Source of the DNA: Pegea sp. RAD2-039
Taxonomy: Eukaryota > Chordata > Thaliacea > Salpida > Salpidae
DNA: 64,000 nt
Direction: 5' to 3'
Assembly (NCBI GenBank): GCA_034620365.1
Contig: JAQGEQ010000232.1
Location: 248,001 to 312,000 of the forward strand
Positions 1-64,000 of this stretch are shown here, piece after piece. A model generated the notes under the pieces. It was not told where the DNA came from. It was given only the letters and a program-made list of their open reading frames with translations, and did not search any database. The position numbers and the translations under genes were made by a program. Positions within the stretch are counted from its first letter, which is position 1. Each line of letters begins with the position of its first letter.

Positions 1-2771
1 TGTCTCTGGTTGGCTGTGCAACTTTAGTTTCTTGTGATCTGATTGAAGACATTCGTAAATCTGATCTTAAAACTTTTCTTGGTTAGTTTATTTTCAAGTA
101 CTCTGATCGCATCTTAATTTTATCTTTTTCTAATACTTATTGAAGTATATTCTAACTTTTACCAAACCCTATTTATTCTTCATCTGATTTTTAGTGTCTG
201 AAAGTAACCTTAAACTTACCGAACATTCAGCTAATCATCATTTAATTGTCACCTGATCTTCATCTAATCATCATTTAATTGTCACCTGATCTTCATCTAA
301 TCATCATTTAATTGTCACCTGATCTTCATCTGATATTTATCTTTTTCAGTTTCAGATTTTGTCTCTGATAGCCGGAGTAACTTGGAGTATCTGAGACTCA
401 ATGAAGATAGTTTTTCGGAAATCAAAAATAAGTTTATTGAGTTGATGAGTTCTAATAACGACAGTCCACAATTTGTCCTCGATAACCTGGTCTTGTTTCA
501 GAGGTGTGCCACAACGACAATAGTACCATATTTGACCCTTAAAAATTACACAGGGCCGGAGGAATCTTCGGTGATCCTCATTTTATAATTCCACTTTCTT
601 CTGACCAAAATATTTGTTTTAGCTGGGCAAAAAAGAGTGATGAGGTAAAAATCATGTGACTTACTGACCACGTGACCTACTGACCACGTGATCTACTGAC
701 CACGTGACCTACTGACCACGTGACCTACTGACCACGTGACTTACTGACCACGTGACTTACTGACCACGTGACTTACTAACCACGTGACTTACTGACCACG
801 TGACCTACTGACCACGTGACTTACTGACCACGTGACTTACTGACCACTTGGCTTACTGACCACGTGACCTACTGACCACGTGATCTACTGACCACGTGAC
901 TTACTAACCACGTGACCTACTGACCACGTGACTTACTGACCATGTGACTTACTGACCACGTGACTTACTGACCACGTGACTTACTGACCACGTGACCTAC
1001 TGACCACGTGGCCTACTGACCACGTGACCTACTGACCACGTGACTTACTGACCACGTGACTTACTGACCACGTGACTTACTGACCACTTGGCTTACTGAC
1101 CACGTGACCTACTGACCACGTGATCTACTGACCACGTGACTTACTAACCACGTGACCTACTGACCACGTGACTTACTGACCACGTGACTTACTGACCACG
1201 TGACTTACTGACCACGTGACCTACTGACCACGTGACTTACTGACCACGTGACTTACTGCCCACGTGACTTACTAACCACGTGACTTACTGACCACGTGAC
1301 TTACTGACCACGTGACTTACTACTGACCACGTGACTTACTGACCACGTGACTTACTGACCACGTGACCTACTGACCACGTGACTTACTAACCACGTGACT
1401 TACTGACCACGTGACTTACTGACCACGTGACTTACTGACCACGTGACCTACTGACCACGTGGCCTACTGACCACGTGACCTACTGACCACGTGACTTACT
1501 GACAATGTGACCTTTTAGTTTGACAACATCATTTCAACCTCAAATCATTTTATTAATGCTCGTATGGCGCCTCATAAAGTTATGAGGCCAACACGCGAAA
1601 AGGTCTTCATCACCGAGGTAGCCATTGTTCTTCCGCGCAATCAACTTGCGTTGATGGTAAGCTAATGCTGATGACGTCATTCAGCGATAATAGCGTCATC
1701 ATCCTGCACAGTTCTTTCCAGATCGAATCGAAATGAAAAAGTCAAACTTAAAAACAAATTTAAATATAAAAACTTTCAACAACTACACAAGTGATGACGT
1801 CACTATTCGATTCGACAAAATATCTTCTGGAAGTTCTTACGTCACTGTTGTTATATACGATTCTACTTACAAGGTTCGTTCTGCATTACTGATTTCAGAG
1901 ACTACTTGAGCTGTGATGTAGATGGTATTACGTCATGGGGCTATTGACCCGCATGTCAATCTGTACTTTACTGATTTAACTGAAACCTGTGACAAAAACG
2001 CAAAACGATACAACGGACTTGCTGGACAATTTTGTACTAAAAAGCTTAAAATACTACCCATTGACCACAAAAATGCAGTTATCCAGTTTGGGTAAGTTTG
2101 TCACGTTGTTTAAAGTGACTTTTTTGGCCTTTTTTGGGTTTGGATTTTGTTAATTAAAAATTGTCCTTAATTTAAGATTTTTTAAAAAAGCTGTTTTAAG
2201 AGAAATTTTTTTGGTTTAAAAGTTAATTGTTTCTGATAATATTCTAGAAGTGTAATAAAAATAAATTAACTCAAACCCTAAAACTAGCCTAAAAAAATGT
2301 TAGTTTGGTATAATTATTCAAGATAATTGTTTTAAATTTTTAAGTAGAATGATTAAAAAAAGGTTTTTTTATTTTAAAATCAAATTTTCTTTTAATTACT
2401 TAAAATAAATAGAAATTTTCAAATTAAAGTTTTTATATATAAACAAATAAAAAAAATAAATTTTGTAAATAAATTAAGAATTAATTAAAAATTAATTTCA
2501 AAATAACTCTTTTAAAAAAACGCCATTTTAGTCATTTTACTTATAATTGATTACTTGCATAAATGGTGGATGATGACGTAACTGATGACGTATCGTTGTT
2601 TTCAGCAACTTAAAAGCTAGTGTTCGGCGTCATGTAATGCATGGTAAAAAGTTATTCACTGGAATAAGTCGTCAATGCTGGCTGGTTACCAATGGAAGTG
2701 AACAGTTGCTAAGTTACAACAGCGATAAATTTCGCGTTCCAACTCTTCTTTCGCAACCAGCCTATTTTTGA
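1..2771 (+). CDS. 3' part of an unrecognised multi-exon gene
   Basis: Candidate coding pieces are 1-85 (third frame, reads SLVGCATLVSCDLIED...), 350 to about 566 (reads SDFVSDSRSNLEYLRLNEDS..., ends TCTTCG before a GT donor), a block from about 1899 or 1922 to 2091, and a last exon 2606-2771 ending in QPAYF and a TGA. The 2091 donor and 2606 acceptor join in phase (GG|C), so the last two exons are well supported; they include ILPIDHKNAVIQFG and KKLFTGISRQCWLVTN. How the 566 donor joins the later exons is unclear. A short exon near 623-645 is possible but does not fit in phase. I do not recognise the family. The intron at about 650-1900 holds a large minisatellite. The 5' end lies outside the window. 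Confidence 0.55.
231..331 (+). repeat. 33-bp tandem repeat, three copies
   Basis: Three near-identical units (core aattgtcacctgatcttcat) lie in the intron between the first two candidate exons of the partial gene. The array stops about 20 bases before the acceptor at 349, so it sits in the branch-point region. Confidence 0.85.
655..1510 (+). repeat. 15-bp minisatellite with a CACGTG in nearly every unit
   Basis: About 57 head-to-tail copies of a 15-base unit, core tgaccacgtgactta, with a few variants (cttg for cgtg, cctac for cttac). A higher-order pattern is visible, because blocks near 840-990 and 1080-1200 repeat the same order of variants. It lies in an intron of the partial gene. It is not a CRISPR array, since there are no unique spacers. 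Confidence 0.95.
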
Positions 2772-5009
2772 ACATTAAAATATAAAATCAGCAAAATTGA
2801 AATCAAGTGTAATTTAAATGATTAAATTGGAGATATATATTATCATATACCATTATATATTATTTTACAGAAAAAAAATAAAGCAATAAATAATTGTTTT
2901 ATGCGCTTATGATCAGAATCCATAAAATATTTAGCCAACCACAAAAGATTTTAATTTCTTTGAATTTATTTTAGAAGAAAATTTATTAATTAAATATTGT
3001 GTCAATCATTAATTAGAAGTTTATTGTTGAAAAGCTGAAATATTATTATTCTAAAATCAGTTTTTTTTTTGATAGAAATTATTTTGACATAAACTGTAGT
3101 TACTAAATTTGTTGTCATTTTTTTTTGCTGTATAATTTTATCTGGAGTAAATGGAAAATTTAAAAGTTTAATAGACTGTAGACACAAATTAATTAATCAT
3201 AAAAAGTTCAGAAAATAAAAGAAAATTAAAAAAAATAAATATATAAAGATTTATTTTTATCTTAAAAATATCGGCTTATATTTTTTTATTTTCTGAAAAC
3301 GATTTTTTTTTTTTTATTTTACTAACAAGGAAAATAAGAGTTTGAAATTTTATATAACGCTCCGTTTCAGTTGAAAAAATACTTTTGTACTTCCTCTTTT
3401 CGTCCCAACTTTTTTCAAATCATTAAAATTTTCAAAACTGATAATAGAGGCTTTGAAAGGCACCAGAGCAACACAATTCGTACAATTTGTGTTTTTTAGA
3501 CTAAACTTTTATTATTAAGATTTATCGTTTTTTAATTTTAAGTTTTATTTTCTTCAATAAAATATTCTTTTAATTTAATTAAAATAAAAAAATGAGCGAA
3601 AAATTAAAAACAGTTTAAAAAAAAAAAGTTTGAAGCTTTCAGTTAGTTTTCTGGCTTCTGATTGGTTGATTAGTTTTTCATAAATTTGAAACTTTTATAT
3701 CGAGTATTTTTAATTTTTATGTTAGTTTGTAAGAGTTGTTCTTACTTTAAACAAATATTTGTAAGAAATATAATGATTGAAGACTACAGATAACTTTGAA
3801 ACAAATTTGTTCATCTCAATAAGCATTATATTAAAAGTTCAAATCTGAACTTTTTGAAATATTTTGATAAATCGATAATGAAATAAAATCCACTGCTAAT
3901 AGAGCAAATAAATTGTTATTGATACTTTGAAATAAGAGTTGTAATTTGATAAAAAGGTTTTGATAAATAAATTGTTGAAATAAAACCCAAAATAATAAAT
4001 TAAGAAGCAAAAGTCTTTTTAAAGTAACCAGAAATTGACGTAGAATTCTTTTTTAGTTTTGAAAAATCAACTTTAATTGAAATCATTTTTAGCGCATAGG
4101 TTAAAATAAATGTATAAGTTTCAAAAAGATAGCTTTGCTTAAAAAGTCAATTCAATAAGTTTAATAATGTGATTATTTAGACTCCTTGAACAAAAGTAAA
4201 TTCTTTGAAGTCCGTGTCAAGTATAAGAATAAAATTTGTTAGAGTTGAAAATATTATCAAAATTTGAGCTTTTTAAGATTTGAATTATTAGAAAACGTCA
4301 GAAGCAAAAGCATGAAGAATATTTTGAATTTTGAGATTAGTGTGATATGTCAAGCAAGTAATATGTAGACATTTTAATTTATAAAAAGTTTTTAAAATGT
4401 TGTACAATTTGAAAGATGAAAATTCGAAAAATATTTATTTTAAGATTACTTTATAAATATTTTTACACTAAAAATAAAATCTGTTTTTACGTGGTTGGTT
4501 TCAAAGACTATTTTGGACTGCTATTAAATATTGCCAGTACAGATTAAGATGTACTGAAAGATTACAAAGAAGCAAGATGTAATTATTGAAAAATGATAAA
4601 GTAGACGATAAAAACCATAACAATAAAAAACCTTTTTGTGAGAAGATAAAATTGAGTTAGTTTCTTTTTACGTTGGTAGTAGTTTTGAGGATACGAAAGT
4701 ATCATATAATAGTGAAAGATAAACCACAAAAGTCGATGTAAACAAATAAGTAATACCAAATAGAAGATGAAGACCTATAATAAAGTTAAAGATCAGATTT
4801 ACATCATCAATTGCTATAAATATATGAAGATAGAATTTCAAAAAACTTAGAAATAGCTAAAAAGAAGTTTCTAGTAATTACAAATTATTCAGATACTCAG
4901 AAATCAGTTGGAAGGGTTTTATTATATCAAAATTATTTGTGAGAATGTGTGTTAGCGGGAGGCACCCTCCTTCGCGTTTTAAAGATCAGATAAAAGAATA
5001 TTTTAATTG
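2772..5009. other. AT-rich intergenic stretch
   Basis: No coding exon is convincing here. AATAAA-like signals near 2876-2890 could end the upstream gene. A short GC-rich repeat tail lies at 4934-4980 and is described separately. The rest is low-complexity A/T sequence with runs of A and T. Confidence 0.6.
4934..4980 (+). mobile_element. Short copy of a dispersed GC-rich repeat tail
   Basis: Contains gttagcgggagg followed by caccctccttcgcg in otherwise AT-rich DNA. The same sequence recurs at 14301-14357 (+) and 30092-30150 (-). This copy lacks the middle 13 or so bases (tactcccttcagg-like) of the others. The 14 kb copy directly follows a degraded reverse-transcriptase reading frame, so this is probably a severely 5'-truncated retrotransposon end or a derived short element. 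Confidence 0.6.
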
Positions 5010-6543
5010 ATGAGCCTTCTTAATATAATGAAGATGATTTTTTTTCAGATGTGTGGAAGGAAACAGATGGTTTCTAATCGGTTATGTTTCCGGACTTTTA
5101 TGATCGCATCCAGTAGTTTACTAGTTGCTCTTGCTTTTCTCAATCTCCGAAGTTATCATAAATATGTCGTCCTCTACGCCAGACTCCCTTTCCAGGAGAG
5201 GAAGATGACGTCAAAACTTCTAGAAAATAACAGAATCAGCATCCAATCTGCTGAAGATCACAAGATGAAGATTGAGTCATCAAAGGATCAGTCCGCAAAT
5301 GATCTGATCTTCCCAGCTCTTTACAAGTAAGTATCCAACTTTTTAAAATAAAATCACTCGAGCGTGACAAACATTGAATGATGACGTCACCATCGACTAG
5401 ATTCAATTCATAGAATGGTATTCGAGTAATCACCATGACAACTATGACATCATCAGATCAGAGATTCTTATCCTCAATTGGAGACACTTGTGGGACAATC
5501 CAACTGAAGGACTTCGCGAAGGATTAGTTCGCGAAGGATGCCGCATCACTTACAACCAGAGTCTAATCTCACAAGCTTCTGCTGTTGTCTTTGAATACAC
5601 GGCTCTCGATCATGAGACGTTGCCATGGAAATACTATAGGTAGCAACAACTGAATGAGATGAGAGAGTTGAATTGGTTGTTGCTAGGCAACAAGATCAGG
5701 TGTTCGTGTTTCGCGTCGCGGAGAGCACGGCTTCGATGAAAAACTGGTTTCATTTCGACTTCACCAAATTCGACCAACTCGTTGTTAATTGGACGATGAC
5801 GTATCGACGCGACGCCGATGTCTTCGCGCCCTACATCAAACCCTGGCAGCTTCATCACCACGTCAAGGATGGACAGGAAGCAGTGGACCGAATTCTGGCG
5901 AAAAAAAGTAGAAAAGCGGTAAGTTAATGACGTCATCGACGTAATATCTTAATGACGTCATCAATAGCTGTGGGTGGTTAGCAACTGTAAGGGGTCCAAG
6001 GGGGCGCGGAGGAGAATGGAGTTGGTTAAGCAGCTGATCGCGGAGGGACTCGAGATTGATTGTTTTGGAGGTTGCTTTGGTAACAGTGATGAATACAATT
6101 CGATGTCCCAAGATAGGATCGATTCTTACAAGTTCTATATCGCGTTTGAAAACTCATTTCGTTGCCGTGACTACATCACCGAGAAGTTCTGGCAAAAGTC
6201 CCTTATCAGGGGACGTGTCCCTGTTGTGTGGGGTCCTTCTAAAAGTGACGTCACAGAAATAGCACCGCGTGGATCCTTTATTCATGTCGATGACTTCAAA
6301 ACACCACGTGATCTTGCTCAGTTTCTCATTCATCTCGATGCTGATGACGTCGCTTATCGCTCTTATTTTAATTGGATGATAGATTATGACGTCACCAAGC
6401 CGAAAAGCTACATCCAGAAGTTTGAAGATGTTGAAGAACATTTGTTGTGTGAGAAGTTAAAACATGGCTTCGCGCGTAAATCGATTACGTCATTAGATCG
6501 ATTTTGGTACGGATCTGACAATGCTGAGTGTTTTGAAGAGTAA
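5010..6543 (+). CDS. Alpha-1,3-fucosyltransferase (GT10 family)
   Basis: Exons 5010-5326, 5457-5639, 5687-5918 and 5968-6543 join in frame to 435 residues. The enzyme would transfer fucose from GDP-fucose to N-acetylglucosamine-containing glycans in the Golgi lumen. The N-terminus has a type II membrane anchor (about residues 25-45, FMIASSSLLVALAFLN), then a stem. The catalytic domain follows, with ILILNW, the family signature NWTMTYRRDADVFAPY in exon 3, and FYIAFENS, CRDYITEKFW and VPVVWG in exon 4. These are the donor-binding motifs of GT10. The start could instead be a later ATG (5028 or 5049), because a polypyrimidine-AG lies just before 5049. I cannot assign a vertebrate paralogue. Confidence 0.93.
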
Positions 6544-8716
6544 AATCCACAAATTCATCTTTGTTCTCAACGATATTAATCAACGCGAAAGCAGTGAGGC
6601 GTGACGACTTTATGGAAATTTTTTCCTAAGTTGATTTCTTTGAAAGATGGTCACGTGACTGAAGTAGAATTCGTCGAATTGTTCAATTTTTCAACAAAAG
6701 CTTTTTTTTGAAATTCTAATTTTATGGTTTTTTTAAACCTTGGCCTTTAACTTGAGGTTTCTAATTCTAAATATCAAATTCTTAAAAAGTTTTTAAACCT
6801 TTTATTATTTGAATTCAGTTTATAGAATGAAAAAATAAACTTTAAGTTTGATGAACAAATTTATTAATCTAAAATGAGGAGTCGTATTTATCAATTATTA
6901 ATAAAGAAAATGAATCTGACTGCATTTGTGTTTTCTCTTTTGAGTTTTATTAAAAATATTAATTAAAAATTATTAATAAAAAAGTTTTGTAACATTTTGG
7001 CTTCAACTTATACAAATTCCTTGTCTACATCTTTAGCGCTAATGAAGTAGATTATTTTAATGTGAGATAATCTTCTTAAGTTTTAAATTATTATCCTTAC
7101 TTTCTATAACACAAAATTTTATAATTTTTTTTTTAATTTTAGGCAACTAGTTCAAGCTTATAATATAGTTATGTTAGTTGAAACACTAAAATGACATTTT
7201 TTGAGTTATTTATATCTACTATTAAAAAATATAGCAAGCTGATTTACAATTTCTTTCTTAATAAAACCAAACTTTAAAATGTTTTTATCACAAATACTTA
7301 TTACTTAAAATTAACTGCAATAAACAAATCAATCAACGAGTTATCAAACCTTATTAGCATGAAAATTCAAATGACCATTAATTATGTAAACCAATAGTTC
7401 TGTAGTTTTAGAGAACTTATTTAGAAAGTACTTATTAATACTTTAGTGTAACTAGGTACTAACAGTTGGCGAATTATACTGATATGGTGAGATAATCCTT
7501 GAAAAAGTAACTAAATAGGAAATTATAATTAATAAAATGTCTTAATTCAAGCTATCACTGAGTTTGTTTTGCCTACATATAAGCTTAATAGGAATTAAGG
7601 TAAATAATGTAATATTGTTAAGATTTATTGCTATAAAATTTTATCATGGAAACTTTCCGTATTGTTTGCATTCTAGTTCATCTAATTATTCTTGATTTAC
7701 TCAACTTTTTTAAATTGTTATAACAAGTTTTTTGTTTCTTTTAAAAGTTTTCTCTAAATTAAATCAAAATAAGTATCTACAGATATACTTAAATCTACAG
7801 GTACTTAGATTTTGTAATAAATTAATTTAAAACTGACTACTTATAATTAAATAACTTTTTTAGTCTTTTTATCATTCATTTTATATTCTTATATTGTAGT
7901 TGCATCTAAAAAAGCATTAATTCAATATTTATAGAAATATTTATTGAAATTTAGTTTGGAAACACTGAGAAATTAAAAGCTACGTGTTTTTCACGTTATT
8001 AAAAGGGGATTTTTTATACGATTACTTCTCACTTGCTAAACTTGAAGCTTTGTCAGCACTTTTATGTTTCAAAGTTTAAAATAATTTAACTTTTTGTACT
8101 TATGTAGCTTGTTATTAATCAATTAATTCTCATTAACATAATTTTGTTGCTACTTGTAAACTTATTATTATTATATCAACTTTTTAATATAAAATTATTT
8201 AAAAAAGATTAAATTAATATTTTGTTCTGATTTTTTGTAACTTGATATTTGCTTGTTTATATTCTTACAAATCTTTGAATAAAATCAAACTAAAATTAAA
8301 ACTATATGTTTTGTTTTTATCTTTTTTTTTTTGTTTACTATTTTATAAAAATCATTTTCTCTTTTGAAATAAAGTTAAATTTGTTATTTATAGAAAAGTT
8401 TTTTTTAATTTCTTATAATTTTCAAATAAAAACTTTAATTTTTCTTTTAATTTGTAAATTAATCAAATATAATTTCAATAATCTTGAATTTATTTCATTT
8501 TGTTAAGAATCCTTTGATAGTTTAATAATTTAATTTCAAACTTGAACAATTTTTTACTTATTTTTACTTTAATCTGAAATTTTAAATATTTAAATTTAAT
8601 TAAAAGTTGCAAAGGTTTAAAATGTTGAATAATAAGTATTTAAATTCTAAAAAATCCGCCTTCTGGATGTATGTGGGTGTAAAAGTCTTTTTATTGTTAC
8701 AGTTGAAGGTTTGAAG
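6544..8716. other. AT-rich intergenic stretch
   Basis: AATAAA-like sites near 6830-6905 could serve the fucosyltransferase transcript. The remainder to 8700 is very AT-rich with no coding exon I can support; a short open frame at 8306-8506 is low-complexity F/L/I/K/N sequence. Confidence 0.6.
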
Positions 8717-11700
8717 ATGAAGTTTCTGATTTTTTTGATATTAATTCACTTTGTTGTTGGAGCTCCAAAACCAACAGCAAAAGTAAAAGAAGAAGAAAAA
8801 ATAAAATTTGAACCTGAGAAGACTCCTTTAAGTGAAGAAGAGGTTGAAGATGTGGTAAGTGATCTTCTTAATGATCAAGATCAACTTCTAGATAATCTTC
8901 TTGTTGCTAGGATACAGGACTTCTGTATGATCAATATCTGAAGAAAGTCTTGAAGATCTTAGAGAGCAATGATCAACTCAGAGTTAAGATGGAGCAAGCG
9001 AGTGTTGATGATATCAAGGTGATGACGTCATCAATCTGTTCTTGACGTCATCACTGATTGTTTGCAGAATGGGAAGATCAGTAAAGAAATCAACTTTCTT
9101 CCTTCTGAACTTCGCGATAAACTGGATGAAATCAAGCGTGACGAAATCAATCGTCTTCGGCGAATGATTCAAGCGAAAAACGTCGTCGATAAAGGTGATG
9201 ACGTCACACCTGATGACGTCATTGTGATTTCAATTGTTTTTCAGGTGGAAAAATCAAGAAAAGCTCTCATCTTCGACAGATCGCGAGTCATCTAGATCAT
9301 GAAAATCCTCATTCCTTCGAAGCAGCTGATCTGACCAACCTCATCAAAGCGGTTGGTTGCCTAGCAACGCGCTTCTATGAAAATATGCAAATGAGTTGAT
9401 TATAGGCGACTGCTGATTTAGAGAAGTATGATACAGATCGTGAAGATGAATTCAAACAAATGGAAATGGAAAAAGAGGTCCGACGTCAGGAAAAGATGAG
9501 GAAACTAGATCAACAAGATCGAGAAAAAGCTGAAGCAGAATTCAAGAAGCAATTAGAAGAAGAAGCAGCAAAACATAAAACTAACCATCCAGTGAGTTAC
9601 TAGTTTAAATGGTTCGTCAATAAGATGGTTCATTTACGTCATCACTTCGAGACATTTTTTTGTTTCCAACCAACTTTAATACTCCTCATGAGATATCATG
9701 AAAAAATTAATAAATAAAAATTATAAATATCTAGTCTTAAGATGTCTCGCGGCCTTATCGTTTGAAATCACTGGTTTGTCATTTAGATGGTTTATTTGTC
9801 ATTTAGATGGTTTATTTGTCATTTAGATGGTTTATTTGTCATTTAGATGGTTTATTTGTCATTTAGATGGTTTATTTGTCATTTAGATGGTTTATTTGTC
9901 ATTTAGATGGTTTATTTGTCATTTAGATGGTTTATTTGTCATTTAGATGGTTTATTTGTCATTTAAATGGTTTATTTGTCATTTAGATGGTTTATTTGTC
10001 ATTTAGATGGTTTATTTGTCATTTAGATGGTTTATTTGTCATTTAAATGGTTTATTTGTCATTTAGATGGTTTATTTGTCATTTAGATGGTTTATTTGTC
10101 ATTTAGATGGTTTATTTGTCATTTAGATGGTTTATTTGTCATTTAAATGGTTTATTTGTCATTTAGATGGTTTATTTGTCATTTAGATGGTTTATTTGTC
10201 ATTTAGATGGTTTATTTGTCATTTAGATGGTTTATTTGTCATTTAGATGGTTTATTTGTCATTTAGATGGTTTATTTGTCATTTAGATGGTTTATTTGTC
10301 ATTTAAATGGTTTATTTGTCATTTAGATGGTTTATTTGTCATTTAGATGGTTTATTTGTCATTTAGATGGTTTATTTGTCATTTAGATGGTTTATTTGTC
10401 ATTTAGATGGTTTATTTGTCATTTAGATGGTTTATTTGTCATTTAGATGGTTTATTTGTCATTTAGATGGTTTATTTGTCATTTAGATGGTTTATTTGTC
10501 ATTTAGATGGTTTATTTGTCATTTAGATGGTTTATTTGTCATTTAAATGGTTTATTTTTTCCTACCAAATGGACTATGGATTGTATTTTAAGTAAATATT
10601 TTTCCAAATGCAACAGGGAAGTAAAAACCAATTGGAAGATGTTTGGGAAAATCAAGATGGGTTAATTGATGAAGATTTCGATCCCAGAACATTCTTTATG
10701 CTTCACGGTCAGTTGCACATCACGTGACCACGTGACTAGCTTGTGATTGGTTGATTAGCAATCAGCTTGTGTTTGCTGTAATTGAAATCGGGGAGTCCCC
10801 TCCACCTCCCCCACACCCCCCCCCCCTCTCACGTCATCGCTCGCGTGTCACTCATTTGTGACGTCATCGTGTTGATTTGTGAACAGGGCAGTCGTGCACA
10901 GCTGGAAGAAGTCTGGAATGATGAAGATGGATTAGAAGATCAGCAATTTGATCCCAAAACCTTCTTTCGACTTCACGGTAAGGGGAAATCCCGGGTTTAA
11001 AACTCCACTTGTTAATTGACTTCTGTCATTCGATGACGTCACTGACCTGATGACGTAATCACTGCTCATTCCCCATTTCAATTGCATGAAATCGCCTTGC
11101 ATTACTTCTCGTGTGTATGACGTCACTTCACTACAGATCTCAACGGTGATGGATACATGGATGACTCCGAACTCGAGACTCTTTTCTCGAAAGACGTGAG
11201 TGTGTGACGTCATCAGCGGTCGGTGGGTGAATATTTGTGATGACGTGTTTGTGACGTAGTTGGCGCGCGCGTATGAAGGAATGAAAGATGAAACGGAGAA
11301 GAAGATGAGATTAGATGAAGAGAAGAGAAGGATGAGAAAACACGTGATGAAAGAAGTCGACAAAAGTGGCGATCGGCTCATTTCACTCGAGGAATTTGTG
11401 AACTATTCGCGGACTCCAGAGTTCGAATCTCCCGATAAAAACTCGTATCAGGTCCGATGTGAATTGATCGATCGATCAGGGTTGTGATCGTAGATTTTTG
11501 TAGTCTTTAGATGATCTTCTTCTTAATCACGCCTTGTACACGTCACAAGAGCTCGATAAATATCGCGATGGAATCCAGAAACAGGAAGATGAAATTCGTG
11601 TAAAGTTAGAAGCATTAAAGAAAGAAGCGAAAAATCTAGGAGGACTTCGTCGTGATCTAAGTGAAGAGAAGCGTGTTGCTCTTCAAGATGGGAAGACAGA

Positions 11701-12139
11701 AGATCACGAGAAGGAGAAGATCGAATCTCAAGAAGAGCAATTGAAGATCCAAGAGCAAAAAGTCCAACAACTTCATCAACAACTTCAGAATCAAAGCAAA
11801 GAAGTTGTTGATATGAGACGAAAATTGAAAACAGTAAATGTTTTGTTGCGGGGAATTCCCTGATTTAATTTGAATATTTTGTAGCATGAAGCATCCGAAA
11901 AAGTCCTCGAGGACATCATGACGCGATTAGAGAAGATGCCGAACGGAAAAGAGAAAGATGAGGAGATCGCGAAGGCTCACAAGGAGTTGGAACACGTGAA
12001 GAAAGCTCAAGCTGCAGTAGAAGATATCCCAGTAGATAATCTTCACGATAATCTGATCAAAGATGAAGTCGCACCTCCTCCTCCTCCTAAGATCACAGCT
12101 GATCCAGTTGAACATCCAACTGATCTTCCAACTTTGTGA
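8717..12139 (+). CDS. Nucleobindin (NUCB1/NUCB2 family), EF-hand calcium-binding protein
   Basis: Exons are 8717-8854, 8911-9018, 9068-9194, 9245-9351, 9406-9591, then 10617-10707 or 10887-10977, then 11137-11195, 11260-11451, 11504-11833 and 11885-12139. With either alternative exon they total 530 residues. A signal peptide (MKFLIFLILIHFVVGA) is followed by the family block DTGLLYDQYLKKVLKILES, a basic helical region, EF-hand 1 (DLNGDGYMDDSELE), EF-hand 2 (DKSGDRLISLEEF), a long glutamine-rich coiled coil, and a proline-rich end (APPPPPK). Nucleobindins bind calcium in the Golgi and secretory pathway and can interact with G-protein alpha subunits. The order matches the vertebrate proteins closely. 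AATAAA signals lie at 12318 and 12328. Confidence 0.95.
9772..10556 (+). repeat. 20-bp minisatellite in a nucleobindin intron
   Basis: About 39 almost perfect copies of atttagatggtttatttgtc. The only common variant is atttaa for atttag, recurring at intervals that suggest block duplication. It fills most of the intron upstream of the first alternative exon and ends 61 bases before it. Such high identity implies recent expansion or homogenisation. Confidence 0.97.
10617..10707 (+). other. Nucleobindin alternative exon 6a
   Basis: 91-nt exon encoding GSKNQLEDVWENQDG... to FFMLH. It is flanked by acceptor caacag and donor cacg|gtcagt. It is homologous to exon 6b at 10887-10977: same length, same phases, 19 of 30 residues identical. 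Confidence 0.9.
10887..10977 (+). other. Nucleobindin alternative exon 6b
   Basis: 91-nt exon encoding GSRAQLEEVWNDEDG... to FFRLH, flanked by acceptor gaacag and donor cacg|gtaagg. Because 91 is not a multiple of three, using both 6a and 6b would shift the frame of everything downstream, so only one can be used in a productive mRNA. Confidence 0.9.
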
Positions 12140-13499
12140 TCTTCTCTTATATTTGAAGCTAACGGGATTATTTTGAAGCAGTTTTTATTCCTCTGTTCTC
12201 TGCCCTGCTAAAAGCTCCCTGCCCTCCTAAAAGCTCCCTATCGCCCCATCTGTTTATTTGCAGTCAACTTCTAAATCAACTTTTCTATCTTAAATCTTAT
12301 TTCTGTGTTTCGTATTTAATAAATGGAATAAATCAAATTTCACTTTTTCTTCCTTATCTCGCCTTTGGCATTTTGCAACAATTCATCGCGTTGTCAGTCT
12401 CGAAGTGACACGTCATCACTTTGAGTAGCTACGTGGTAATCTTGTGACGTCACAATTTCTCGATCTGAATATTTACAAAGCGAGAAGAAAAGAAGGCGGT
12501 TCCCGCTTCGCCCCATTTTGTTTAATTTCTTTCTTTGGATCATTTATTATTAATTGTTCAAAATAGAAGTAAATAGAAGTTTGGTGAAATTCCTCATCGC
12601 TTTTGTTTACCGGAAACACTAAAAAGCTTTTGGTTTTCAACTAATTTCATTCTGAAGTGAAAATTTGGAAAGTTGACAAAAAAATTTTTGAAACTTAAAA
12701 AATCAAATTATTCTAAATTGATGATTGGTTTAAACCATAAAATATAAAGTTTGTTTTTTATTTGGTTTTTATATTTTTAAAGTTAAACAACTTTATATCA
12801 TTTTATTATAAATTTTTCATTCCAACTAAACTAAAAAATATTAATCTAATAGAAAATACAGCAAATTGACAAAGTTTTAAATATTTATTATTTTGTTTAA
12901 CTTTTTTTGCTTTAAGAATAACTTTTTTAAACTAAATAGCCTTATATTTAAAAGTATTGAAATTGTGATTTATAGATGATATATACAATAATCCAAAAAA
13001 GTTTAAAATATTTTATAATTAAACAGAAAAGTGATCCTACAAAAATTATAATTCATCAATATGTTGTTGATCTTTCAGATATCTTTGAAGTTGAGTGAAG
13101 ATTTTACACTTTAATTGTGTCAGATTTTATCTATTACCATAAATATTTATAGATTTTTTCACATTACAAGCCAGTTTTAAATCAGATTTACAAGCAGCAT
13201 ATCTCAAGCCTTTTATTATGCTATTTAACAAACAAATATATATGTAATTAATAATTAAATACTTTTATAAGCTTTCAGTTTTAAAAAAGTTTTCTTTAAA
13301 ATTTAGTGAAAAAATCAAAGCTGTCAAAGTTTTGAGTACAAATATAAGAATATAAATAATATAATAGATATACTATAATATTTAAATATGGTTATATCAC
13401 TATATACTTAGATTTTCAACTTTGCTAAATTTCTTAAGAAATTTTTTAATATTTTTAGCTAAGAAAATTCTCCAGTAAACCAGCTGCAAATTCCTTAAA
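12140..13499. other. Nucleobindin 3' UTR and AT-rich intergenic DNA
   Basis: A small direct duplication (gccctgctaaaagctccct and gccctcctaaaagctccct) lies at about 12200-12240 in the probable 3' UTR. Polyadenylation signals follow at 12318-12333. A single GACGTC lies at 12446. Beyond 12550 I see only AT-rich sequence. Confidence 0.6.
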
Positions 13500-14357
13500 C
13501 TAATATTCCATCAATGGATTAATTATTCCACGAATATTTCTGGTCTTAGACCTTGGCATTACTCTATCATCTGACTTTGAATGACACAATTATGTTTTCA
13601 AAATATTTGCAAAATCAATCAACCTTGTCTTCCTTATTATAAAGACCTTTAATTCTAAGGATTCATGCTTTTTTATCAATCTCTTCAAATTGTACGTACG
13701 TCCAATTCTTGAATAAATGTTAGTGCATGGATATCATATCAAGTTGGTGATATCAAAAAAATCGAATCTGTTCAGGCCACATTTACGAGATTAGTATGCA
13801 GGAAACTTAATATTAAATACGATAGTTAAAAACATCGTCTCAGCTTCTTAAATTTAGATACTTTGGAAATTTGACAAGTTAAATACGACTTAATTCTTAT
13901 TTCTATAATTATCCACAATTTAATTGACCTTCAGTTTGATGATTTCTTTTCCATTAGTCCTTCCCTCAAGTTATATCAGCTCAGACAACACACATTACAT
14001 CTTAATAAGCCCATATCACCAAGTACATTGGTCAAAGCGATTTTTTTCTCATACTGCACAATTAGTACATGGAACCAGCTGCCATCAGACATTATCATGT
14101 CAGAATCACTTGTGTTGTTTAAGCAGAAGTTGAACCGTTATAATATTGCCAACACTGCCATTTCTATACTGTGAATTTTCCCCCTTTTTTCAATATTGTT
14201 ATAATTCTACGTAATTGTTCACTGATATAAGCTTTGAGTGATATCGAAATACCATGTGTTACATCTTTTGCTTTCTATATTTCTAACTTAATAGATGTTA
14301 TTTGTGAAAATGTGTGCTAGCGGGAGGTACTCCCTTCAGGCACCCTCTTTCGCATTT
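13500..14357 (+). mobile_element. Degraded 3' end of a non-LTR retrotransposon (LINE)
   Basis: Broken reading frames give the classical C-terminal motifs of LINE polyproteins in order: DLGITLSSDF (near 13551), YVRPILEY (near 13693, frameshifted after it), DIKKIESVQATFTRLV (near 13752), RLSFLNLDTLE (near 13836), and WNQLPSDIIMSESL...FKQKLNRY (14070-14140). Stops and frameshifts show it is dead. It ends with the GC-rich tail at 14301-14357. The motifs suggest a CR1/Jockey/L2-type clade, but I cannot assign it firmly. Confidence 0.85.
14301..14357 (+). repeat. LINE 3' tail with small inverted repeat
   Basis: Contains tagcgggaggtactccc followed by ttcaggcaccctctttcgca. GGGAG-GTA-CTCCC can form a short hairpin. 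Related copies occur at 4934-4980 (+) and 30092-30150 (-), so this is the best marker of the element's 3' terminus. Confidence 0.7.
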
Positions 14358-15131
14358 ATTGAAATGATTAAATAAAAAATTTACCAAGTATTTATTTTTT
14401 TATTAAAGTTAACTTTTAAGATTGCGTTTAGCCCCATAGAAAATATAATTTATTAAAAAGAAGAAATATTATATAAATCAAATAAAAAATAAGACATTTT
14501 AGTACATTTATCAATAGCTATTGTTTACAGTTTTATTACTAACACATTTCAATTGATTAAATTAGTCGATTACAGAAAGATAAAAATAATCTATTGTTTA
14601 AAAAAATATGAAATGAATCATATGTTTAACAAGCTTGTTTTTATTAGTCATTAAACTTAAAGGTTCTTTTATATTAAACTTTGAAGTATTATTTTAGAAA
14701 TCTTTTATCTTGTTGATATAAGATTTATTTTTGAGATTTATGTATTTTGTCTATTTTTAAACTATTTTGTTTCATTTTTAGAATAGTTTTAAATTTAGTA
14801 AATTGTTTGACTACAATAATATTTTCTAAATATTATTTTCAATTTTATTTAAGATATTTTAAGAATTAGAAAGTTTTGAAATAATTTAACTGATTTTGAA
14901 TTCATAAAATTTAATCTTTTTTAATTTTTTTACAACTTTAATAATTTCTAAAAATTGCAACTCTGCAAATAAAGATTTCTAAAAACTTTTTGTAATTTCT
15001 TTAAAGAGAAATTTTATTTCAAAAATTACCAAATTTAAAAAAAAAATTTTATTTTTGAAGTTTTAGTTTTTTAATCTATAATCTATAAAAACCTCCAAAA
15101 ATCATCTACATCAAAAGACTTCATCTTCAAG
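14358..15131. other. AT-rich sequence upstream of the carboxypeptidase gene
   Basis: No coding or structural feature is recognised. It probably contains the promoter and 5' UTR of the downstream gene, but I cannot point to a defined element. Confidence 0.5.
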
Positions 15132-18100
15132 ATGATATTCAAACTTTTTATAATCTTTTTTATCACTGACGTCATCAATTCAAAATCACTGAACCATGAC
15201 GACAATATTTCATTTGATCATTATCACCACTATAATGACTTAATTTCACTTTTCACAAACTTGACGACCAATTATCCAACTCTGGCCAGAACTGGGACAA
15301 TTGGCAAGTCAGTTGAGGGCCGAGAACTCATCTATATTGAGTTGTCGCGCGATGTTAATGACGTAGACATGGGTAAGCCCCGCTTGAAATATGTTGGTAA
15401 CATGCATGGCGATGAAACCGTTGGTCGCCAACTCATTATTTATCTCGCCCAATATCTGTTGCTTCATCACCATGACAACGATCGCGTTGCTAAGCTGCTC
15501 AAAAATAATCGAATTTTTCTGATGCCATCTTTAAATCCTGATGGATTTGAAAAGTCTTCAGAAGGAGAATGCGAAAGTTTGAGAAAATATGTTGGAAGAA
15601 GAAATGGGAACGGAGTTGATCTCAATCGCAACTTCCCAGATCAATTCGATTCTGACGTCACTAGCGATGCTCGCGTCTTTGAAAGAGAAACAGAGGCAAT
15701 GATGAAATGGATTACTGAAAAAAAGTGAGTTGTGACGTCATCAGCTGATCACGTGATGCTTGTTAGTGTGACGTCACCAGCTGATCACGTGATGCTTGTT
15801 GGTATGACGTCATCAGCTGATCACGTGATGCTTGTTGGTGTGACGTCATCAGCTGATCACGTGATGCTTGTTAGTGTGACGTCATCAGCTGATCACGTGA
15901 TGCTTGTTAGTGTGACGTCATCAGCTGATTACGTGATGCTTGTTGGTGTGATGTCATCAGCTGATCACGTGATGCTTGTTAGTGTGACGTCATCAGCTGA
16001 TCACGTGATGCTTGTTAGTGTGACGTCATCAGCTGATCACGTGATGCTTGTTGGTATGACATCATCAGCTAATCACGTGATGCTTGTTAGTGTGATGTCA
16101 TCAGCTGATCACGTGATGCTTGTTAGTGTGACGTCATCAGCTGATCACGTGATGCTTGTTAGTGTGATGTCATCAGCTGATCACGTGATGCTTGTTAGTG
16201 TGACGTCATCAGCTGATCACGTGATGCTTGTTGGTGTGACGTCATCAGCTGATCACGTGATGCTTGTTGGTGTGACGTCATCAGCTGATCACGTGATGCT
16301 TGTTAGTGTGACGTCATCAGCTGATCACGTGATGCTTGTTAGTGTGACGTCATCAGTTGATCACGTGATGCTTGTTAGTGTGACGTCATCAGCTGATCAC
16401 GTGATGCTTGTTAGTGTGACGTCATCAGCTGATCACGTGCTTTTTTATAGATTTATTTTATCAGCGAACTTTCACGGTGGAAGTGTAGTGGCAAGTTATC
16501 CTTACGACTCCATCAAGAAAACTTCTCATTATTCGTTAAGGGGTTACTCCACCTCACCTGATGACCAGTTCTTTAAAGTCAGTTAATTTGCATATTTCGT
16601 AACCACTAGCAACTAGTGTTCATGTAGTTAATGGCAACCACTTATGCTAAACACCATTCTACAATGGGCGTTTCTGGTCGAAAATGCGGTGAAACTTATT
16701 TCAAGGATGGTATCACTAATGGTGCTGATTGGTACAATGTACCAGGTTCGGATACATGACCATGACGTCATCAGTGACGTCATCATGTGTTTACAGGTGG
16801 TATGCAAGATTTTAATTATTTAAAAGGCGATTGTATGGAAATTACGATTGAATTAAGCTGCTGTAAGTATCCAAAAGCATCAACTTTACAAACAGAATGG
16901 AATTTGAATCGTGAAAGTTTACTTCAAACACTTGAGCTGGTTAGTCGATCTCAAATCCATCTAATTACTAGCTAACATGTTACTCGAAGATTAATCGAGG
17001 AATCCGCGGGCATGTGAGTGATGCAAACACCGCGGAAATGTTATCTGGAGTCGAAGTAAGTGTATTAGAAGTCAATCACACGATACGAACAGACAGCGAT
17101 GGTTCATACTATCGACTACTTACTGGTCATCAAAGTCCGTATCATTTACACTTCTACAAAGCTGGGTGAGTTGACGCGCGTCAATGACGTCATCACTTTG
17201 AAAAATCAAACTTTTTTCTCAGGTACAAACCTTTTGGACCAGTTTCCATAGAAACCAAACTTGATGATTACGTCACATACAACGTGAAGCTGACGTCACT
17301 AAATGACGCAGCGATTAACAACAGTGAAGAGATTGGTGTGTCTTCGCGCTTCTTCTGTCTTCCATTAGTCATGCTTGAGTGATTTACAGATGACTTGGAA
17401 CCTTCGACGCTATTAAGTCATCATAATTTCGATGAAATGACGTCATTACTTCGCGATCTTGCTTCTAAATATCCTCATATTACTCGTCTTTATTCAATTG
17501 GGAAGTCAGCTGTTGGTGGTCGCGACTTGTGGGTCTTTGAGGTCACTGACCACCCAGGTGTCCACGAAGCTGGTGAACCTGAATTCAAACTGGTCGCCAA
17601 CATGCATGGCAACGAGGTGGTTGGTCGTGAACTACTGGTTGCTATGGCCGAGTATCTTTGTGTTAATTACGCGCGATCAGCCGCTATTCGTCGTCTAGTA
17701 GATTCAACTCGAATCCATTTTCTACCTTCGATGAATCCTGATGGTTACGAGATTGCCAAGTGAGTCGCGTTGATGACGTCATCACACGATGAGTGACGTC
17801 ATCATTTGTAGAGTTGGTGACAAGTTTGGATTGGTTGGGAGACAAAACGGAAATGGAATTGATTTGAATCGAAACTTTCCTGATCAATACAACAAACAAA
17901 ATGCTCTTCCAGAATCAGAAACGCGCGCAGTGATGACGTGGTCGCGGGAAATCCCCTTCGTATTATCAGCTAATTTGCATGGAGGCTCATTGGTGAGTCT
18001 CAACTCATCAGCGCCCTCTAGTGACCACGTGATGACAGGTGGCCAATTATCCGTTTGATGAATTCGATCCAACCAATAAATCCCGCCCCATCTCACCTGA

Positions 18101-19262
18101 TGACGTCATCTTCCGTCATTTAGCGCACGCGTATGCAAACTCACACGCAACCATGCATAAAGGAAGTCCCTGTCCACGTTACTATCCTGAAGACCATTTC
18201 AATGTGAGTCTAAATTCGATGTGATGACGTCACTAACGCCGATATAGGAAGGAATCACAAACGGGGCAGACTGGTACCCGATTAGTGGAAGCATGCAAGA
18301 TTGGGTCTACCTCTCAACCAACTGTCTCGAACTTACCCTGGAGTTGGGGTGCGTCAAGTTCCCACCAGCTTCGCGATTACGTGATTTATGGCGAGATAAC
18401 AAACAAGCCCTTCTTCGATACATTCACGAAGTTCATCGGGGTGTTAAGGGCTTCGTGACGTCATCAGATGGACGCGCGTTGTCTGATGCTGTCATCAGCG
18501 TGAAAGGAGCTGGCCATGACGTCACAACCGCGGTTATGGGTGACTACTGGCGAATTCTGTTGCCAGGCAACTACAACATCACTGCGCACGCTAAAGGGTT
18601 AGTTAACGCCGCTGATGACGTCATCATTGTCATCGTTTTCACAGCTATAAATCGCGTTGGCAAATAGTGAAGATCGTGACGTCATCGACGCTTAACTTCA
18701 CGCTCGAGCCTTTAGGTTCGGGGATTTCCCAAGCATTTGAACTTCCGATGGAGATGAGTGATGACGTCATCAACTATGCACCACCGCGCCCTTCAAGCAG
18801 TCATTCTGCCTTTCTTACTGTGCTTCTTGTTGGTAAGTGACGTCATCACTGGCTACGTCATTATTCATGACGTCATCATGGCAGGTTTATGCATTACTGG
18901 ACTAATAGCGACCATGGCAGGGGTCCGTGCCCTTATTTTACTCCATCGACGAAACCATTCTGATTATAACAGGTCAGTGGATGACGTCATCATCAGTGAC
19001 GTCATCATTTGCTTAATTGTCTTTCTTTCGAAGGAGTTTGAAGAAATATTTATTATGAAGTATTAAAAGGGTAACATTCTGGTGTGGTTTCAAAATCAAA
19101 TTTTCTTTTTTTCTTTTATTTTTAATTTATTTTTTATCAATTTTTAAATTGTTTCTAAATTCGAGATTTCAAATTTTCAGATTGAAAGATCAAACTTCTT
19201 ATGAAGATTATCCAAATGTAATCGATTCTCATTCCCAATATCATGATGACGAAGAAAAGTGA
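15132..19262 (+). CDS. Carboxypeptidase D-like membrane protein with two active carboxypeptidase domains
   Basis: Thirteen exons (15132-15724, 16451-16577, 16628-16745, 16797-16939, 16990-17165, 17223-17335, 17390-17759, 17812-17992, 18039-18203, 18248-18597, 18645-18832, 18885-18972, 19181-19262) give 897 residues. It is an M14 subfamily B zinc carboxypeptidase that would remove C-terminal Lys/Arg from peptides in the secretory pathway. Domain 1 has [25 protein letters not shown] and ITIELSC. Domain 2 has [25 protein letters not shown] and LTLELGC. Both thus keep zinc ligands, substrate-binding NR and catalytic Glu. Each is followed by a transthyretin-like domain. A signal peptide, one C-terminal membrane helix (about [19 protein letters not shown]) and a tyrosine-containing cytosolic tail (SYEDYPNV) complete it. 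Vertebrate CPD has three domains, so this form is shorter. Confidence 0.94.
15729..16440 (+). repeat. 36-bp minisatellite built from GACGTC, TGATCA and CACGTG palindromes
   Basis: About 20 copies of a 36-base unit, tgacgtcatcagctgatcac followed by gtgatgcttgttagtg, in intron 1 of the carboxypeptidase gene. Each unit carries GACGTC, CAGCTG, TGATCA and CACGTG. The unit is twelve codons long and has no stop in one frame, producing a long open frame (SSADHVMLV repeated) that is in register with the flanking exons. Confidence 0.96.
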
Positions 19263-19766
19263 TGACGTCATCATATATCTGGAGCAAATTTGTTGTTTTG
19301 TAATTTGATGTTTTTCATAATTTCTACTCTATCAGCTTTTTTGGTGCTTTTTATAAAAATCTTTTTCAATTTTAATTAACCTTTTCGAATATTTTTAATA
19401 TTTTCTAAACAAGCAGACTTTAAAAGAGAAAATCTTTTTTCTAACTTTGTAAAAACATTTTTGTAGTTGATGAAATGTCAAATAAAAGCTATCAGTAGAA
19501 AATTGATGAATTATTCAAGGAAATCTGTTGGTTGAAACCAACATCATCATCACTTCCTTTTACAAATAATCATCATAAGAATGAAATTTGAAATATTTTT
19601 TGTTAGATTCACATTTAATAAAACTATTTCAGCTTTAATATTTTAAAAACAGTTAAGAATTTTTAAGAACAATTTCTAAAGACTTTTTTAAAGACTTTAA
19701 AAATGACCCAAAAATCAGTTTCTCTGTTAAGATTTGAAAAAAATCATTTTTTATTGAGAAAAGAAA
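19263..19766. other. 3' flank of the carboxypeptidase gene
   Basis: One GATGACGTCATC follows directly after the stop codon. AATAAA at 19481-19486 is the likely polyadenylation signal. The rest is AT-rich. Confidence 0.6.
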
Positions 19767-19839
19767 GGCACCACCGAGAGTCGAACTCGGGATCTCCTGT
19801 TTACTAGACAGGCGCTTTAACCAACTAAGCCATGGCGCC
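19767..19839 (-). tRNA. tRNA-Thr (anticodon AGT)
   Basis: The minus strand folds into a 73-nt cloverleaf. The acceptor stem is GGCGCCA/TGGTGCC with one G-U pair. The D arm is GCTTAGTTGGTTAAAGC. The anticodon stem is CCTGT/ACAGG with loop CTAGTAA, giving AGT. The T arm is CCGAG-TTCGACT-CTCGG. No intron and no encoded CCA. A T-rich pol III terminator (tttcttttctc) follows downstream on the minus strand. Confidence 0.96.
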
Positions 19840-21762
19840 GGTTTTTTGCTGAATTTTTTATCAAAATTTATATAAAACAAATAACCCTAATTTAAACTTT
19901 TACAATTTTTAAGATAAATATTTAAAAAAAGCATTATTCCAATTTCAAGCTATGAATAAAAACTATGTTATATAATAAAGATGTAAAATATAAAAACAGT
20001 GATTTATAGACAAATATGGTTCTTGATTAGACGAATAATCAAAGAGTTCTGAAGAAGTTACAAATAACATCTAGAGTTTTTTGGAAGTGAAAAGTAATTG
20101 CAACTAACATACAAAAGTGATTATCAACTTATTAATCTCAAGTTTGTTTATTTCCATAAACTTAATATGAAAGTTATGATAAGCGATACAACTAAATCCA
20201 AATTGAGGGACAAAATATACAATAAAGTTTATTACATAAAAAATTATGTTGAAAATATAATTGAAACAAAATTGATATTATCTATTGAATAACTTTAAGT
20301 ATAAAATATCAAATAATAAAAAGGTTTGAACATAAATCTCTTTACTTATAAATTTATTTTTTCTGTATCATTGTTTCAAATACAACTTTATTCGTGATTT
20401 TTAGAAATTATGAATTCTTTTTACTGACTCTGGTACGAAATTCTGTGATGTGTAACCACAATTTAAATTCTTACAAAATTATTTTCAGTAATTTCTTTTG
20501 TTTATATCAACAATTCAGTTAAACTAAAAATTGAATTTTTATATAACCAAAATAAAGACGAATCGATAAATTTTGTGAATTTGTAAACAGTGAGATAGAA
20601 CATCCTGTAAAAGTTTGTAGTTTAAATTTTTAAAAATAGTTTGTTAACCCAAAACTTAAAAATAATTTACTAAAAACGATTTTTGCAAAGTATATGTTTT
20701 TTTATATAAAATTTATGCTTGATAATCAATTTCAATTAGAATATAAAATTTAAACATTATATAGCTGAGTAAAAGCTAAAAACACAATTTGGGCGGCGAC
20801 AATAAAAACACTATAAACTCAATTTGAACACTCCTTAAGCAAACATCTTAAAGAAGAATTACTTTGAAAAAAAAAATTCCAATTTCTTTTGGCAAATGCT
20901 TAAAATGAAAATTAGCAGTTAATTAAATATAGGATGGATTTAGAATATCAGTGAGCTCGTTATTTAAGATCAGTAATTTAGTAACCACCAGAGATTGTAA
21001 GGTACATTTGTTATTTTCTAATAGATTGACTTTTTAGCTCTAAAAGCTTTTTGAAAATTTAAGTTTCAAACTAAACTGTGTAATTTTATCTTATTATCTT
21101 TCAATTATACTGAGATATTGTTGTAGCATTAATCAAAATATTTTAGGTTTAAATTTAATCTTATTATATCCTTGTAACATTTTCAATTTCATAAATTATT
21201 TATTCAAAGCCATTTTTATCTTATCTTTAAATTGTTTCTTTAATAAAATCTTTTCAAGAATTTATACGAAATACTAAACTAAGAAACATTTAATCCATAA
21301 ACTAAAATATAAAATGATAAACTACAAAGCTTATTTTTGAAAGCAAAATATTGCTTTTGTGCTTCTAAGTATTTGAGATCGCTAAGAAAACAAATAAACG
21401 ACTAAGCTAAAAGGTTTAGAAATTGACAAATATTTGTCAGATAAGTTGGAAGTTTTCCAGAAAAAATGAATTTGTTAAAGTTTTGTGGTATTTTTTTCTT
21501 CTTCTAATTTGATATTTATATTGTAAAAGAGAAACTAACAAATCTAATAATAGAAAAATGAGTGAATACGTCACTGATATGTGTTCGTAAATGTCGTGTT
21601 TTTACTGTGTTCAGTTAAAGAGAAATCAGTTCAAACTAAAAGTTAATCTTCAGAACTGTTTAATTGAAGTTTTATTCCAGGATTTTTTTAATTAAAAGAT
21701 GTTTTTTAAAGTCATTAACTTTCAAGATATTTAAAGATACAAATATGCAGATCTAATTGATA
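19840..21762. other. AT-rich intergenic stretch
   Basis: No exon, RNA gene or clear repeat recognised. Short open frames here (for example 20098-20292) have only A/T-driven composition. Confidence 0.55.
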
Positions 21763-23411
21763 ATGAGTAAATTCCTTCAACGAAGTTTTGAGCGTCTTGT
21801 TAAGATCCAAAAAGAAGCAAATGATCTTTTAAAAGAAGCAATACTAGATGAAAGGTCGAGAGTTTGGGAAAAGGTATTTTATATTTACAAATCTTCTTAT
21901 TAAGATCTCAATAATCTTTAGGTGATCTTTAAGTACAAAAAGATGTTAAAAATGATATCAAGAAGCAACTTAGGAACAAACTTTAAACCTCCGCCATCTT
22001 ACTCTATGCTTCAATACGAGTCTTTCTATCATCTTGGTATGGCTCTACAAAACGTTGGACGTCACATGGAGGCTGTCCAGGCCTACAACCACGCTATGTG
22101 GTCCATGGACCTCAAAAAGGTGACCTTGATATAAATATTCAGTCGATCATTTTTATACTTTGAAGAGCGGATGTAGTGCCGGATGTAGATCTAAGACCTG
22201 TTTCCACACTCCCTTGTTCGCAAAACGATCTTTCGCCTTTGCTAAGCTCAATCAGATGTCAAAAGCGCTTCGAGATATCGATCAAGCGATTGTTCTCGAC
22301 AGTAAAAACCCAGACTTGTACTGTGTTAGGTGCCCCTGTTACCTATCGCGCCCTGTCTTTGATTACAAATCGATATTTGTAGATCACTCATGTGGAACGG
22401 AATGAAGAATCGCGAAAAAGCGTTGGAAGATGCGAATCAAGCTCTGAAAATCAAGCAAGATCACGTTTGTGCTCTTCTTCTCAGAGGAGGAATTAGTCAA
22501 AGATTAAAGGTCAGGTTAAAACTTGATCTCTAACCTGCTCCCAGTACCTCCAGTTGCTTCCAACATTTCTAATCTGAAGTTTGATCACAGAGTGACATAG
22601 GAAGCATCCTAGAAGGATTATCTCTAACATCCAGGAGTCTTACAATCAACAATGATCAAAAGAAAGCGATCTCAAGAAGTCCAGACGCTTCTGCTTACTT
22701 AGATGTCACTGATCTTCATCATCCCAACATCATCCGATTCTGGAACAGGTTGCTATGGTCACTAAATGTCCCAAGGACAGTTGTATGTGTGGACCTCATC
22801 TCACCACTCATCAACCACTTGGCCCCTTCTTCTCACATCACGCTAACCAACGTCCAATGTGAAGACATACTCTCGCTCCCTAGTATCTCAAATGATGTCT
22901 TTCAGGTTCAATAGATCCTGTTAAAAGATCAGAAGCTCTAAGAAGATCAGAAACCGCTGGAGGTCGTCGTGAGCGTCGATTAAGCTACTCCGAAGCTATT
23001 CGCTGCTACGCCCACTTGCGGAAAGGTTTGTTTTCCATTTTGTGTGAATAGTCGCGAGCTGATGACGTCATAGGAAGCAGAAAAGTTGTCAGGAGCTCCA
23101 CATCTCACTCAATGACGTCATCAGCGCCTTCTTCCGCTATCCGCTCTCATTTACAACTTCCTGCTAAATCGAAAAGATCTTTTCGAGTTAAGGATCATCA
23201 AGAAGCTGCTAAATACGCTTCTCGTCTTCATGACGTCATAGTAAGTTTTACATTTCGATGAAGACGCCAATTAAGAGTATGAAATCAGGTGTTTAGTGAG
23301 AGTCGGGTCGGATCTGGGGCACCTCGGATGTACCGCAAGCCCTGGTCAGGGGACAAACTTCTGGTACATCCGCGAAAAGACATAAAAAAAAGTGAAATTT
23401 TTCGCGTCTGA
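21763..23411 (+). CDS. Tetratricopeptide-repeat protein, orthologue not recognised
   Basis: Exons that join in phase are 21763-21873 (MSKFLQRSFERLVKIQ...), 21922-22119, 22166-22329, 22383-22509 and one starting at 22591. Then come 22906-23025, 23074-23240 and 23289-23411 (ends ...KSEIFRV). Two or three TPR-like helical hairpins are visible: YESFYHLGMALQNVGRHMEA, SFAFAKLNQMSKALRDID, and MKNREKALEDANQALKIK. The C-terminal half is basic and serine-rich and contains RMYRKPWSGDKLLV. The donor of the exon starting at 22591 is uncertain: it may end at 22749 or continue toward 22900, and I could not find a phase-correct canonical donor with confidence. TPR proteins scaffold protein complexes; a specific role cannot be given. 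Confidence 0.72.
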
Positions 23412-24301
23412 TCGCTGATTGGTTGAAACTGAAATATTCAAATGAGTTGCATCAGTGAATGGAGATGACGTCACGTGATTACTTTCCGCTTCAACGATTT
23501 TATTCAAATTAAATTTTTTGAAATTTCATTTTTTTAATAAAAACTTTTCACAGAAAACTTTTCAGAATTAATTTCATCGAATTTTAGAATTTAACAAAAA
23601 CTTTGAAATTAAATTTTCGGAAATTTTGTTTTAGTTTTCAATGAGAATTTAAAAAATAAATTTTAAAATCTTAAAAATCTTCTAACAAAAACTCAAAAAA
23701 AAAAAAGAATTTTTTATTAAATATTAAAATCTGCAAATACTTACAAAAATGGAAGTTTGTAAATTAATAACATGACTGATCGCTTATAAAATAAATGATA
23801 TAAGCCCCTAAGGCTACACATATATCCGTTCAAATGAAACTAACCTTTGAAAAAAGCTTTAGTTTAGATAAAAGTTTGCAAAAAACATTAAAATAAATTG
23901 AAATAATAATTAGAAGAATTTTAATGATTGAATCAGTGTTTAGTTTGTTGATATCTAGTCCTTTAGTGAGCGATTGATAAGGCTAAATTGTTTTCAAAGA
24001 TGAAAAAATTAGTTTTTCAAAACAGCTGATTTAACAACAACAAGATTTAAATTTTAAATTCTTCATAAAATTAGAAATATGAATAAAGTTATGATGAAGA
24101 AAAAGGTTTCTTCTGAAAAATAATTTTCTTTTTGCTGCGAAAAGTATTTAAAACTCAAATAGTTTGTAGCTACTCCTAGAGATGACTGATCTCGTGGTTT
24201 AAAGTAATCAGAAACCTAAAAATAGATGATGATACAAAAGTGTGTCTTGTTCATGTTTATAAATTGAAAGACTTCAGATGATTTTTTCTTGTGAACAGAT
24301 C
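23412..24301. other. AT-rich intergenic stretch
   Basis: One GATGACGTCACGTGA, a fused GACGTC and CACGTG, lies near 23465 just after the TPR gene. The rest is AT-rich with nothing recognised. Confidence 0.55.
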
Positions 24302-27300
24302 ATGATGAGGAGGTTTAGGGACATTTTGTTGATGATCTTTTGCTTAATCTCATCTTCATCTCAACAAGAGATCTTTAGTTTTTCTGAGGGAGAAGGTGAT
24401 CACTTACTGATCATTTAGGATAAAGATCAAGATCTTGATGTTGCAGACTTTGAGTACCAGGGCATAAATGAGGGCCAGGAGTATGAGGTGGGCTACTCGA
24501 CCTGTGATGCCATTTTGGACGATGGGACAGTGACCCAGACCGTATTTGATGAGTGCACATCATTTTGTTGTGGTCAATCTAAAAATATAGACAAAAGTTG
24601 GTGACCACTGACCAGTATTTTTACAGGTGGTGTAGTGTACCTCAACCAAACTGGTCTCGACTGCTGTGGGTCGATTTACTACGGCAGCCCATTCTATTCT
24701 CGGTAAGTGACCAGAAATCAGTGACCAGACTCAACCATTATCAATTCTAGGGTCCAAACTTGTTGTGAATGGTGGACCGGCCACGGTGAGGCTCACCTGA
24801 CCACAAAGAGGTCTCGATATAACCGTGGTAGTATTGGTTGCTGTGGACAACATCGTATTATCTGGGGACAACAATCCTGTTGCTATGGTTCCGAACTACC
24901 TTCAGTATTTAACCCACGAAGAGAGATCTGTTGTAATGGCAACGCTGTAAGGAGCTGATAGTGATAAAGATCAGATGTTGATGTTGATCTTTTGTAGATC
25001 CCTGTCACTACCTCATCACCATACCGTTCTAGTTGCTGTGGCAACACAGGCGCGTATGATAGGACTTCTCAATCATGTCCTTGTGCAGATGGATCAGTTT
25101 TAGATCTTCCAAGCTCTTACACAGATTGCTGTCAATCTGAAGATGGGATGAAGAGACCTTATATAAAAGTCTCACAAATTTGTTGTAATGGAGAAGTGGG
25201 TTTCTTTGTCCCTAAAACGTCCCACAGTTTCGAATTGGGACATATTTCCAGGTCGGTGAAGCGGACGAGACCTTCTGTTGTGGCAACAAGTTGCTGGGCA
25301 ATCTGGGTAAAGAAGTTTGTTGTAATGGGACCCTGACGACCATCGACCCACCTGACTACACACTCACAGACTGTTGTGGGGGGTTCCCCTTTAATCCTTC
25401 TCTCTTCCTCTGCTGCCAGGTGAGATCAAATGATGAAGGATCAAAGGATTCATCTTTGTATCATTCAGGATAAGCTCGTCGAGAAGTTTGTAGATGAAGA
25501 CACATGTTGTGGAGCAAAAGGATTCGATAGCTCAAAATCAGTTTGTTGTCAAGGCAACATTTGGAGCTTGGAAACAGATGGCAGTGAATGTTGTGGTGAT
25601 TCAGCGTTCTACAACAACACAGGTTGTTATGGGAACGTGTAATCGCGTCGTCACGTGTTCTTGTACTAGGATCTTTTTGTTGTAATGGAGTAGTCCTCCT
25701 GGTTGAAGCATTTGATGGCGACACTTGTTGTGGTAGTGAACCTGAAATCGAATATTTTTATAAAGATGAAGACTTCTTTGTCTGCTGCCAGTAAGTGACG
25801 TATGTGATGACGTCATCTACATCTGGATGTCCACAGAAATGTGCTGAGTATCAGAGCAGGAGACAGCTGCTGCGGAATCGTGTCTTATAATCCAGAAACT
25901 TCAATTTGCTGTAACAATGAAGTCTTCGATAAAACACTCGGTTAGTTGTCACGTGTTTCTATGACATCACAACATCACAACATCATTTAGCTCAATCTGC
26001 TTTGATGTTTAAGACCACGTGACCACTTGACTAAGTAAACACTTGACCATGTGACCATTTTACCACGTGACCACTTGACCATGTGACCACTTGACCACTT
26101 GACCACTTGACCACGTGACCACGTGACCACGTGACCACGTGACCACGTGACCACGTGACCACGTGACCACGTGACCACTTGACCACTTGACCACTTGACC
26201 ACTTGACCACTTGACCACGTGACCACGTGACCATGTGACCACTTGACCACGTGACCACTTGACTTGTCTTAGGTGACTCGTGCTGTAATGGAAGTCCTTA
26301 CTTTCCTTCTGTACCCGGCTCACAGTCGACGACCATTTGCTGCGATAATGGACCATATGGACCGTTTAAAACACCAGCTTGTTGTAATGGGATAGGATAC
26401 GACATTCAAGGAGGACAGATTTGCTGCAGTGGACAAGTTTATGGTGTCTACAGGTTTGCACTTGCTGTCCACTTGTCTGGTCCTCAACTTTTCTCTTCAT
26501 AGTACACCAAGTTGCTGTGTCTCGCTCGGTTATGACGTCACGAAAGCGCAGTGCTGTGACGGTTTGATTGTACCAAACCCAGAAGGGGTAGTGTGGGCTC
26601 AATGTTGTGGTAGACAAACCTATAGTAGAATGGACAGCAAGTGTTGTGATGGAATAGTGTGGCCCATACCAGAAGGTCACTAACTACTCACTGATTGGAC
26701 AGTTTTTATAGTTTTTTTTTAGGTGTTTCCCCTTCTAACCTTCAATGCTGTGACATCAATGGAGTTTATGACCCATCGCGGCAGTTGTGTTGTCAGGGCA
26801 ACATCTTTGAGATGGAAAACCGATTACGAAGCAAATGTTGTGGTGACGTCATGTATGACGTAACAAAACAAGTTTGCTGTGATTTAGAGGTGATTTGAAG
26901 GAATAATTGATCAGATTGAAGATGATGCGATCTTTATCAGGATGATTTTACGCCACCGGAAGTATATGACGTCATATACGGACGCGAAAATTCGAAATGT
27001 TGCGGAATGCAGCTGTATGATGCAGATAAAAACTTCTGCTGTGAAGATCAGCTTGAAGAGAAAGTCTTTGAAGAGACTGAATGCTGCGCAGGACAAATCT
27101 TTGATCGGCAATTACAAATCTGTTGCGAAAACCAGCTTTATGACGTAAGCACTTATCGATAGATGACGTGGTAGTGACGTCATTGTGTTATAGATCAGCG
27201 TCAATGTACCATGGCGTCGTGCAGAGTGCTGCGGAAGCGTTTGTTACTATAAAGGCCCTATGCGGTGTTGTAATAATCGCGTTTATCTCAACAACGCTCA

Positions 27301-27328
27301 AACAACGATCACTTGCTCCGACTACTGA
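24302..27328 (+). CDS. Secreted galaxin-like protein with repeated cysteine pairs
   Basis: Fourteen exons (24302-24395, 24447-24596, 24627-24702, 24751-24946, 24998-25195, 25252-25419, 25469-25622, 25670-25790, 25837-25940, 26273-26453, 26503-26675, 26723-26889, 26941-27144, 27194-27328) sum to 706 residues. After an N-terminal hydrophobic signal (about ILLMIFCLISSSS) the protein consists of short units each with adjacent cysteines, typically xCCGxxxY and xCCNG. I count about 39 CC pairs. This is the layout of galaxins, first described in coral skeletal matrix and also found as secreted matrix proteins in other animals. The pairs probably form disulphide-linked beta-hairpin units. Function here is unknown. 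AATAAA lies at 27387. Confidence 0.88.
26010..26262 (+). repeat. 9-bp minisatellite (gaccacgtg / gaccacttg) in a galaxin-like intron
   Basis: About 28 copies of a nine-base unit alternating between gaccacgtg and gaccacttg, with a pure CACGTG block at about 26113-26175. It lies in the intron 25941-26272. The unit shares tgaccacgtgac with the 15-bp array at 655-1510. Open frames on the minus strand here (VVTWSRGH...) are by-products of the repeat. Confidence 0.95.
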
Positions 27329-29577
27329 ACGCCATCTGGTGGCCAAACTATTTTTGAGCGAAATAATTTTGATGCAATTTATTCTGAATAAAAATTTCTG
27401 ATGTAAACAATTCTAATCAAAGATTCTGTTTCTATTCTAGAAGAGTCACAATAAAAGAAGTTAGTTTGAGAAGATTCTATTTTCTGATTCGGTTTTTTAA
27501 GGGGCAAGATTTAAAGATCTTTTTGAAACTTAGTGATCTACAAAAGTGAATCAGTTCGAATTTCAGCTTAGAGAAGATTTATTTCCAAAATAATTGCAGA
27601 ATGACTTTTATTAAAAACTTTTTTATTTATTTATAATAAATGAATAAATGAATAATATATTAATAATAAATTATTTTAAAAAATGTATTTGTTTTTATTA
27701 ATAGCTCCGATTAGTAAAGATTCGATTGTGATTAATATCTTTTAGTGAATCTTGAGACGATGCAATTTTTGAATAAAAAAATTCGTTAATCTTTTTAAAG
27801 AGAAATAGAAAACTTAGAAAGTTTTGAAAAATCTTCTAAACAAATTAGCAACAAAGTCCTAAAAGACTCCATTAATACTTCATCTCATTTCTTTGCACTT
27901 GTTCAGTGTCAGGAGAAGTTGAAATACTTTTATGGCGTTTTTGTAAGATTGCATATTTGCAGATAAAAGACTTAAAGAATATTAAGAAGTAAAAAGATTC
28001 TTTTTAAAACTATGTTTTCAATCATCAATATTTAATCATTTCTAAGTTTCTCAACAACAGTTTATAAAACGAGTTTTATTATAATTAATTAAAATCAGAG
28101 TAGATAAGGACACAGGAATAAGAATTCGGTTTAAAAGTCAAATTGATTCGAAAATTGATTTTATTTGAATCTTCAGAAGTTTAAACTGAAGTTAGTTGAT
28201 GATTTGTAGCAATTTTCTGATTCGAAAGGTTTTAAAAACTAATCTAACAAAATTGAAGTTTACAATTTTAATAATTAACTTTTGACAGGTGAATTATGAA
28301 CAAATATTAGATTTGCACTTTGAGTTTTGCAGTTAATTTACGAGTTTTAACAAATTCTACTTCTTAATGACTTTCCGTAAACTTTTATCAAACCTCTTAA
28401 TTGATTTAATTACTTTTACACAAAACAAACATAAAATTTAAATGTTTACTTTTATTTAATAGTGTTGAAAAATACATTTATTTATTCGGCCATTTTTGGC
28501 CACGAACGGCGATGCATTTGTATATTTTTTTATATAAAATGTTTTTTAATATGCAAAAGTATTTCTAAAAGTCAATTTAGTTTTGTCATTTAGTCATTTA
28601 AGTTTAAAAGGTTTTTTTTTACTTAGTTGGTAAACTTAAACGATAAATTTAAAAAAATGCAGAAAAAACTGACTTCTTAGTAAAAAGCCAAAATAGAAAA
28701 AGATAAAAAAATCAAAATCTTAAAAGGAAGTTGCTAAAGGAGGGAAATAACAGCCTCAGGCTGAAAGAGGTTTCAGACATAAAAACATCAAGTCATTTAG
28801 GTAAATTTCAGACAAAAGATAAAACACTAGATGAATCTTTAAAAGTTTCTCCATTAATATTTGATTTTGTTTCAACTTTATTACTGTGAGTCCAAAAACC
28901 TTGAAAGCAAATCCTTATAAAGAACTTTGAGAGAGAAGAAGAATTTATAGATTGCAAACAAGCCATGTTATTAGAGAAGTTTTGATAAATAATCATATGT
29001 AAATTATCTAGCTTTTTGAAATAAGTTAATTATTAGCTGTACAGTAATTTATGACTTAGGTCTGATTAAATTACGTTCTTTATCCTAATCATTTTTACGT
29101 TTGTTGGAATGCTGGTTGTTTTGTTATTTTGTGTTTAAATTAAAAATATTGAATTTTTTTAGAAACTAGTTAGTGTTGTTTACCAGAAATAAAACTTATA
29201 ATCAATTATTTTGTTATATAAATTATTTTACGGTATCTGCCTAAAATTATTAAGTTTAAAATAATAATAGGTTTTCAAGTTAGTACTTTAACCTGAAAAT
29301 TCTAGAAAAGTTTATTTTGAAATAAGTTTTTAGAATGTAGGTGTTATTCTGTAGGCTAATTTCTTTTTATTTCTTATTCGAGTCTTACAAGTGAAACCAA
29401 AAAAGGAATTTTGTTAAATTACAAGTTTAAATAAATCATTAATAGTTTTTCTATAATGTAAAAACATATATTTAGTTGTTATCAATATTTTTCAGAAATT
29501 TTATTGAAGGAGCTTTTTGTCTGTTTGGGCCATATATTAAAAAAGACAATTTACGAGTATCTGATTCAACAATAAAG
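27329..29577. other. AT-rich intergenic stretch
   Basis: No gene recognised. A small less AT-rich patch at 28485-28515 holds the inverted repeat ggccatttttggcc. The segment before 29578 should contain the upstream promoter of the myosin gene. Confidence 0.55.
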
Positions 29578-29595
29578 ATGGTGATTGTGCAACAG
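29578..29595 (+). other. Myosin VIIa first coding exon, upstream version
   Basis: ATG followed by five codons (MVIVQQ) and donor cag|gtatga. Spliced to 31780 it gives MVIVQQGDHVW, nearly identical to the N-terminus known for animal myosin VIIa. Confidence 0.8.
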
Positions 29596-32500
29596 GTATG
29601 ACGTCATTTGATTTATAGTTGTAAATATAAAACGTTAAAATTGAAAATTAGTTAAATATTTTGAATGACTGCAGATAACAACTTGATTATTGAAATGATA
29701 TTAAAATTTTGTAATTTGAAATTGATTAAAAGTTTACGATTCGAAAAAAATAGTTTTGATGTAAAAGCTAACAATTAATGACATTAAAAATTGTACATTA
29801 AATCAGATTAACAAATCTAAAAAAAAAACTTTTCTAAACTTTTAATTAGTAAATATAAAAATTTTAGGTTTGATAGAAATACAAAATTTGTAAATTGATT
29901 GTTTATAAAACTCATATAATTATGTAAATTAAATGAAAAATTATTAATTAAACATTGACAACAAACAATAAAATAATTTGCGCTGAAAAAGAGACAATTA
30001 TGGAACCTAATTTAGATTTAATTATTTGAGACAAGATTTTCTTTAAATAAGCTAAAGTTAGATGTCGCTAATGATTATTTGTTTTATTTCAAAAAACGCG
30101 AAGGAGGGTGTCTGAAGAGAGCACCTCCCGCTAACATACATTTTGGCTAATTATAGAAATCAACTTACAGATTATGTCAATTTTTCATATATTTCTTAAT
30201 TAATCATTAGTTTAAATCTTCCAAATTATTCAACAAACAATTCTCAAAAAGAGCTAACCAAATTATGAAGAATGAAGATAAATGAATTACTAAAATACTT
30301 GTAAAAGTCAAACACTTGAAAAATTATTTGCAACTTCTAAAGTTTTGTTTATTTCAACTTTACCACAAATTATCAAACACTTGTTACTTTAGTACTTCAA
30401 ATTTAATTTAAAAAATATTACAGAATTAATTTTTTAAACTGAACTTAAAAAATGCATTTTATAGAAAGTTATTTTTTGTATAATTTTGGTCAAATAACTT
30501 TGTTAGTGGCAGAGAAAGCTGATGCTTTCAAAAGCAAAAAAAACTTTGAAGTGGCTATTGTTACTAACCTCTTATCACTACCTCTTCCAGTAAAATTGGA
30601 CTTTTTGTGAGTTCTCTGTTTCATTTTCTGTTTATAAATTTTTCTGTTGGTTTTTCTCTGTTTTGTATAAGCTGAAAATTTGTTTTTACTTTAAAAGAAT
30701 TTGTATTAATTTTCCAAAAGTTTGGAAAAGATTTTTTCGAGATCTTAAACTTGTTACTATTTATAGAATAGAAACAGTTTGCTAAGAAAAGGTCAAATTT
30801 AAACAAAAAAATTTTTCTAACAGTGCAAATGTTTAAACTATAAATCAAAAAGTAAATACAACTGATTTAGTTTTTAAAAAAGTTATGAAATCACCTTTAA
30901 ATTAGCTTAGATATATAAAACTGAAGAATTTATTTACAAAACTGAAGTTGTACTTAATACGCTAAGTCATTTATTTTAAGTCTAACCAAAAAGTTTAAAA
31001 ATATTTCCACTTTATCTAAGAAAATATTTGTACTTAAAAATATTTGTCAACCTGTAATTACACTTTAATCAATTTTTAATTTTATTTATTTAAATGAAAA
31101 GCAAAATAATTAAATTATAAATGTAATTCCATAAAAATAAATTTAAATAGAAGTCAAATAAATACAACAGATTGAGAAATGATTTAAACTAAGAAAGATA
31201 AAAGTTTTTTGTAATTTCAACTGACGGCGCTAGTAATCAACGAAATAAAAATTGAAATTGTTGACATTTGAAATGAAAGGGTTGGGTCTGCACACAAGCA
31301 ACTAAACAGTAACTTTCAACTTTTCATTTGAAGTTGGTAACATTTTGTTAAAAAAAAATTGAGTTTTGTTCTAAGAGATTATGGTGGTTTTTGGTCAGGT
31401 CGGTTTATTACTTGATTTATTCTTACTAAATTGAATCTGTCAATTCTTGAAAAGTATTTTTTATTATTTTTAATATTTAGTAATTTCTTTGATGAAATGA
31501 TTCAAGCTTAAAATAGAGATTCACTTAAATACTGCAATTTGTTCACAACATATATTTTGAACAAAATCTTTGTAAAATCTGAAGACAAATGAGATGTTTG
31601 GAAGATTTGATCCTTTAAGTTGGGATCCTGAAGGTTCAATGAAGAACTCTGTGGTAAGAAAAGAGGTGGAAAGAGGTAGAGGGTCTTGGTTAAGATCCCA
31701 ACTAACCTTTAGAGTAGCTAACAACTTTAGAAGCTTCGTCAAAAGTTTCTGGTTTAAAAATGAGCTGATTATTTTTCAGGGAGATCATGTTTGGTTGTTA
31801 GACAAGAACAAATGTGATGGAGATGTCCCAATTGGTGCTGTGGTCAAACTGTCTGACTCAGGACAGGTCAAAGTCACAGACGATTCGGGAAAGGTAGATT
31901 TTCATCAATATTTCGACATCAGGTTTGATGATTCAATTTAGGATCATTGGCTTAAACCTCCGTTGACCAACATCCGAGTGATGCATCCAACATCCGTCAA
32001 TGGAGTCGCTGATATGATCCGTCTAGGTGATCTTAATGAGCATGGAATTCTTAGAAATTTACTGATCCGTTACAACGAAGATAATATTTACGTAAGTTGG
32101 AAGAGATGATTTGAATCATAACTAAAATGTCTTTTTTCATTTCAGACTTTCACCGGATCTATTTTAGTAGTGGTCAATCCTTATAGAGATCTACCTCTTT
32201 ACGAAAAAGATAGTATCAACAAGTACACGGACCGTAAAATCGGGGAACTACCCCCACATATTTTTGCGATTGCTGATAACGCTTATGCAAATTTATTGAA
32301 AAATAAATGTGATCAATGTGTAATTGTAAGGTGAGAGGAAGTTGCAGGATTATTCCACTTTTAGAGATTTATTTTTTAATATTTTTACGGAGTTTTCTTT
32401 ACTGATGATAAAATAGTTGATTAATTAAAGTAATTAACTTGAGATAAACAAATAACATTTATAATGTTGAAGATAGACAATCTAATTAATGAAAGTTTAA

Positions 32501-35500
32501 ATATTGATGTTTAGTTTATTTGCTCTTTTTCTGATAGACCAGAAACAATAGATTGTTCAAAAGATTTTTGAATTAAAAAATGTTTACTTCAATAAAATTT
32601 TTAAATAAATTCAAAATAGATTTATTTGGAAACATTTTTATCTGATTTATTACTCGTTAAAACTATCAAAAAAACTTTTATAAAACTTAATTAAAAATCT
32701 CAAAACTTCTTATTCATCTAGTGGTGAGTCTGGAGCTGGAAAGACTGAATCCACAAAACATGTGATGCAGTATTTAGCAGCAACATCCGGGCAAAGATCT
32801 TGGATCGAGCAACAAATCCTTGAAGCAAATCCGATATTAGAAGGTTTAAAAAAAGTGTTTCCAAACCACAATTTAATAAAAAATTTCTTTTTCAGCCTTT
32901 GGAAATGCAAAGACAATTCGAAATGATAATTCGTCACGCTTTGGTAAGTTCATCGAGATCAGATTCAACTCGAATGGAGTTATCCAAAGTGCTAAGATCG
33001 ATCAATACCTATTGGAGAAGTCAAGGTGACTAAAATGGTCACGAACGAATTTGGCTTTGAACTATTTAATTTCCAGATTAGTTTTTCAAGCAGCTGATGA
33101 AAGAAACTATCACATATTCTACTGTATGTTAGCTGGTTTGACAAAAGATTGGAAGTTGAAGTTGGGGTTAGGAAAGCCGTCAGATTACAAGAACTTAACT
33201 CAGGTTTTTTAAGTTGTTTCAAATTACTGACAAATTTCATTATTTACTTTGTTTGTGTAAAGAGTTTTTTTTTCGGTTAATTATTAGCTAAGAGTTATTT
33301 CTTTTGTGTTCGTTCGTGATATGAGGTAATGATGAAAAGTTAATTCTTATCCAACACAGGATTTTATGAATAAAAAAACATCCAATTCTTGTTTTTATAA
33401 TGGTATGGTGAGTATCATGCCAACTAACAAACCAACAATCAATTAACAAATTCGGGTTTTAACAACTTTTACTTACTACAAACTAAACTCATATAAAGTA
33501 TCTAAGGATTCAACAGGTAGTCAAGTGATGACGTCACGTTTGATGGATCATATTGACATCTTGATGTGATGTTTTAAAATCGCTTTTATATAACTAATTG
33601 AAATGGTGCATGAAACACTAAAATGCTTTGGTGGCGACTTGTTTAAATTAATTCTTTTTTATTATTTGCCAATTTAGTATTTCTTCGAAACAGTCTGATA
33701 TGTTGACAAACAACAAACTTTAATGAGGAGTTTTTTATGAAATTTTTGGCAAAACTAACATTTGTGAAAAGAAATTTCATTATTTCCAATTTTTTAATTT
33801 TTAACTTCTAAACATTAAATTTATTTCCAATTTTTATGATTTAAGTTTTATTATTGATAATGATAATATTTTAGAAAATTGTGAAAATCTTAAGTTTAGG
33901 GGAAACAGAAAAGTAAAAAATTGAACTTTTTATTTATGAATAACCACTTCAAATTCAAATTTCTTATATTTCAATCTTCTTTATTTTTCTCTAATTTTTT
34001 TTTTACTTTTTGTTGTTAGAAGGTTTCTTTTTAATGCTATAAATTAATCTTTCGTAAAACTTACTAATCATTCTGGTTTTTCTTCTTATTACTTTTCTAG
34101 GATTGTTTGGTTTCTGTGAGATCTTTAACACCTTTTGAATCTCATTATGTTAATAAAATCATTAAAATAAAACTAATATCGATTCATGATAACTTTCATC
34201 ACCTCTTTATCTTTTCTATAATTTTTTTATCTTCAGTATCATCTGTTGATCCTCATTCTTCTTCTTTGCTCCTATTCTTAACTTCTTCATTCAACTTCTT
34301 ATAAGTTTTTAACTTTGATTGAAATAACTACAGAATAACTCAATAGAGAGGAACCTTTTTTAGAAAAAGCCAAATTTGTTTCAAATTCAAAAAATCATTT
34401 TCAGTGAATCAAAAAATTAAAAACTATTAACAAATTCGGAGAATTATTTAATAAATTTCATTTTTTACGAAATATCCAACAGAATTTTACCAATTAAATT
34501 AAAAAACTAAATGAACCAAAGTTAAAATAAAAGTTTTTATAAAATAAATAAAATATTATAATAAAGTCACTCATATATTTCAATAAACAAAAAAATCAGA
34601 TTTTTTGCTGAATACTTAAAAATGGGAAAGTCCTAAATAGCCAATCAAATTAAAAGAAAAGAAATATTCGAAAAGATCTTCTTGTTAATCCAACTCAAGC
34701 AACTGAACGCAAGCTTCACTAACCTTGACATAACTTGCTTGTCATCAAATGATAACTTCTTCTTTTCTTCTAAGGGATCTTGTTTACAATGCGCTGGAAG
34801 AAACGATAAAGCTGAATGGACGGAAATCTTAAACGGAATGAAAGTAAATGACGTCATCAGCGCGCGAAGCCTCGAATTTAATCAGATTTTCAACTTAGGT
34901 TTTAGATTTTACAAATAACGAAATTTTTGAGATTCAAAGAGTCCTCGCGATGATTCTACACGTAGGTGAGTAATCTTCCCAAACATTCGAATCAATCAGA
35001 CTCTTTTTTAAGTCATCACTTTACAGGGAACCTCCGCTTCACTGAGACTTCTATCAATAACTTAGATGCAGTCGAAGTGATCCACAATTCTGATCTTAAG
35101 ATCACTTCGGAGTTATTTGGGGCACGTCAGGACACATAAAAGTATCTTCTTATAATCTTTGATCTCATTTTAGGTCAGTGATCAATCCTTCATCAAATCG
35201 CTCACTCAGAAAAGTCTAAGAACGCGCGGTGAAGTAGTGACGTCACCAATGAATCTCCCACAGGCTAATGACGTCAGAGACGCTTGTATAAAGGTTAGTT
35301 TGAGTTTTTTAAGAACTATTTGAGATCAAGGGATCATTTAGGGAGTTTATGGTCGTCTGTTTGTGTGGGTCGTGGAAAAGATCAACAGCGCGATTAATCG
35401 GGAGGCGCGAAAGAAGGAGAAGCGCGGACTACATTCCATCGGACTCCTTGATATCTTTGGATTCGAAAATTTTGATGAAAACAGGTTCCTCATCTATTTT

Positions 35501-38500
35501 ACTTTTCATCTTCTTTCATCTTTAGTGTCTTCTACAGCTTCGAACAACTCTGCATCAATTTTGCAAACGAAAATCTTCAACAATTCTTTGTTCGTCACGT
35601 GTTCAAATTAGAACAAGAAGAGTACAACATCGAAAAGATCAGTTGGCAACACATCACCTTCCAAGACAATCAGGTCAGAAGCTCTTCCCAACATCCAACT
35701 CAATCGTGACTCGATCTTTGTAGGATGTCCTCAACATGCTTTCAGGACAACCAATGAACATCTTGGCTCTTATCAATGAAGAAGCAGTCTTCCCAAGAGT
35801 TAGTCTTCATCAATTACTCATCCAATCTGACTTTTCTTGACTCAGGGAACTGATAAGACTCTTCTTGACAAATTGACCAATCAGCACGCAAGTAACAAGT
35901 TGTTCATCAGTCCCAAGACCAATAGAGATGACAAATTTGGTGTCCAGCATTTTGCTGGAACTGTCCATTACTCATGCAAAGGTGCGGTCTACTTTCTGGC
36001 CCACAATTTAATAGCTTTTTGGCAGGGTTTTTGGCTCGGAATAAGGACACATTCCATACGGATCTTTTGACTTTAATCAAGACCTCCAAGAACGCTTTCC
36101 TCAAATTGATCTTTTACAAGGACTTGAAGGAGATCAAATCAACCCAAAAACGTAGCCAGACTCTTGCTGCCCAGTTTAAACTGTCCCTGGACGCGTTGAT
36201 GAAGACCTTGTCCAAGTGTCAACCCTTCTTTGTTAGATGCATCAAGCCAAACTCTCTCAAAGTTGCTTCTGTCAGTTTTTCATTTTCAATTCGATCTATT
36301 TTCTCATCATGAGTTTTTTTTTATAGAAATTCAACCGCGGTTTGGTTGCTAGGCAACTGCGCTACTCCGGGATGATGGAGACGATCAAGATCCGAAGAGC
36401 AGGATATCCGATCCGTTACTCCTTTGTGGAGTTTATTAACAGGTCACTATCATCTTCTTGACTTCTATATCTGATCCTCCCTTGATCTTCTATATCTGAT
36501 CTTCCTCATTTTCAGATTCCGGATCATATCTCCGGATATTCCTCCTTCTGACCGGAAGCAAAATCATAAAGGTGATCTCATCTTCCTCAATCACTCATCT
36601 TCAGATCTCTTTTCCACCATCTAGTGGCCAATAAATTTCTTCCAAATTTTCAGAGTCTTGTCGAAAGATCTTACAAAAAGCTCTGGGAGCAAAATCTGAC
36701 TGGCAAATTGGGATCACGAAAATCTTCATCAAAGACTCTCAAGATGCTCTTCTAGATAGCTTCCGGGAAGAGATGCTGACAAAGTGAGACTCGATTTGAA
36801 ACATCTGCATCAATTCAATCCCAATCTTTCAGATCCGCTATCTGCATCCAGAGAGCGATTCGAGGCTGGTTCTGGAGGCTGCAGTTTCTACGGAAGCGTC
36901 GGGCCGCGATTCAAATTCAGTCTTGGTGGAAAGCGCGACAAGCGAGAATCAGGTTTGAGTTGGTAAGTGGCGAGGAGGATGAGGACTCATTTCAAGGTGC
37001 TAATATGCAAATGAGTAGATGAGGACTGGACTGGCCCGATTACAAGCCGTGTGGAGAGGACGGAAGTTAGCGTTTGATTACCGCTTCGCGAGAAAGCGAA
37101 TTGTGATGTTACAAGCAAGATGTCGGGGTTATATGGTCCGCAGGGACATCTGTCATCGTTTGTGGGCCATTGTCACCATCCAAGCCCACATCAGAGGTGA
37201 TAACGTCACGATTTGTGGCCCAGGACACTTTAAATGTTTGTTTGTTCAGGATTTATCGCGAGAAAGAAGAAACGAGCCTTGAAGAGGTTGAAATTGGTGA
37301 AGAAGCTTCCCAAGAGCCAACAAAAGGTCCTTGAGTGGCTCCTTGAGTCTTCTTTTTATTTTATGAGCTTCTTGATGCTTCAGTTGACTGATATGAGCTG
37401 ACAGAGATGAGATGTTTTGATTAAAGCAACATTTTTGTTCAATTTTTTAGCAGATTAATTTCTAGAAGTTTTTTTTATTAATTCGCGCGTTTGTGACGTC
37501 ATCATGTTGTTACGACAGGCGGCGTTGCTCAGATTAGAAGAAGAAGAAAGAGAAAATTGGAAGAGACTTCAACAAAAGAACAAGCTTGTCGATGATGCGG
37601 TTCGTTTGAACTAATTTGGCTTTTTTCGATTTTGCGCTGACTATATGACGTCATCAGGAACGTCGCAAACGACTGAGTGTATCGAGCGCTGATGATTCAG
37701 CGATGGTGGACCGCATGTTTGGTTACTTGGACACGGTGGACACTTCATCCAACATTGATGGTATGGACTCTTCGATCCCTAGACTTGAAGATGAAGATGA
37801 CATCAGCGAATATAAATTCTCTAAATATGCCGCCACCTACTTTCAGGTCGCTGTTTGTGACGTCATCGAACTTCTAGTTGAACTTTTGTTCTTTGCAGTC
37901 TACCCACGTGATCCATCACGTGAAAAGGGACATCAAAACGCCGCTACTTGTACACGAGAATGAAAGCGATAAAATGGCGGCTTTAGCGGTTTGGGTGACG
38001 ATTTTGAGGTTTATGGGGGATTTACCTGAACCGAAAGTAACAGATGACATAAAAGTGGACAGTAAACCGGTCATGACAAAAATCTATGACACACTGGGCC
38101 GCACTTACAAAAGCAAAAAACAAATTGAAGAAAAGTTCGACACAAAAGTAAGTTTCCGTCAGACGGCAGCAGAGAGCTAAATTCTTGTTGACAGTCAAAG
38201 AGACGAATGTCTTCATCAAAAGGAAAGAAGTTGATCTCTTTGACCTTAAAGAAGAAGTCAAAACTCACAGGGGATGTTGCAAACAAGTTGAAAAATGAAG
38301 CAGATTATGACGTAAGTAAAAAATCGAAGCGATGACGTCATCACATGATTACGCTATAGGGCGATTTTAACTTCATGCTGATTGATCGACCCACCAGCAA
38401 TCTGGAGAAACTACACTTCATCATCGGAAACGGGATTCTTCGTCCTAATCTTCGGTTTGTGATGTCATCATCGCGTATATGACGTCATCAAGTTACGTGT

Positions 38501-41500
38501 GGTTCGCAGAACGGAAATTTATTGTCAGATTTGCAAACAGCTGACTCAGAATAAAAGTCGATCTTCTCATGCTCGTGGTTGGATCTTGATGTCTTTGTGT
38601 GTCGGATGTTTTGCTCCTGATGAAGACTTTGAGAAGTATCTTCGTAACTTCATCCGTTCAGGACCTCCAAATTACGCTCCCTACTGTGATTCCCGGATGA
38701 GGAGGACTTTTGCTAACGGAGCAAGGAGTCAACCTCCGAGTTGGTTGGAGTTGCAGGTAAGAAGATGAAGATGAGGATCAGAAGATGATCAGATGTTGTA
38801 CAGGCGACAAAATCGAAGAAACCGATTATGTTACCCGTGACTTTTATGGATGGAAGCACAAAGACCTTGTTAGCAGATTCAGCGACTACTTCAAAGGAGT
38901 TATGTAATGTCCTTGCTGATAAGATCAATTTGAAAGACACATTTGGATTTTCACTTTTCATCGCTCTTCTTGACAAGGTCCTTGATGAGATGATGATAGA
39001 AGTTGCTCAACTAAAACTTCCTGCAGGTATCCTCTCTAGGACAAGGGAGCGATCATTTGATGGATGCTATCTCACAATGTGAACAGTACGCCAAAGAACA
39101 AGGTGCACAAGAGAAGAATGCTCCTTGGAGGTTGTTCTATCGCAAGGAGATCTTCACTCCGTGGCATGATTCATCAACTGATGACGTAATTACATCTGGA
39201 AGAGTTATTCGAATCTATTTGTACATCTTTTTAGATCAGCACTGGATTGATTTATCAACAAATCGTGAGAGGAGTGAAGTTTGGTGAATATCGATGTTCG
39301 AATGATGATGAAGTCTCTCAACTTTGTTCCAAACAATTTTATATCGATTACGGATCGCAATTGCAGGTTGGTTGTTTACTGGTTGATGGTTGGTTGTTTA
39401 CTATTTGATGGTTGGTTGCTGACTGGTTGATGGTTGGTTGTTTACTGGTTGATGGTTGGTTGCTGACTGGTTGATGGTTGGTTGTTTACTGGTTGATGGT
39501 TGGTTGTTTACTGGTTGATGGTTGGTTGTTTACTGGTTGATGGTTGGTTGCTTACTTGTTGATGGCTGGTTGCTTACTGGTTGATGGTTGGTTGTTTACT
39601 GGTTGATGGTTGGGTGCTGACTGGTTGATGGTTGGTTGCTGACTGGTTGATGGTTGGTTGCTTACTGGTTGATGGTTGGTTGTTTACTGGTTGATGGTTG
39701 GTTGCTGACTGGTTGATGGTTGGTTGCTGACTGGTTGATGGTTGATTGCTGACTGGTTGATGGTTGGTTGTTTATTGGTTGATGGTTGGTTGCTGACTGG
39801 TTGATGGTTGGTTGCTTACTATATTTTCAAAAATTTTAAACTTTTAATGTTTCTTTTTTTGTGTCTTCACCCGATATCACGTTTTTTGATCATCATTTTC
39901 AGGATGCAAAGATTGAAAATGCTCTTTCAACATATCTTCCTCATCAAATGATTACATCTCAGAAGAGCATGAAGTATTGGTCTAAGAAGCTTCAAGAAGC
40001 TCATAAAGAAGTAACCAATCAGAAGACTCCCTCACAACCAACCCAACCACCTTTTACAGGCCATCTACGTTCGCGAACGTTGGCAACCTCAACAAGTCCG
40101 AGAAAACGTCGTGACACAATCCAAGTATCAGTGGCCTCTCATGTTTTCTCGCTTCTTCGAGGCGTATCTTGTCGCTGGACCGGCCCTGTCCAAGTCATCC
40201 GTGGTTGTGGCCATCAATTGGACAGGTGAGAAGATCATCAATGAGATCTTGTCCTCTAATCTTTATTTTTAGGAGTCTTTTTCCTGGATGATGATGAACG
40301 GATCCTGCTTCAAGTCCCGTATGCTGAAATCACTGGGATCGCCGTCACCAGGTGGCCAGGTTGGTGTGAAAGCATCGACCTCAGCGCTTAACGACGCGTG
40401 TTTTCGACAGCGGGACTCCTTATAAGATGAAGAGTGCTTGCTTCACGTTGACGAGTGCGCGTGGAAGTTCTCGAACATTTGCATCTCTCAACTCTGATGA
40501 CATCAGTGAATTAGTCGCTAACTTCTTAGACGGACTTAAACAGCGTTCTCGATTCGTAATTGCACTCCACGACAGCAACAAAGGTGCTCCTCATCACGTC
40601 ACGTACCTCTCTAATATTCGCGATGCAGATGAAGCAAACATCATGCGCTTCAAACGCGGTGATCTTATCGAACTTGATGAGCCAGCTGGTGCTGATTTCA
40701 CCTCCACTGGGTGGCGCAGTGGAGCTAACGACCGTAATGGTCGAACCGGGGATTTCCCTACAGATGGGGTCTACGTGTTGCCAACTATCGAAGCGCCACC
40801 TAGTGACCTAGTCACCGTCTTCAGTATGTCTCAGATGGAGCTGGAGGAGCAAGTAAGGATCATGCAGAGCGAGACACTAAAGATCGAACAACAAGAGCCG
40901 TATACATTAGAAGAATATTCTATGGACTTCTTCAGGTTCATCATCGAATTTTGATCCCGGATCTGATCCGTATCTTCTTTTAGAGCTCCTTTACAACAAA
41001 CTATGAGTAGAGCTCCAACCTCGCGTCGTGGAAAAGAGCGATTATGGAGTCATAGTAGGGATCAGTTGAAGCAACCTCTATTGAAGAAGATTTGTGGAGA
41101 TCATGACATGGTTCAAGAAGCAATTGCTATTTACTCTGATATCCTTTTTTGATCTTCTTCATCTTTAAATCTTAATGATCCTTAACTTCTTCTTACCTAT
41201 TATGAAGTATATGGGAGATTATCCTGCGCGTAAAGATCAACCAGCAAGCGAACATACTGATCAGATTTTTGAGGCTCCTCTCAAGTACGATATCCTTAAA
41301 GATGAAGTTTATTGTCAGATCATGAAACAATTGACGATGAATAAGAAGAGGTTAGTCCACCACTAGATGGCGCGCTCTTTATGCAAATTTGTTATCAGTT
41401 ACGGAGAAGAGAGAGGCTGGGAACTGATGTGGTTAGCGACCGGATTATTTGCACCTAGCAAGCAGCTCCTTCCTCATCTGCAGCGTTTCCTTGCCACCCG

Positions 41501-42970
41501 CAAATCCAATGTCCTCGCGAATGATTGCTTCCATCGGTTAGATCTTTTCTTCATCTTGTTTTATTCTGATCTCTGTCGCTAGGTATCAACGCCCGATTCG
41601 TCATGGGCAGCGGAAGTATCCGCCCCATGTGGTCGAAGTCGAAGCCATACGTCATCGCACAACTCAAATCTTCCATAAGATCTACTTCCCAGATGACACA
41701 AGCGAAGTAAGACATTATGGCGTTATCCGGGAATTTCTGTAAAAAGCCATTTTGTTGCAGGCGTTTGAAGTTGAGTCTTGCACAAAAGCAAAAGATTTTT
41801 GCCGAAATATCGCGAATCGATTACGATTGAAGTCAGCAGATGGATTCAGTTTGTTTGTAAAGATCGGGGATAAAGTGATCAGTCATCCAGAAGGAGACTT
41901 CTTCTTTGATTTCGTTCGACATCTTACAGATTGGATTAGAAGAGCTAAACCGACAGTCGATGGTATCCTCTCTGAGTCCTTCATCTCATGATTATTTAAA
42001 TGATCTTTTTAGGAGGAATGTCAACTCTTACATATCAAGTCTTTTTCATGAAGAAGTTATGGGCAGGGACTGTACCAGGGCGGGACCCACATGCTGACAA
42101 CATGTTCCACTTTTACCAGGAAAAGCAAAAATATCTTCGTGGATATCATAAGCTGACCAGGGAAGACGCGTTTCAGATTGCTGCCCTTCTCTTCAGGTTC
42201 TTCTAAATCTTCTAAATCAGTTTTATAAAGAAGAATATTTGTAGAGCTAAGCATGGAGATGATAAGACACAATTATCAAATCTTTCTCGGATGTTGAAAG
42301 AGCTTGCTCCTTTGTATTGCCTCCGTCAAGCATCTCCAGATGATTGGAAGAAGGTTTGGTTGCTGATTGGTTGTTGAATGATCAATTTCAACAGCATGAT
42401 TTCAATTTGTAGAAAATTATCTTCTATTATAATAAGTATCCGCTTAGAAACAGAGATGAAGCAAAATTGAACTTCTTGAAGACTGTTTATAAGTGGCCGA
42501 CTTTTGGTTCTGCTTTCTTTGAAGTTAGAGTAAGTTTATTTAATTTAATCCACCCACAAATCTTTCAACATCTCATCTCATCAGCAAACAACTGATCAAT
42601 TATATCCTGAAAACCTGGTGATTGCGATCAATAAAAATGGAGTTAGCCTTATAGACCCCAAAACAAAATCTGTCAGTGGTTCACTTTCCTACTTTAAAAA
42701 TCTAATATCAATTTATTACCAGATTCTAAATACTTTTCCATTTACTAAAATAAGTAACTGGAGTAGCGGTAACACTTACTTCCATATGACAATTGGAAGC
42801 TTAGTTCGTGGTAACAAGCTTTTGTGTGAAACTGCAATGGTGAGATGCTCATCTACTCTTCACTTTGACTATTTTATATCTTACAGGGTTATAAAATGGA
42901 TGATTTACTTACATCTTATATAAGTCTTCTTCTTAATGCGATTAAAGAGAAAGGAAGAAGACGGTTATAG
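29578..42970 (+). CDS. MYO7A: Myosin VIIa heavy chain
   Basis: Nearly fifty short exons encode a class VII unconventional myosin, an actin motor of stereocilia, microvilli and adhesion structures. Order: motor (P-loop SGESGAGKT in the exon at 32721, [31 protein letters not shown]); about five IQ motifs (36834-37300); a short charged linker; MyTH4-FERM 1 (from about 37780); an SH3 domain (40550-40790, [21 protein letters not shown]); and MyTH4-FERM 2 ending [19 protein letters not shown] at 42970. The exon at 29578-29595 (MVIVQQ) joined to 31780 (GDHVW) matches the conserved N-terminus. All domains appear intact. Unusual points: a second candidate first exon at 31381, a GC-AG intron at 35122-35173, a U12 AT-AC intron at 41139-41196, and a minisatellite at 39364. 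Internal exon ends were read by eye. Confidence 0.96.
30092..30150 (-). mobile_element. Dispersed GC-rich LINE tail, minus-strand copy in myosin intron 1
   Basis: Read on the minus strand it gives gttagcgggaggtgctctc then ttcagacaccctccttcgcg, aligning to the 14301-14357 tail over its whole length. No reverse-transcriptase frame is visible beside it. Confidence 0.7.
31381..31398 (+). other. Myosin VIIa candidate alternative first exon
   Basis: ATG plus five codons (MVVFGQ) and donor cag|gtcggt, in the same phase and of the same 18-nt coding length as the upstream version, 381 bases before the exon starting at 31780. It may mark a second promoter. Chance cannot be excluded. Confidence 0.5.
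35122..35173 (+). other. GC-AG intron in the myosin motor domain
   Basis: Exon 35027-35121 ends TTATTTGGG and the next exon begins GTCAGTGATCAA at 35174. The only junction that keeps the conserved [14 protein letters not shown] reading uses a GC donor (gcacgt). A single T would make it gtacgt. GT alternatives within the exon run into stop codons. Confidence 0.75.
39364..39822 (+). repeat. 22-bp minisatellite in a myosin VIIa intron
   Basis: About 21 copies of ggttgatggttggttgttta plus ct, with tttact/ctgact/cttact variants, in the intron after the exon ending CAATTGCAG at 39366. Strongly strand-asymmetric (G/T-rich on the sense strand). It has no CACGTG or GACGTC. Confidence 0.95.
41139..41196 (+). 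other. U12-type AT-AC intron in myosin VIIa
   Basis: The 5' site atatcctttt is the canonical U12 AT-AC donor. tccttaac at 41179-41186 is a match to the U12 branch site and sits about 11 bases before the terminal AC at 41195-41196. Joining TCTG to CTATTATGAAG restores [13 protein letters not shown], the expected MyTH4 sequence. No GT-AG alternative keeps the frame. The intron is 58 nt. Confidence 0.93.
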
Positions 42971-43975
42971 ATTACTTAAGATTATTGCTTCGTAGTCAAC
43001 ATTTTAATTTTTTTGTGCAGTTTTAATCATCTTTTAGTTATTATTATTTCTTAAATTTTAATTGTATATCTTCAAAAGTTATAGTCAACTAATTTTCTTT
43101 ATCTAAAGCGATCTATGGTAGATATTTTCTGCTTTGTAAAAAACTAAATATATTTTAATTCAGCAGAAGTTTCAGATAAACTGAAAGTTGTTTTATTCAC
43201 ATCTTAATTAAATCCATATCATATTTATTTGACTATTTCTTATTTGAAGTTATCTGTCAGGAAAATTATTATTTTAACTTAATTCTTAGATTATCAAAAC
43301 TAACAACTGCCCCAAAGTTAAATAAAAAACAGTTATAAAACAGGATGAGAAAAATCAGAGAAATTCATGAATTATTAATTGAAAAAAGAGCTTTTGCTAT
43401 TTTAAATGTTGGTTGTTACTCCTTCAAGCTAAATTTTAAAAATAAACTTTGAAGTAATCATCAAGCTTTAAATTTGTTTGAAATATTTATCTATTTTAAA
43501 AAACTATTTATATTTTTGCTAAAACTGTTATTTAAACTTCGAGTTTTATATAAAGTTTGCGGCTAAATATTTGATTATTTGAAGAAAGTGAATAATAAAT
43601 GTCAGCTTGTTAAGAAGTTTAAAAAATCTATAAATTATTCCTAAAAAGTGAAATACTTGAATCTCAATAAATCTTTTATTTCATAGTTTGTCTTAAGACA
43701 TAAATTTGATTAAAACAACTTTCAAATAAACAAGACAGTTTGTAAAGGGTTGATCAACTTGCTTTTCTACCTACTGATCAATTAATAGCATCAGACTTTC
43801 TAGATATCTTCTTAGATTGTATTAATAATGTTGGCTTTGGGGGTAATTTGCATAAATATCAGATAAAAAATCATAAAATAGAAAATTAAGAAAAAGAATA
43901 TGCATAAAAGATGAGATAAAGAATTGAAAAAGAAATTATTAATTTGAATCCAATTAATGGAATCACAACTTAAGA
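42971..43975. other. Convergent intergenic space between myosin VIIa and ABCD3
   Basis: About 1 kb of AT-rich DNA between two converging stop codons, presumably holding both 3' UTRs. No other feature is recognised. Confidence 0.6.
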
Positions 43976-46900
43976 TTAAGATCCAAATGATTCTTCCATT
44001 CCATCAATGATTGGTTTGTAGGTATAAGATCCTCTTCCATCCATATAGAGATAGAACTGAAAGATGAAAGATTTGAAGTAAAGAAGAGAGATGTAATTGA
44101 TGCAGACCTCATGATGTTTCCACAGTGATTTACGGTGAGAGACAGTAAAGAGAGTGATTCCAAGTTGACGACACTTCTCATACATGAATCCTTCCACATC
44201 CACACTTACTGCTGATGTACATTCATCCAAGATCGCGAATTGTGGTTTGTGATAGAACAGTCGCGCCATCTAGTGGTGAAAATGTTAGTAAAAGATAAAG
44301 AGAAGATATAAAGGACTCACTGCAACTCTCTGTTTCTCTCCTCCACTCAAAACATCCATCCAATCTTCAACTGCATCCCAACCTCCATTTGATCTTAAGA
44401 TCTCTGTCATCTGCACTTGACCTAAGTAATCTTTTAGATCTTCATCCTTGTATCCCTTCATTTGCATATCTTTCAGTGTGTCTGGGTAAATGATCTGGTC
44501 TCGGAGTGTCCCTAACGTCATATAAGGACGTTGTGGGACATAAAAGAGTTTGCCCTGGTCTGGTTTGACTAAAGTCCCTCCAAAAAGGGGCCACAACTGA
44601 AAACAAGATTTTAAAAAGATGAAGATCATGGTGACACGATCCCTACTTCTCCTAAGATCCGAAACAAAGAGCTCTTGCCGCATCCATTGGGTCCGCAGAT
44701 GATCACGTTGTTCCCAGGTTTCACCTCAAAGTTCAACTTCTTGATGAGGACATCGCCATTGGGAGTAACAAGAGGAACATCCTCGAATCTATCCCAGCAC
44801 AAAATAAAGGTCTGTGATTGGACGATTATTTGTCACCTGATCACGTTGTCATGAATCACATTTCCGGCTCCGGGAACAAGATCATCTTCATCAGGATTAA
44901 CTTCTTGCTTACTCACCATAGTCCTCTTGTAAACTCCTTGATTCAATTCATCTGTGACATCCATTAACTCCTTCACTCTTGCTGTGAATCTACATCACAT
45001 GACGTCATCAGATGACGTCACAAATCGAGAAGTTACTCACCCAGCTAAACGAGACATATCGCGACCAGCAAGAACAATCCTTCCGATCGCCTGAGCGAGT
45101 CTCACTAGCATCCTACCGCTCCGATAATACTCCTAAAATCAGAAAGTCATCCAAAGATCATCTTCACAAAGACACAAACCTCTAGGAGCTGAGGATGAGT
45201 CGCTTCGTTGAACTTCTCATTGTTTAGATCCATAAATGGCCGGCTGACGATGAGGTAACCAATAGTTGTAGCAGTATCTACAAAACCCACAATTTCATCA
45301 TCAAAGACACAAAATCCGAACCTCACATTTAGCTATGATGTCATCCACTATCCCCATCCGGAAACGGAATTTGAGGAAGTTGTTAAGATGATCGAAGAGT
45401 TTAAAGAAAGATTTTGTCACTGTTTCTTTTTCCTTCTCGTTTCCTAGTAACAAAGTAAGAAGCAAGTAGTAAGATGGAAGGAAGTTACCGTTGTAGAAAG
45501 CGATTTCCTCGCTGTTCGTGATGAGGCGAGAATTGACGTATCTGTAGTTCCCTTCTAGTCGTTGCTCGGAGACGGTGAATCTCGCGATTGGTCGCCTCAA
45601 TCTATACGAGTCAGTAAAAGTTGAGAGAAATTGAAAATAAAATTTACTTATTCAGGAATAAGCCAGATAAGATTAGATATCCAATCATACCAGATGGTCC
45701 TTGTGGTCCGATTGTACCAGTTAGTCGGTAAATATATATGACCATGTCTAGAAGGGGCTGGAATAATTTGTCCAAATTAAAATTATTTTGTAGATTTTGA
45801 AAAATGTCATAAAAATAAATTTCAATTTTAGATCAAAGTTCTGAATTTGAAATAAATTTTAAAACGATTTGATTGGTTAAAAAATCAATTTTGTAAATTT
45901 AAACTTTCATAAAAACGGTGACACAAAAATGCAATCTACCTTGCTTAGATTAGAGTAAAGATCAACTAAAGAGTTACAAAACTTCTCAATATCTTGAGTG
46001 ATCAGCTGATCAGCATTTGCAATTCTATTGTCAATATTACACATTTTGTAGTAAGTGTGTCCACTAGAAAACATCTTTAAAAATATTTGATCAGATGACA
46101 TTTTTTACTGACCTTAAATAACTCTTGTAAATACTCATTGTAAATCTCATTCTAAATCTCAGCTTCAAAGAGTTTAAACCATATTTAAGAAGCTGGTTTG
46201 TGAGTGCAATCTAATAAAATATAAGTTTGATATAAGATTTAGTAAACAGAATTACTTACAGCAGGCTGAGAATAAATAAATTTCAAAAGATGATCTAAGA
46301 ATCGGCGTTTGTTTCTGTCAATAATTGCACTAAAAATAAAAGTACAATTTTATCAACTTTATAATTAAATAAACCAAACATAACTTTAATTTTGTTAACC
46401 AAATACCAACAGAAAAATGAAAACACTTAAATAACAGAAATAAGAAGATAGTTAAACTTTTTAGAGGTAATAACAAATAACCTTTCAATTGCTGTTCCAT
46501 TTTCAATCATCCAAACATCAAACCTAGTCCTCATAATCAATGTAGCAGCAATTAAAATAATATAACCAACTTCCTTAGAGTACCAGTTAGGAATCAAAAT
46601 CTTTAATATCTTCATTAGACGGCTAAAAACGAGTAGAATTACTTTTATTAGTTATAAATTGTCTCCTAAATAACTTGGTTTTAAATTTAATAAAACTATA
46701 GATAACTTTAATGGAAAAATTGTTTTAATTTTATAAAGATTACAATAAAATCAGTAACAACAAACAACTTAAAAACATAAAATCAATTATAAAATTGACA
46801 TGAAAATAGTTTTTAGAGTTTTGTAAACATATTTGTATATTTTTCGAAAGTTCTGTGGTTTTAAAACTAATAGAAAAATCTTGATACAAAATAAAGACTT

Positions 46901-47510
46901 GCTTAAAATTCTTATATATAAGATGTATTTGAAAATAAATTTAAATAGCCTTATAAGGTATTTCAAAAATTAAAATTATCACCAGTTCTAAAAACGTCAA
47001 GATTTAAAAAGTTTCTTTTATCAGTAGAGCCAGTGATAAAATTCATAAAACTGATTTTTTAAATTTGAAAAATAAGTGAGCTGTCATGAAAAATCTAGAT
47101 TAAAAAAATTCCAAATCTATAGAATTGATTATGTAATTTAACAACTTAATTTGTATTTTACCTGAAGAAAACCTTGTCAACATGAATTTTTTCCTTCTTT
47201 TCATCATTTTTATTTGTAATAATAAGTTCTGTTTGGCTACAAAAATAAATTTGAAGAATTTAGAAGTAGACAACAGAACAACACAAAAAATTTTCATTGC
47301 AAACAATAACATTTGTAAAGTTTATTAAAAGAATGGAGTTAACAAATCTAAGAACAAAAGTATCAAAATTAAGATTTATTTAGAAACTTACTTTAATTTC
47401 TTGTAAGAATTTCTGAAACCAACAGCATATATCAAAAGAGCAGCACTAGAAATGAAAAGAACCTTTTTTGGTGGTGCATATTTCAAAAGTTTGCTAAAAG
47501 ATGGTGCCAT
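43976..47510 (-). CDS. ABCD3: Peroxisomal ABC half-transporter, ABCD3/PMP70 type
   Basis: Sixteen minus-strand exons (47510-47392, 47236-47162, 46622-46482, 46329-46260, 46210-46113, 46063-45940, 45757-45648, 45601-45489, 45443-45327, 45277-45180, 45132-45041, 44989-44837, 44788-44647, 44596-44321, 44269-44108, 44056-43976) total 656 residues. Vertebrate ABCD3 has about 659. The protein imports branched and dicarboxylic fatty acyl-CoAs into peroxisomes as a dimer. Motifs include [39 protein letters not shown], the loop [17 protein letters not shown], Walker [10 protein letters not shown], signature LSGGEKQR, Walker [11 protein letters not shown], and H-loop TVSHR, ending GS. Everything needed for ATP hydrolysis is present. 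The intron 45444-45488 is only 45 nt. Confidence 0.97.
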
Positions 47511-49249
47511 AACCAGTTTAAAACCATTTAAAATAAGATAAATAACTGAAAAGGAAACATAAATATATGATTGTACACAAAAACTAGTTTGAAAAGTTAC
47601 ATTAGAAAATTAGTCAAGTTTCAGGTGATAGCTTAAAACACCTAATGTGAAAAAAAGTTTAAATAAATAAAAATGTTATGATAATTTAACTTTGTTATGA
47701 TTTATAAGATCTTTATCGATAAAACTAAACAAATTTTTATTTTATTAACTTTCTAATTGTAGTATTTATACTAACAAATCTTTCTATGTTGAAAAAATAG
47801 TTTGTTCCTCAAAAACATGACTTTGAGCCTTTTACAAATATTGATTAGGTTTTGGAATTTTTGGCTAAAATTTTACCTGGTTTATTTTCAAAAACTACTT
47901 ACAGTTACTTGTAATAAAATAACGATCAGTATTGACAAAAAGTTCATTAAATTTATGAGATTAATGATTATATGAAATTTTAAACCATCATTTTAAAGAC
48001 TAAAATAATCTGAAATACTGCAGAATCACCAATACATTGTAAATATATATATAAAAAGGAAACTTTAGTTGTTGACAGATAATTGCGGTTAACTCTATGA
48101 GGAAGTTTAATACTTTAGAGAAAAGAAAGATGTTTAACAGTTTAACCGGAAATAATAAAACGATGAAACAGCAAGATTTTGAACTGATATTTCTACCATT
48201 CTACGCTTTTAAGAGTTTCACATAATTTCTTCTAAATTTTCCAATATTAAATCTAAATTTCTAGAAATCTAAATTTTAATCTAGAATCTATTTTACTTAC
48301 TGCACACTATACATAGTATTTATTATGGCTTGAACTTCGAGAAATAATCATTGTTTCAATAATTATAACTACATTATTTTTCTATAAACTTTTTAAACTT
48401 CTTGTACCATTAATTTTTTTATAAATTCTGATATTACTTAAAAAAAGATTTTATTTAGTTTACCTTTCATGTGATTAAAGTTGTATATTTACTATAAACT
48501 GTTTAGTATAAACAAATTTTTCAATTTTTATTTATTTTATTCAAGTCATAACAACTTAGAAGACTCTTCAAACGAATATACAACAACATGAGGAAGAAGA
48601 GGATAAAGTCTTAAATATTAATTTAGTATAATTAATATAGAACAAATAAATCACTGCACAGAGTGAAATATAAAAAGTAAAAAGTAAAATATAAAAATAT
48701 AAAATGAAATTTAAAAATAGAAGGTGAAATACAAAATATGAATTAAAAATATAGCATGATTGAATAAAAGAAGAAAATGTAGAAACATTATATATTGCTT
48801 GTTAGCAAAATTACTTTAATCATAATTTTTTAAAGATATTTTAAAAGAGGTTTTGATGTAGTAATGGAGTTAAAAAAACTCAAAACTAGTTATCTGGTTT
48901 AAAAAGCTGTTAGTTTAACGAGAGTTATTAAAATTGTTAAAGGTTTAAGTTTGAAAGAAGAGTCTTCCAGGACATATTAAAGTTTACGATCCTTAAAAAT
49001 ATCATTAAACACCTATCAATAGTTTTAAATAGTAATGTGAGGTTGAAGAAAAAGGTATTGTAGTAACTTTAAATTAAGCTTACACAGACTGTTTTTGTGT
49101 CATGAAAAAGATACGCTACATCTAGAGACACCTTTTCTTGTCAATGATCTTCAAACAGGTTCAACCGTTTTTATCTTTTAAAGGTGAGTACTACATAAGA
49201 AAGAGTTAAACTTGAATTTGATACAAATGTAAAAAAATTTTAAAAGTAC
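47511..49249. other. AT-rich sequence upstream of ABCD3
   Basis: Probably includes the ABCD3 promoter near 47520-47600. No coding exon or defined element is recognised. A run of short aaaatataaaa-type repeats lies near 48660-48760. Confidence 0.5.
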
Positions 49250-49720
49250 CTAAATATTTCTAGTCTTAAAATTTCTGAGTATTTGGCTTGAAGTAGATGA
49301 GCCAATTCCAAGCAAATAATTTACATGATGAGCCCATTTTAAATCGTAAGAGACGAAAATGGCCAATTTCTTAATGACCACACATTGGAAAGTCGTGTTG
49401 TTTAGATAAAAAGTAGGTGATCTAAGGTTAGAGTTTGAAGGTTTATATATTGACAGGTGGAGAAAATTGTCGATAGCTTGCATAAATGTCTCGATTAAGA
49501 CCATAACTCGGCAGAGTTTAAAGAAGATTGAAGTGTAGCTGATTTAATGCTAAAACATTATCTTTGTATCGAGCATTATATTTGTAGAATCAATTAATGA
49601 TGAAAGCAGTCTGTAATGCTGTTGATATGAATATTGAAGAGATCAAATAATACGCCCTTGGAGAACACCACAGAAAACCGAAAAAAAAGTTGAGACAGAT
49701 TTATTTATATTTTTTGTTGT
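49250..49720 (-). mobile_element. Reverse-transcriptase remnant of a LINE
   Basis: Minus-strand frames give, in order, VFCGVLQG then, after a frameshift, VLFDLFNIHINSI (near 49680-49630), matching the RT block around SGVPQGSVLGPLLF. A decayed YADD block (YARYKDNVLALN, near 49570) follows. Then comes a frame 49504-49250 containing KLAIFVSYDLKWAHHVNYLL and SSQILRNFKTRN, the region after the RT thumb. It is riddled with breaks. Similar AT-rich sequence to about 50300 may be more of the element, but I cannot prove it. Confidence 0.75.
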
Positions 49721-51572
49721 CTATTTTTACGAAATTGCTCAATCCAAGGGACAAGAGTAGGAATGATATAAAGTCAGGACCACAACTGATCACTGAAAGG
49801 TCTTCGTGGAAGTAACTTAAATCCAGAAAGTAGTTTTTGTGGAAAAGAAGAATTTGTTGTAAATCAACCTGAAAATTTAAAGTTACGAGGGTTGCAAAAT
49901 TAAACTATAAAAGAAATAACAAAATGGTTGGAAAACAAGGAATCATCAGATTAGATTAGCAGCTTGACAAATTCTGGGGTGTTATAGATTAAAAGATAAA
50001 AAATATGACTTTTGAAATGAGTTCATTTATAATTGTAGAAGAGAATTTATAATTATAAGATTGAGAAAATTATCATTATGAGAATCATCTGAATAAAGAG
50101 CATTAGTCCAATCCGTGTTAGAAAGATTAAAATCTTCAAAAAATTAGAAAATTAGTATTTCAAGTAACATTATAGGTACCAGGAAAGGATAGATCTATTA
50201 AAAGAGGGATATAGATAGATCAAAATCTGACTAAAGTAGCTTTTATTGAATAATTAAACGCTAGTGTCAATGTAGTCATATTTAGTGATATTTTAGCCGA
50301 GGAGGCTAACTATCAGGTTTAAATGTTATCAGATAGACTGATAGACAGGAAGAATAAGTCGGTTTAGTTAGAGTCGTAATAATTGGACACAATGTTTATC
50401 TAATTTACCATAGATCTGATATTACAATAATCACTTAACAGACTCTTCAAAGCTGGGCTGATAATGGCTTATGAGAGGAATAATCATAAAATTATATTTG
50501 AAAGGAGTAAACTAATTCAATAGATTTCCTTATGGTTTTGTTTAAAAATAATCTATAAGTTTAGCTTTTTTAGTTATTTTATAATAAGCAAAAAAAAAAC
50601 TTTTGAGCAATGAATTTGAGTAATTGTAAAAACCTATTTTTTATTATTTCTACTATTCGACCATTTTTGCTACATATTGGTTTACGAGCTATTATCTGGT
50701 TTACTATATTAAAACTAGCCACGCCGATTTTAAAATTCAGTCATTTTCTATCTTTGTAGTTCCTACCTTCATTAAGTTTTTTTATATTTTAATGCTAAGT
50801 TTACTTTACCTTTTAGGTAATAATCAAAAATGGTATTTACTGTAGATTTTTATTTTATATATATGTATGATATATAATTGTGTGTTATTTTATTCGATGA
50901 CATAAGTTTGACTTTATAAGACGTTTTTACTCAATTTATTTTATAAACTTATTAGGAAACTTTTGAGACACATTTGTATCAGATGGTAAACTATTTATAT
51001 AATTATTTTTACACAACAAATACTCTACTAGTTATTTTTGAATTTTTTATATTATCAAACCATATTACAAGTAATATATAGTTTTTCTTATTATAAATAC
51101 ATTATTAATATGTGACATAGATATTTTAGTAATAAGTTCTTATAAGAATTCAAATCTTGAAGATATAGTTTTGATATGTAATAAAGAAAGTTATATCTTT
51201 AGCTTTTTACATGTTTTTAAACTCTTAATATTAAAATTGTTTATATTGAATTTTTGACTAGCTAAAATTATTAATTAGTTATTTATTTGTTTATGATAAT
51301 AATTAATATAATAGTTGATAATTTTTAATTAATTAAAACTATTAGTTAGTCATTTTTATTAGTAAATAAATACTTACTCAAAATGTTAATTGAGTTATAA
51401 ATTTTTAGTGCTTTTTGAAATGGTAAATTCATTTTATTAGTTTTAACTTAATTTTCATTTATATAATGTTTTATTATAAATTTATCAAAACAAAAATTGA
51501 TAAAATATTCAAATATATTTTTGTTGTTTTAGAATTTATAAATTTTGCATTAAATCTAACTTATATTTGATA
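49721..51572. other. AT-rich intergenic sequence
   Basis: May include more of the LINE remnant up to about 50300. Beyond that only A/T-rich DNA is seen, with the NXF promoter expected just before 51573. Confidence 0.45.
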
Positions 51573-54500
51573 ATGTCTCAAGACCAAAGATTTTATCAAA
51601 AGCTAGGTGAGATTAAAGCTAATATTTATATTTTGATAAATTGTAAAGTGTTGTAAATGTATAAATATTTCTTTAGGAAATTTATTTCTGTTAAAATTGT
51701 AACATAATGTTGGTCTTGATTTTTAATTATTTGATAATCTAATTTTAATTATAACCCAATAATAGAATAAAAATATTTATTAAATTAATATTTTAACATT
51801 TAGAATCTGACTTCTATATTTATATATAATAAATATATTATTAATCAAACAAAAAAGTAAAAATAATTATTGTTAAATAAAGTATTCATTTTTTAAAATT
51901 TATTTTAGTTTTCTGTTAACTTGGAATCAATTATTTTTCTTTTAGATCATAAAACTTCACATTATGGTCATGATGATAGAACTTATAGCGCTCCAAACGG
52001 TCGCTCAACTTACAGAGGAAGACGAGGACGGGGCAACAAGTCTTATAGGTAAACAAATCTTCACCATTTGTCAGTAGTTAGTCGGAAAGGTTTCTGAGCT
52101 TTGATTGGTGATGGTTTGATACAGGTTACTTATCACAACTATCATTAAAATTTATATAATTTAAATTAATTTTGAATCTCTTGAACAATTTTTTCTCATA
52201 TTTTAACACCAAATCAAGACCTCACAGAGATATGATGAGCAATCCTAAGATTAGTGATGATGTTGACATGGAAGGTTTTGGTGATTATAAACAACGACCG
52301 TGAGTTTACTCAGCAGTTTAAGATGATTGCTCATCACTAAACATCTTTATAGTGCTCCTTATGCAAGACCTTCGAGAAGAGGAATTAGTAAAAGAGGTGC
52401 TAACCGATCTGCAAATATTAGAAATCGTCTTGGCAATCATCAAACGTGGTACATGATTACTGTAAGTTGCATCTTTTGATGATATCTTGCTCATTTCACG
52501 TTGAGATCATCCGCAGGTGTATGAAGCGGCAGTTGAAGATGAAGATTCACTTATGAGCAAATTTGAAAAGCAAGCAGGAAGAAAGATCGATTATCTTCAG
52601 GTGATGATGTCTTGAGTGTTCTTCCTTCATGTCTGACAATTTATTTACAGTATTTTGAAGATGGTGAAAATGTAAACTTCTTTATTCTTGGAATGACTGA
52701 ATCACAGTTAATTTTGAACTTTGATAAGAAGATCAGATCTTCAGATGGCAAATTGGTGAGTTAAAGACATTTTTCATCAAACATCTTGATGATGAAGATC
52801 AAATTTTGTTAATAGTTGACTATTCGACGAAGAGTTTCAAAAGATGAACCATTAAGTAATCCACAAGTTGAGAAGTTAAAGGTTTGTCGAATATCTCTTT
52901 GATCTTCATCTGATCAATTTGAATGATGTAGGAAGTGTTGAAGAATCGATTAAACAAAGAAAGTCGTCATCTTGATTTGAATTGTCTTTTTCACGAGCAA
53001 CAACTACGTTCAATGAATATTATCCTCAAAGTGAAGTTTGCTACTCATATGGCTTTACTTCTAAACACTTTAAAGAAGATTTGTTCTGAAGATGAAGCTT
53101 ATCTGGTGAAGATCATCTAAAAAACAATCAATCTTCTCATTTGTGTCTTTTCCACAGATCGTTTCTATTGATTTGAGTAAGAATCAACTTTACAATTTAG
53201 AAGGAATCAAACATTTGGTTTCATATTTTCCAAACATCAAGAAAGTTCTTCTTTCCAACAATCAAGTTTGTCTTCTTCCTCTCTTGATCATTTATCAGCA
53301 GTCTTATTTGATGCAGATTTCATATTTGAAAGAACTGAAGAAGCTAGAAGATTGGAACATCACTAACCTGTATCTAGATGAAAATCCTTTCTGCTCCAAG
53401 TTTGATTCACAAGTGACCTACATCAGGTGATGACTAATTGATGATTTTTTGGACCAAATAGCAAAAAAACCAACTTCTTATTTAATTGAAATTCTTTTTC
53501 AGTGAAATTCGAGATATCTTTCCTGACTTGGACACTTTGGTAAGCATCTTTTCACCACTAAGACCTGATTTGAAATTCAAAATTTGTAGGATTCTAAACC
53601 TTTAACTCCACCTGTCAAGTTTGATTTAGCAAAACAAGAGTTACCAGAAGACCAAGGACACAATTTGTCGTTACTGCCCAACGACCAAGCAAAAGATTTT
53701 GTTGGGCAATTTATCTTTCAGTAAATAATTTGAAACAATTGAAATATTTCTCGAAATGTTCACTAAATTTCAGATTTTTCAAATCTTTTGATGAAGATAA
53801 GACACAGTTGAAGACCTTGTACAATTCCAACTCCATCTTCACATTATCTATTCCATCGAGTCCAAGAGGTCCTTCATTAAATCCTTACTTCAATCTATCT
53901 AGAAACTTGAACACAAAAAAAAGAGGTGAACACGTGACCATTTGATCACAAGATCTTCAATCATTTAATTACAGTGGAGAAGATATCGCGGACTATTTGT
54001 GGAATGGAACGCATCGTCAACGAGTTGTCGACCTTACCACCTACTAAACACAATACTGATAGTTTTGTTGTCGATGTCACGATGTGCATGCCTAAAATGA
54101 TTACATTTGTAGTAGAAGGATTATTTCAAGAAGGTTTACTACTTGTTGATTTAACTTTTTGTTTATTTCATTTGTTTGTAGAAAAAATTTCACAAGAAGC
54201 AGTGACGCGCGCTTTTTCGCGCAATTTTGTTTGTGTTCTTCATCAACAACCTCAACTGTAAGCTTCTATTTTCTTTCTTCAACAATTTTACAAGTAAATT
54301 TTTGAAACTGACAGAAAATTAGAAGTTATTAACGACCAACTACACATTCGTAACTCAACTGTTGTTGAACGAAAAAACAAACTAATTTCGATAAAAACCA
54401 AGGTTTGTTCATCTCATCTACCTCCTTTTCAAGTGATTAAAATCCTTTTTTTTGCTTCTTAGAAAGCACCAAGTAACCCATCTGTTCCACAATCACTTAC

Positions 54501-54717
54501 AACCAATGAAAAAGGAGAATTAGTTGCCAAGTTTTCTATTGAATCAAAAATGAATATTTCATTTTCATTTGAATGCTTAGAAGCAAATGATTGGGATTAC
54601 AATAAAGCAGCACAAGACTTTCTCACCAAAAAAGTTTGATTTTCACCTCTTCCTGTCATCATCTAATATCTTTATCTTTTTTAGGACTCCATTCCTCCCG
54701 AAGCTTTCCAAAAGTGA
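51573..54717 (+). CDS. NXF1: Nuclear RNA export factor, NXF1/TAP type
   Basis: Starts MSQDQRFYQKL at 51573. It is followed by an RG-rich basic region (YRGRRGRGNKSYR), an RRM-like domain (TWYMITVYEAAVEDEDS...), leucine-rich repeats (IVSIDLSKNQLYNLEGIKHL, ITNLYLDENPFC), and an NTF2-like domain (FVGQFIFQ... TKHNTDSFVVDVTMCMP, FSRNFVCVLHQQPQL). It ends with a UBA-like TAP-C domain (NISFSFECLEANDWDYNKAAQDFL) and DSIPPEAFQK at 54717. This is the full domain set of the mRNA exporter that carries mRNPs through nuclear pores with its NXT1 partner. About eighteen short exons have canonical GT-AG sites. The C-terminal NWDY-type nucleoporin-binding helices are intact. Confidence 0.95.
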
Positions 54718-55848
54718 CGCGACAATTTCATCTTTTTCTTTCTTCCAAATCCCAATCTTACCACCGACCCTAATCCTTCTACTTCACTTTATGACGTCAT
54801 CACTTATAGAGATGATGACGTCATCAATTTCTAATCCTTTTACATCCCTTTTCTTTCAAACGATCTCTTGTAGCAGTCTCATTCTTTCTTCTAATTTATT
54901 TGTTTTTTTGTTTTTCTACTTTTTTCAAAAATGACAAACGGACAGATGAGGGTTTAGTGAGAGGGAGGGAGGGAACTGGTTGTGATTGGTTTGTTGAAAC
55001 TGGCTCAATTGGTTTATGAAAACTGAATAATGAAAAAGCAAAAGTGCTTACAGGTTGCTGTGAGTCTGCTTAATTTACAAATCTCAGAGTTTACATCAAC
55101 TTTGAGTTTCAGTTTTGAAATTGACATCAATTTAGTTGAATTTGAAAGTTTAGAAACCAAACAGTTTGTCATTCTTGAAAATTGACCGTTTTTATTTCAG
55201 TCACGTGATCGCATTTGTAGAAATTTGAAATCAGTGAAATCTGATGATAAAGGAAAATTTGAAGTCTTCTTCCACGATTTCTCTGATTAAAATGAAGATG
55301 TTCTTTTTCTTTCTTTTGAAAAATCTTCAAAGACCTTTTTTTGATGTCAAACCCCTGGAAATAGTCGAAATTTCCGAAGCAGATATTTGGTTTATCTGCA
55401 AATATTCCTAATATAAAAAATTTGGAATTTTACCAACGATTTTAAGAATGAGTAAAAAAGTTGATTTACTTTTTATAAAGTTTTTATCCAATTTTTATTT
55501 GCCAATAAAATGATTTCGTTTTTAATGTAAATTGTGTTTTATGTTTTATTTACAAATTAAAGTCTAAAAAATTATTAAAAAGTTTTTTCCATTTTCTTGT
55601 ACTTCTGTCACTCTAAAGTGAATAGAGAAGTTGTTTCAACTGCTACTACACTCATGAGTTTACATTTGATGATTGAAAATAGAACAGCAATTGAAAGGTT
55701 TTTGTTGTTACCTCTGAAACTATCTTCTGTCAGAGAAAAGTTCTAACTAGAAGTCATTTGACACCAAACTACTTTCAATTTAAAAATAAAACATTTGACA
55801 GAAAGTTTTCTTAAGTAGAAGTAATCATCGGAACATTTGATTGGTTTT
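54718..55848. other. 3' flank of NXF gene and intergenic DNA
   Basis: Two GACGTCATC sites lie at about 54791 and 54816 in the probable 3' UTR. The rest is AT-rich with no supported exon. Confidence 0.5.
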
Positions 55849-56091
55849 TTATTTCATAAATTTAACTGTCTTAATAAAACTTGTTCCTACTTCTTCAATT
55901 CTTCGGATATAATCTTTGATATCTTGAGAAGTTTCTAAACCCTTACTACTTACAACATTTGCAATTGTTGCTATCAAGTCATACAAAATCGATCTATTTT
56001 ATATTAGTAAACCTGCACGCGATGATTTAGGAGTAGGATCTTCTAAATATGACCCAGTGGACTTGGTAGTTGGTGTAGCGGTTCTGGACAT
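55849..56091 (-). CDS. Small two-exon gene, unknown function
   Basis: Minus-strand exons 56091-56013 and 55970-55849 join in phase (G|CA) to a 66-residue protein. It starts MSRTATPTTKSTGSYLEDP and ends IRRIEEVGTSFIKTVKFMK. The 42-nt intron begins gtttactaat and ends gatag. The N-terminal half is Ser/Thr/Pro-rich and probably unstructured; the C-terminal half is a likely amphipathic helix. No family recognised. Support is the clean splice structure and non-AT-driven composition compared with the surroundings. Confidence 0.5.
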
Positions 56092-57506
56092 TTCAAAAAG
56101 TAGTGACTTATAACGAAAAAACTCCAAATAGCTTTATACTATAGTCATTTTCTAAATTATAGTTTCAAAAGATCTAGTTTCCAACTAAAAATAATTTTTT
56201 TATGTTGAACACTGACGACACTTAGCGTTTAAAAACTTTGACTTTTTACCACAGATTTTGAGCAATAAATTCGTTTTTAATCAAAGTTGCTCCATCGGTT
56301 GTGGTCTTCTATTTTGTTTTAACATTTAAGAACTTTGTTGTAACATTTATAGATTTACAATTCTTACTAACAGATTTTCAAATTACTTTTTCTTTAATAT
56401 TCAATGAGAGTTTGAATAACAACTTAAATTGTCAAAAAATATCTTCAATCAATTTAATAATTTAAAATAATTTTAGTTTTAATTTATATTAGTTTTTGAA
56501 ACCTTTAAAATAATAAATAAAAAATTGCTTGATTTTTACTGTTACTGACAAACTTTGAGGTAATCACAAAGTAATTAAGAAATAAAAATAGAAAAAAAAA
56601 CCTTGTCATATAACCCATAAAATTCGTTAACAACAACTAGAAGTTGATTTTAGTTAAATTAAATAGTTTTTAAAAACTTGTATGTTATAGCAGCTTGACA
56701 CAAAACAATAAATAAATAAAACAGATGCTTTGGAAACTTTGTTTACGTTTCTAATACCTGCTCTGACTACAAGTTGATAACCTAGTTTTTAAATTAACCT
56801 ATATATGTGAGACTGATTTTGTTTGATTCTCTTAAAAGGTGTTAAATTGTTTTCTTCAATTAGTTCTAGTTTGTTTGGTTTGATTTCTAAGTTCACAATT
56901 TTAACAAAGTTTTAGAAATTATTTTAATGTTAAGAATTTTGTAAAAATTTGTAAAATAAAACTTTTTTTTGATTATTAGTTTGAAGTTAATCTGAATATT
57001 TGATTAATTTATCAATTTTCAAGTCGCATAATTGAGAGTAATAAATTTCTTCCAGAAAATTCTTTTAAAATAAAACTTAAATAAAAGCTAAAAAACTTTT
57101 TATATTATTAAATATTTATTTGGAAAATTGATTTTTTAAATCAGTTTATCTGTTCATTTGAAATATCAGGAAAACCCTTAAGGACTAATCTAAACAATCA
57201 AAGCTGAATCAACCAATCAGAAGCAAGATGATCATTTTGATTCTAAGCTTCAGTCATATTTGAAAATATTTCACTTGAAAGGGATTCGAAACAATCCAGG
57301 AACCGTTAGTTGCTTATTTTCCAAAGATTAATGTTTTGTTTGTTTTTCATCGTCTTCACATTTTTCGGTCTTTTGTTTGGCGACTGCACATCACTTGGCA
57401 ACAGCCCCCTCCAGTGGATACGTCATCACCAAAAAGCAAACAGAAATAACGAGGAAAAAAGCAGATAGCGAAGCATAAGAGTCAAGATAAGTGAATCAGA
57501 CCCAAC
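56092..57506. other. AT-rich sequence between the small gene and Hedgehog
   Basis: Less AT-rich from about 57300, where the promoter and 5' UTR of Hedgehog should lie. No defined regulatory motif can be supported. Confidence 0.5.
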
Positions 57507-58990
57507 ATGTTGCCCCACAAGTTACTCGTCATCCTCACCTCTATAATCCTGGTCAGTAGTTGTGGACCTGGGACAGGTATGAATAGAAGTATAGCTCGAC
57601 CCAAACGTCTTAGACCACTGAAAGTTTATGAGATCGTACCTGAAGTGTCCGAATGTAGTTTAGCAGCAAGTGGTCCTTGTCCTGGTCCAGTTGTCAATGG
57701 AAGTGACCGATTTGACCAACTCGTATCTTTATACGATCCTCGGATCAAATTCGGAGCCAGCGGTTTCCATGACAACCGCGTGAGGTTGATGAGCAAGGTA
57801 AGAGTTTCCAAAGTGAAATTTGGTGAAAGTTGATGGTTTGGTACTCATCGAAATTTCGTTGCTTTTGTCAATTGTTTTTTGAAGGACTTTTAACTCTTTT
57901 GTTGCTGATTTTCAAGAGACGTTTGTGATGAGAAAATTTGAGAAGATTTGTTTAAAAAGAATCCTAAATGAATCATTTAAAATTTCTTTTTTTTTTTGTT
58001 GGAAACACTTTTTAGCGATGTGCTCGGTTGCTACGGATACTTGCAAATCGTGTGTGGATTAATTGGAAACAGAGGATCTTTGTGATGAAGTCTTGGACAG
58101 AGTCTGATGACATCACTACGCCTTACGGATTACATCTGGAAGGTAACTCTTCTAGAAGATGATTTATCGATCTTTGATTCATCTTTTCAATCTCAGGAAG
58201 AGCTGTGATTATCCGGAAGTTTTCACAAAGTCCTTATCCAACACTAGGTGTCATCGCGGCGATAGCGGTTCGCGTCGGCTTCGATTACGTCAGCTACGTC
58301 AGCAGATCATATGTGTATTTGAGCGTGAAGCCAGGCAAGTGACACGTGACTTCGGCCGAATCTCATTTGCATCTTTCATTAGATGGATCAGCAGGAGCAA
58401 TCTACGGTGGTTGCTTCGCAGCTAACAACTTGGTAACGTTGCCTAGCAACGCAACCGTCGAGATTTCACGTCTCCAAGTAGGCGACAAAATACGAGCGTT
58501 TGACCGCTCGAGTGGAAATGTAATAAATAGTCGATTTGTTGGATTTCTCGATTCCACTTTTGCACCTCTTATCACTGTTACCACGGCAACTGGTGACGTC
58601 ATTCAGCTGACGTCATCACATCTCATCCATGTAGTCAAAGGCGATAGTTGGAATGACGTCATGATCGTACACGCGCGTAATTTGCGTGTTGGTGATTACA
58701 TTTTGATGGACAGCGATCAGAAGCTGAAAAGAACGCGTGTTGATGACGTCACATACGATGTTGGTCATGTGATGGCTCCGCTGACGGAAGACGGGACGAT
58801 CATCGTGAACAAAATCGCTGCTTCGTGTTACGCTTTCATTACCAATGAGGTTGTTGCTCACTATTCTATGTTTCCTGTGAGATGGTTCGACTGTTGTCAT
58901 GGTAACCATGCCAACGTCACTGGTGTGCATTGGTACGCGCGTTTATTGTGCAAGTTTAAAAATCTATTTTTTCCTTTTCTTCTTGAGTGA
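57507..58990 (+). CDS. HH: Hedgehog morphogen precursor
   Basis: Exons 57507-57797, 58016-58142, 58197-58334 and 58383-58990 give 387 residues. The signal peptide (LLVILTSIILVSS) ends directly before CGPGTG, the palmitoylated N-terminus of the mature ligand. The signalling domain is recognisable but divergent (RPLKVYEIVPEVSECSLAASG, FDYVSYVSRSYVYLSVK). The autoprocessing module starts at GGCF, the cholesterol-coupled cleavage site. It keeps the Hint residues, with TSSH corresponding to the conserved T..H and a conserved ASCYA. The third intron uses a GC donor. Gene order in exon 1 to 4 follows the conserved Hedgehog structure. The catalytic zinc-binding residues of the ligand domain are hard to align by eye. 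Confidence 0.95.
58335..58382 (+). other. GC-AG intron in Hedgehog
   Basis: Donor cag|gcaagt is the standard consensus for GC-type introns; the acceptor is ttcattag. Splicing joins SVKP to DGSAGAIYGGCF, matching the position before the cleavage site in other Hedgehogs. The GT donor four bases further leads to a stop. The intron is 48 nt; retention gives an early stop (GCAAGTGA). Confidence 0.88.
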
Positions 58991-61900
58991 CTCGATGTTT
59001 GTGTCTTTGTTGCCGTTGTCAATAAATAGAATTTTAGTCCGTCTTGGATTTTAAATCTAGCTGTTAAATGGAGCAAAAATAATTTTGGAAAAAATAAAAA
59101 AGTTTTTGCAATTAGAAAATTGTGTTTTAAAGAAATAAATAATTATTAATAACTACGTTTATACTTTTTATGTTAAATATTGTTTTTTAATGAAATTGAT
59201 TTCTAAAGATTAAACGGTTTTGAGTTTTATTCAGGAGAAAAGTTGAAACTACTAATGTTAAATCTGATTTAACTTTTTTTTAAACAAATAACAAAATTTT
59301 AAATACCCAAAAAAGATTTTCAATAAAAAAGCTTTTAGCAGGGGTCGGTTAATGAATAACTTTTAAAACAAACATACCAGAATAAAACAATTTAAAAAAA
59401 TTACAATCCACATAAAACAATTACAAAATATTTCACTTTCTTCTTTCATATATTTTCTCATGTCAAATCTATTTATATTTACAAAACAGTAATTAATTTA
59501 GTATTTTCATAAGATTAAAGAAACTATCTTTTTTTAAACGTTAGTTTCATTTTTTTTAATTTTAAAAATATTGAGAAAAATCAAGTTATATAAAATAACT
59601 TTAGTTGGTTGAAACTATTTCTTCAACATTTTTCATATGAAGTACAGAGCGATATTAAAAAGATGTCTTATATCTAACCTAGATTTTAATAAAGTTTTAT
59701 TGACTTAAGAGAGTATATATCGTCTTTGAGGTTTATTGAGTTAAGTAAACAATGACTCAAAAATTTATGGTTAAAAATAAATCAACCTATAAAATTATCA
59801 TGAAAAAAATGTGGAATCATAATTTAATAAAATAGTTTTAAAAGTTTTATCTAAAACAAAATCATTATTTATTTATTTGAAAATTATTATTTAATTGATT
59901 TTAATTTAACAAAAATAAATTTAGGTTTGTTTACTAAACAAAAAAAATGTCCATAAAATTATATTAATTTTTGAAAATAAATGTTTTTGTTTTTATTTGT
60001 ATTAATGAGCAAACACTAATTTACCAAAAAAATTCTAGAAGTTTCTTTTTGGAAATAAACAAAACTTTTTTTAAAAGATTTTAACAATTTTGATTTAGGT
60101 TTAACTTCCTTGTTTAAAACACCTAAAAGTAGTTTAAATAATTTACAAAAAAATCAATATTTTAGTTTAATAAATTTAGCAAAACTTTAGTTTACTGGCT
60201 TCTGACATAAAAGCTAAAAATAAGTATGTGTCTTCTGCTTGATTAAAGCTTTCCTATTATTTGTCGACAGAACTGATTTTACATAAAAGGTTAAATACAC
60301 TTTTTGCACTTTGTCCAAAAGTATGAAGATTGTGAAATTAGTTTTTACTAATTAGAAAACTAGTAAAGATTATTTCCATTTATACAACAAATTTGATAGT
60401 CTTAAAAATAAACTTACAGTTTCTATCACTGCTTAATCATAAGCTATCTTTAAGGTAACCTTTTAAAACTTCTTTAAGACTACGTTAAAGTATTTTTCCT
60501 TTTAGATATGACGTTGTTCAACTATGGCTAAGTTAATTATCATTAAATTTTAACAAAATAAGAAATAACTTGACCATTTAATTTATGAAAATTAAATAAA
60601 CAGATTTAAAATTTCAAAGAATTTTAGAAAACAATGGATTTATCGATAAAACAAAAGTTTGCTTTTAAAGTTATAACATAAACAGAACAAATCAATAAAA
60701 TAAAATAAAGAAGTTATCAGTTTCTTTTTTATAATTCCTGTTTTAATAGAACTTATTTTTGGTAAAATTTAAATGAGATTTTTGACAAACAAAGCAGTAG
60801 TTTTTTGCTGAAAATATTGATTAACTGCCCCTAATAGTCAGACAATATCTAGTTTACACTTTATTGACTATTTCCTTATCAGGAATAAACTTTTTTTAAA
60901 TTTTGGAGTTTAATCGAAGATATCCTTTTATATAGAAGTGTGTTTTTACTTGTTTGGTTATCTGTTATAGGATTAAAACAAAAAAATTTACGTAAGTTAA
61001 TATAATTATTACAAATTTGTTATTCAAAAGTAGTTTTTTGTGATGTTATGTAATTTTGCTTTTAAGTATGTTGTTTATAATGTAACAAAATGTACAAAAC
61101 AGCTTCTAGTTAATTCTACTTTTATTTTAAATTCATTTCATGAAAATTTACTTTGAAAATAATCTGTGTTTTTAACATTAAGCTAACAACAATTATGTTT
61201 TAGTCCTTCAATGATGTACACAACCTTAAAAAAATATTATTATAAAACTGCTTGCTAACAATTTCAAAACTAATTATTAAGATAACTAATAGATTAGTGA
61301 AAATGACATTTACTATTTTATATATTTTGCTGATAAGTCAACACCTTATTAACAAAGCAAACTGTTTAATTACAACTCAACTAAGTAAAAAATATGTTTG
61401 TTACCAGAAGATATTTCAAATTTACAGTCTTAAACACATCTGATATAAAATAATTAGCCAGAAGTAGAATAGAATTAGTAAAGGTTTGTTACTTTCAACT
61501 AAAAATTTAAGGATTTAACTGAAAAATGTGAGTTTTATTGATGACATCTTTAATGTATTCACAAATATCGAATCTATTATTTAAAATGCATTTAAAACTT
61601 TCTTTTATGAGCTATGATTATAAACAAACAATTTCTAAATGAAAATAATTCATAAAATAAAAACAACAAAAAGCCATTTTAGTTCTATTTATTTAAAGAA
61701 ACGTTAAAACAAACCCAACAAAAATGATAACAACTAATAATTATATCTTTATATATAAAAAGCTATTTTTGTTCAAGTGGATTTTAGATGATTAGTTTTT
61801 ACTTGTCAGAAAATACTTTGATTAGATTTGCATATTAAATAGATGATAAATCCAAAGAATATGAAAATTAATGAGGATTCATCTCAAATAGAAATAATAA

Positions 61901-62325
61901 AATAAATTGAAACCGAACAGTATTTACGAGCTGATGAAATGAATGATTAGATGTTAAATCACACAAATTAATTTCTTATGACATTTTAATAGGCTGTAAA
62001 ACTTGGTGCAGTTTACATTAGAAACGAGTTGGTTGAAAACCTTTAAAACAATTAGATAAGTCCACAACAGGCGCGATGAAGAACAAAGTTTTGTGGAATC
62101 TAAGCTAATTACATTATTTTTGTATAAAGGCACGATCTTAATTCACACCAATCAAATTCATCCACAATTAAATCAACTAACAGTAAACTACAGAGATAAA
62201 AATATCGATTGTTACTTTAAAGTTTTGTTAAAATTCAACGAAAAAGTTTTTAAAATTATTCTCCACCTTATACGCTCAAAGAGCAAGATTAAATAACTGA
62301 AGAAGATATCGGATGAGGAAATAAT
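58991..62325. other. Long AT-rich gene desert
   Basis: AATAAA at 59021 probably ends the Hedgehog transcript. The remaining 3.3 kb is one of the most AT-rich parts of the window and lacks GACGTC. Open frames such as 61252-61443 and 62093-62296 show no domain and no splice context. Confidence 0.6.
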
Positions 62326-63645
62326 TTACAAATTAAACTCAGCTAGAGGCCTGGATCCTTGTCTCCACTGAGATGTCAGACTCGAATATGTTTCCTTGAG
62401 ACGATCATCCTGAAACCACTGATGTTGGAGTGCTTCTTCTGCTGTTTTTCGGTTCTTTGCATCAGAAACTAACAACGAGTTGATAAGATCTTTTGGCGTT
62501 TCTGAGATGTTTTTCCAATCTGAGTGAGGATATTGGAATTCAGCACGAAATATTTTGTTTTGAATGGGTTCTTCTTCATCTGAATCATCATAGAAAGGTT
62601 GTCTTGCTGACAGACTCTCATATATGACAACTCCTAGACTCCAGCAGTCGACCAAGCTCGTGTAGGGTTCCTCACTACCTTCAAACTTCCTCTTTAGAAT
62701 CTCAGGAGCTGCGTGCTCATTGGTGCAAGCCTTTGACGTCATCAACGAACCTTTCGAACCAATATGTGAAGTGCCAAAGTCGGCCAACTTTGTCAAACTG
62801 ATTTCATCTCGTGTCATTAGTAACATGTTTTCAGGTTTGATGTCACGATGAGTAACTCCTAACTTATGCATGTAAGCCACTGCTGATAACATCTGATACA
62901 TAGTTACCTTTGATTGAAATTCACCCATCGCACGGCCATAATCTTCATCATAAAGACGATCAAACAAGTTACCTCCTGCTGCATACTCCAGCTCCAAATA
63001 AAGGTAGTTGTCAGTGTCATGGTAACCGTACAACTCGATTATGTTTGGATGATTCAATTCTTTCAACATTTGTAATTCGTCCAAACAATCTAAACCTTCA
63101 TATTGAGAGAACTTTTCCTTGTTGACACGCTTCAGTGCACATGGCTTCATCCGGTTCATAGAAAATGAGTAGAAGACGTTTCCAGTGTATCCATATCCGA
63201 TACATTCCTTTAAACGATAACTCTCATTGATGAAAGTTGGATTTTCGGAGCCAGTACAAGGTCTTGAATCAACAAATAATCCAAGTAAGTTGTCTTCATT
63301 TCTAACAGAGATTCTTTGAAAAGTTACCAATTCAACTTGAGCTTTTGCACCAATACTTTCGCGATCGACCATGATACTGGTTTCTGAATGGTTAGTTAAC
63401 ATCACATTCCAACTATTATCTTCATTCATTTTTTTTTCGATTGTAATATGGTTCTTTTTATCCATTTCATTGTAATTCTTTAGTTCTCTTTTGGTTCTAT
63501 TAAATGACATTACCTCATAATTTTCAAAATTGATAAGATAAATTGCATTTCTGAGTGTCAAGTCATTTAAACCATTTTTATTCCCAACTATATAACCGAA
63601 GTAACGCGGACCATTACGTCGGTTTTTATATTCCTTTTTATACAT
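62326..63645 (-). CDS. Intronless CHK2-like checkpoint kinase (FHA-like plus kinase domain)
   Basis: One uninterrupted frame of 439 residues from ATG at 63645. The N-terminal 130 residues look like a degenerate FHA domain (LTNHSETSIMVDRESIG, FQRISV). The Ser/Thr kinase domain is complete: glycine loop GYGYTGNV, VAIK-type lysine in CALKRV, HRDIKPENML, DFGTSHIG, APE in EHAAPEIL, and DCWSLGVVIYESLSARQPF. The region after the kinase core (LLVSDAKNRKTAEEALQHQWFQDDRLK) is closest to CHK2. CHK2 acts in the DNA-damage checkpoint. Lack of introns in a region where every other large gene is split suggests a retroposed copy; no target-site duplication or poly(A) remnant could be confirmed. Confidence 0.88.
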   Translation of the reverse strand: MYKKEYKNRRNGPRYFGYIVGNKNGLNDLTLRNAIYLINFENYEVMSFNRTKRELKNYNEMDKKNHITIEKKMNEDNSWNVMLTNHSETSIMVDRESIGAKAQVELVTFQRISVRNEDNLLGLFVDSRPCTGSENPTFINESYRLKECIGYGYTGNVFYSFSMNRMKPCALKRVNKEKFSQYEGLDCLDELQMLKELNHPNIIELYGYHDTDNYLYLELEYAAGGNLFDRLYDEDYGRAMGEFQSKVTMYQMLSAVAYMHKLGVTHRDIKPENMLLMTRDEISLTKLADFGTSHIGSKGSLMTSKACTNEHAAPEILKRKFEGSEEPYTSLVDCWSLGVVIYESLSARQPFYDDSDEEEPIQNKIFRAEFQYPHSDWKNISETPKDLINSLLVSDAKNRKTAEEALQHQWFQDDRLKETYSSLTSQWRQGSRPLAEFNL

Positions 63646-64000
63646 AGTGTTAGGCTGTAAGCAAAATAGAGATTTATAAAGTATAGACTACAAATTAATA
63701 GTTTACAAATATTACATCTTTTAATATAGATTAAACTATAATATTTATAAACATCTATTATTATTTTTAGTTTTATAGATTATAATCTAATTCAAATTTT
63801 TAGTAACAAATGCATAATAATTTGATAAGTTAAATAATTATAAATTAATAAATTTTAATAAAGTTTCAATTTTAATTTAATATCTATTATCTATTGAAAA
63901 CAAAGAAAAAGTATAAATAACTTAAAAAATGGTATATGAGAAATACTCTTTAAATTTATCAAATTAATTTATATAAAAATAACTAAATATTAATTGCCCA
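63646..64000. other. AT-rich 5' flank of the CHK2-like gene
   Basis: Very AT-rich; should include its promoter. No element recognised. Confidence 0.5.

Follow-up and report, generated by a model that had tools for sequence, protein, structure and literature searches.

In the genome of Pegea sp. RAD2-039 the octamer TGACGTCA is made in place by base substitution and not copied, it is concentrated in genes with undepleted CpG, and in the one gene array tested it is retained far above the neighbouring sequence. Evolution seems to build and keep this word letter by letter, even bending protein sequences. We lean slightly towards the view that a pervasive sequence-specific force, either selection for bZIP occupancy setting or guarding an unmethylated gene class or a bZIP-guided conversion drive, wrote the approximately 28,000 sites by point mutation, reshaping the proteome (DV and TS dipeptides). 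The explanation that we favour, giving it close to an even chance, is weak selection, of scaled strength about 2.5-6, that would favour bZIP occupancy inside genes presumed free of germline CpG methylation. The window is the whole stretch of 64,000 nucleotides under analysis; about 0.3 Mb of the genome was read directly.

Occurrence in the window and in the genome

GACGTC occurs 85 times in the window and 69 times after masking of six tandem arrays, and 100 dinucleotide shuffles of the window gave a mean of 5.15 (sd 2.14, largest 9). The initial annotation, which by eye had placed about 65 sites outside the minisatellite against about five expected from composition, was close on both figures. 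Sixty-six of the 69 are TGACGTCA, which totals 82 in the window (shuffle mean 0.70). A second-order Markov model, named as a comparison in that annotation, expects 8.2 GACGTC in the unmasked window (5.0 at order 0, 5.1 at order 1), while the expectations of 30 and 46 at orders 3 and 4 are inflated by the motif, which itself enters models of such order. The genome-wide count that had been proposed as a check also gave enrichment: in 105.7 Mb there are 27,792 copies of TGACGTCA against 969 of the reversed-word control, and 3,824 of GATGACGTCATC against 4. With 1.03 sites/kb the window has about four times the average density of the genome (0.26/kb). The sites in the window are as follows.

1672-1802: two TGACGTCA, intron of plus-strand gene model 1-2771
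5206-6394: six, alpha-1,3-fucosyltransferase-like gene (Glyco_transf_10), spread over its predicted exons and introns
9023-9221: four, two per intron in two 49-50-bp introns of gene model 8717-9603
10859-12452: five, within gene model 10669-12428 and immediately after its stop codon
15167-19270: 21 outside the minisatellite, exons (eight sites, improved model) and introns of a carboxypeptidase D-like gene; the final site is at the gene end or slightly beyond it
15731-16439: 36-bp minisatellite, 19.7 copies, with 16 further TGACGTCA; its unit contains TGACGTCA, CAGCTG and TCACGTGA
23063-23473: four, within and just after gene model 21952-23411
25808-27182: five, gene model 24278-27328
29599-29606: one, outside gene models
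33529-35276: four, myosin VII-like gene
37494-38487: five, in or 10 bp before gene model 37504-41152 (FERM_C1_MyoVII domain)
45000-45020: two, 13 bp apart, intron of minus-strand gene 43976-46074
54792-54823: two, 24 bp apart, gene model 52232-56113
58594-58751: four, Hint-domain exon of a Hedgehog-like gene
62734-62741: one, kinase-like gene model 62326-64000 on the minus strand, which has a single exon and is truncated where the window ends

The motif deserts described in the initial annotation are real, with long TGACGTCA-free gaps (12452-15167, 19270-23063 with one GACGTC at 22058, 27182-29599, 38487-45000, 45020-54792 and 58751-62734). The clustering inside genes, in introns and also in coding exons, holds as well, since early home-made gene models, which left some false exons, put 27 of the window's 66 sites in exons, 34 in introns and 5 outside. 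Those models masked the motif and read through its in-frame TGA, and 19 of 121 "exonic" sites stood in an impossible phase. The improved version, also home-made, uses true stops and assigns all 253 sample sites to exons (110), introns (111) and other sequence (32).

Form of the motif

The motif has the dyad form (T)(G)RTGACGTCAY(C)(A), that of an ATF/CREB-type bZIP site, with preferences on both arms for R at -1 / Y at +1, G at -2 and T at -3. The arms vary independently, GA and TC being found together in 45 of 252 cases (47.4 expected, p 0.61). In dense loci TGACGTCA reaches 148 times expectation, and the one-mismatch classes above 2.3x, out of 12, are TTACGTCA/TGACGTAA (7.3x), CGACGTCA (7.1x, 10 sites) and TGATGTCA (3.7x). 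Genome-wide, TTACGTCA occurs 5,160 times (control 2,795) and TAACGTCA 2,370 times (control 3,061). No G-to-A decay halo around the motif was seen in the one-mismatch counts of the dense loci or of the genome. G-to-A is a transition, usually the commoner mutation; as G-to-T is tolerated and G-to-A is not, the spectrum is binding-like and not mutation-like. We take these flank and one-mismatch preferences to match those of bZIP sites (RTGACGTCAY). The octamer, its R/Y flanks and the tolerated variants together have the character of an ATF/CREB site, which is how the core had been read at first.

Origin by base substitution

Introns of about 50 bp keep their length whether they carry no, one, or two or more copies of the motif. 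Among 156 short introns, four pairs share a 14-mer without the motif core, one of them being identical through a local duplication; on this comparison an introner origin was rejected. Exonic sites that could be aligned to the best solved homologue (14) are ungapped at the site in nine cases and have a gap of one or two residues at or next to it in five, the query being the shorter in three of these five. Both exonic sites of the myosin VII-like gene stand in ungapped columns against solved myosin-VIIa. The motif is absent from the dispersed repeat at 13544-14376 and its relatives, among the 60 of 78 alignments listed, where nothing pointed to carriage by a transposon, and neither the added length nor the flanks shared by descent that mark an inserted or copied element were found.

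A copied short selfish element, spreading by insertion or templated transfer of a 12-14-mer, by minisatellite seeding or in introner-like introns, would suit the very high copy number and the presence of the word in the 36-bp minisatellite. One fucosyltransferase site also has a 5-residue extra stretch from four residues downstream, though the stretch is without the word. Such an element is nevertheless disfavoured, and highly improbable in our judgement, being already contradicted by the independent arms, the constant intron length, the scarcity of shared 14-mers, the exonic alignments and the motif-free repeat. Where it means copying, the idea of a self-spreading short motif fails on the same independent arms, unlengthened introns and homologous protein columns.

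The protein sequences carry the mark of the word. The peptides VTSSDGR, DDVINY and DDVTYDV, singled out in the initial annotation, are all present. DV (145 observed, 93 expected) and TS (179, 120) are both at about 1.5x, with the reversed VD and ST below 1x, although other dipeptide ratios are as high for other reasons (PP 2.6, CG 1.55, GG 1.52) and some motif-bearing predicted exons may be misread introns. GACGTC encodes 71 of the 145 DV, against 8.8% expected.

Retention in a tandem gene array

Between array paralogues of 65-85% identity the motif was kept in 774 of 1,188 comparisons (0.65), against 0.15 for neighbouring 8-mers, these being overlapping, non-independent pairs of one gene family with 38 distinct contexts and with L023 left out (it overlaps L017). 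At 64 of 71 site positions retention exceeded the site's own local control. The contrast is smaller at 90-95% identity (0.72 against 0.57) than at lower identity. Retention of this kind is what functional bZIP sites would show, here within one gene family and pairs that are not independent. The tandem array gave about 80 matches.

Distribution among genes

Motif density is 2.9/kb in CpG-undepleted genes, 0.5/kb in CpG-poor genes and lowest upstream (0.1/kb). It follows exon CpG o/e over 42 genes (Spearman 0.63) and over the 16 genes from loci selected without regard to the motif (0.80). Outside gene models the motif still stands at 37-76x composition, and in CpG-poor introns at 121x, so that part of the gene-body contrast is base composition.

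The two minus-strand genes of the window have few sites (2 and 1), as had been remarked; their exon CpG o/e is 0.69 and 0.76. A strand effect was dropped, as minus-strand genes in other sampled loci are site-rich (24 sites in the 4.6 unmasked kb of L008) and CpG class explains the counts better; a CpG-poorer gene class is the more likely reason, not strand.

Only 1 site was found in the 19.2 kb lying 200-1000 bp upstream of predicted start codons, and 6 in the 5.7 kb within 200 bp; with these codons as proxies for transcription starts, the position near starts typical of vertebrate CREs was not seen. A 5'-to-3' rise along genes, seen by deciles and quintiles, is absent by absolute distance, and we make no claim of it. 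CpG-poor genes are only slightly above CpG-rich ones in TpG (1.26 against 1.21) and CpA (1.19 against 1.13). The enrichment of TGATGTCA is lower in motif-poor loci (2.35x against 3.66x); since it is no more enriched there, motif-poor genes are unlike decayed motif-rich ones.

Explanations

The genome has 12 matches to PF00170 (bZIP), 10 of which were read as sequence, and so holds candidate cognate proteins. Their basic regions include what we take to be CREB-, JUN-, FOS/ATF3-, XBP1-, C/EBP-, PAR-, CREB3- and NRF/BACH-like ones. In the explanation we favour, the sites, which arise by base substitution in introns and also in those exons whose protein tolerates them, would be intragenic binding sites for a dyad-symmetric DNA-binding protein with ATF/CREB-type bZIP specificity. 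Proteins of the CREB/JUN/FOS-ATF3 class would occupy them, with the germline or the early embryo as the probable place, and binding anywhere in the gene body may help to hold the gene open, unmethylated and inducible. Each site would add little, leaving selection per site weak at the scaled strength given above, and such selection would favour any chance near-match, even at the cost of an amino acid change. Genes with germline-methylated bodies, presumably the CpG-poor class, would be unable to use the site, since CREB cannot bind once the central CpG is methylated, and a methylated CpG goes on to decay to TG. The presence of DNMT1-like genes in this genome is in keeping with that. Inhibition of CREB binding by CRE methylation, and its yield of TGATGTCA, are described in passages of PMC1796609.

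Several points speak against bZIP occupancy: the density and the sites in coding exons do not fit CREs as they are known, enrichment extends beyond genes, the small TpG/CpA difference and the lack of extra TGATGTCA in motif-poor loci give methylation little weight as the cause, the dipeptide ratios are not unique, and a conversion drive might just as well have this binding preference as its specificity. Of the options first offered for this window, a chromatin signal is close to our best explanation. That earlier interpretation is supported in part: it stands as to the ATF/CREB core, the filling of gene bodies and a density unlike ordinary promoter regulation, whereas copying is contradicted, splicing is disfavoured and the remark on strand is better accounted for by gene class.

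The main rival, possible though in our opinion unlikely, is a meiotic conversion drive with the same specificity. A bZIP-like protein at the site would bias heteroduplex or break repair, the motif allele overwriting the motif-less one, and sites would spread by substitution in open germline chromatin regardless of use and purge their own mutants. The substitution origin, the binding-like spectrum, the missing G-to-A halo, the presence in both exons and introns, the override of protein sequence and the array retention fit it equally well, and its strength would be in the nearly neutral range. The hotspot paradox stands against it: M26-type sites raise breaks on their own chromosome, and the motif should erode and not spread, which is opposite to the direction needed here. 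In its favour, meiotic recombination in fission yeast is stimulated by sites of the ATF/CREB type (M26; PMC2677671, PMC9775316). No second allele of the window's densest stretch, the one stretch tested, was found in the assembly.

We are more doubtful still that another dyad-recognising system, such as a sequence-specific DNA methyltransferase or a chromatin protein, owns the word and that the likeness to bZIP sites is convergence. Cyanobacterial HIP1 palindromes accompany orphan methyltransferases recognising internal sequences (PMC4390886), and the cytosine methylase family gave 11 matches in the present genome, of which seven are full-length. However, the two scanned for domains are DNMT1-like with BAH domains, not sequence-specific bacterial types, and the one read of the four weaker full-length matches has lost its catalytic loop; the bZIP-like flank and one-mismatch preferences also argue against this system, and 5mC at the site would speed the site's decay.

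An RNA-level signal in pre-mRNA, for splicing or export, is very improbable. Introns of 40-60 bp carry 7.45 sites/kb against 0.93 in introns of at least 100 bp (317-fold against 164-fold by composition), but 116 of 156 short introns are without the motif and it has no fixed position in them, sites are also found in exons and just after predicted stop codons, and the motif is a perfect DNA dyad with independent arms; the splicing option of the initial annotation is disfavoured on these grounds. A neutral outcome of mutation bias or composition is scarcely credible, for although CpG-rich genes are also site-richer, the motif is 14-394-fold over composition in every compartment, most one-step neighbours are at background level and the paralogue retention already contradicts it.

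Comparison with known systems

CREs are not known to work at a density of up to 6.6/kb or from within coding exons, and the remark that such density in gene bodies is not ordinary regulation was well founded. The canonical CRE, bound by ATF/CREB bZIP proteins, has the same RTGACGTCAY flanks. It is the same octamer TGACGTCA, with a methylation-sensitive central CpG; according to passages of PMC1796609, mammalian CREs cluster in the 150 bp ahead of the TSS, a bias found in vertebrates only and not in fly, worm or Ciona. The same paper puts the CREs of the human genome at about 25% of the expected number. Unlike these, the motif here reaches its highest density within gene bodies, their coding exons among them, and hardly occurs in the stretch from 200 to 1000 bp ahead of predicted start codons.

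The distributed gene-body feature tied to a germline chromatin class recalls the PATC of C. elegans, periodic A/T clusters in introns of germline genes and without a defined reader; here, in contrast, the element is a discrete dyad with binding-site degeneracy and occupies exons too. The ade6-M26 site lies within coding sequence, like our exonic sites. Fission-yeast M26/CRE hotspots (Atf1) are likewise ATF/CREB-type words acting in chromatin (PMC9775316, PMC2677671), but their activity would tend to erode the motif, which here has multiplied. HIP1 is likewise an 8-bp palindrome of very high frequency through the genome (PMC4390886), and the present motif is, as in the HIP type, a short palindrome many times above expectation genome-wide, coding sequence included. 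HIP1, however, is bacterial and linked to orphan methyltransferases, whereas the present motif belongs to an animal nuclear genome, has the degeneracy of a bZIP site, is found in introns and depends on the CpG class of the gene. Literature searches among open-licence PMC papers listed no match to this pattern.

If true, our proposal would place an animal genome beside those of bacteria with highly iterated palindromes, and here the class of reader would be a known one. It would become testable what separates methylated from unmethylated invertebrate gene bodies, and whether a drive-like force that overrides protein sequence can spread transcription-factor words. Thousands of natural replicates are available in this genome, in exons, in introns and in the tandem array.

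Abundance of the octamer

In the window (64 kb, 32.3% GC), whose ordinary animal genes include a Hedgehog-like one carrying a Hint domain, GACGTC occurs 85 times, against a mean of 5.15 and a maximum of 9 in dinucleotide shuffles. A 36-bp minisatellite accounts for 16 of these and 69 are left once six tandem arrays are masked, in good agreement with the initial annotation, which had counted about 65 outside the minisatellite with about five expected. All but three of them (66 of 69) are the octamer TGACGTCA, an ATF/CREB-type palindrome with this core, found 82 times in the window against 0.70 in shuffles. The deserts named by the same annotation are real. Repeats of the window include:

656-1511, minisatellite of 16 bp, in or adjoining gene models
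9775-10557, minisatellite of 20 bp, in or adjoining gene models
13544-14376, dispersed repeat, also in L008, L011, L012 and L017-L020 (loci read elsewhere in the genome) at about 69-89% identity
15731-16439, minisatellite with a 36-bp unit combining TGACGTCA, CAGCTG and TCACGTGA
26013-26263, minisatellite of 8 bp, in or adjoining gene models
39366-39820, minisatellite of 22 bp, in or adjoining gene models

The 36-bp minisatellite sits in a frame open for 285 amino acids. The dispersed repeat, which we take to be LINE-like from its C-terminal peptide, partly explains the desert at 12.5-15.1 kb, and no motif was found in it or its relatives among the alignments listed.

The genome assembly (105.7 Mb, 387 contigs) contains 27,792 copies of TGACGTCA against 969 of the reversed word, and 3,824 of GATGACGTCATC against 4, so that the proposed enrichment is present genome-wide and the saturation belongs to the genome and not to the window. 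Together with 21 further loci (L001-L021, about 181 kb), the window makes up a sample of 245 kb, or about 0.23% of the genome, which contains 253 unmasked sites. Eight loci were chosen with the motif as guide (L001-L004 as pattern hits, L007-L010 as dense stretches) and 13 without regard to it (L005, L006, L011-L021). In the latter, 105 unmasked sites are spread over 123 kb, or 0.85 per kb. This is roughly threefold the genome mean (0.26 per kb), mostly because L015 and L016 are dense; compartment densities therefore apply to the sample rather than to the genome as a whole.

Specificity of the word

Both arms favour a purine at -1 (462 of 504 arm ends), G at -2 and T at -3, the full dyad being TGATGACGTCATCA. 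The arms are independent, since a left GA and a right TC coincide at 45 of 252 sites against 47.4 expected (p 0.61), and the TGA version of the test gave 26 against 25.9. This argues against a copied 12- or 14-mer, in which linkage is expected, and fits a dimeric protein reading each half-site. In dense loci, where TGACGTCA occurs 245 times against 1.65 expected, the 12 classes of one-step neighbours are unequally represented: TTACGTCA/TGACGTAA reach 7.3-fold, CGACGTCA 7.1-fold (10 sites) and TGATGTCA 3.7-fold, the remainder lying at 0.7-2.2-fold with TAACGTCA at 1.0. Genome-wide, TTACGTCA occurs 5,160 times (control 2,795) and TAACGTCA 2,370 times (control 3,061), the reversed-word control lacking the CpG in both cases. 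Neither the dense loci nor the genome-wide counts show an excess of G-to-A decay products, many of which would be left by a decaying neutral repeat. Judged from the sequence, the flanks and neighbours form the pattern of a binding site, and the preference is presumably that of the ATF/CREB family of bZIP proteins. The bZIP set found in this genome is small and not expanded (at least 12 matches, ten of them read as sequence).

Distribution among genes

Genes were modelled with a small purpose-written gene finder, a hidden Markov model of exons and introns in which emissions are motif-neutral and stops are taken from the true letters. It yields recognisable genes, several backed by Pfam or structure matches, and introns with a sharp length mode at about 45-55 bp. 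CREs are described as promoter-near in vertebrates and as lacking positional bias in fly, worm and Ciona (PMC1796609). In contrast to the vertebrate pattern, 110 of the 253 sample sites are exonic (1.58/kb) and 111 intronic (2.13/kb), as the initial annotation had described, with 32 elsewhere (0.29/kb). Upstream of predicted start codons, a single site was found at distances between 1000 and 200 bp (19.2 kb in total) and six within 200 bp (5.7 kb), some perhaps at mispredicted starts. The density is 7.45 sites per kb in 40-60-bp introns, with no fixed position seen within short introns.

After correction for base composition, CpG-rich genes show a 394-fold enrichment in introns and an 84-fold one in exons, and CpG-poor genes 121-fold and 14-fold, respectively. 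Regions upstream of genes reach 36-fold (4 sites), and the value outside gene models is 37-fold without and 76-fold with L020, a locus whose 16 sites lie mostly outside its own models. Enrichment is thus found everywhere, with its maximum in the introns of the CpG-rich class.

With the motif masked, exon CpG observed/expected correlates with motif density (Spearman 0.63, 42 genes; 0.80 in 16 genes of the motif-blind loci), exon GC less so (0.30 and 0.52). CpG-rich genes (n=22) hold 2.90 sites per kb against 0.48 in CpG-poor genes (n=18). CpG depletion is the usual trace of methylation, and we infer that the CpG-poor class is methylated in this genome; TpG and CpA are only slightly higher in these genes. 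Bodies of constitutively expressed genes are described as commonly methylated in invertebrates (PMC11292947, PMC13345969). The genome encodes DNMT1-like proteins, and seven long single-frame cytosine-methylase genes (832-873 aa) lie on contigs C57, C249, C32 and C52 (loci L033, L034 and L045). The two read on C57 are DNMT1-like with BAH domains and a PCQ catalytic loop, which is lost in the one read on C32; these genes are possibly retro-duplicated active and pseudo-DNMT1s.

Origin by substitution and retention

The median intron length is 54 bp with no copy (n=264), 51.5 with one (n=52) and 52 with two or more (n=24), and two copies fit in introns of 49 bp. Among 14 exonic sites alignable to the best solved homologue (gaps counted by eye), none shows an insertion of the motif. 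Nine are ungapped at the site, including both sites of myosin VII, of the Hint-domain TGDVIQLTSSHL stretch and of the fucosyltransferase; the other five show a 1-2-residue gap there or directly beside it, with a longer query in two cases and a shorter one in three. A 5-residue extra stretch in the fucosyltransferase starts four residues past one site and lacks the word, and two more carboxypeptidase sites fall outside the aligned parts. Unchanged intron lengths and these alignments indicate that the word is made in place by substitution, insertion followed by compensating deletion being a formally possible alternative.

Contig C50 carries, at about 75-330 kb (L017, L023-L032), a tandem gene array, partly kinase-like by eye, with 80 matches to a 1.4-kb query stretch; one more match lies on C51 (81 in all). 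In aligned copies (L017, L024-L032, 65-85% identity) the octamer was kept in 774 of 1,188 comparisons (0.65; 0.68 including an overlapping locus), whereas the proportion was 0.15 among neighbouring 8-mers up to about 40 bp away; the comparisons are non-independent (one gene family, 38 distinct site contexts). Retention exceeded its own control at 64 of the 71 positions with at least three comparisons, and CpG- and GC-matched 8-mers behaved like other controls. If equilibrium and independence are assumed, both effects can be expressed on a common scale: enrichment in CpG-rich genes, as ln(fold), gives 4.4-6.0, and retention, as a rate ratio near 0.2, gives about 2.5. The force, selection or drive, would then be nearly neutral to weak.

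Effect on proteins

Among 23,368 predicted codons, in which some exons with the motif may be misread introns, the dipeptides written by the word are in excess (DV 145 against 93, TS 179 against 120) and the reversed ones are not (VD 88 against 93, ST 106 against 120). Such ratios are not unique (PP 2.6, CG 1.55, GG 1.52, for other reasons). GACGTC writes 71 of the 145 DV, against 8.8% expected. Codon choice and the homologue alignments, more than dipeptide ratios by themselves, argue that the force acts on DNA and bends the proteins.

Possible mechanism

We tentatively favour, with close to an even chance of being right, weak selection for bZIP occupancy within genes of the unmethylated class. 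In this reading the bZIP protein that occupies the word, the tissue in which it does so and the benefit gained are all presumed. A conversion drive with bZIP specificity, which we consider less likely, explains the same observed facts: a dyad-specific word that is made by substitution, is retained in one array, overrides protein sequence and is linked to CpG class. A literature search of open-licence papers found no earlier account of a comparable animal genome; highly iterated palindromes are described in cyanobacteria (PMC4390886).

Other motifs

The E-box (R)TCACGTGA(Y) is a further enriched dyad in the window and L001-L021, at about 10-fold in loci dense in the motif (24 sites) and 17-fold in those poor in it (6 sites), and is commoner per base in CpG-rich genes. 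In the same sample, a ATATGCAAATGAG block is common to two otherwise unrelated short introns.
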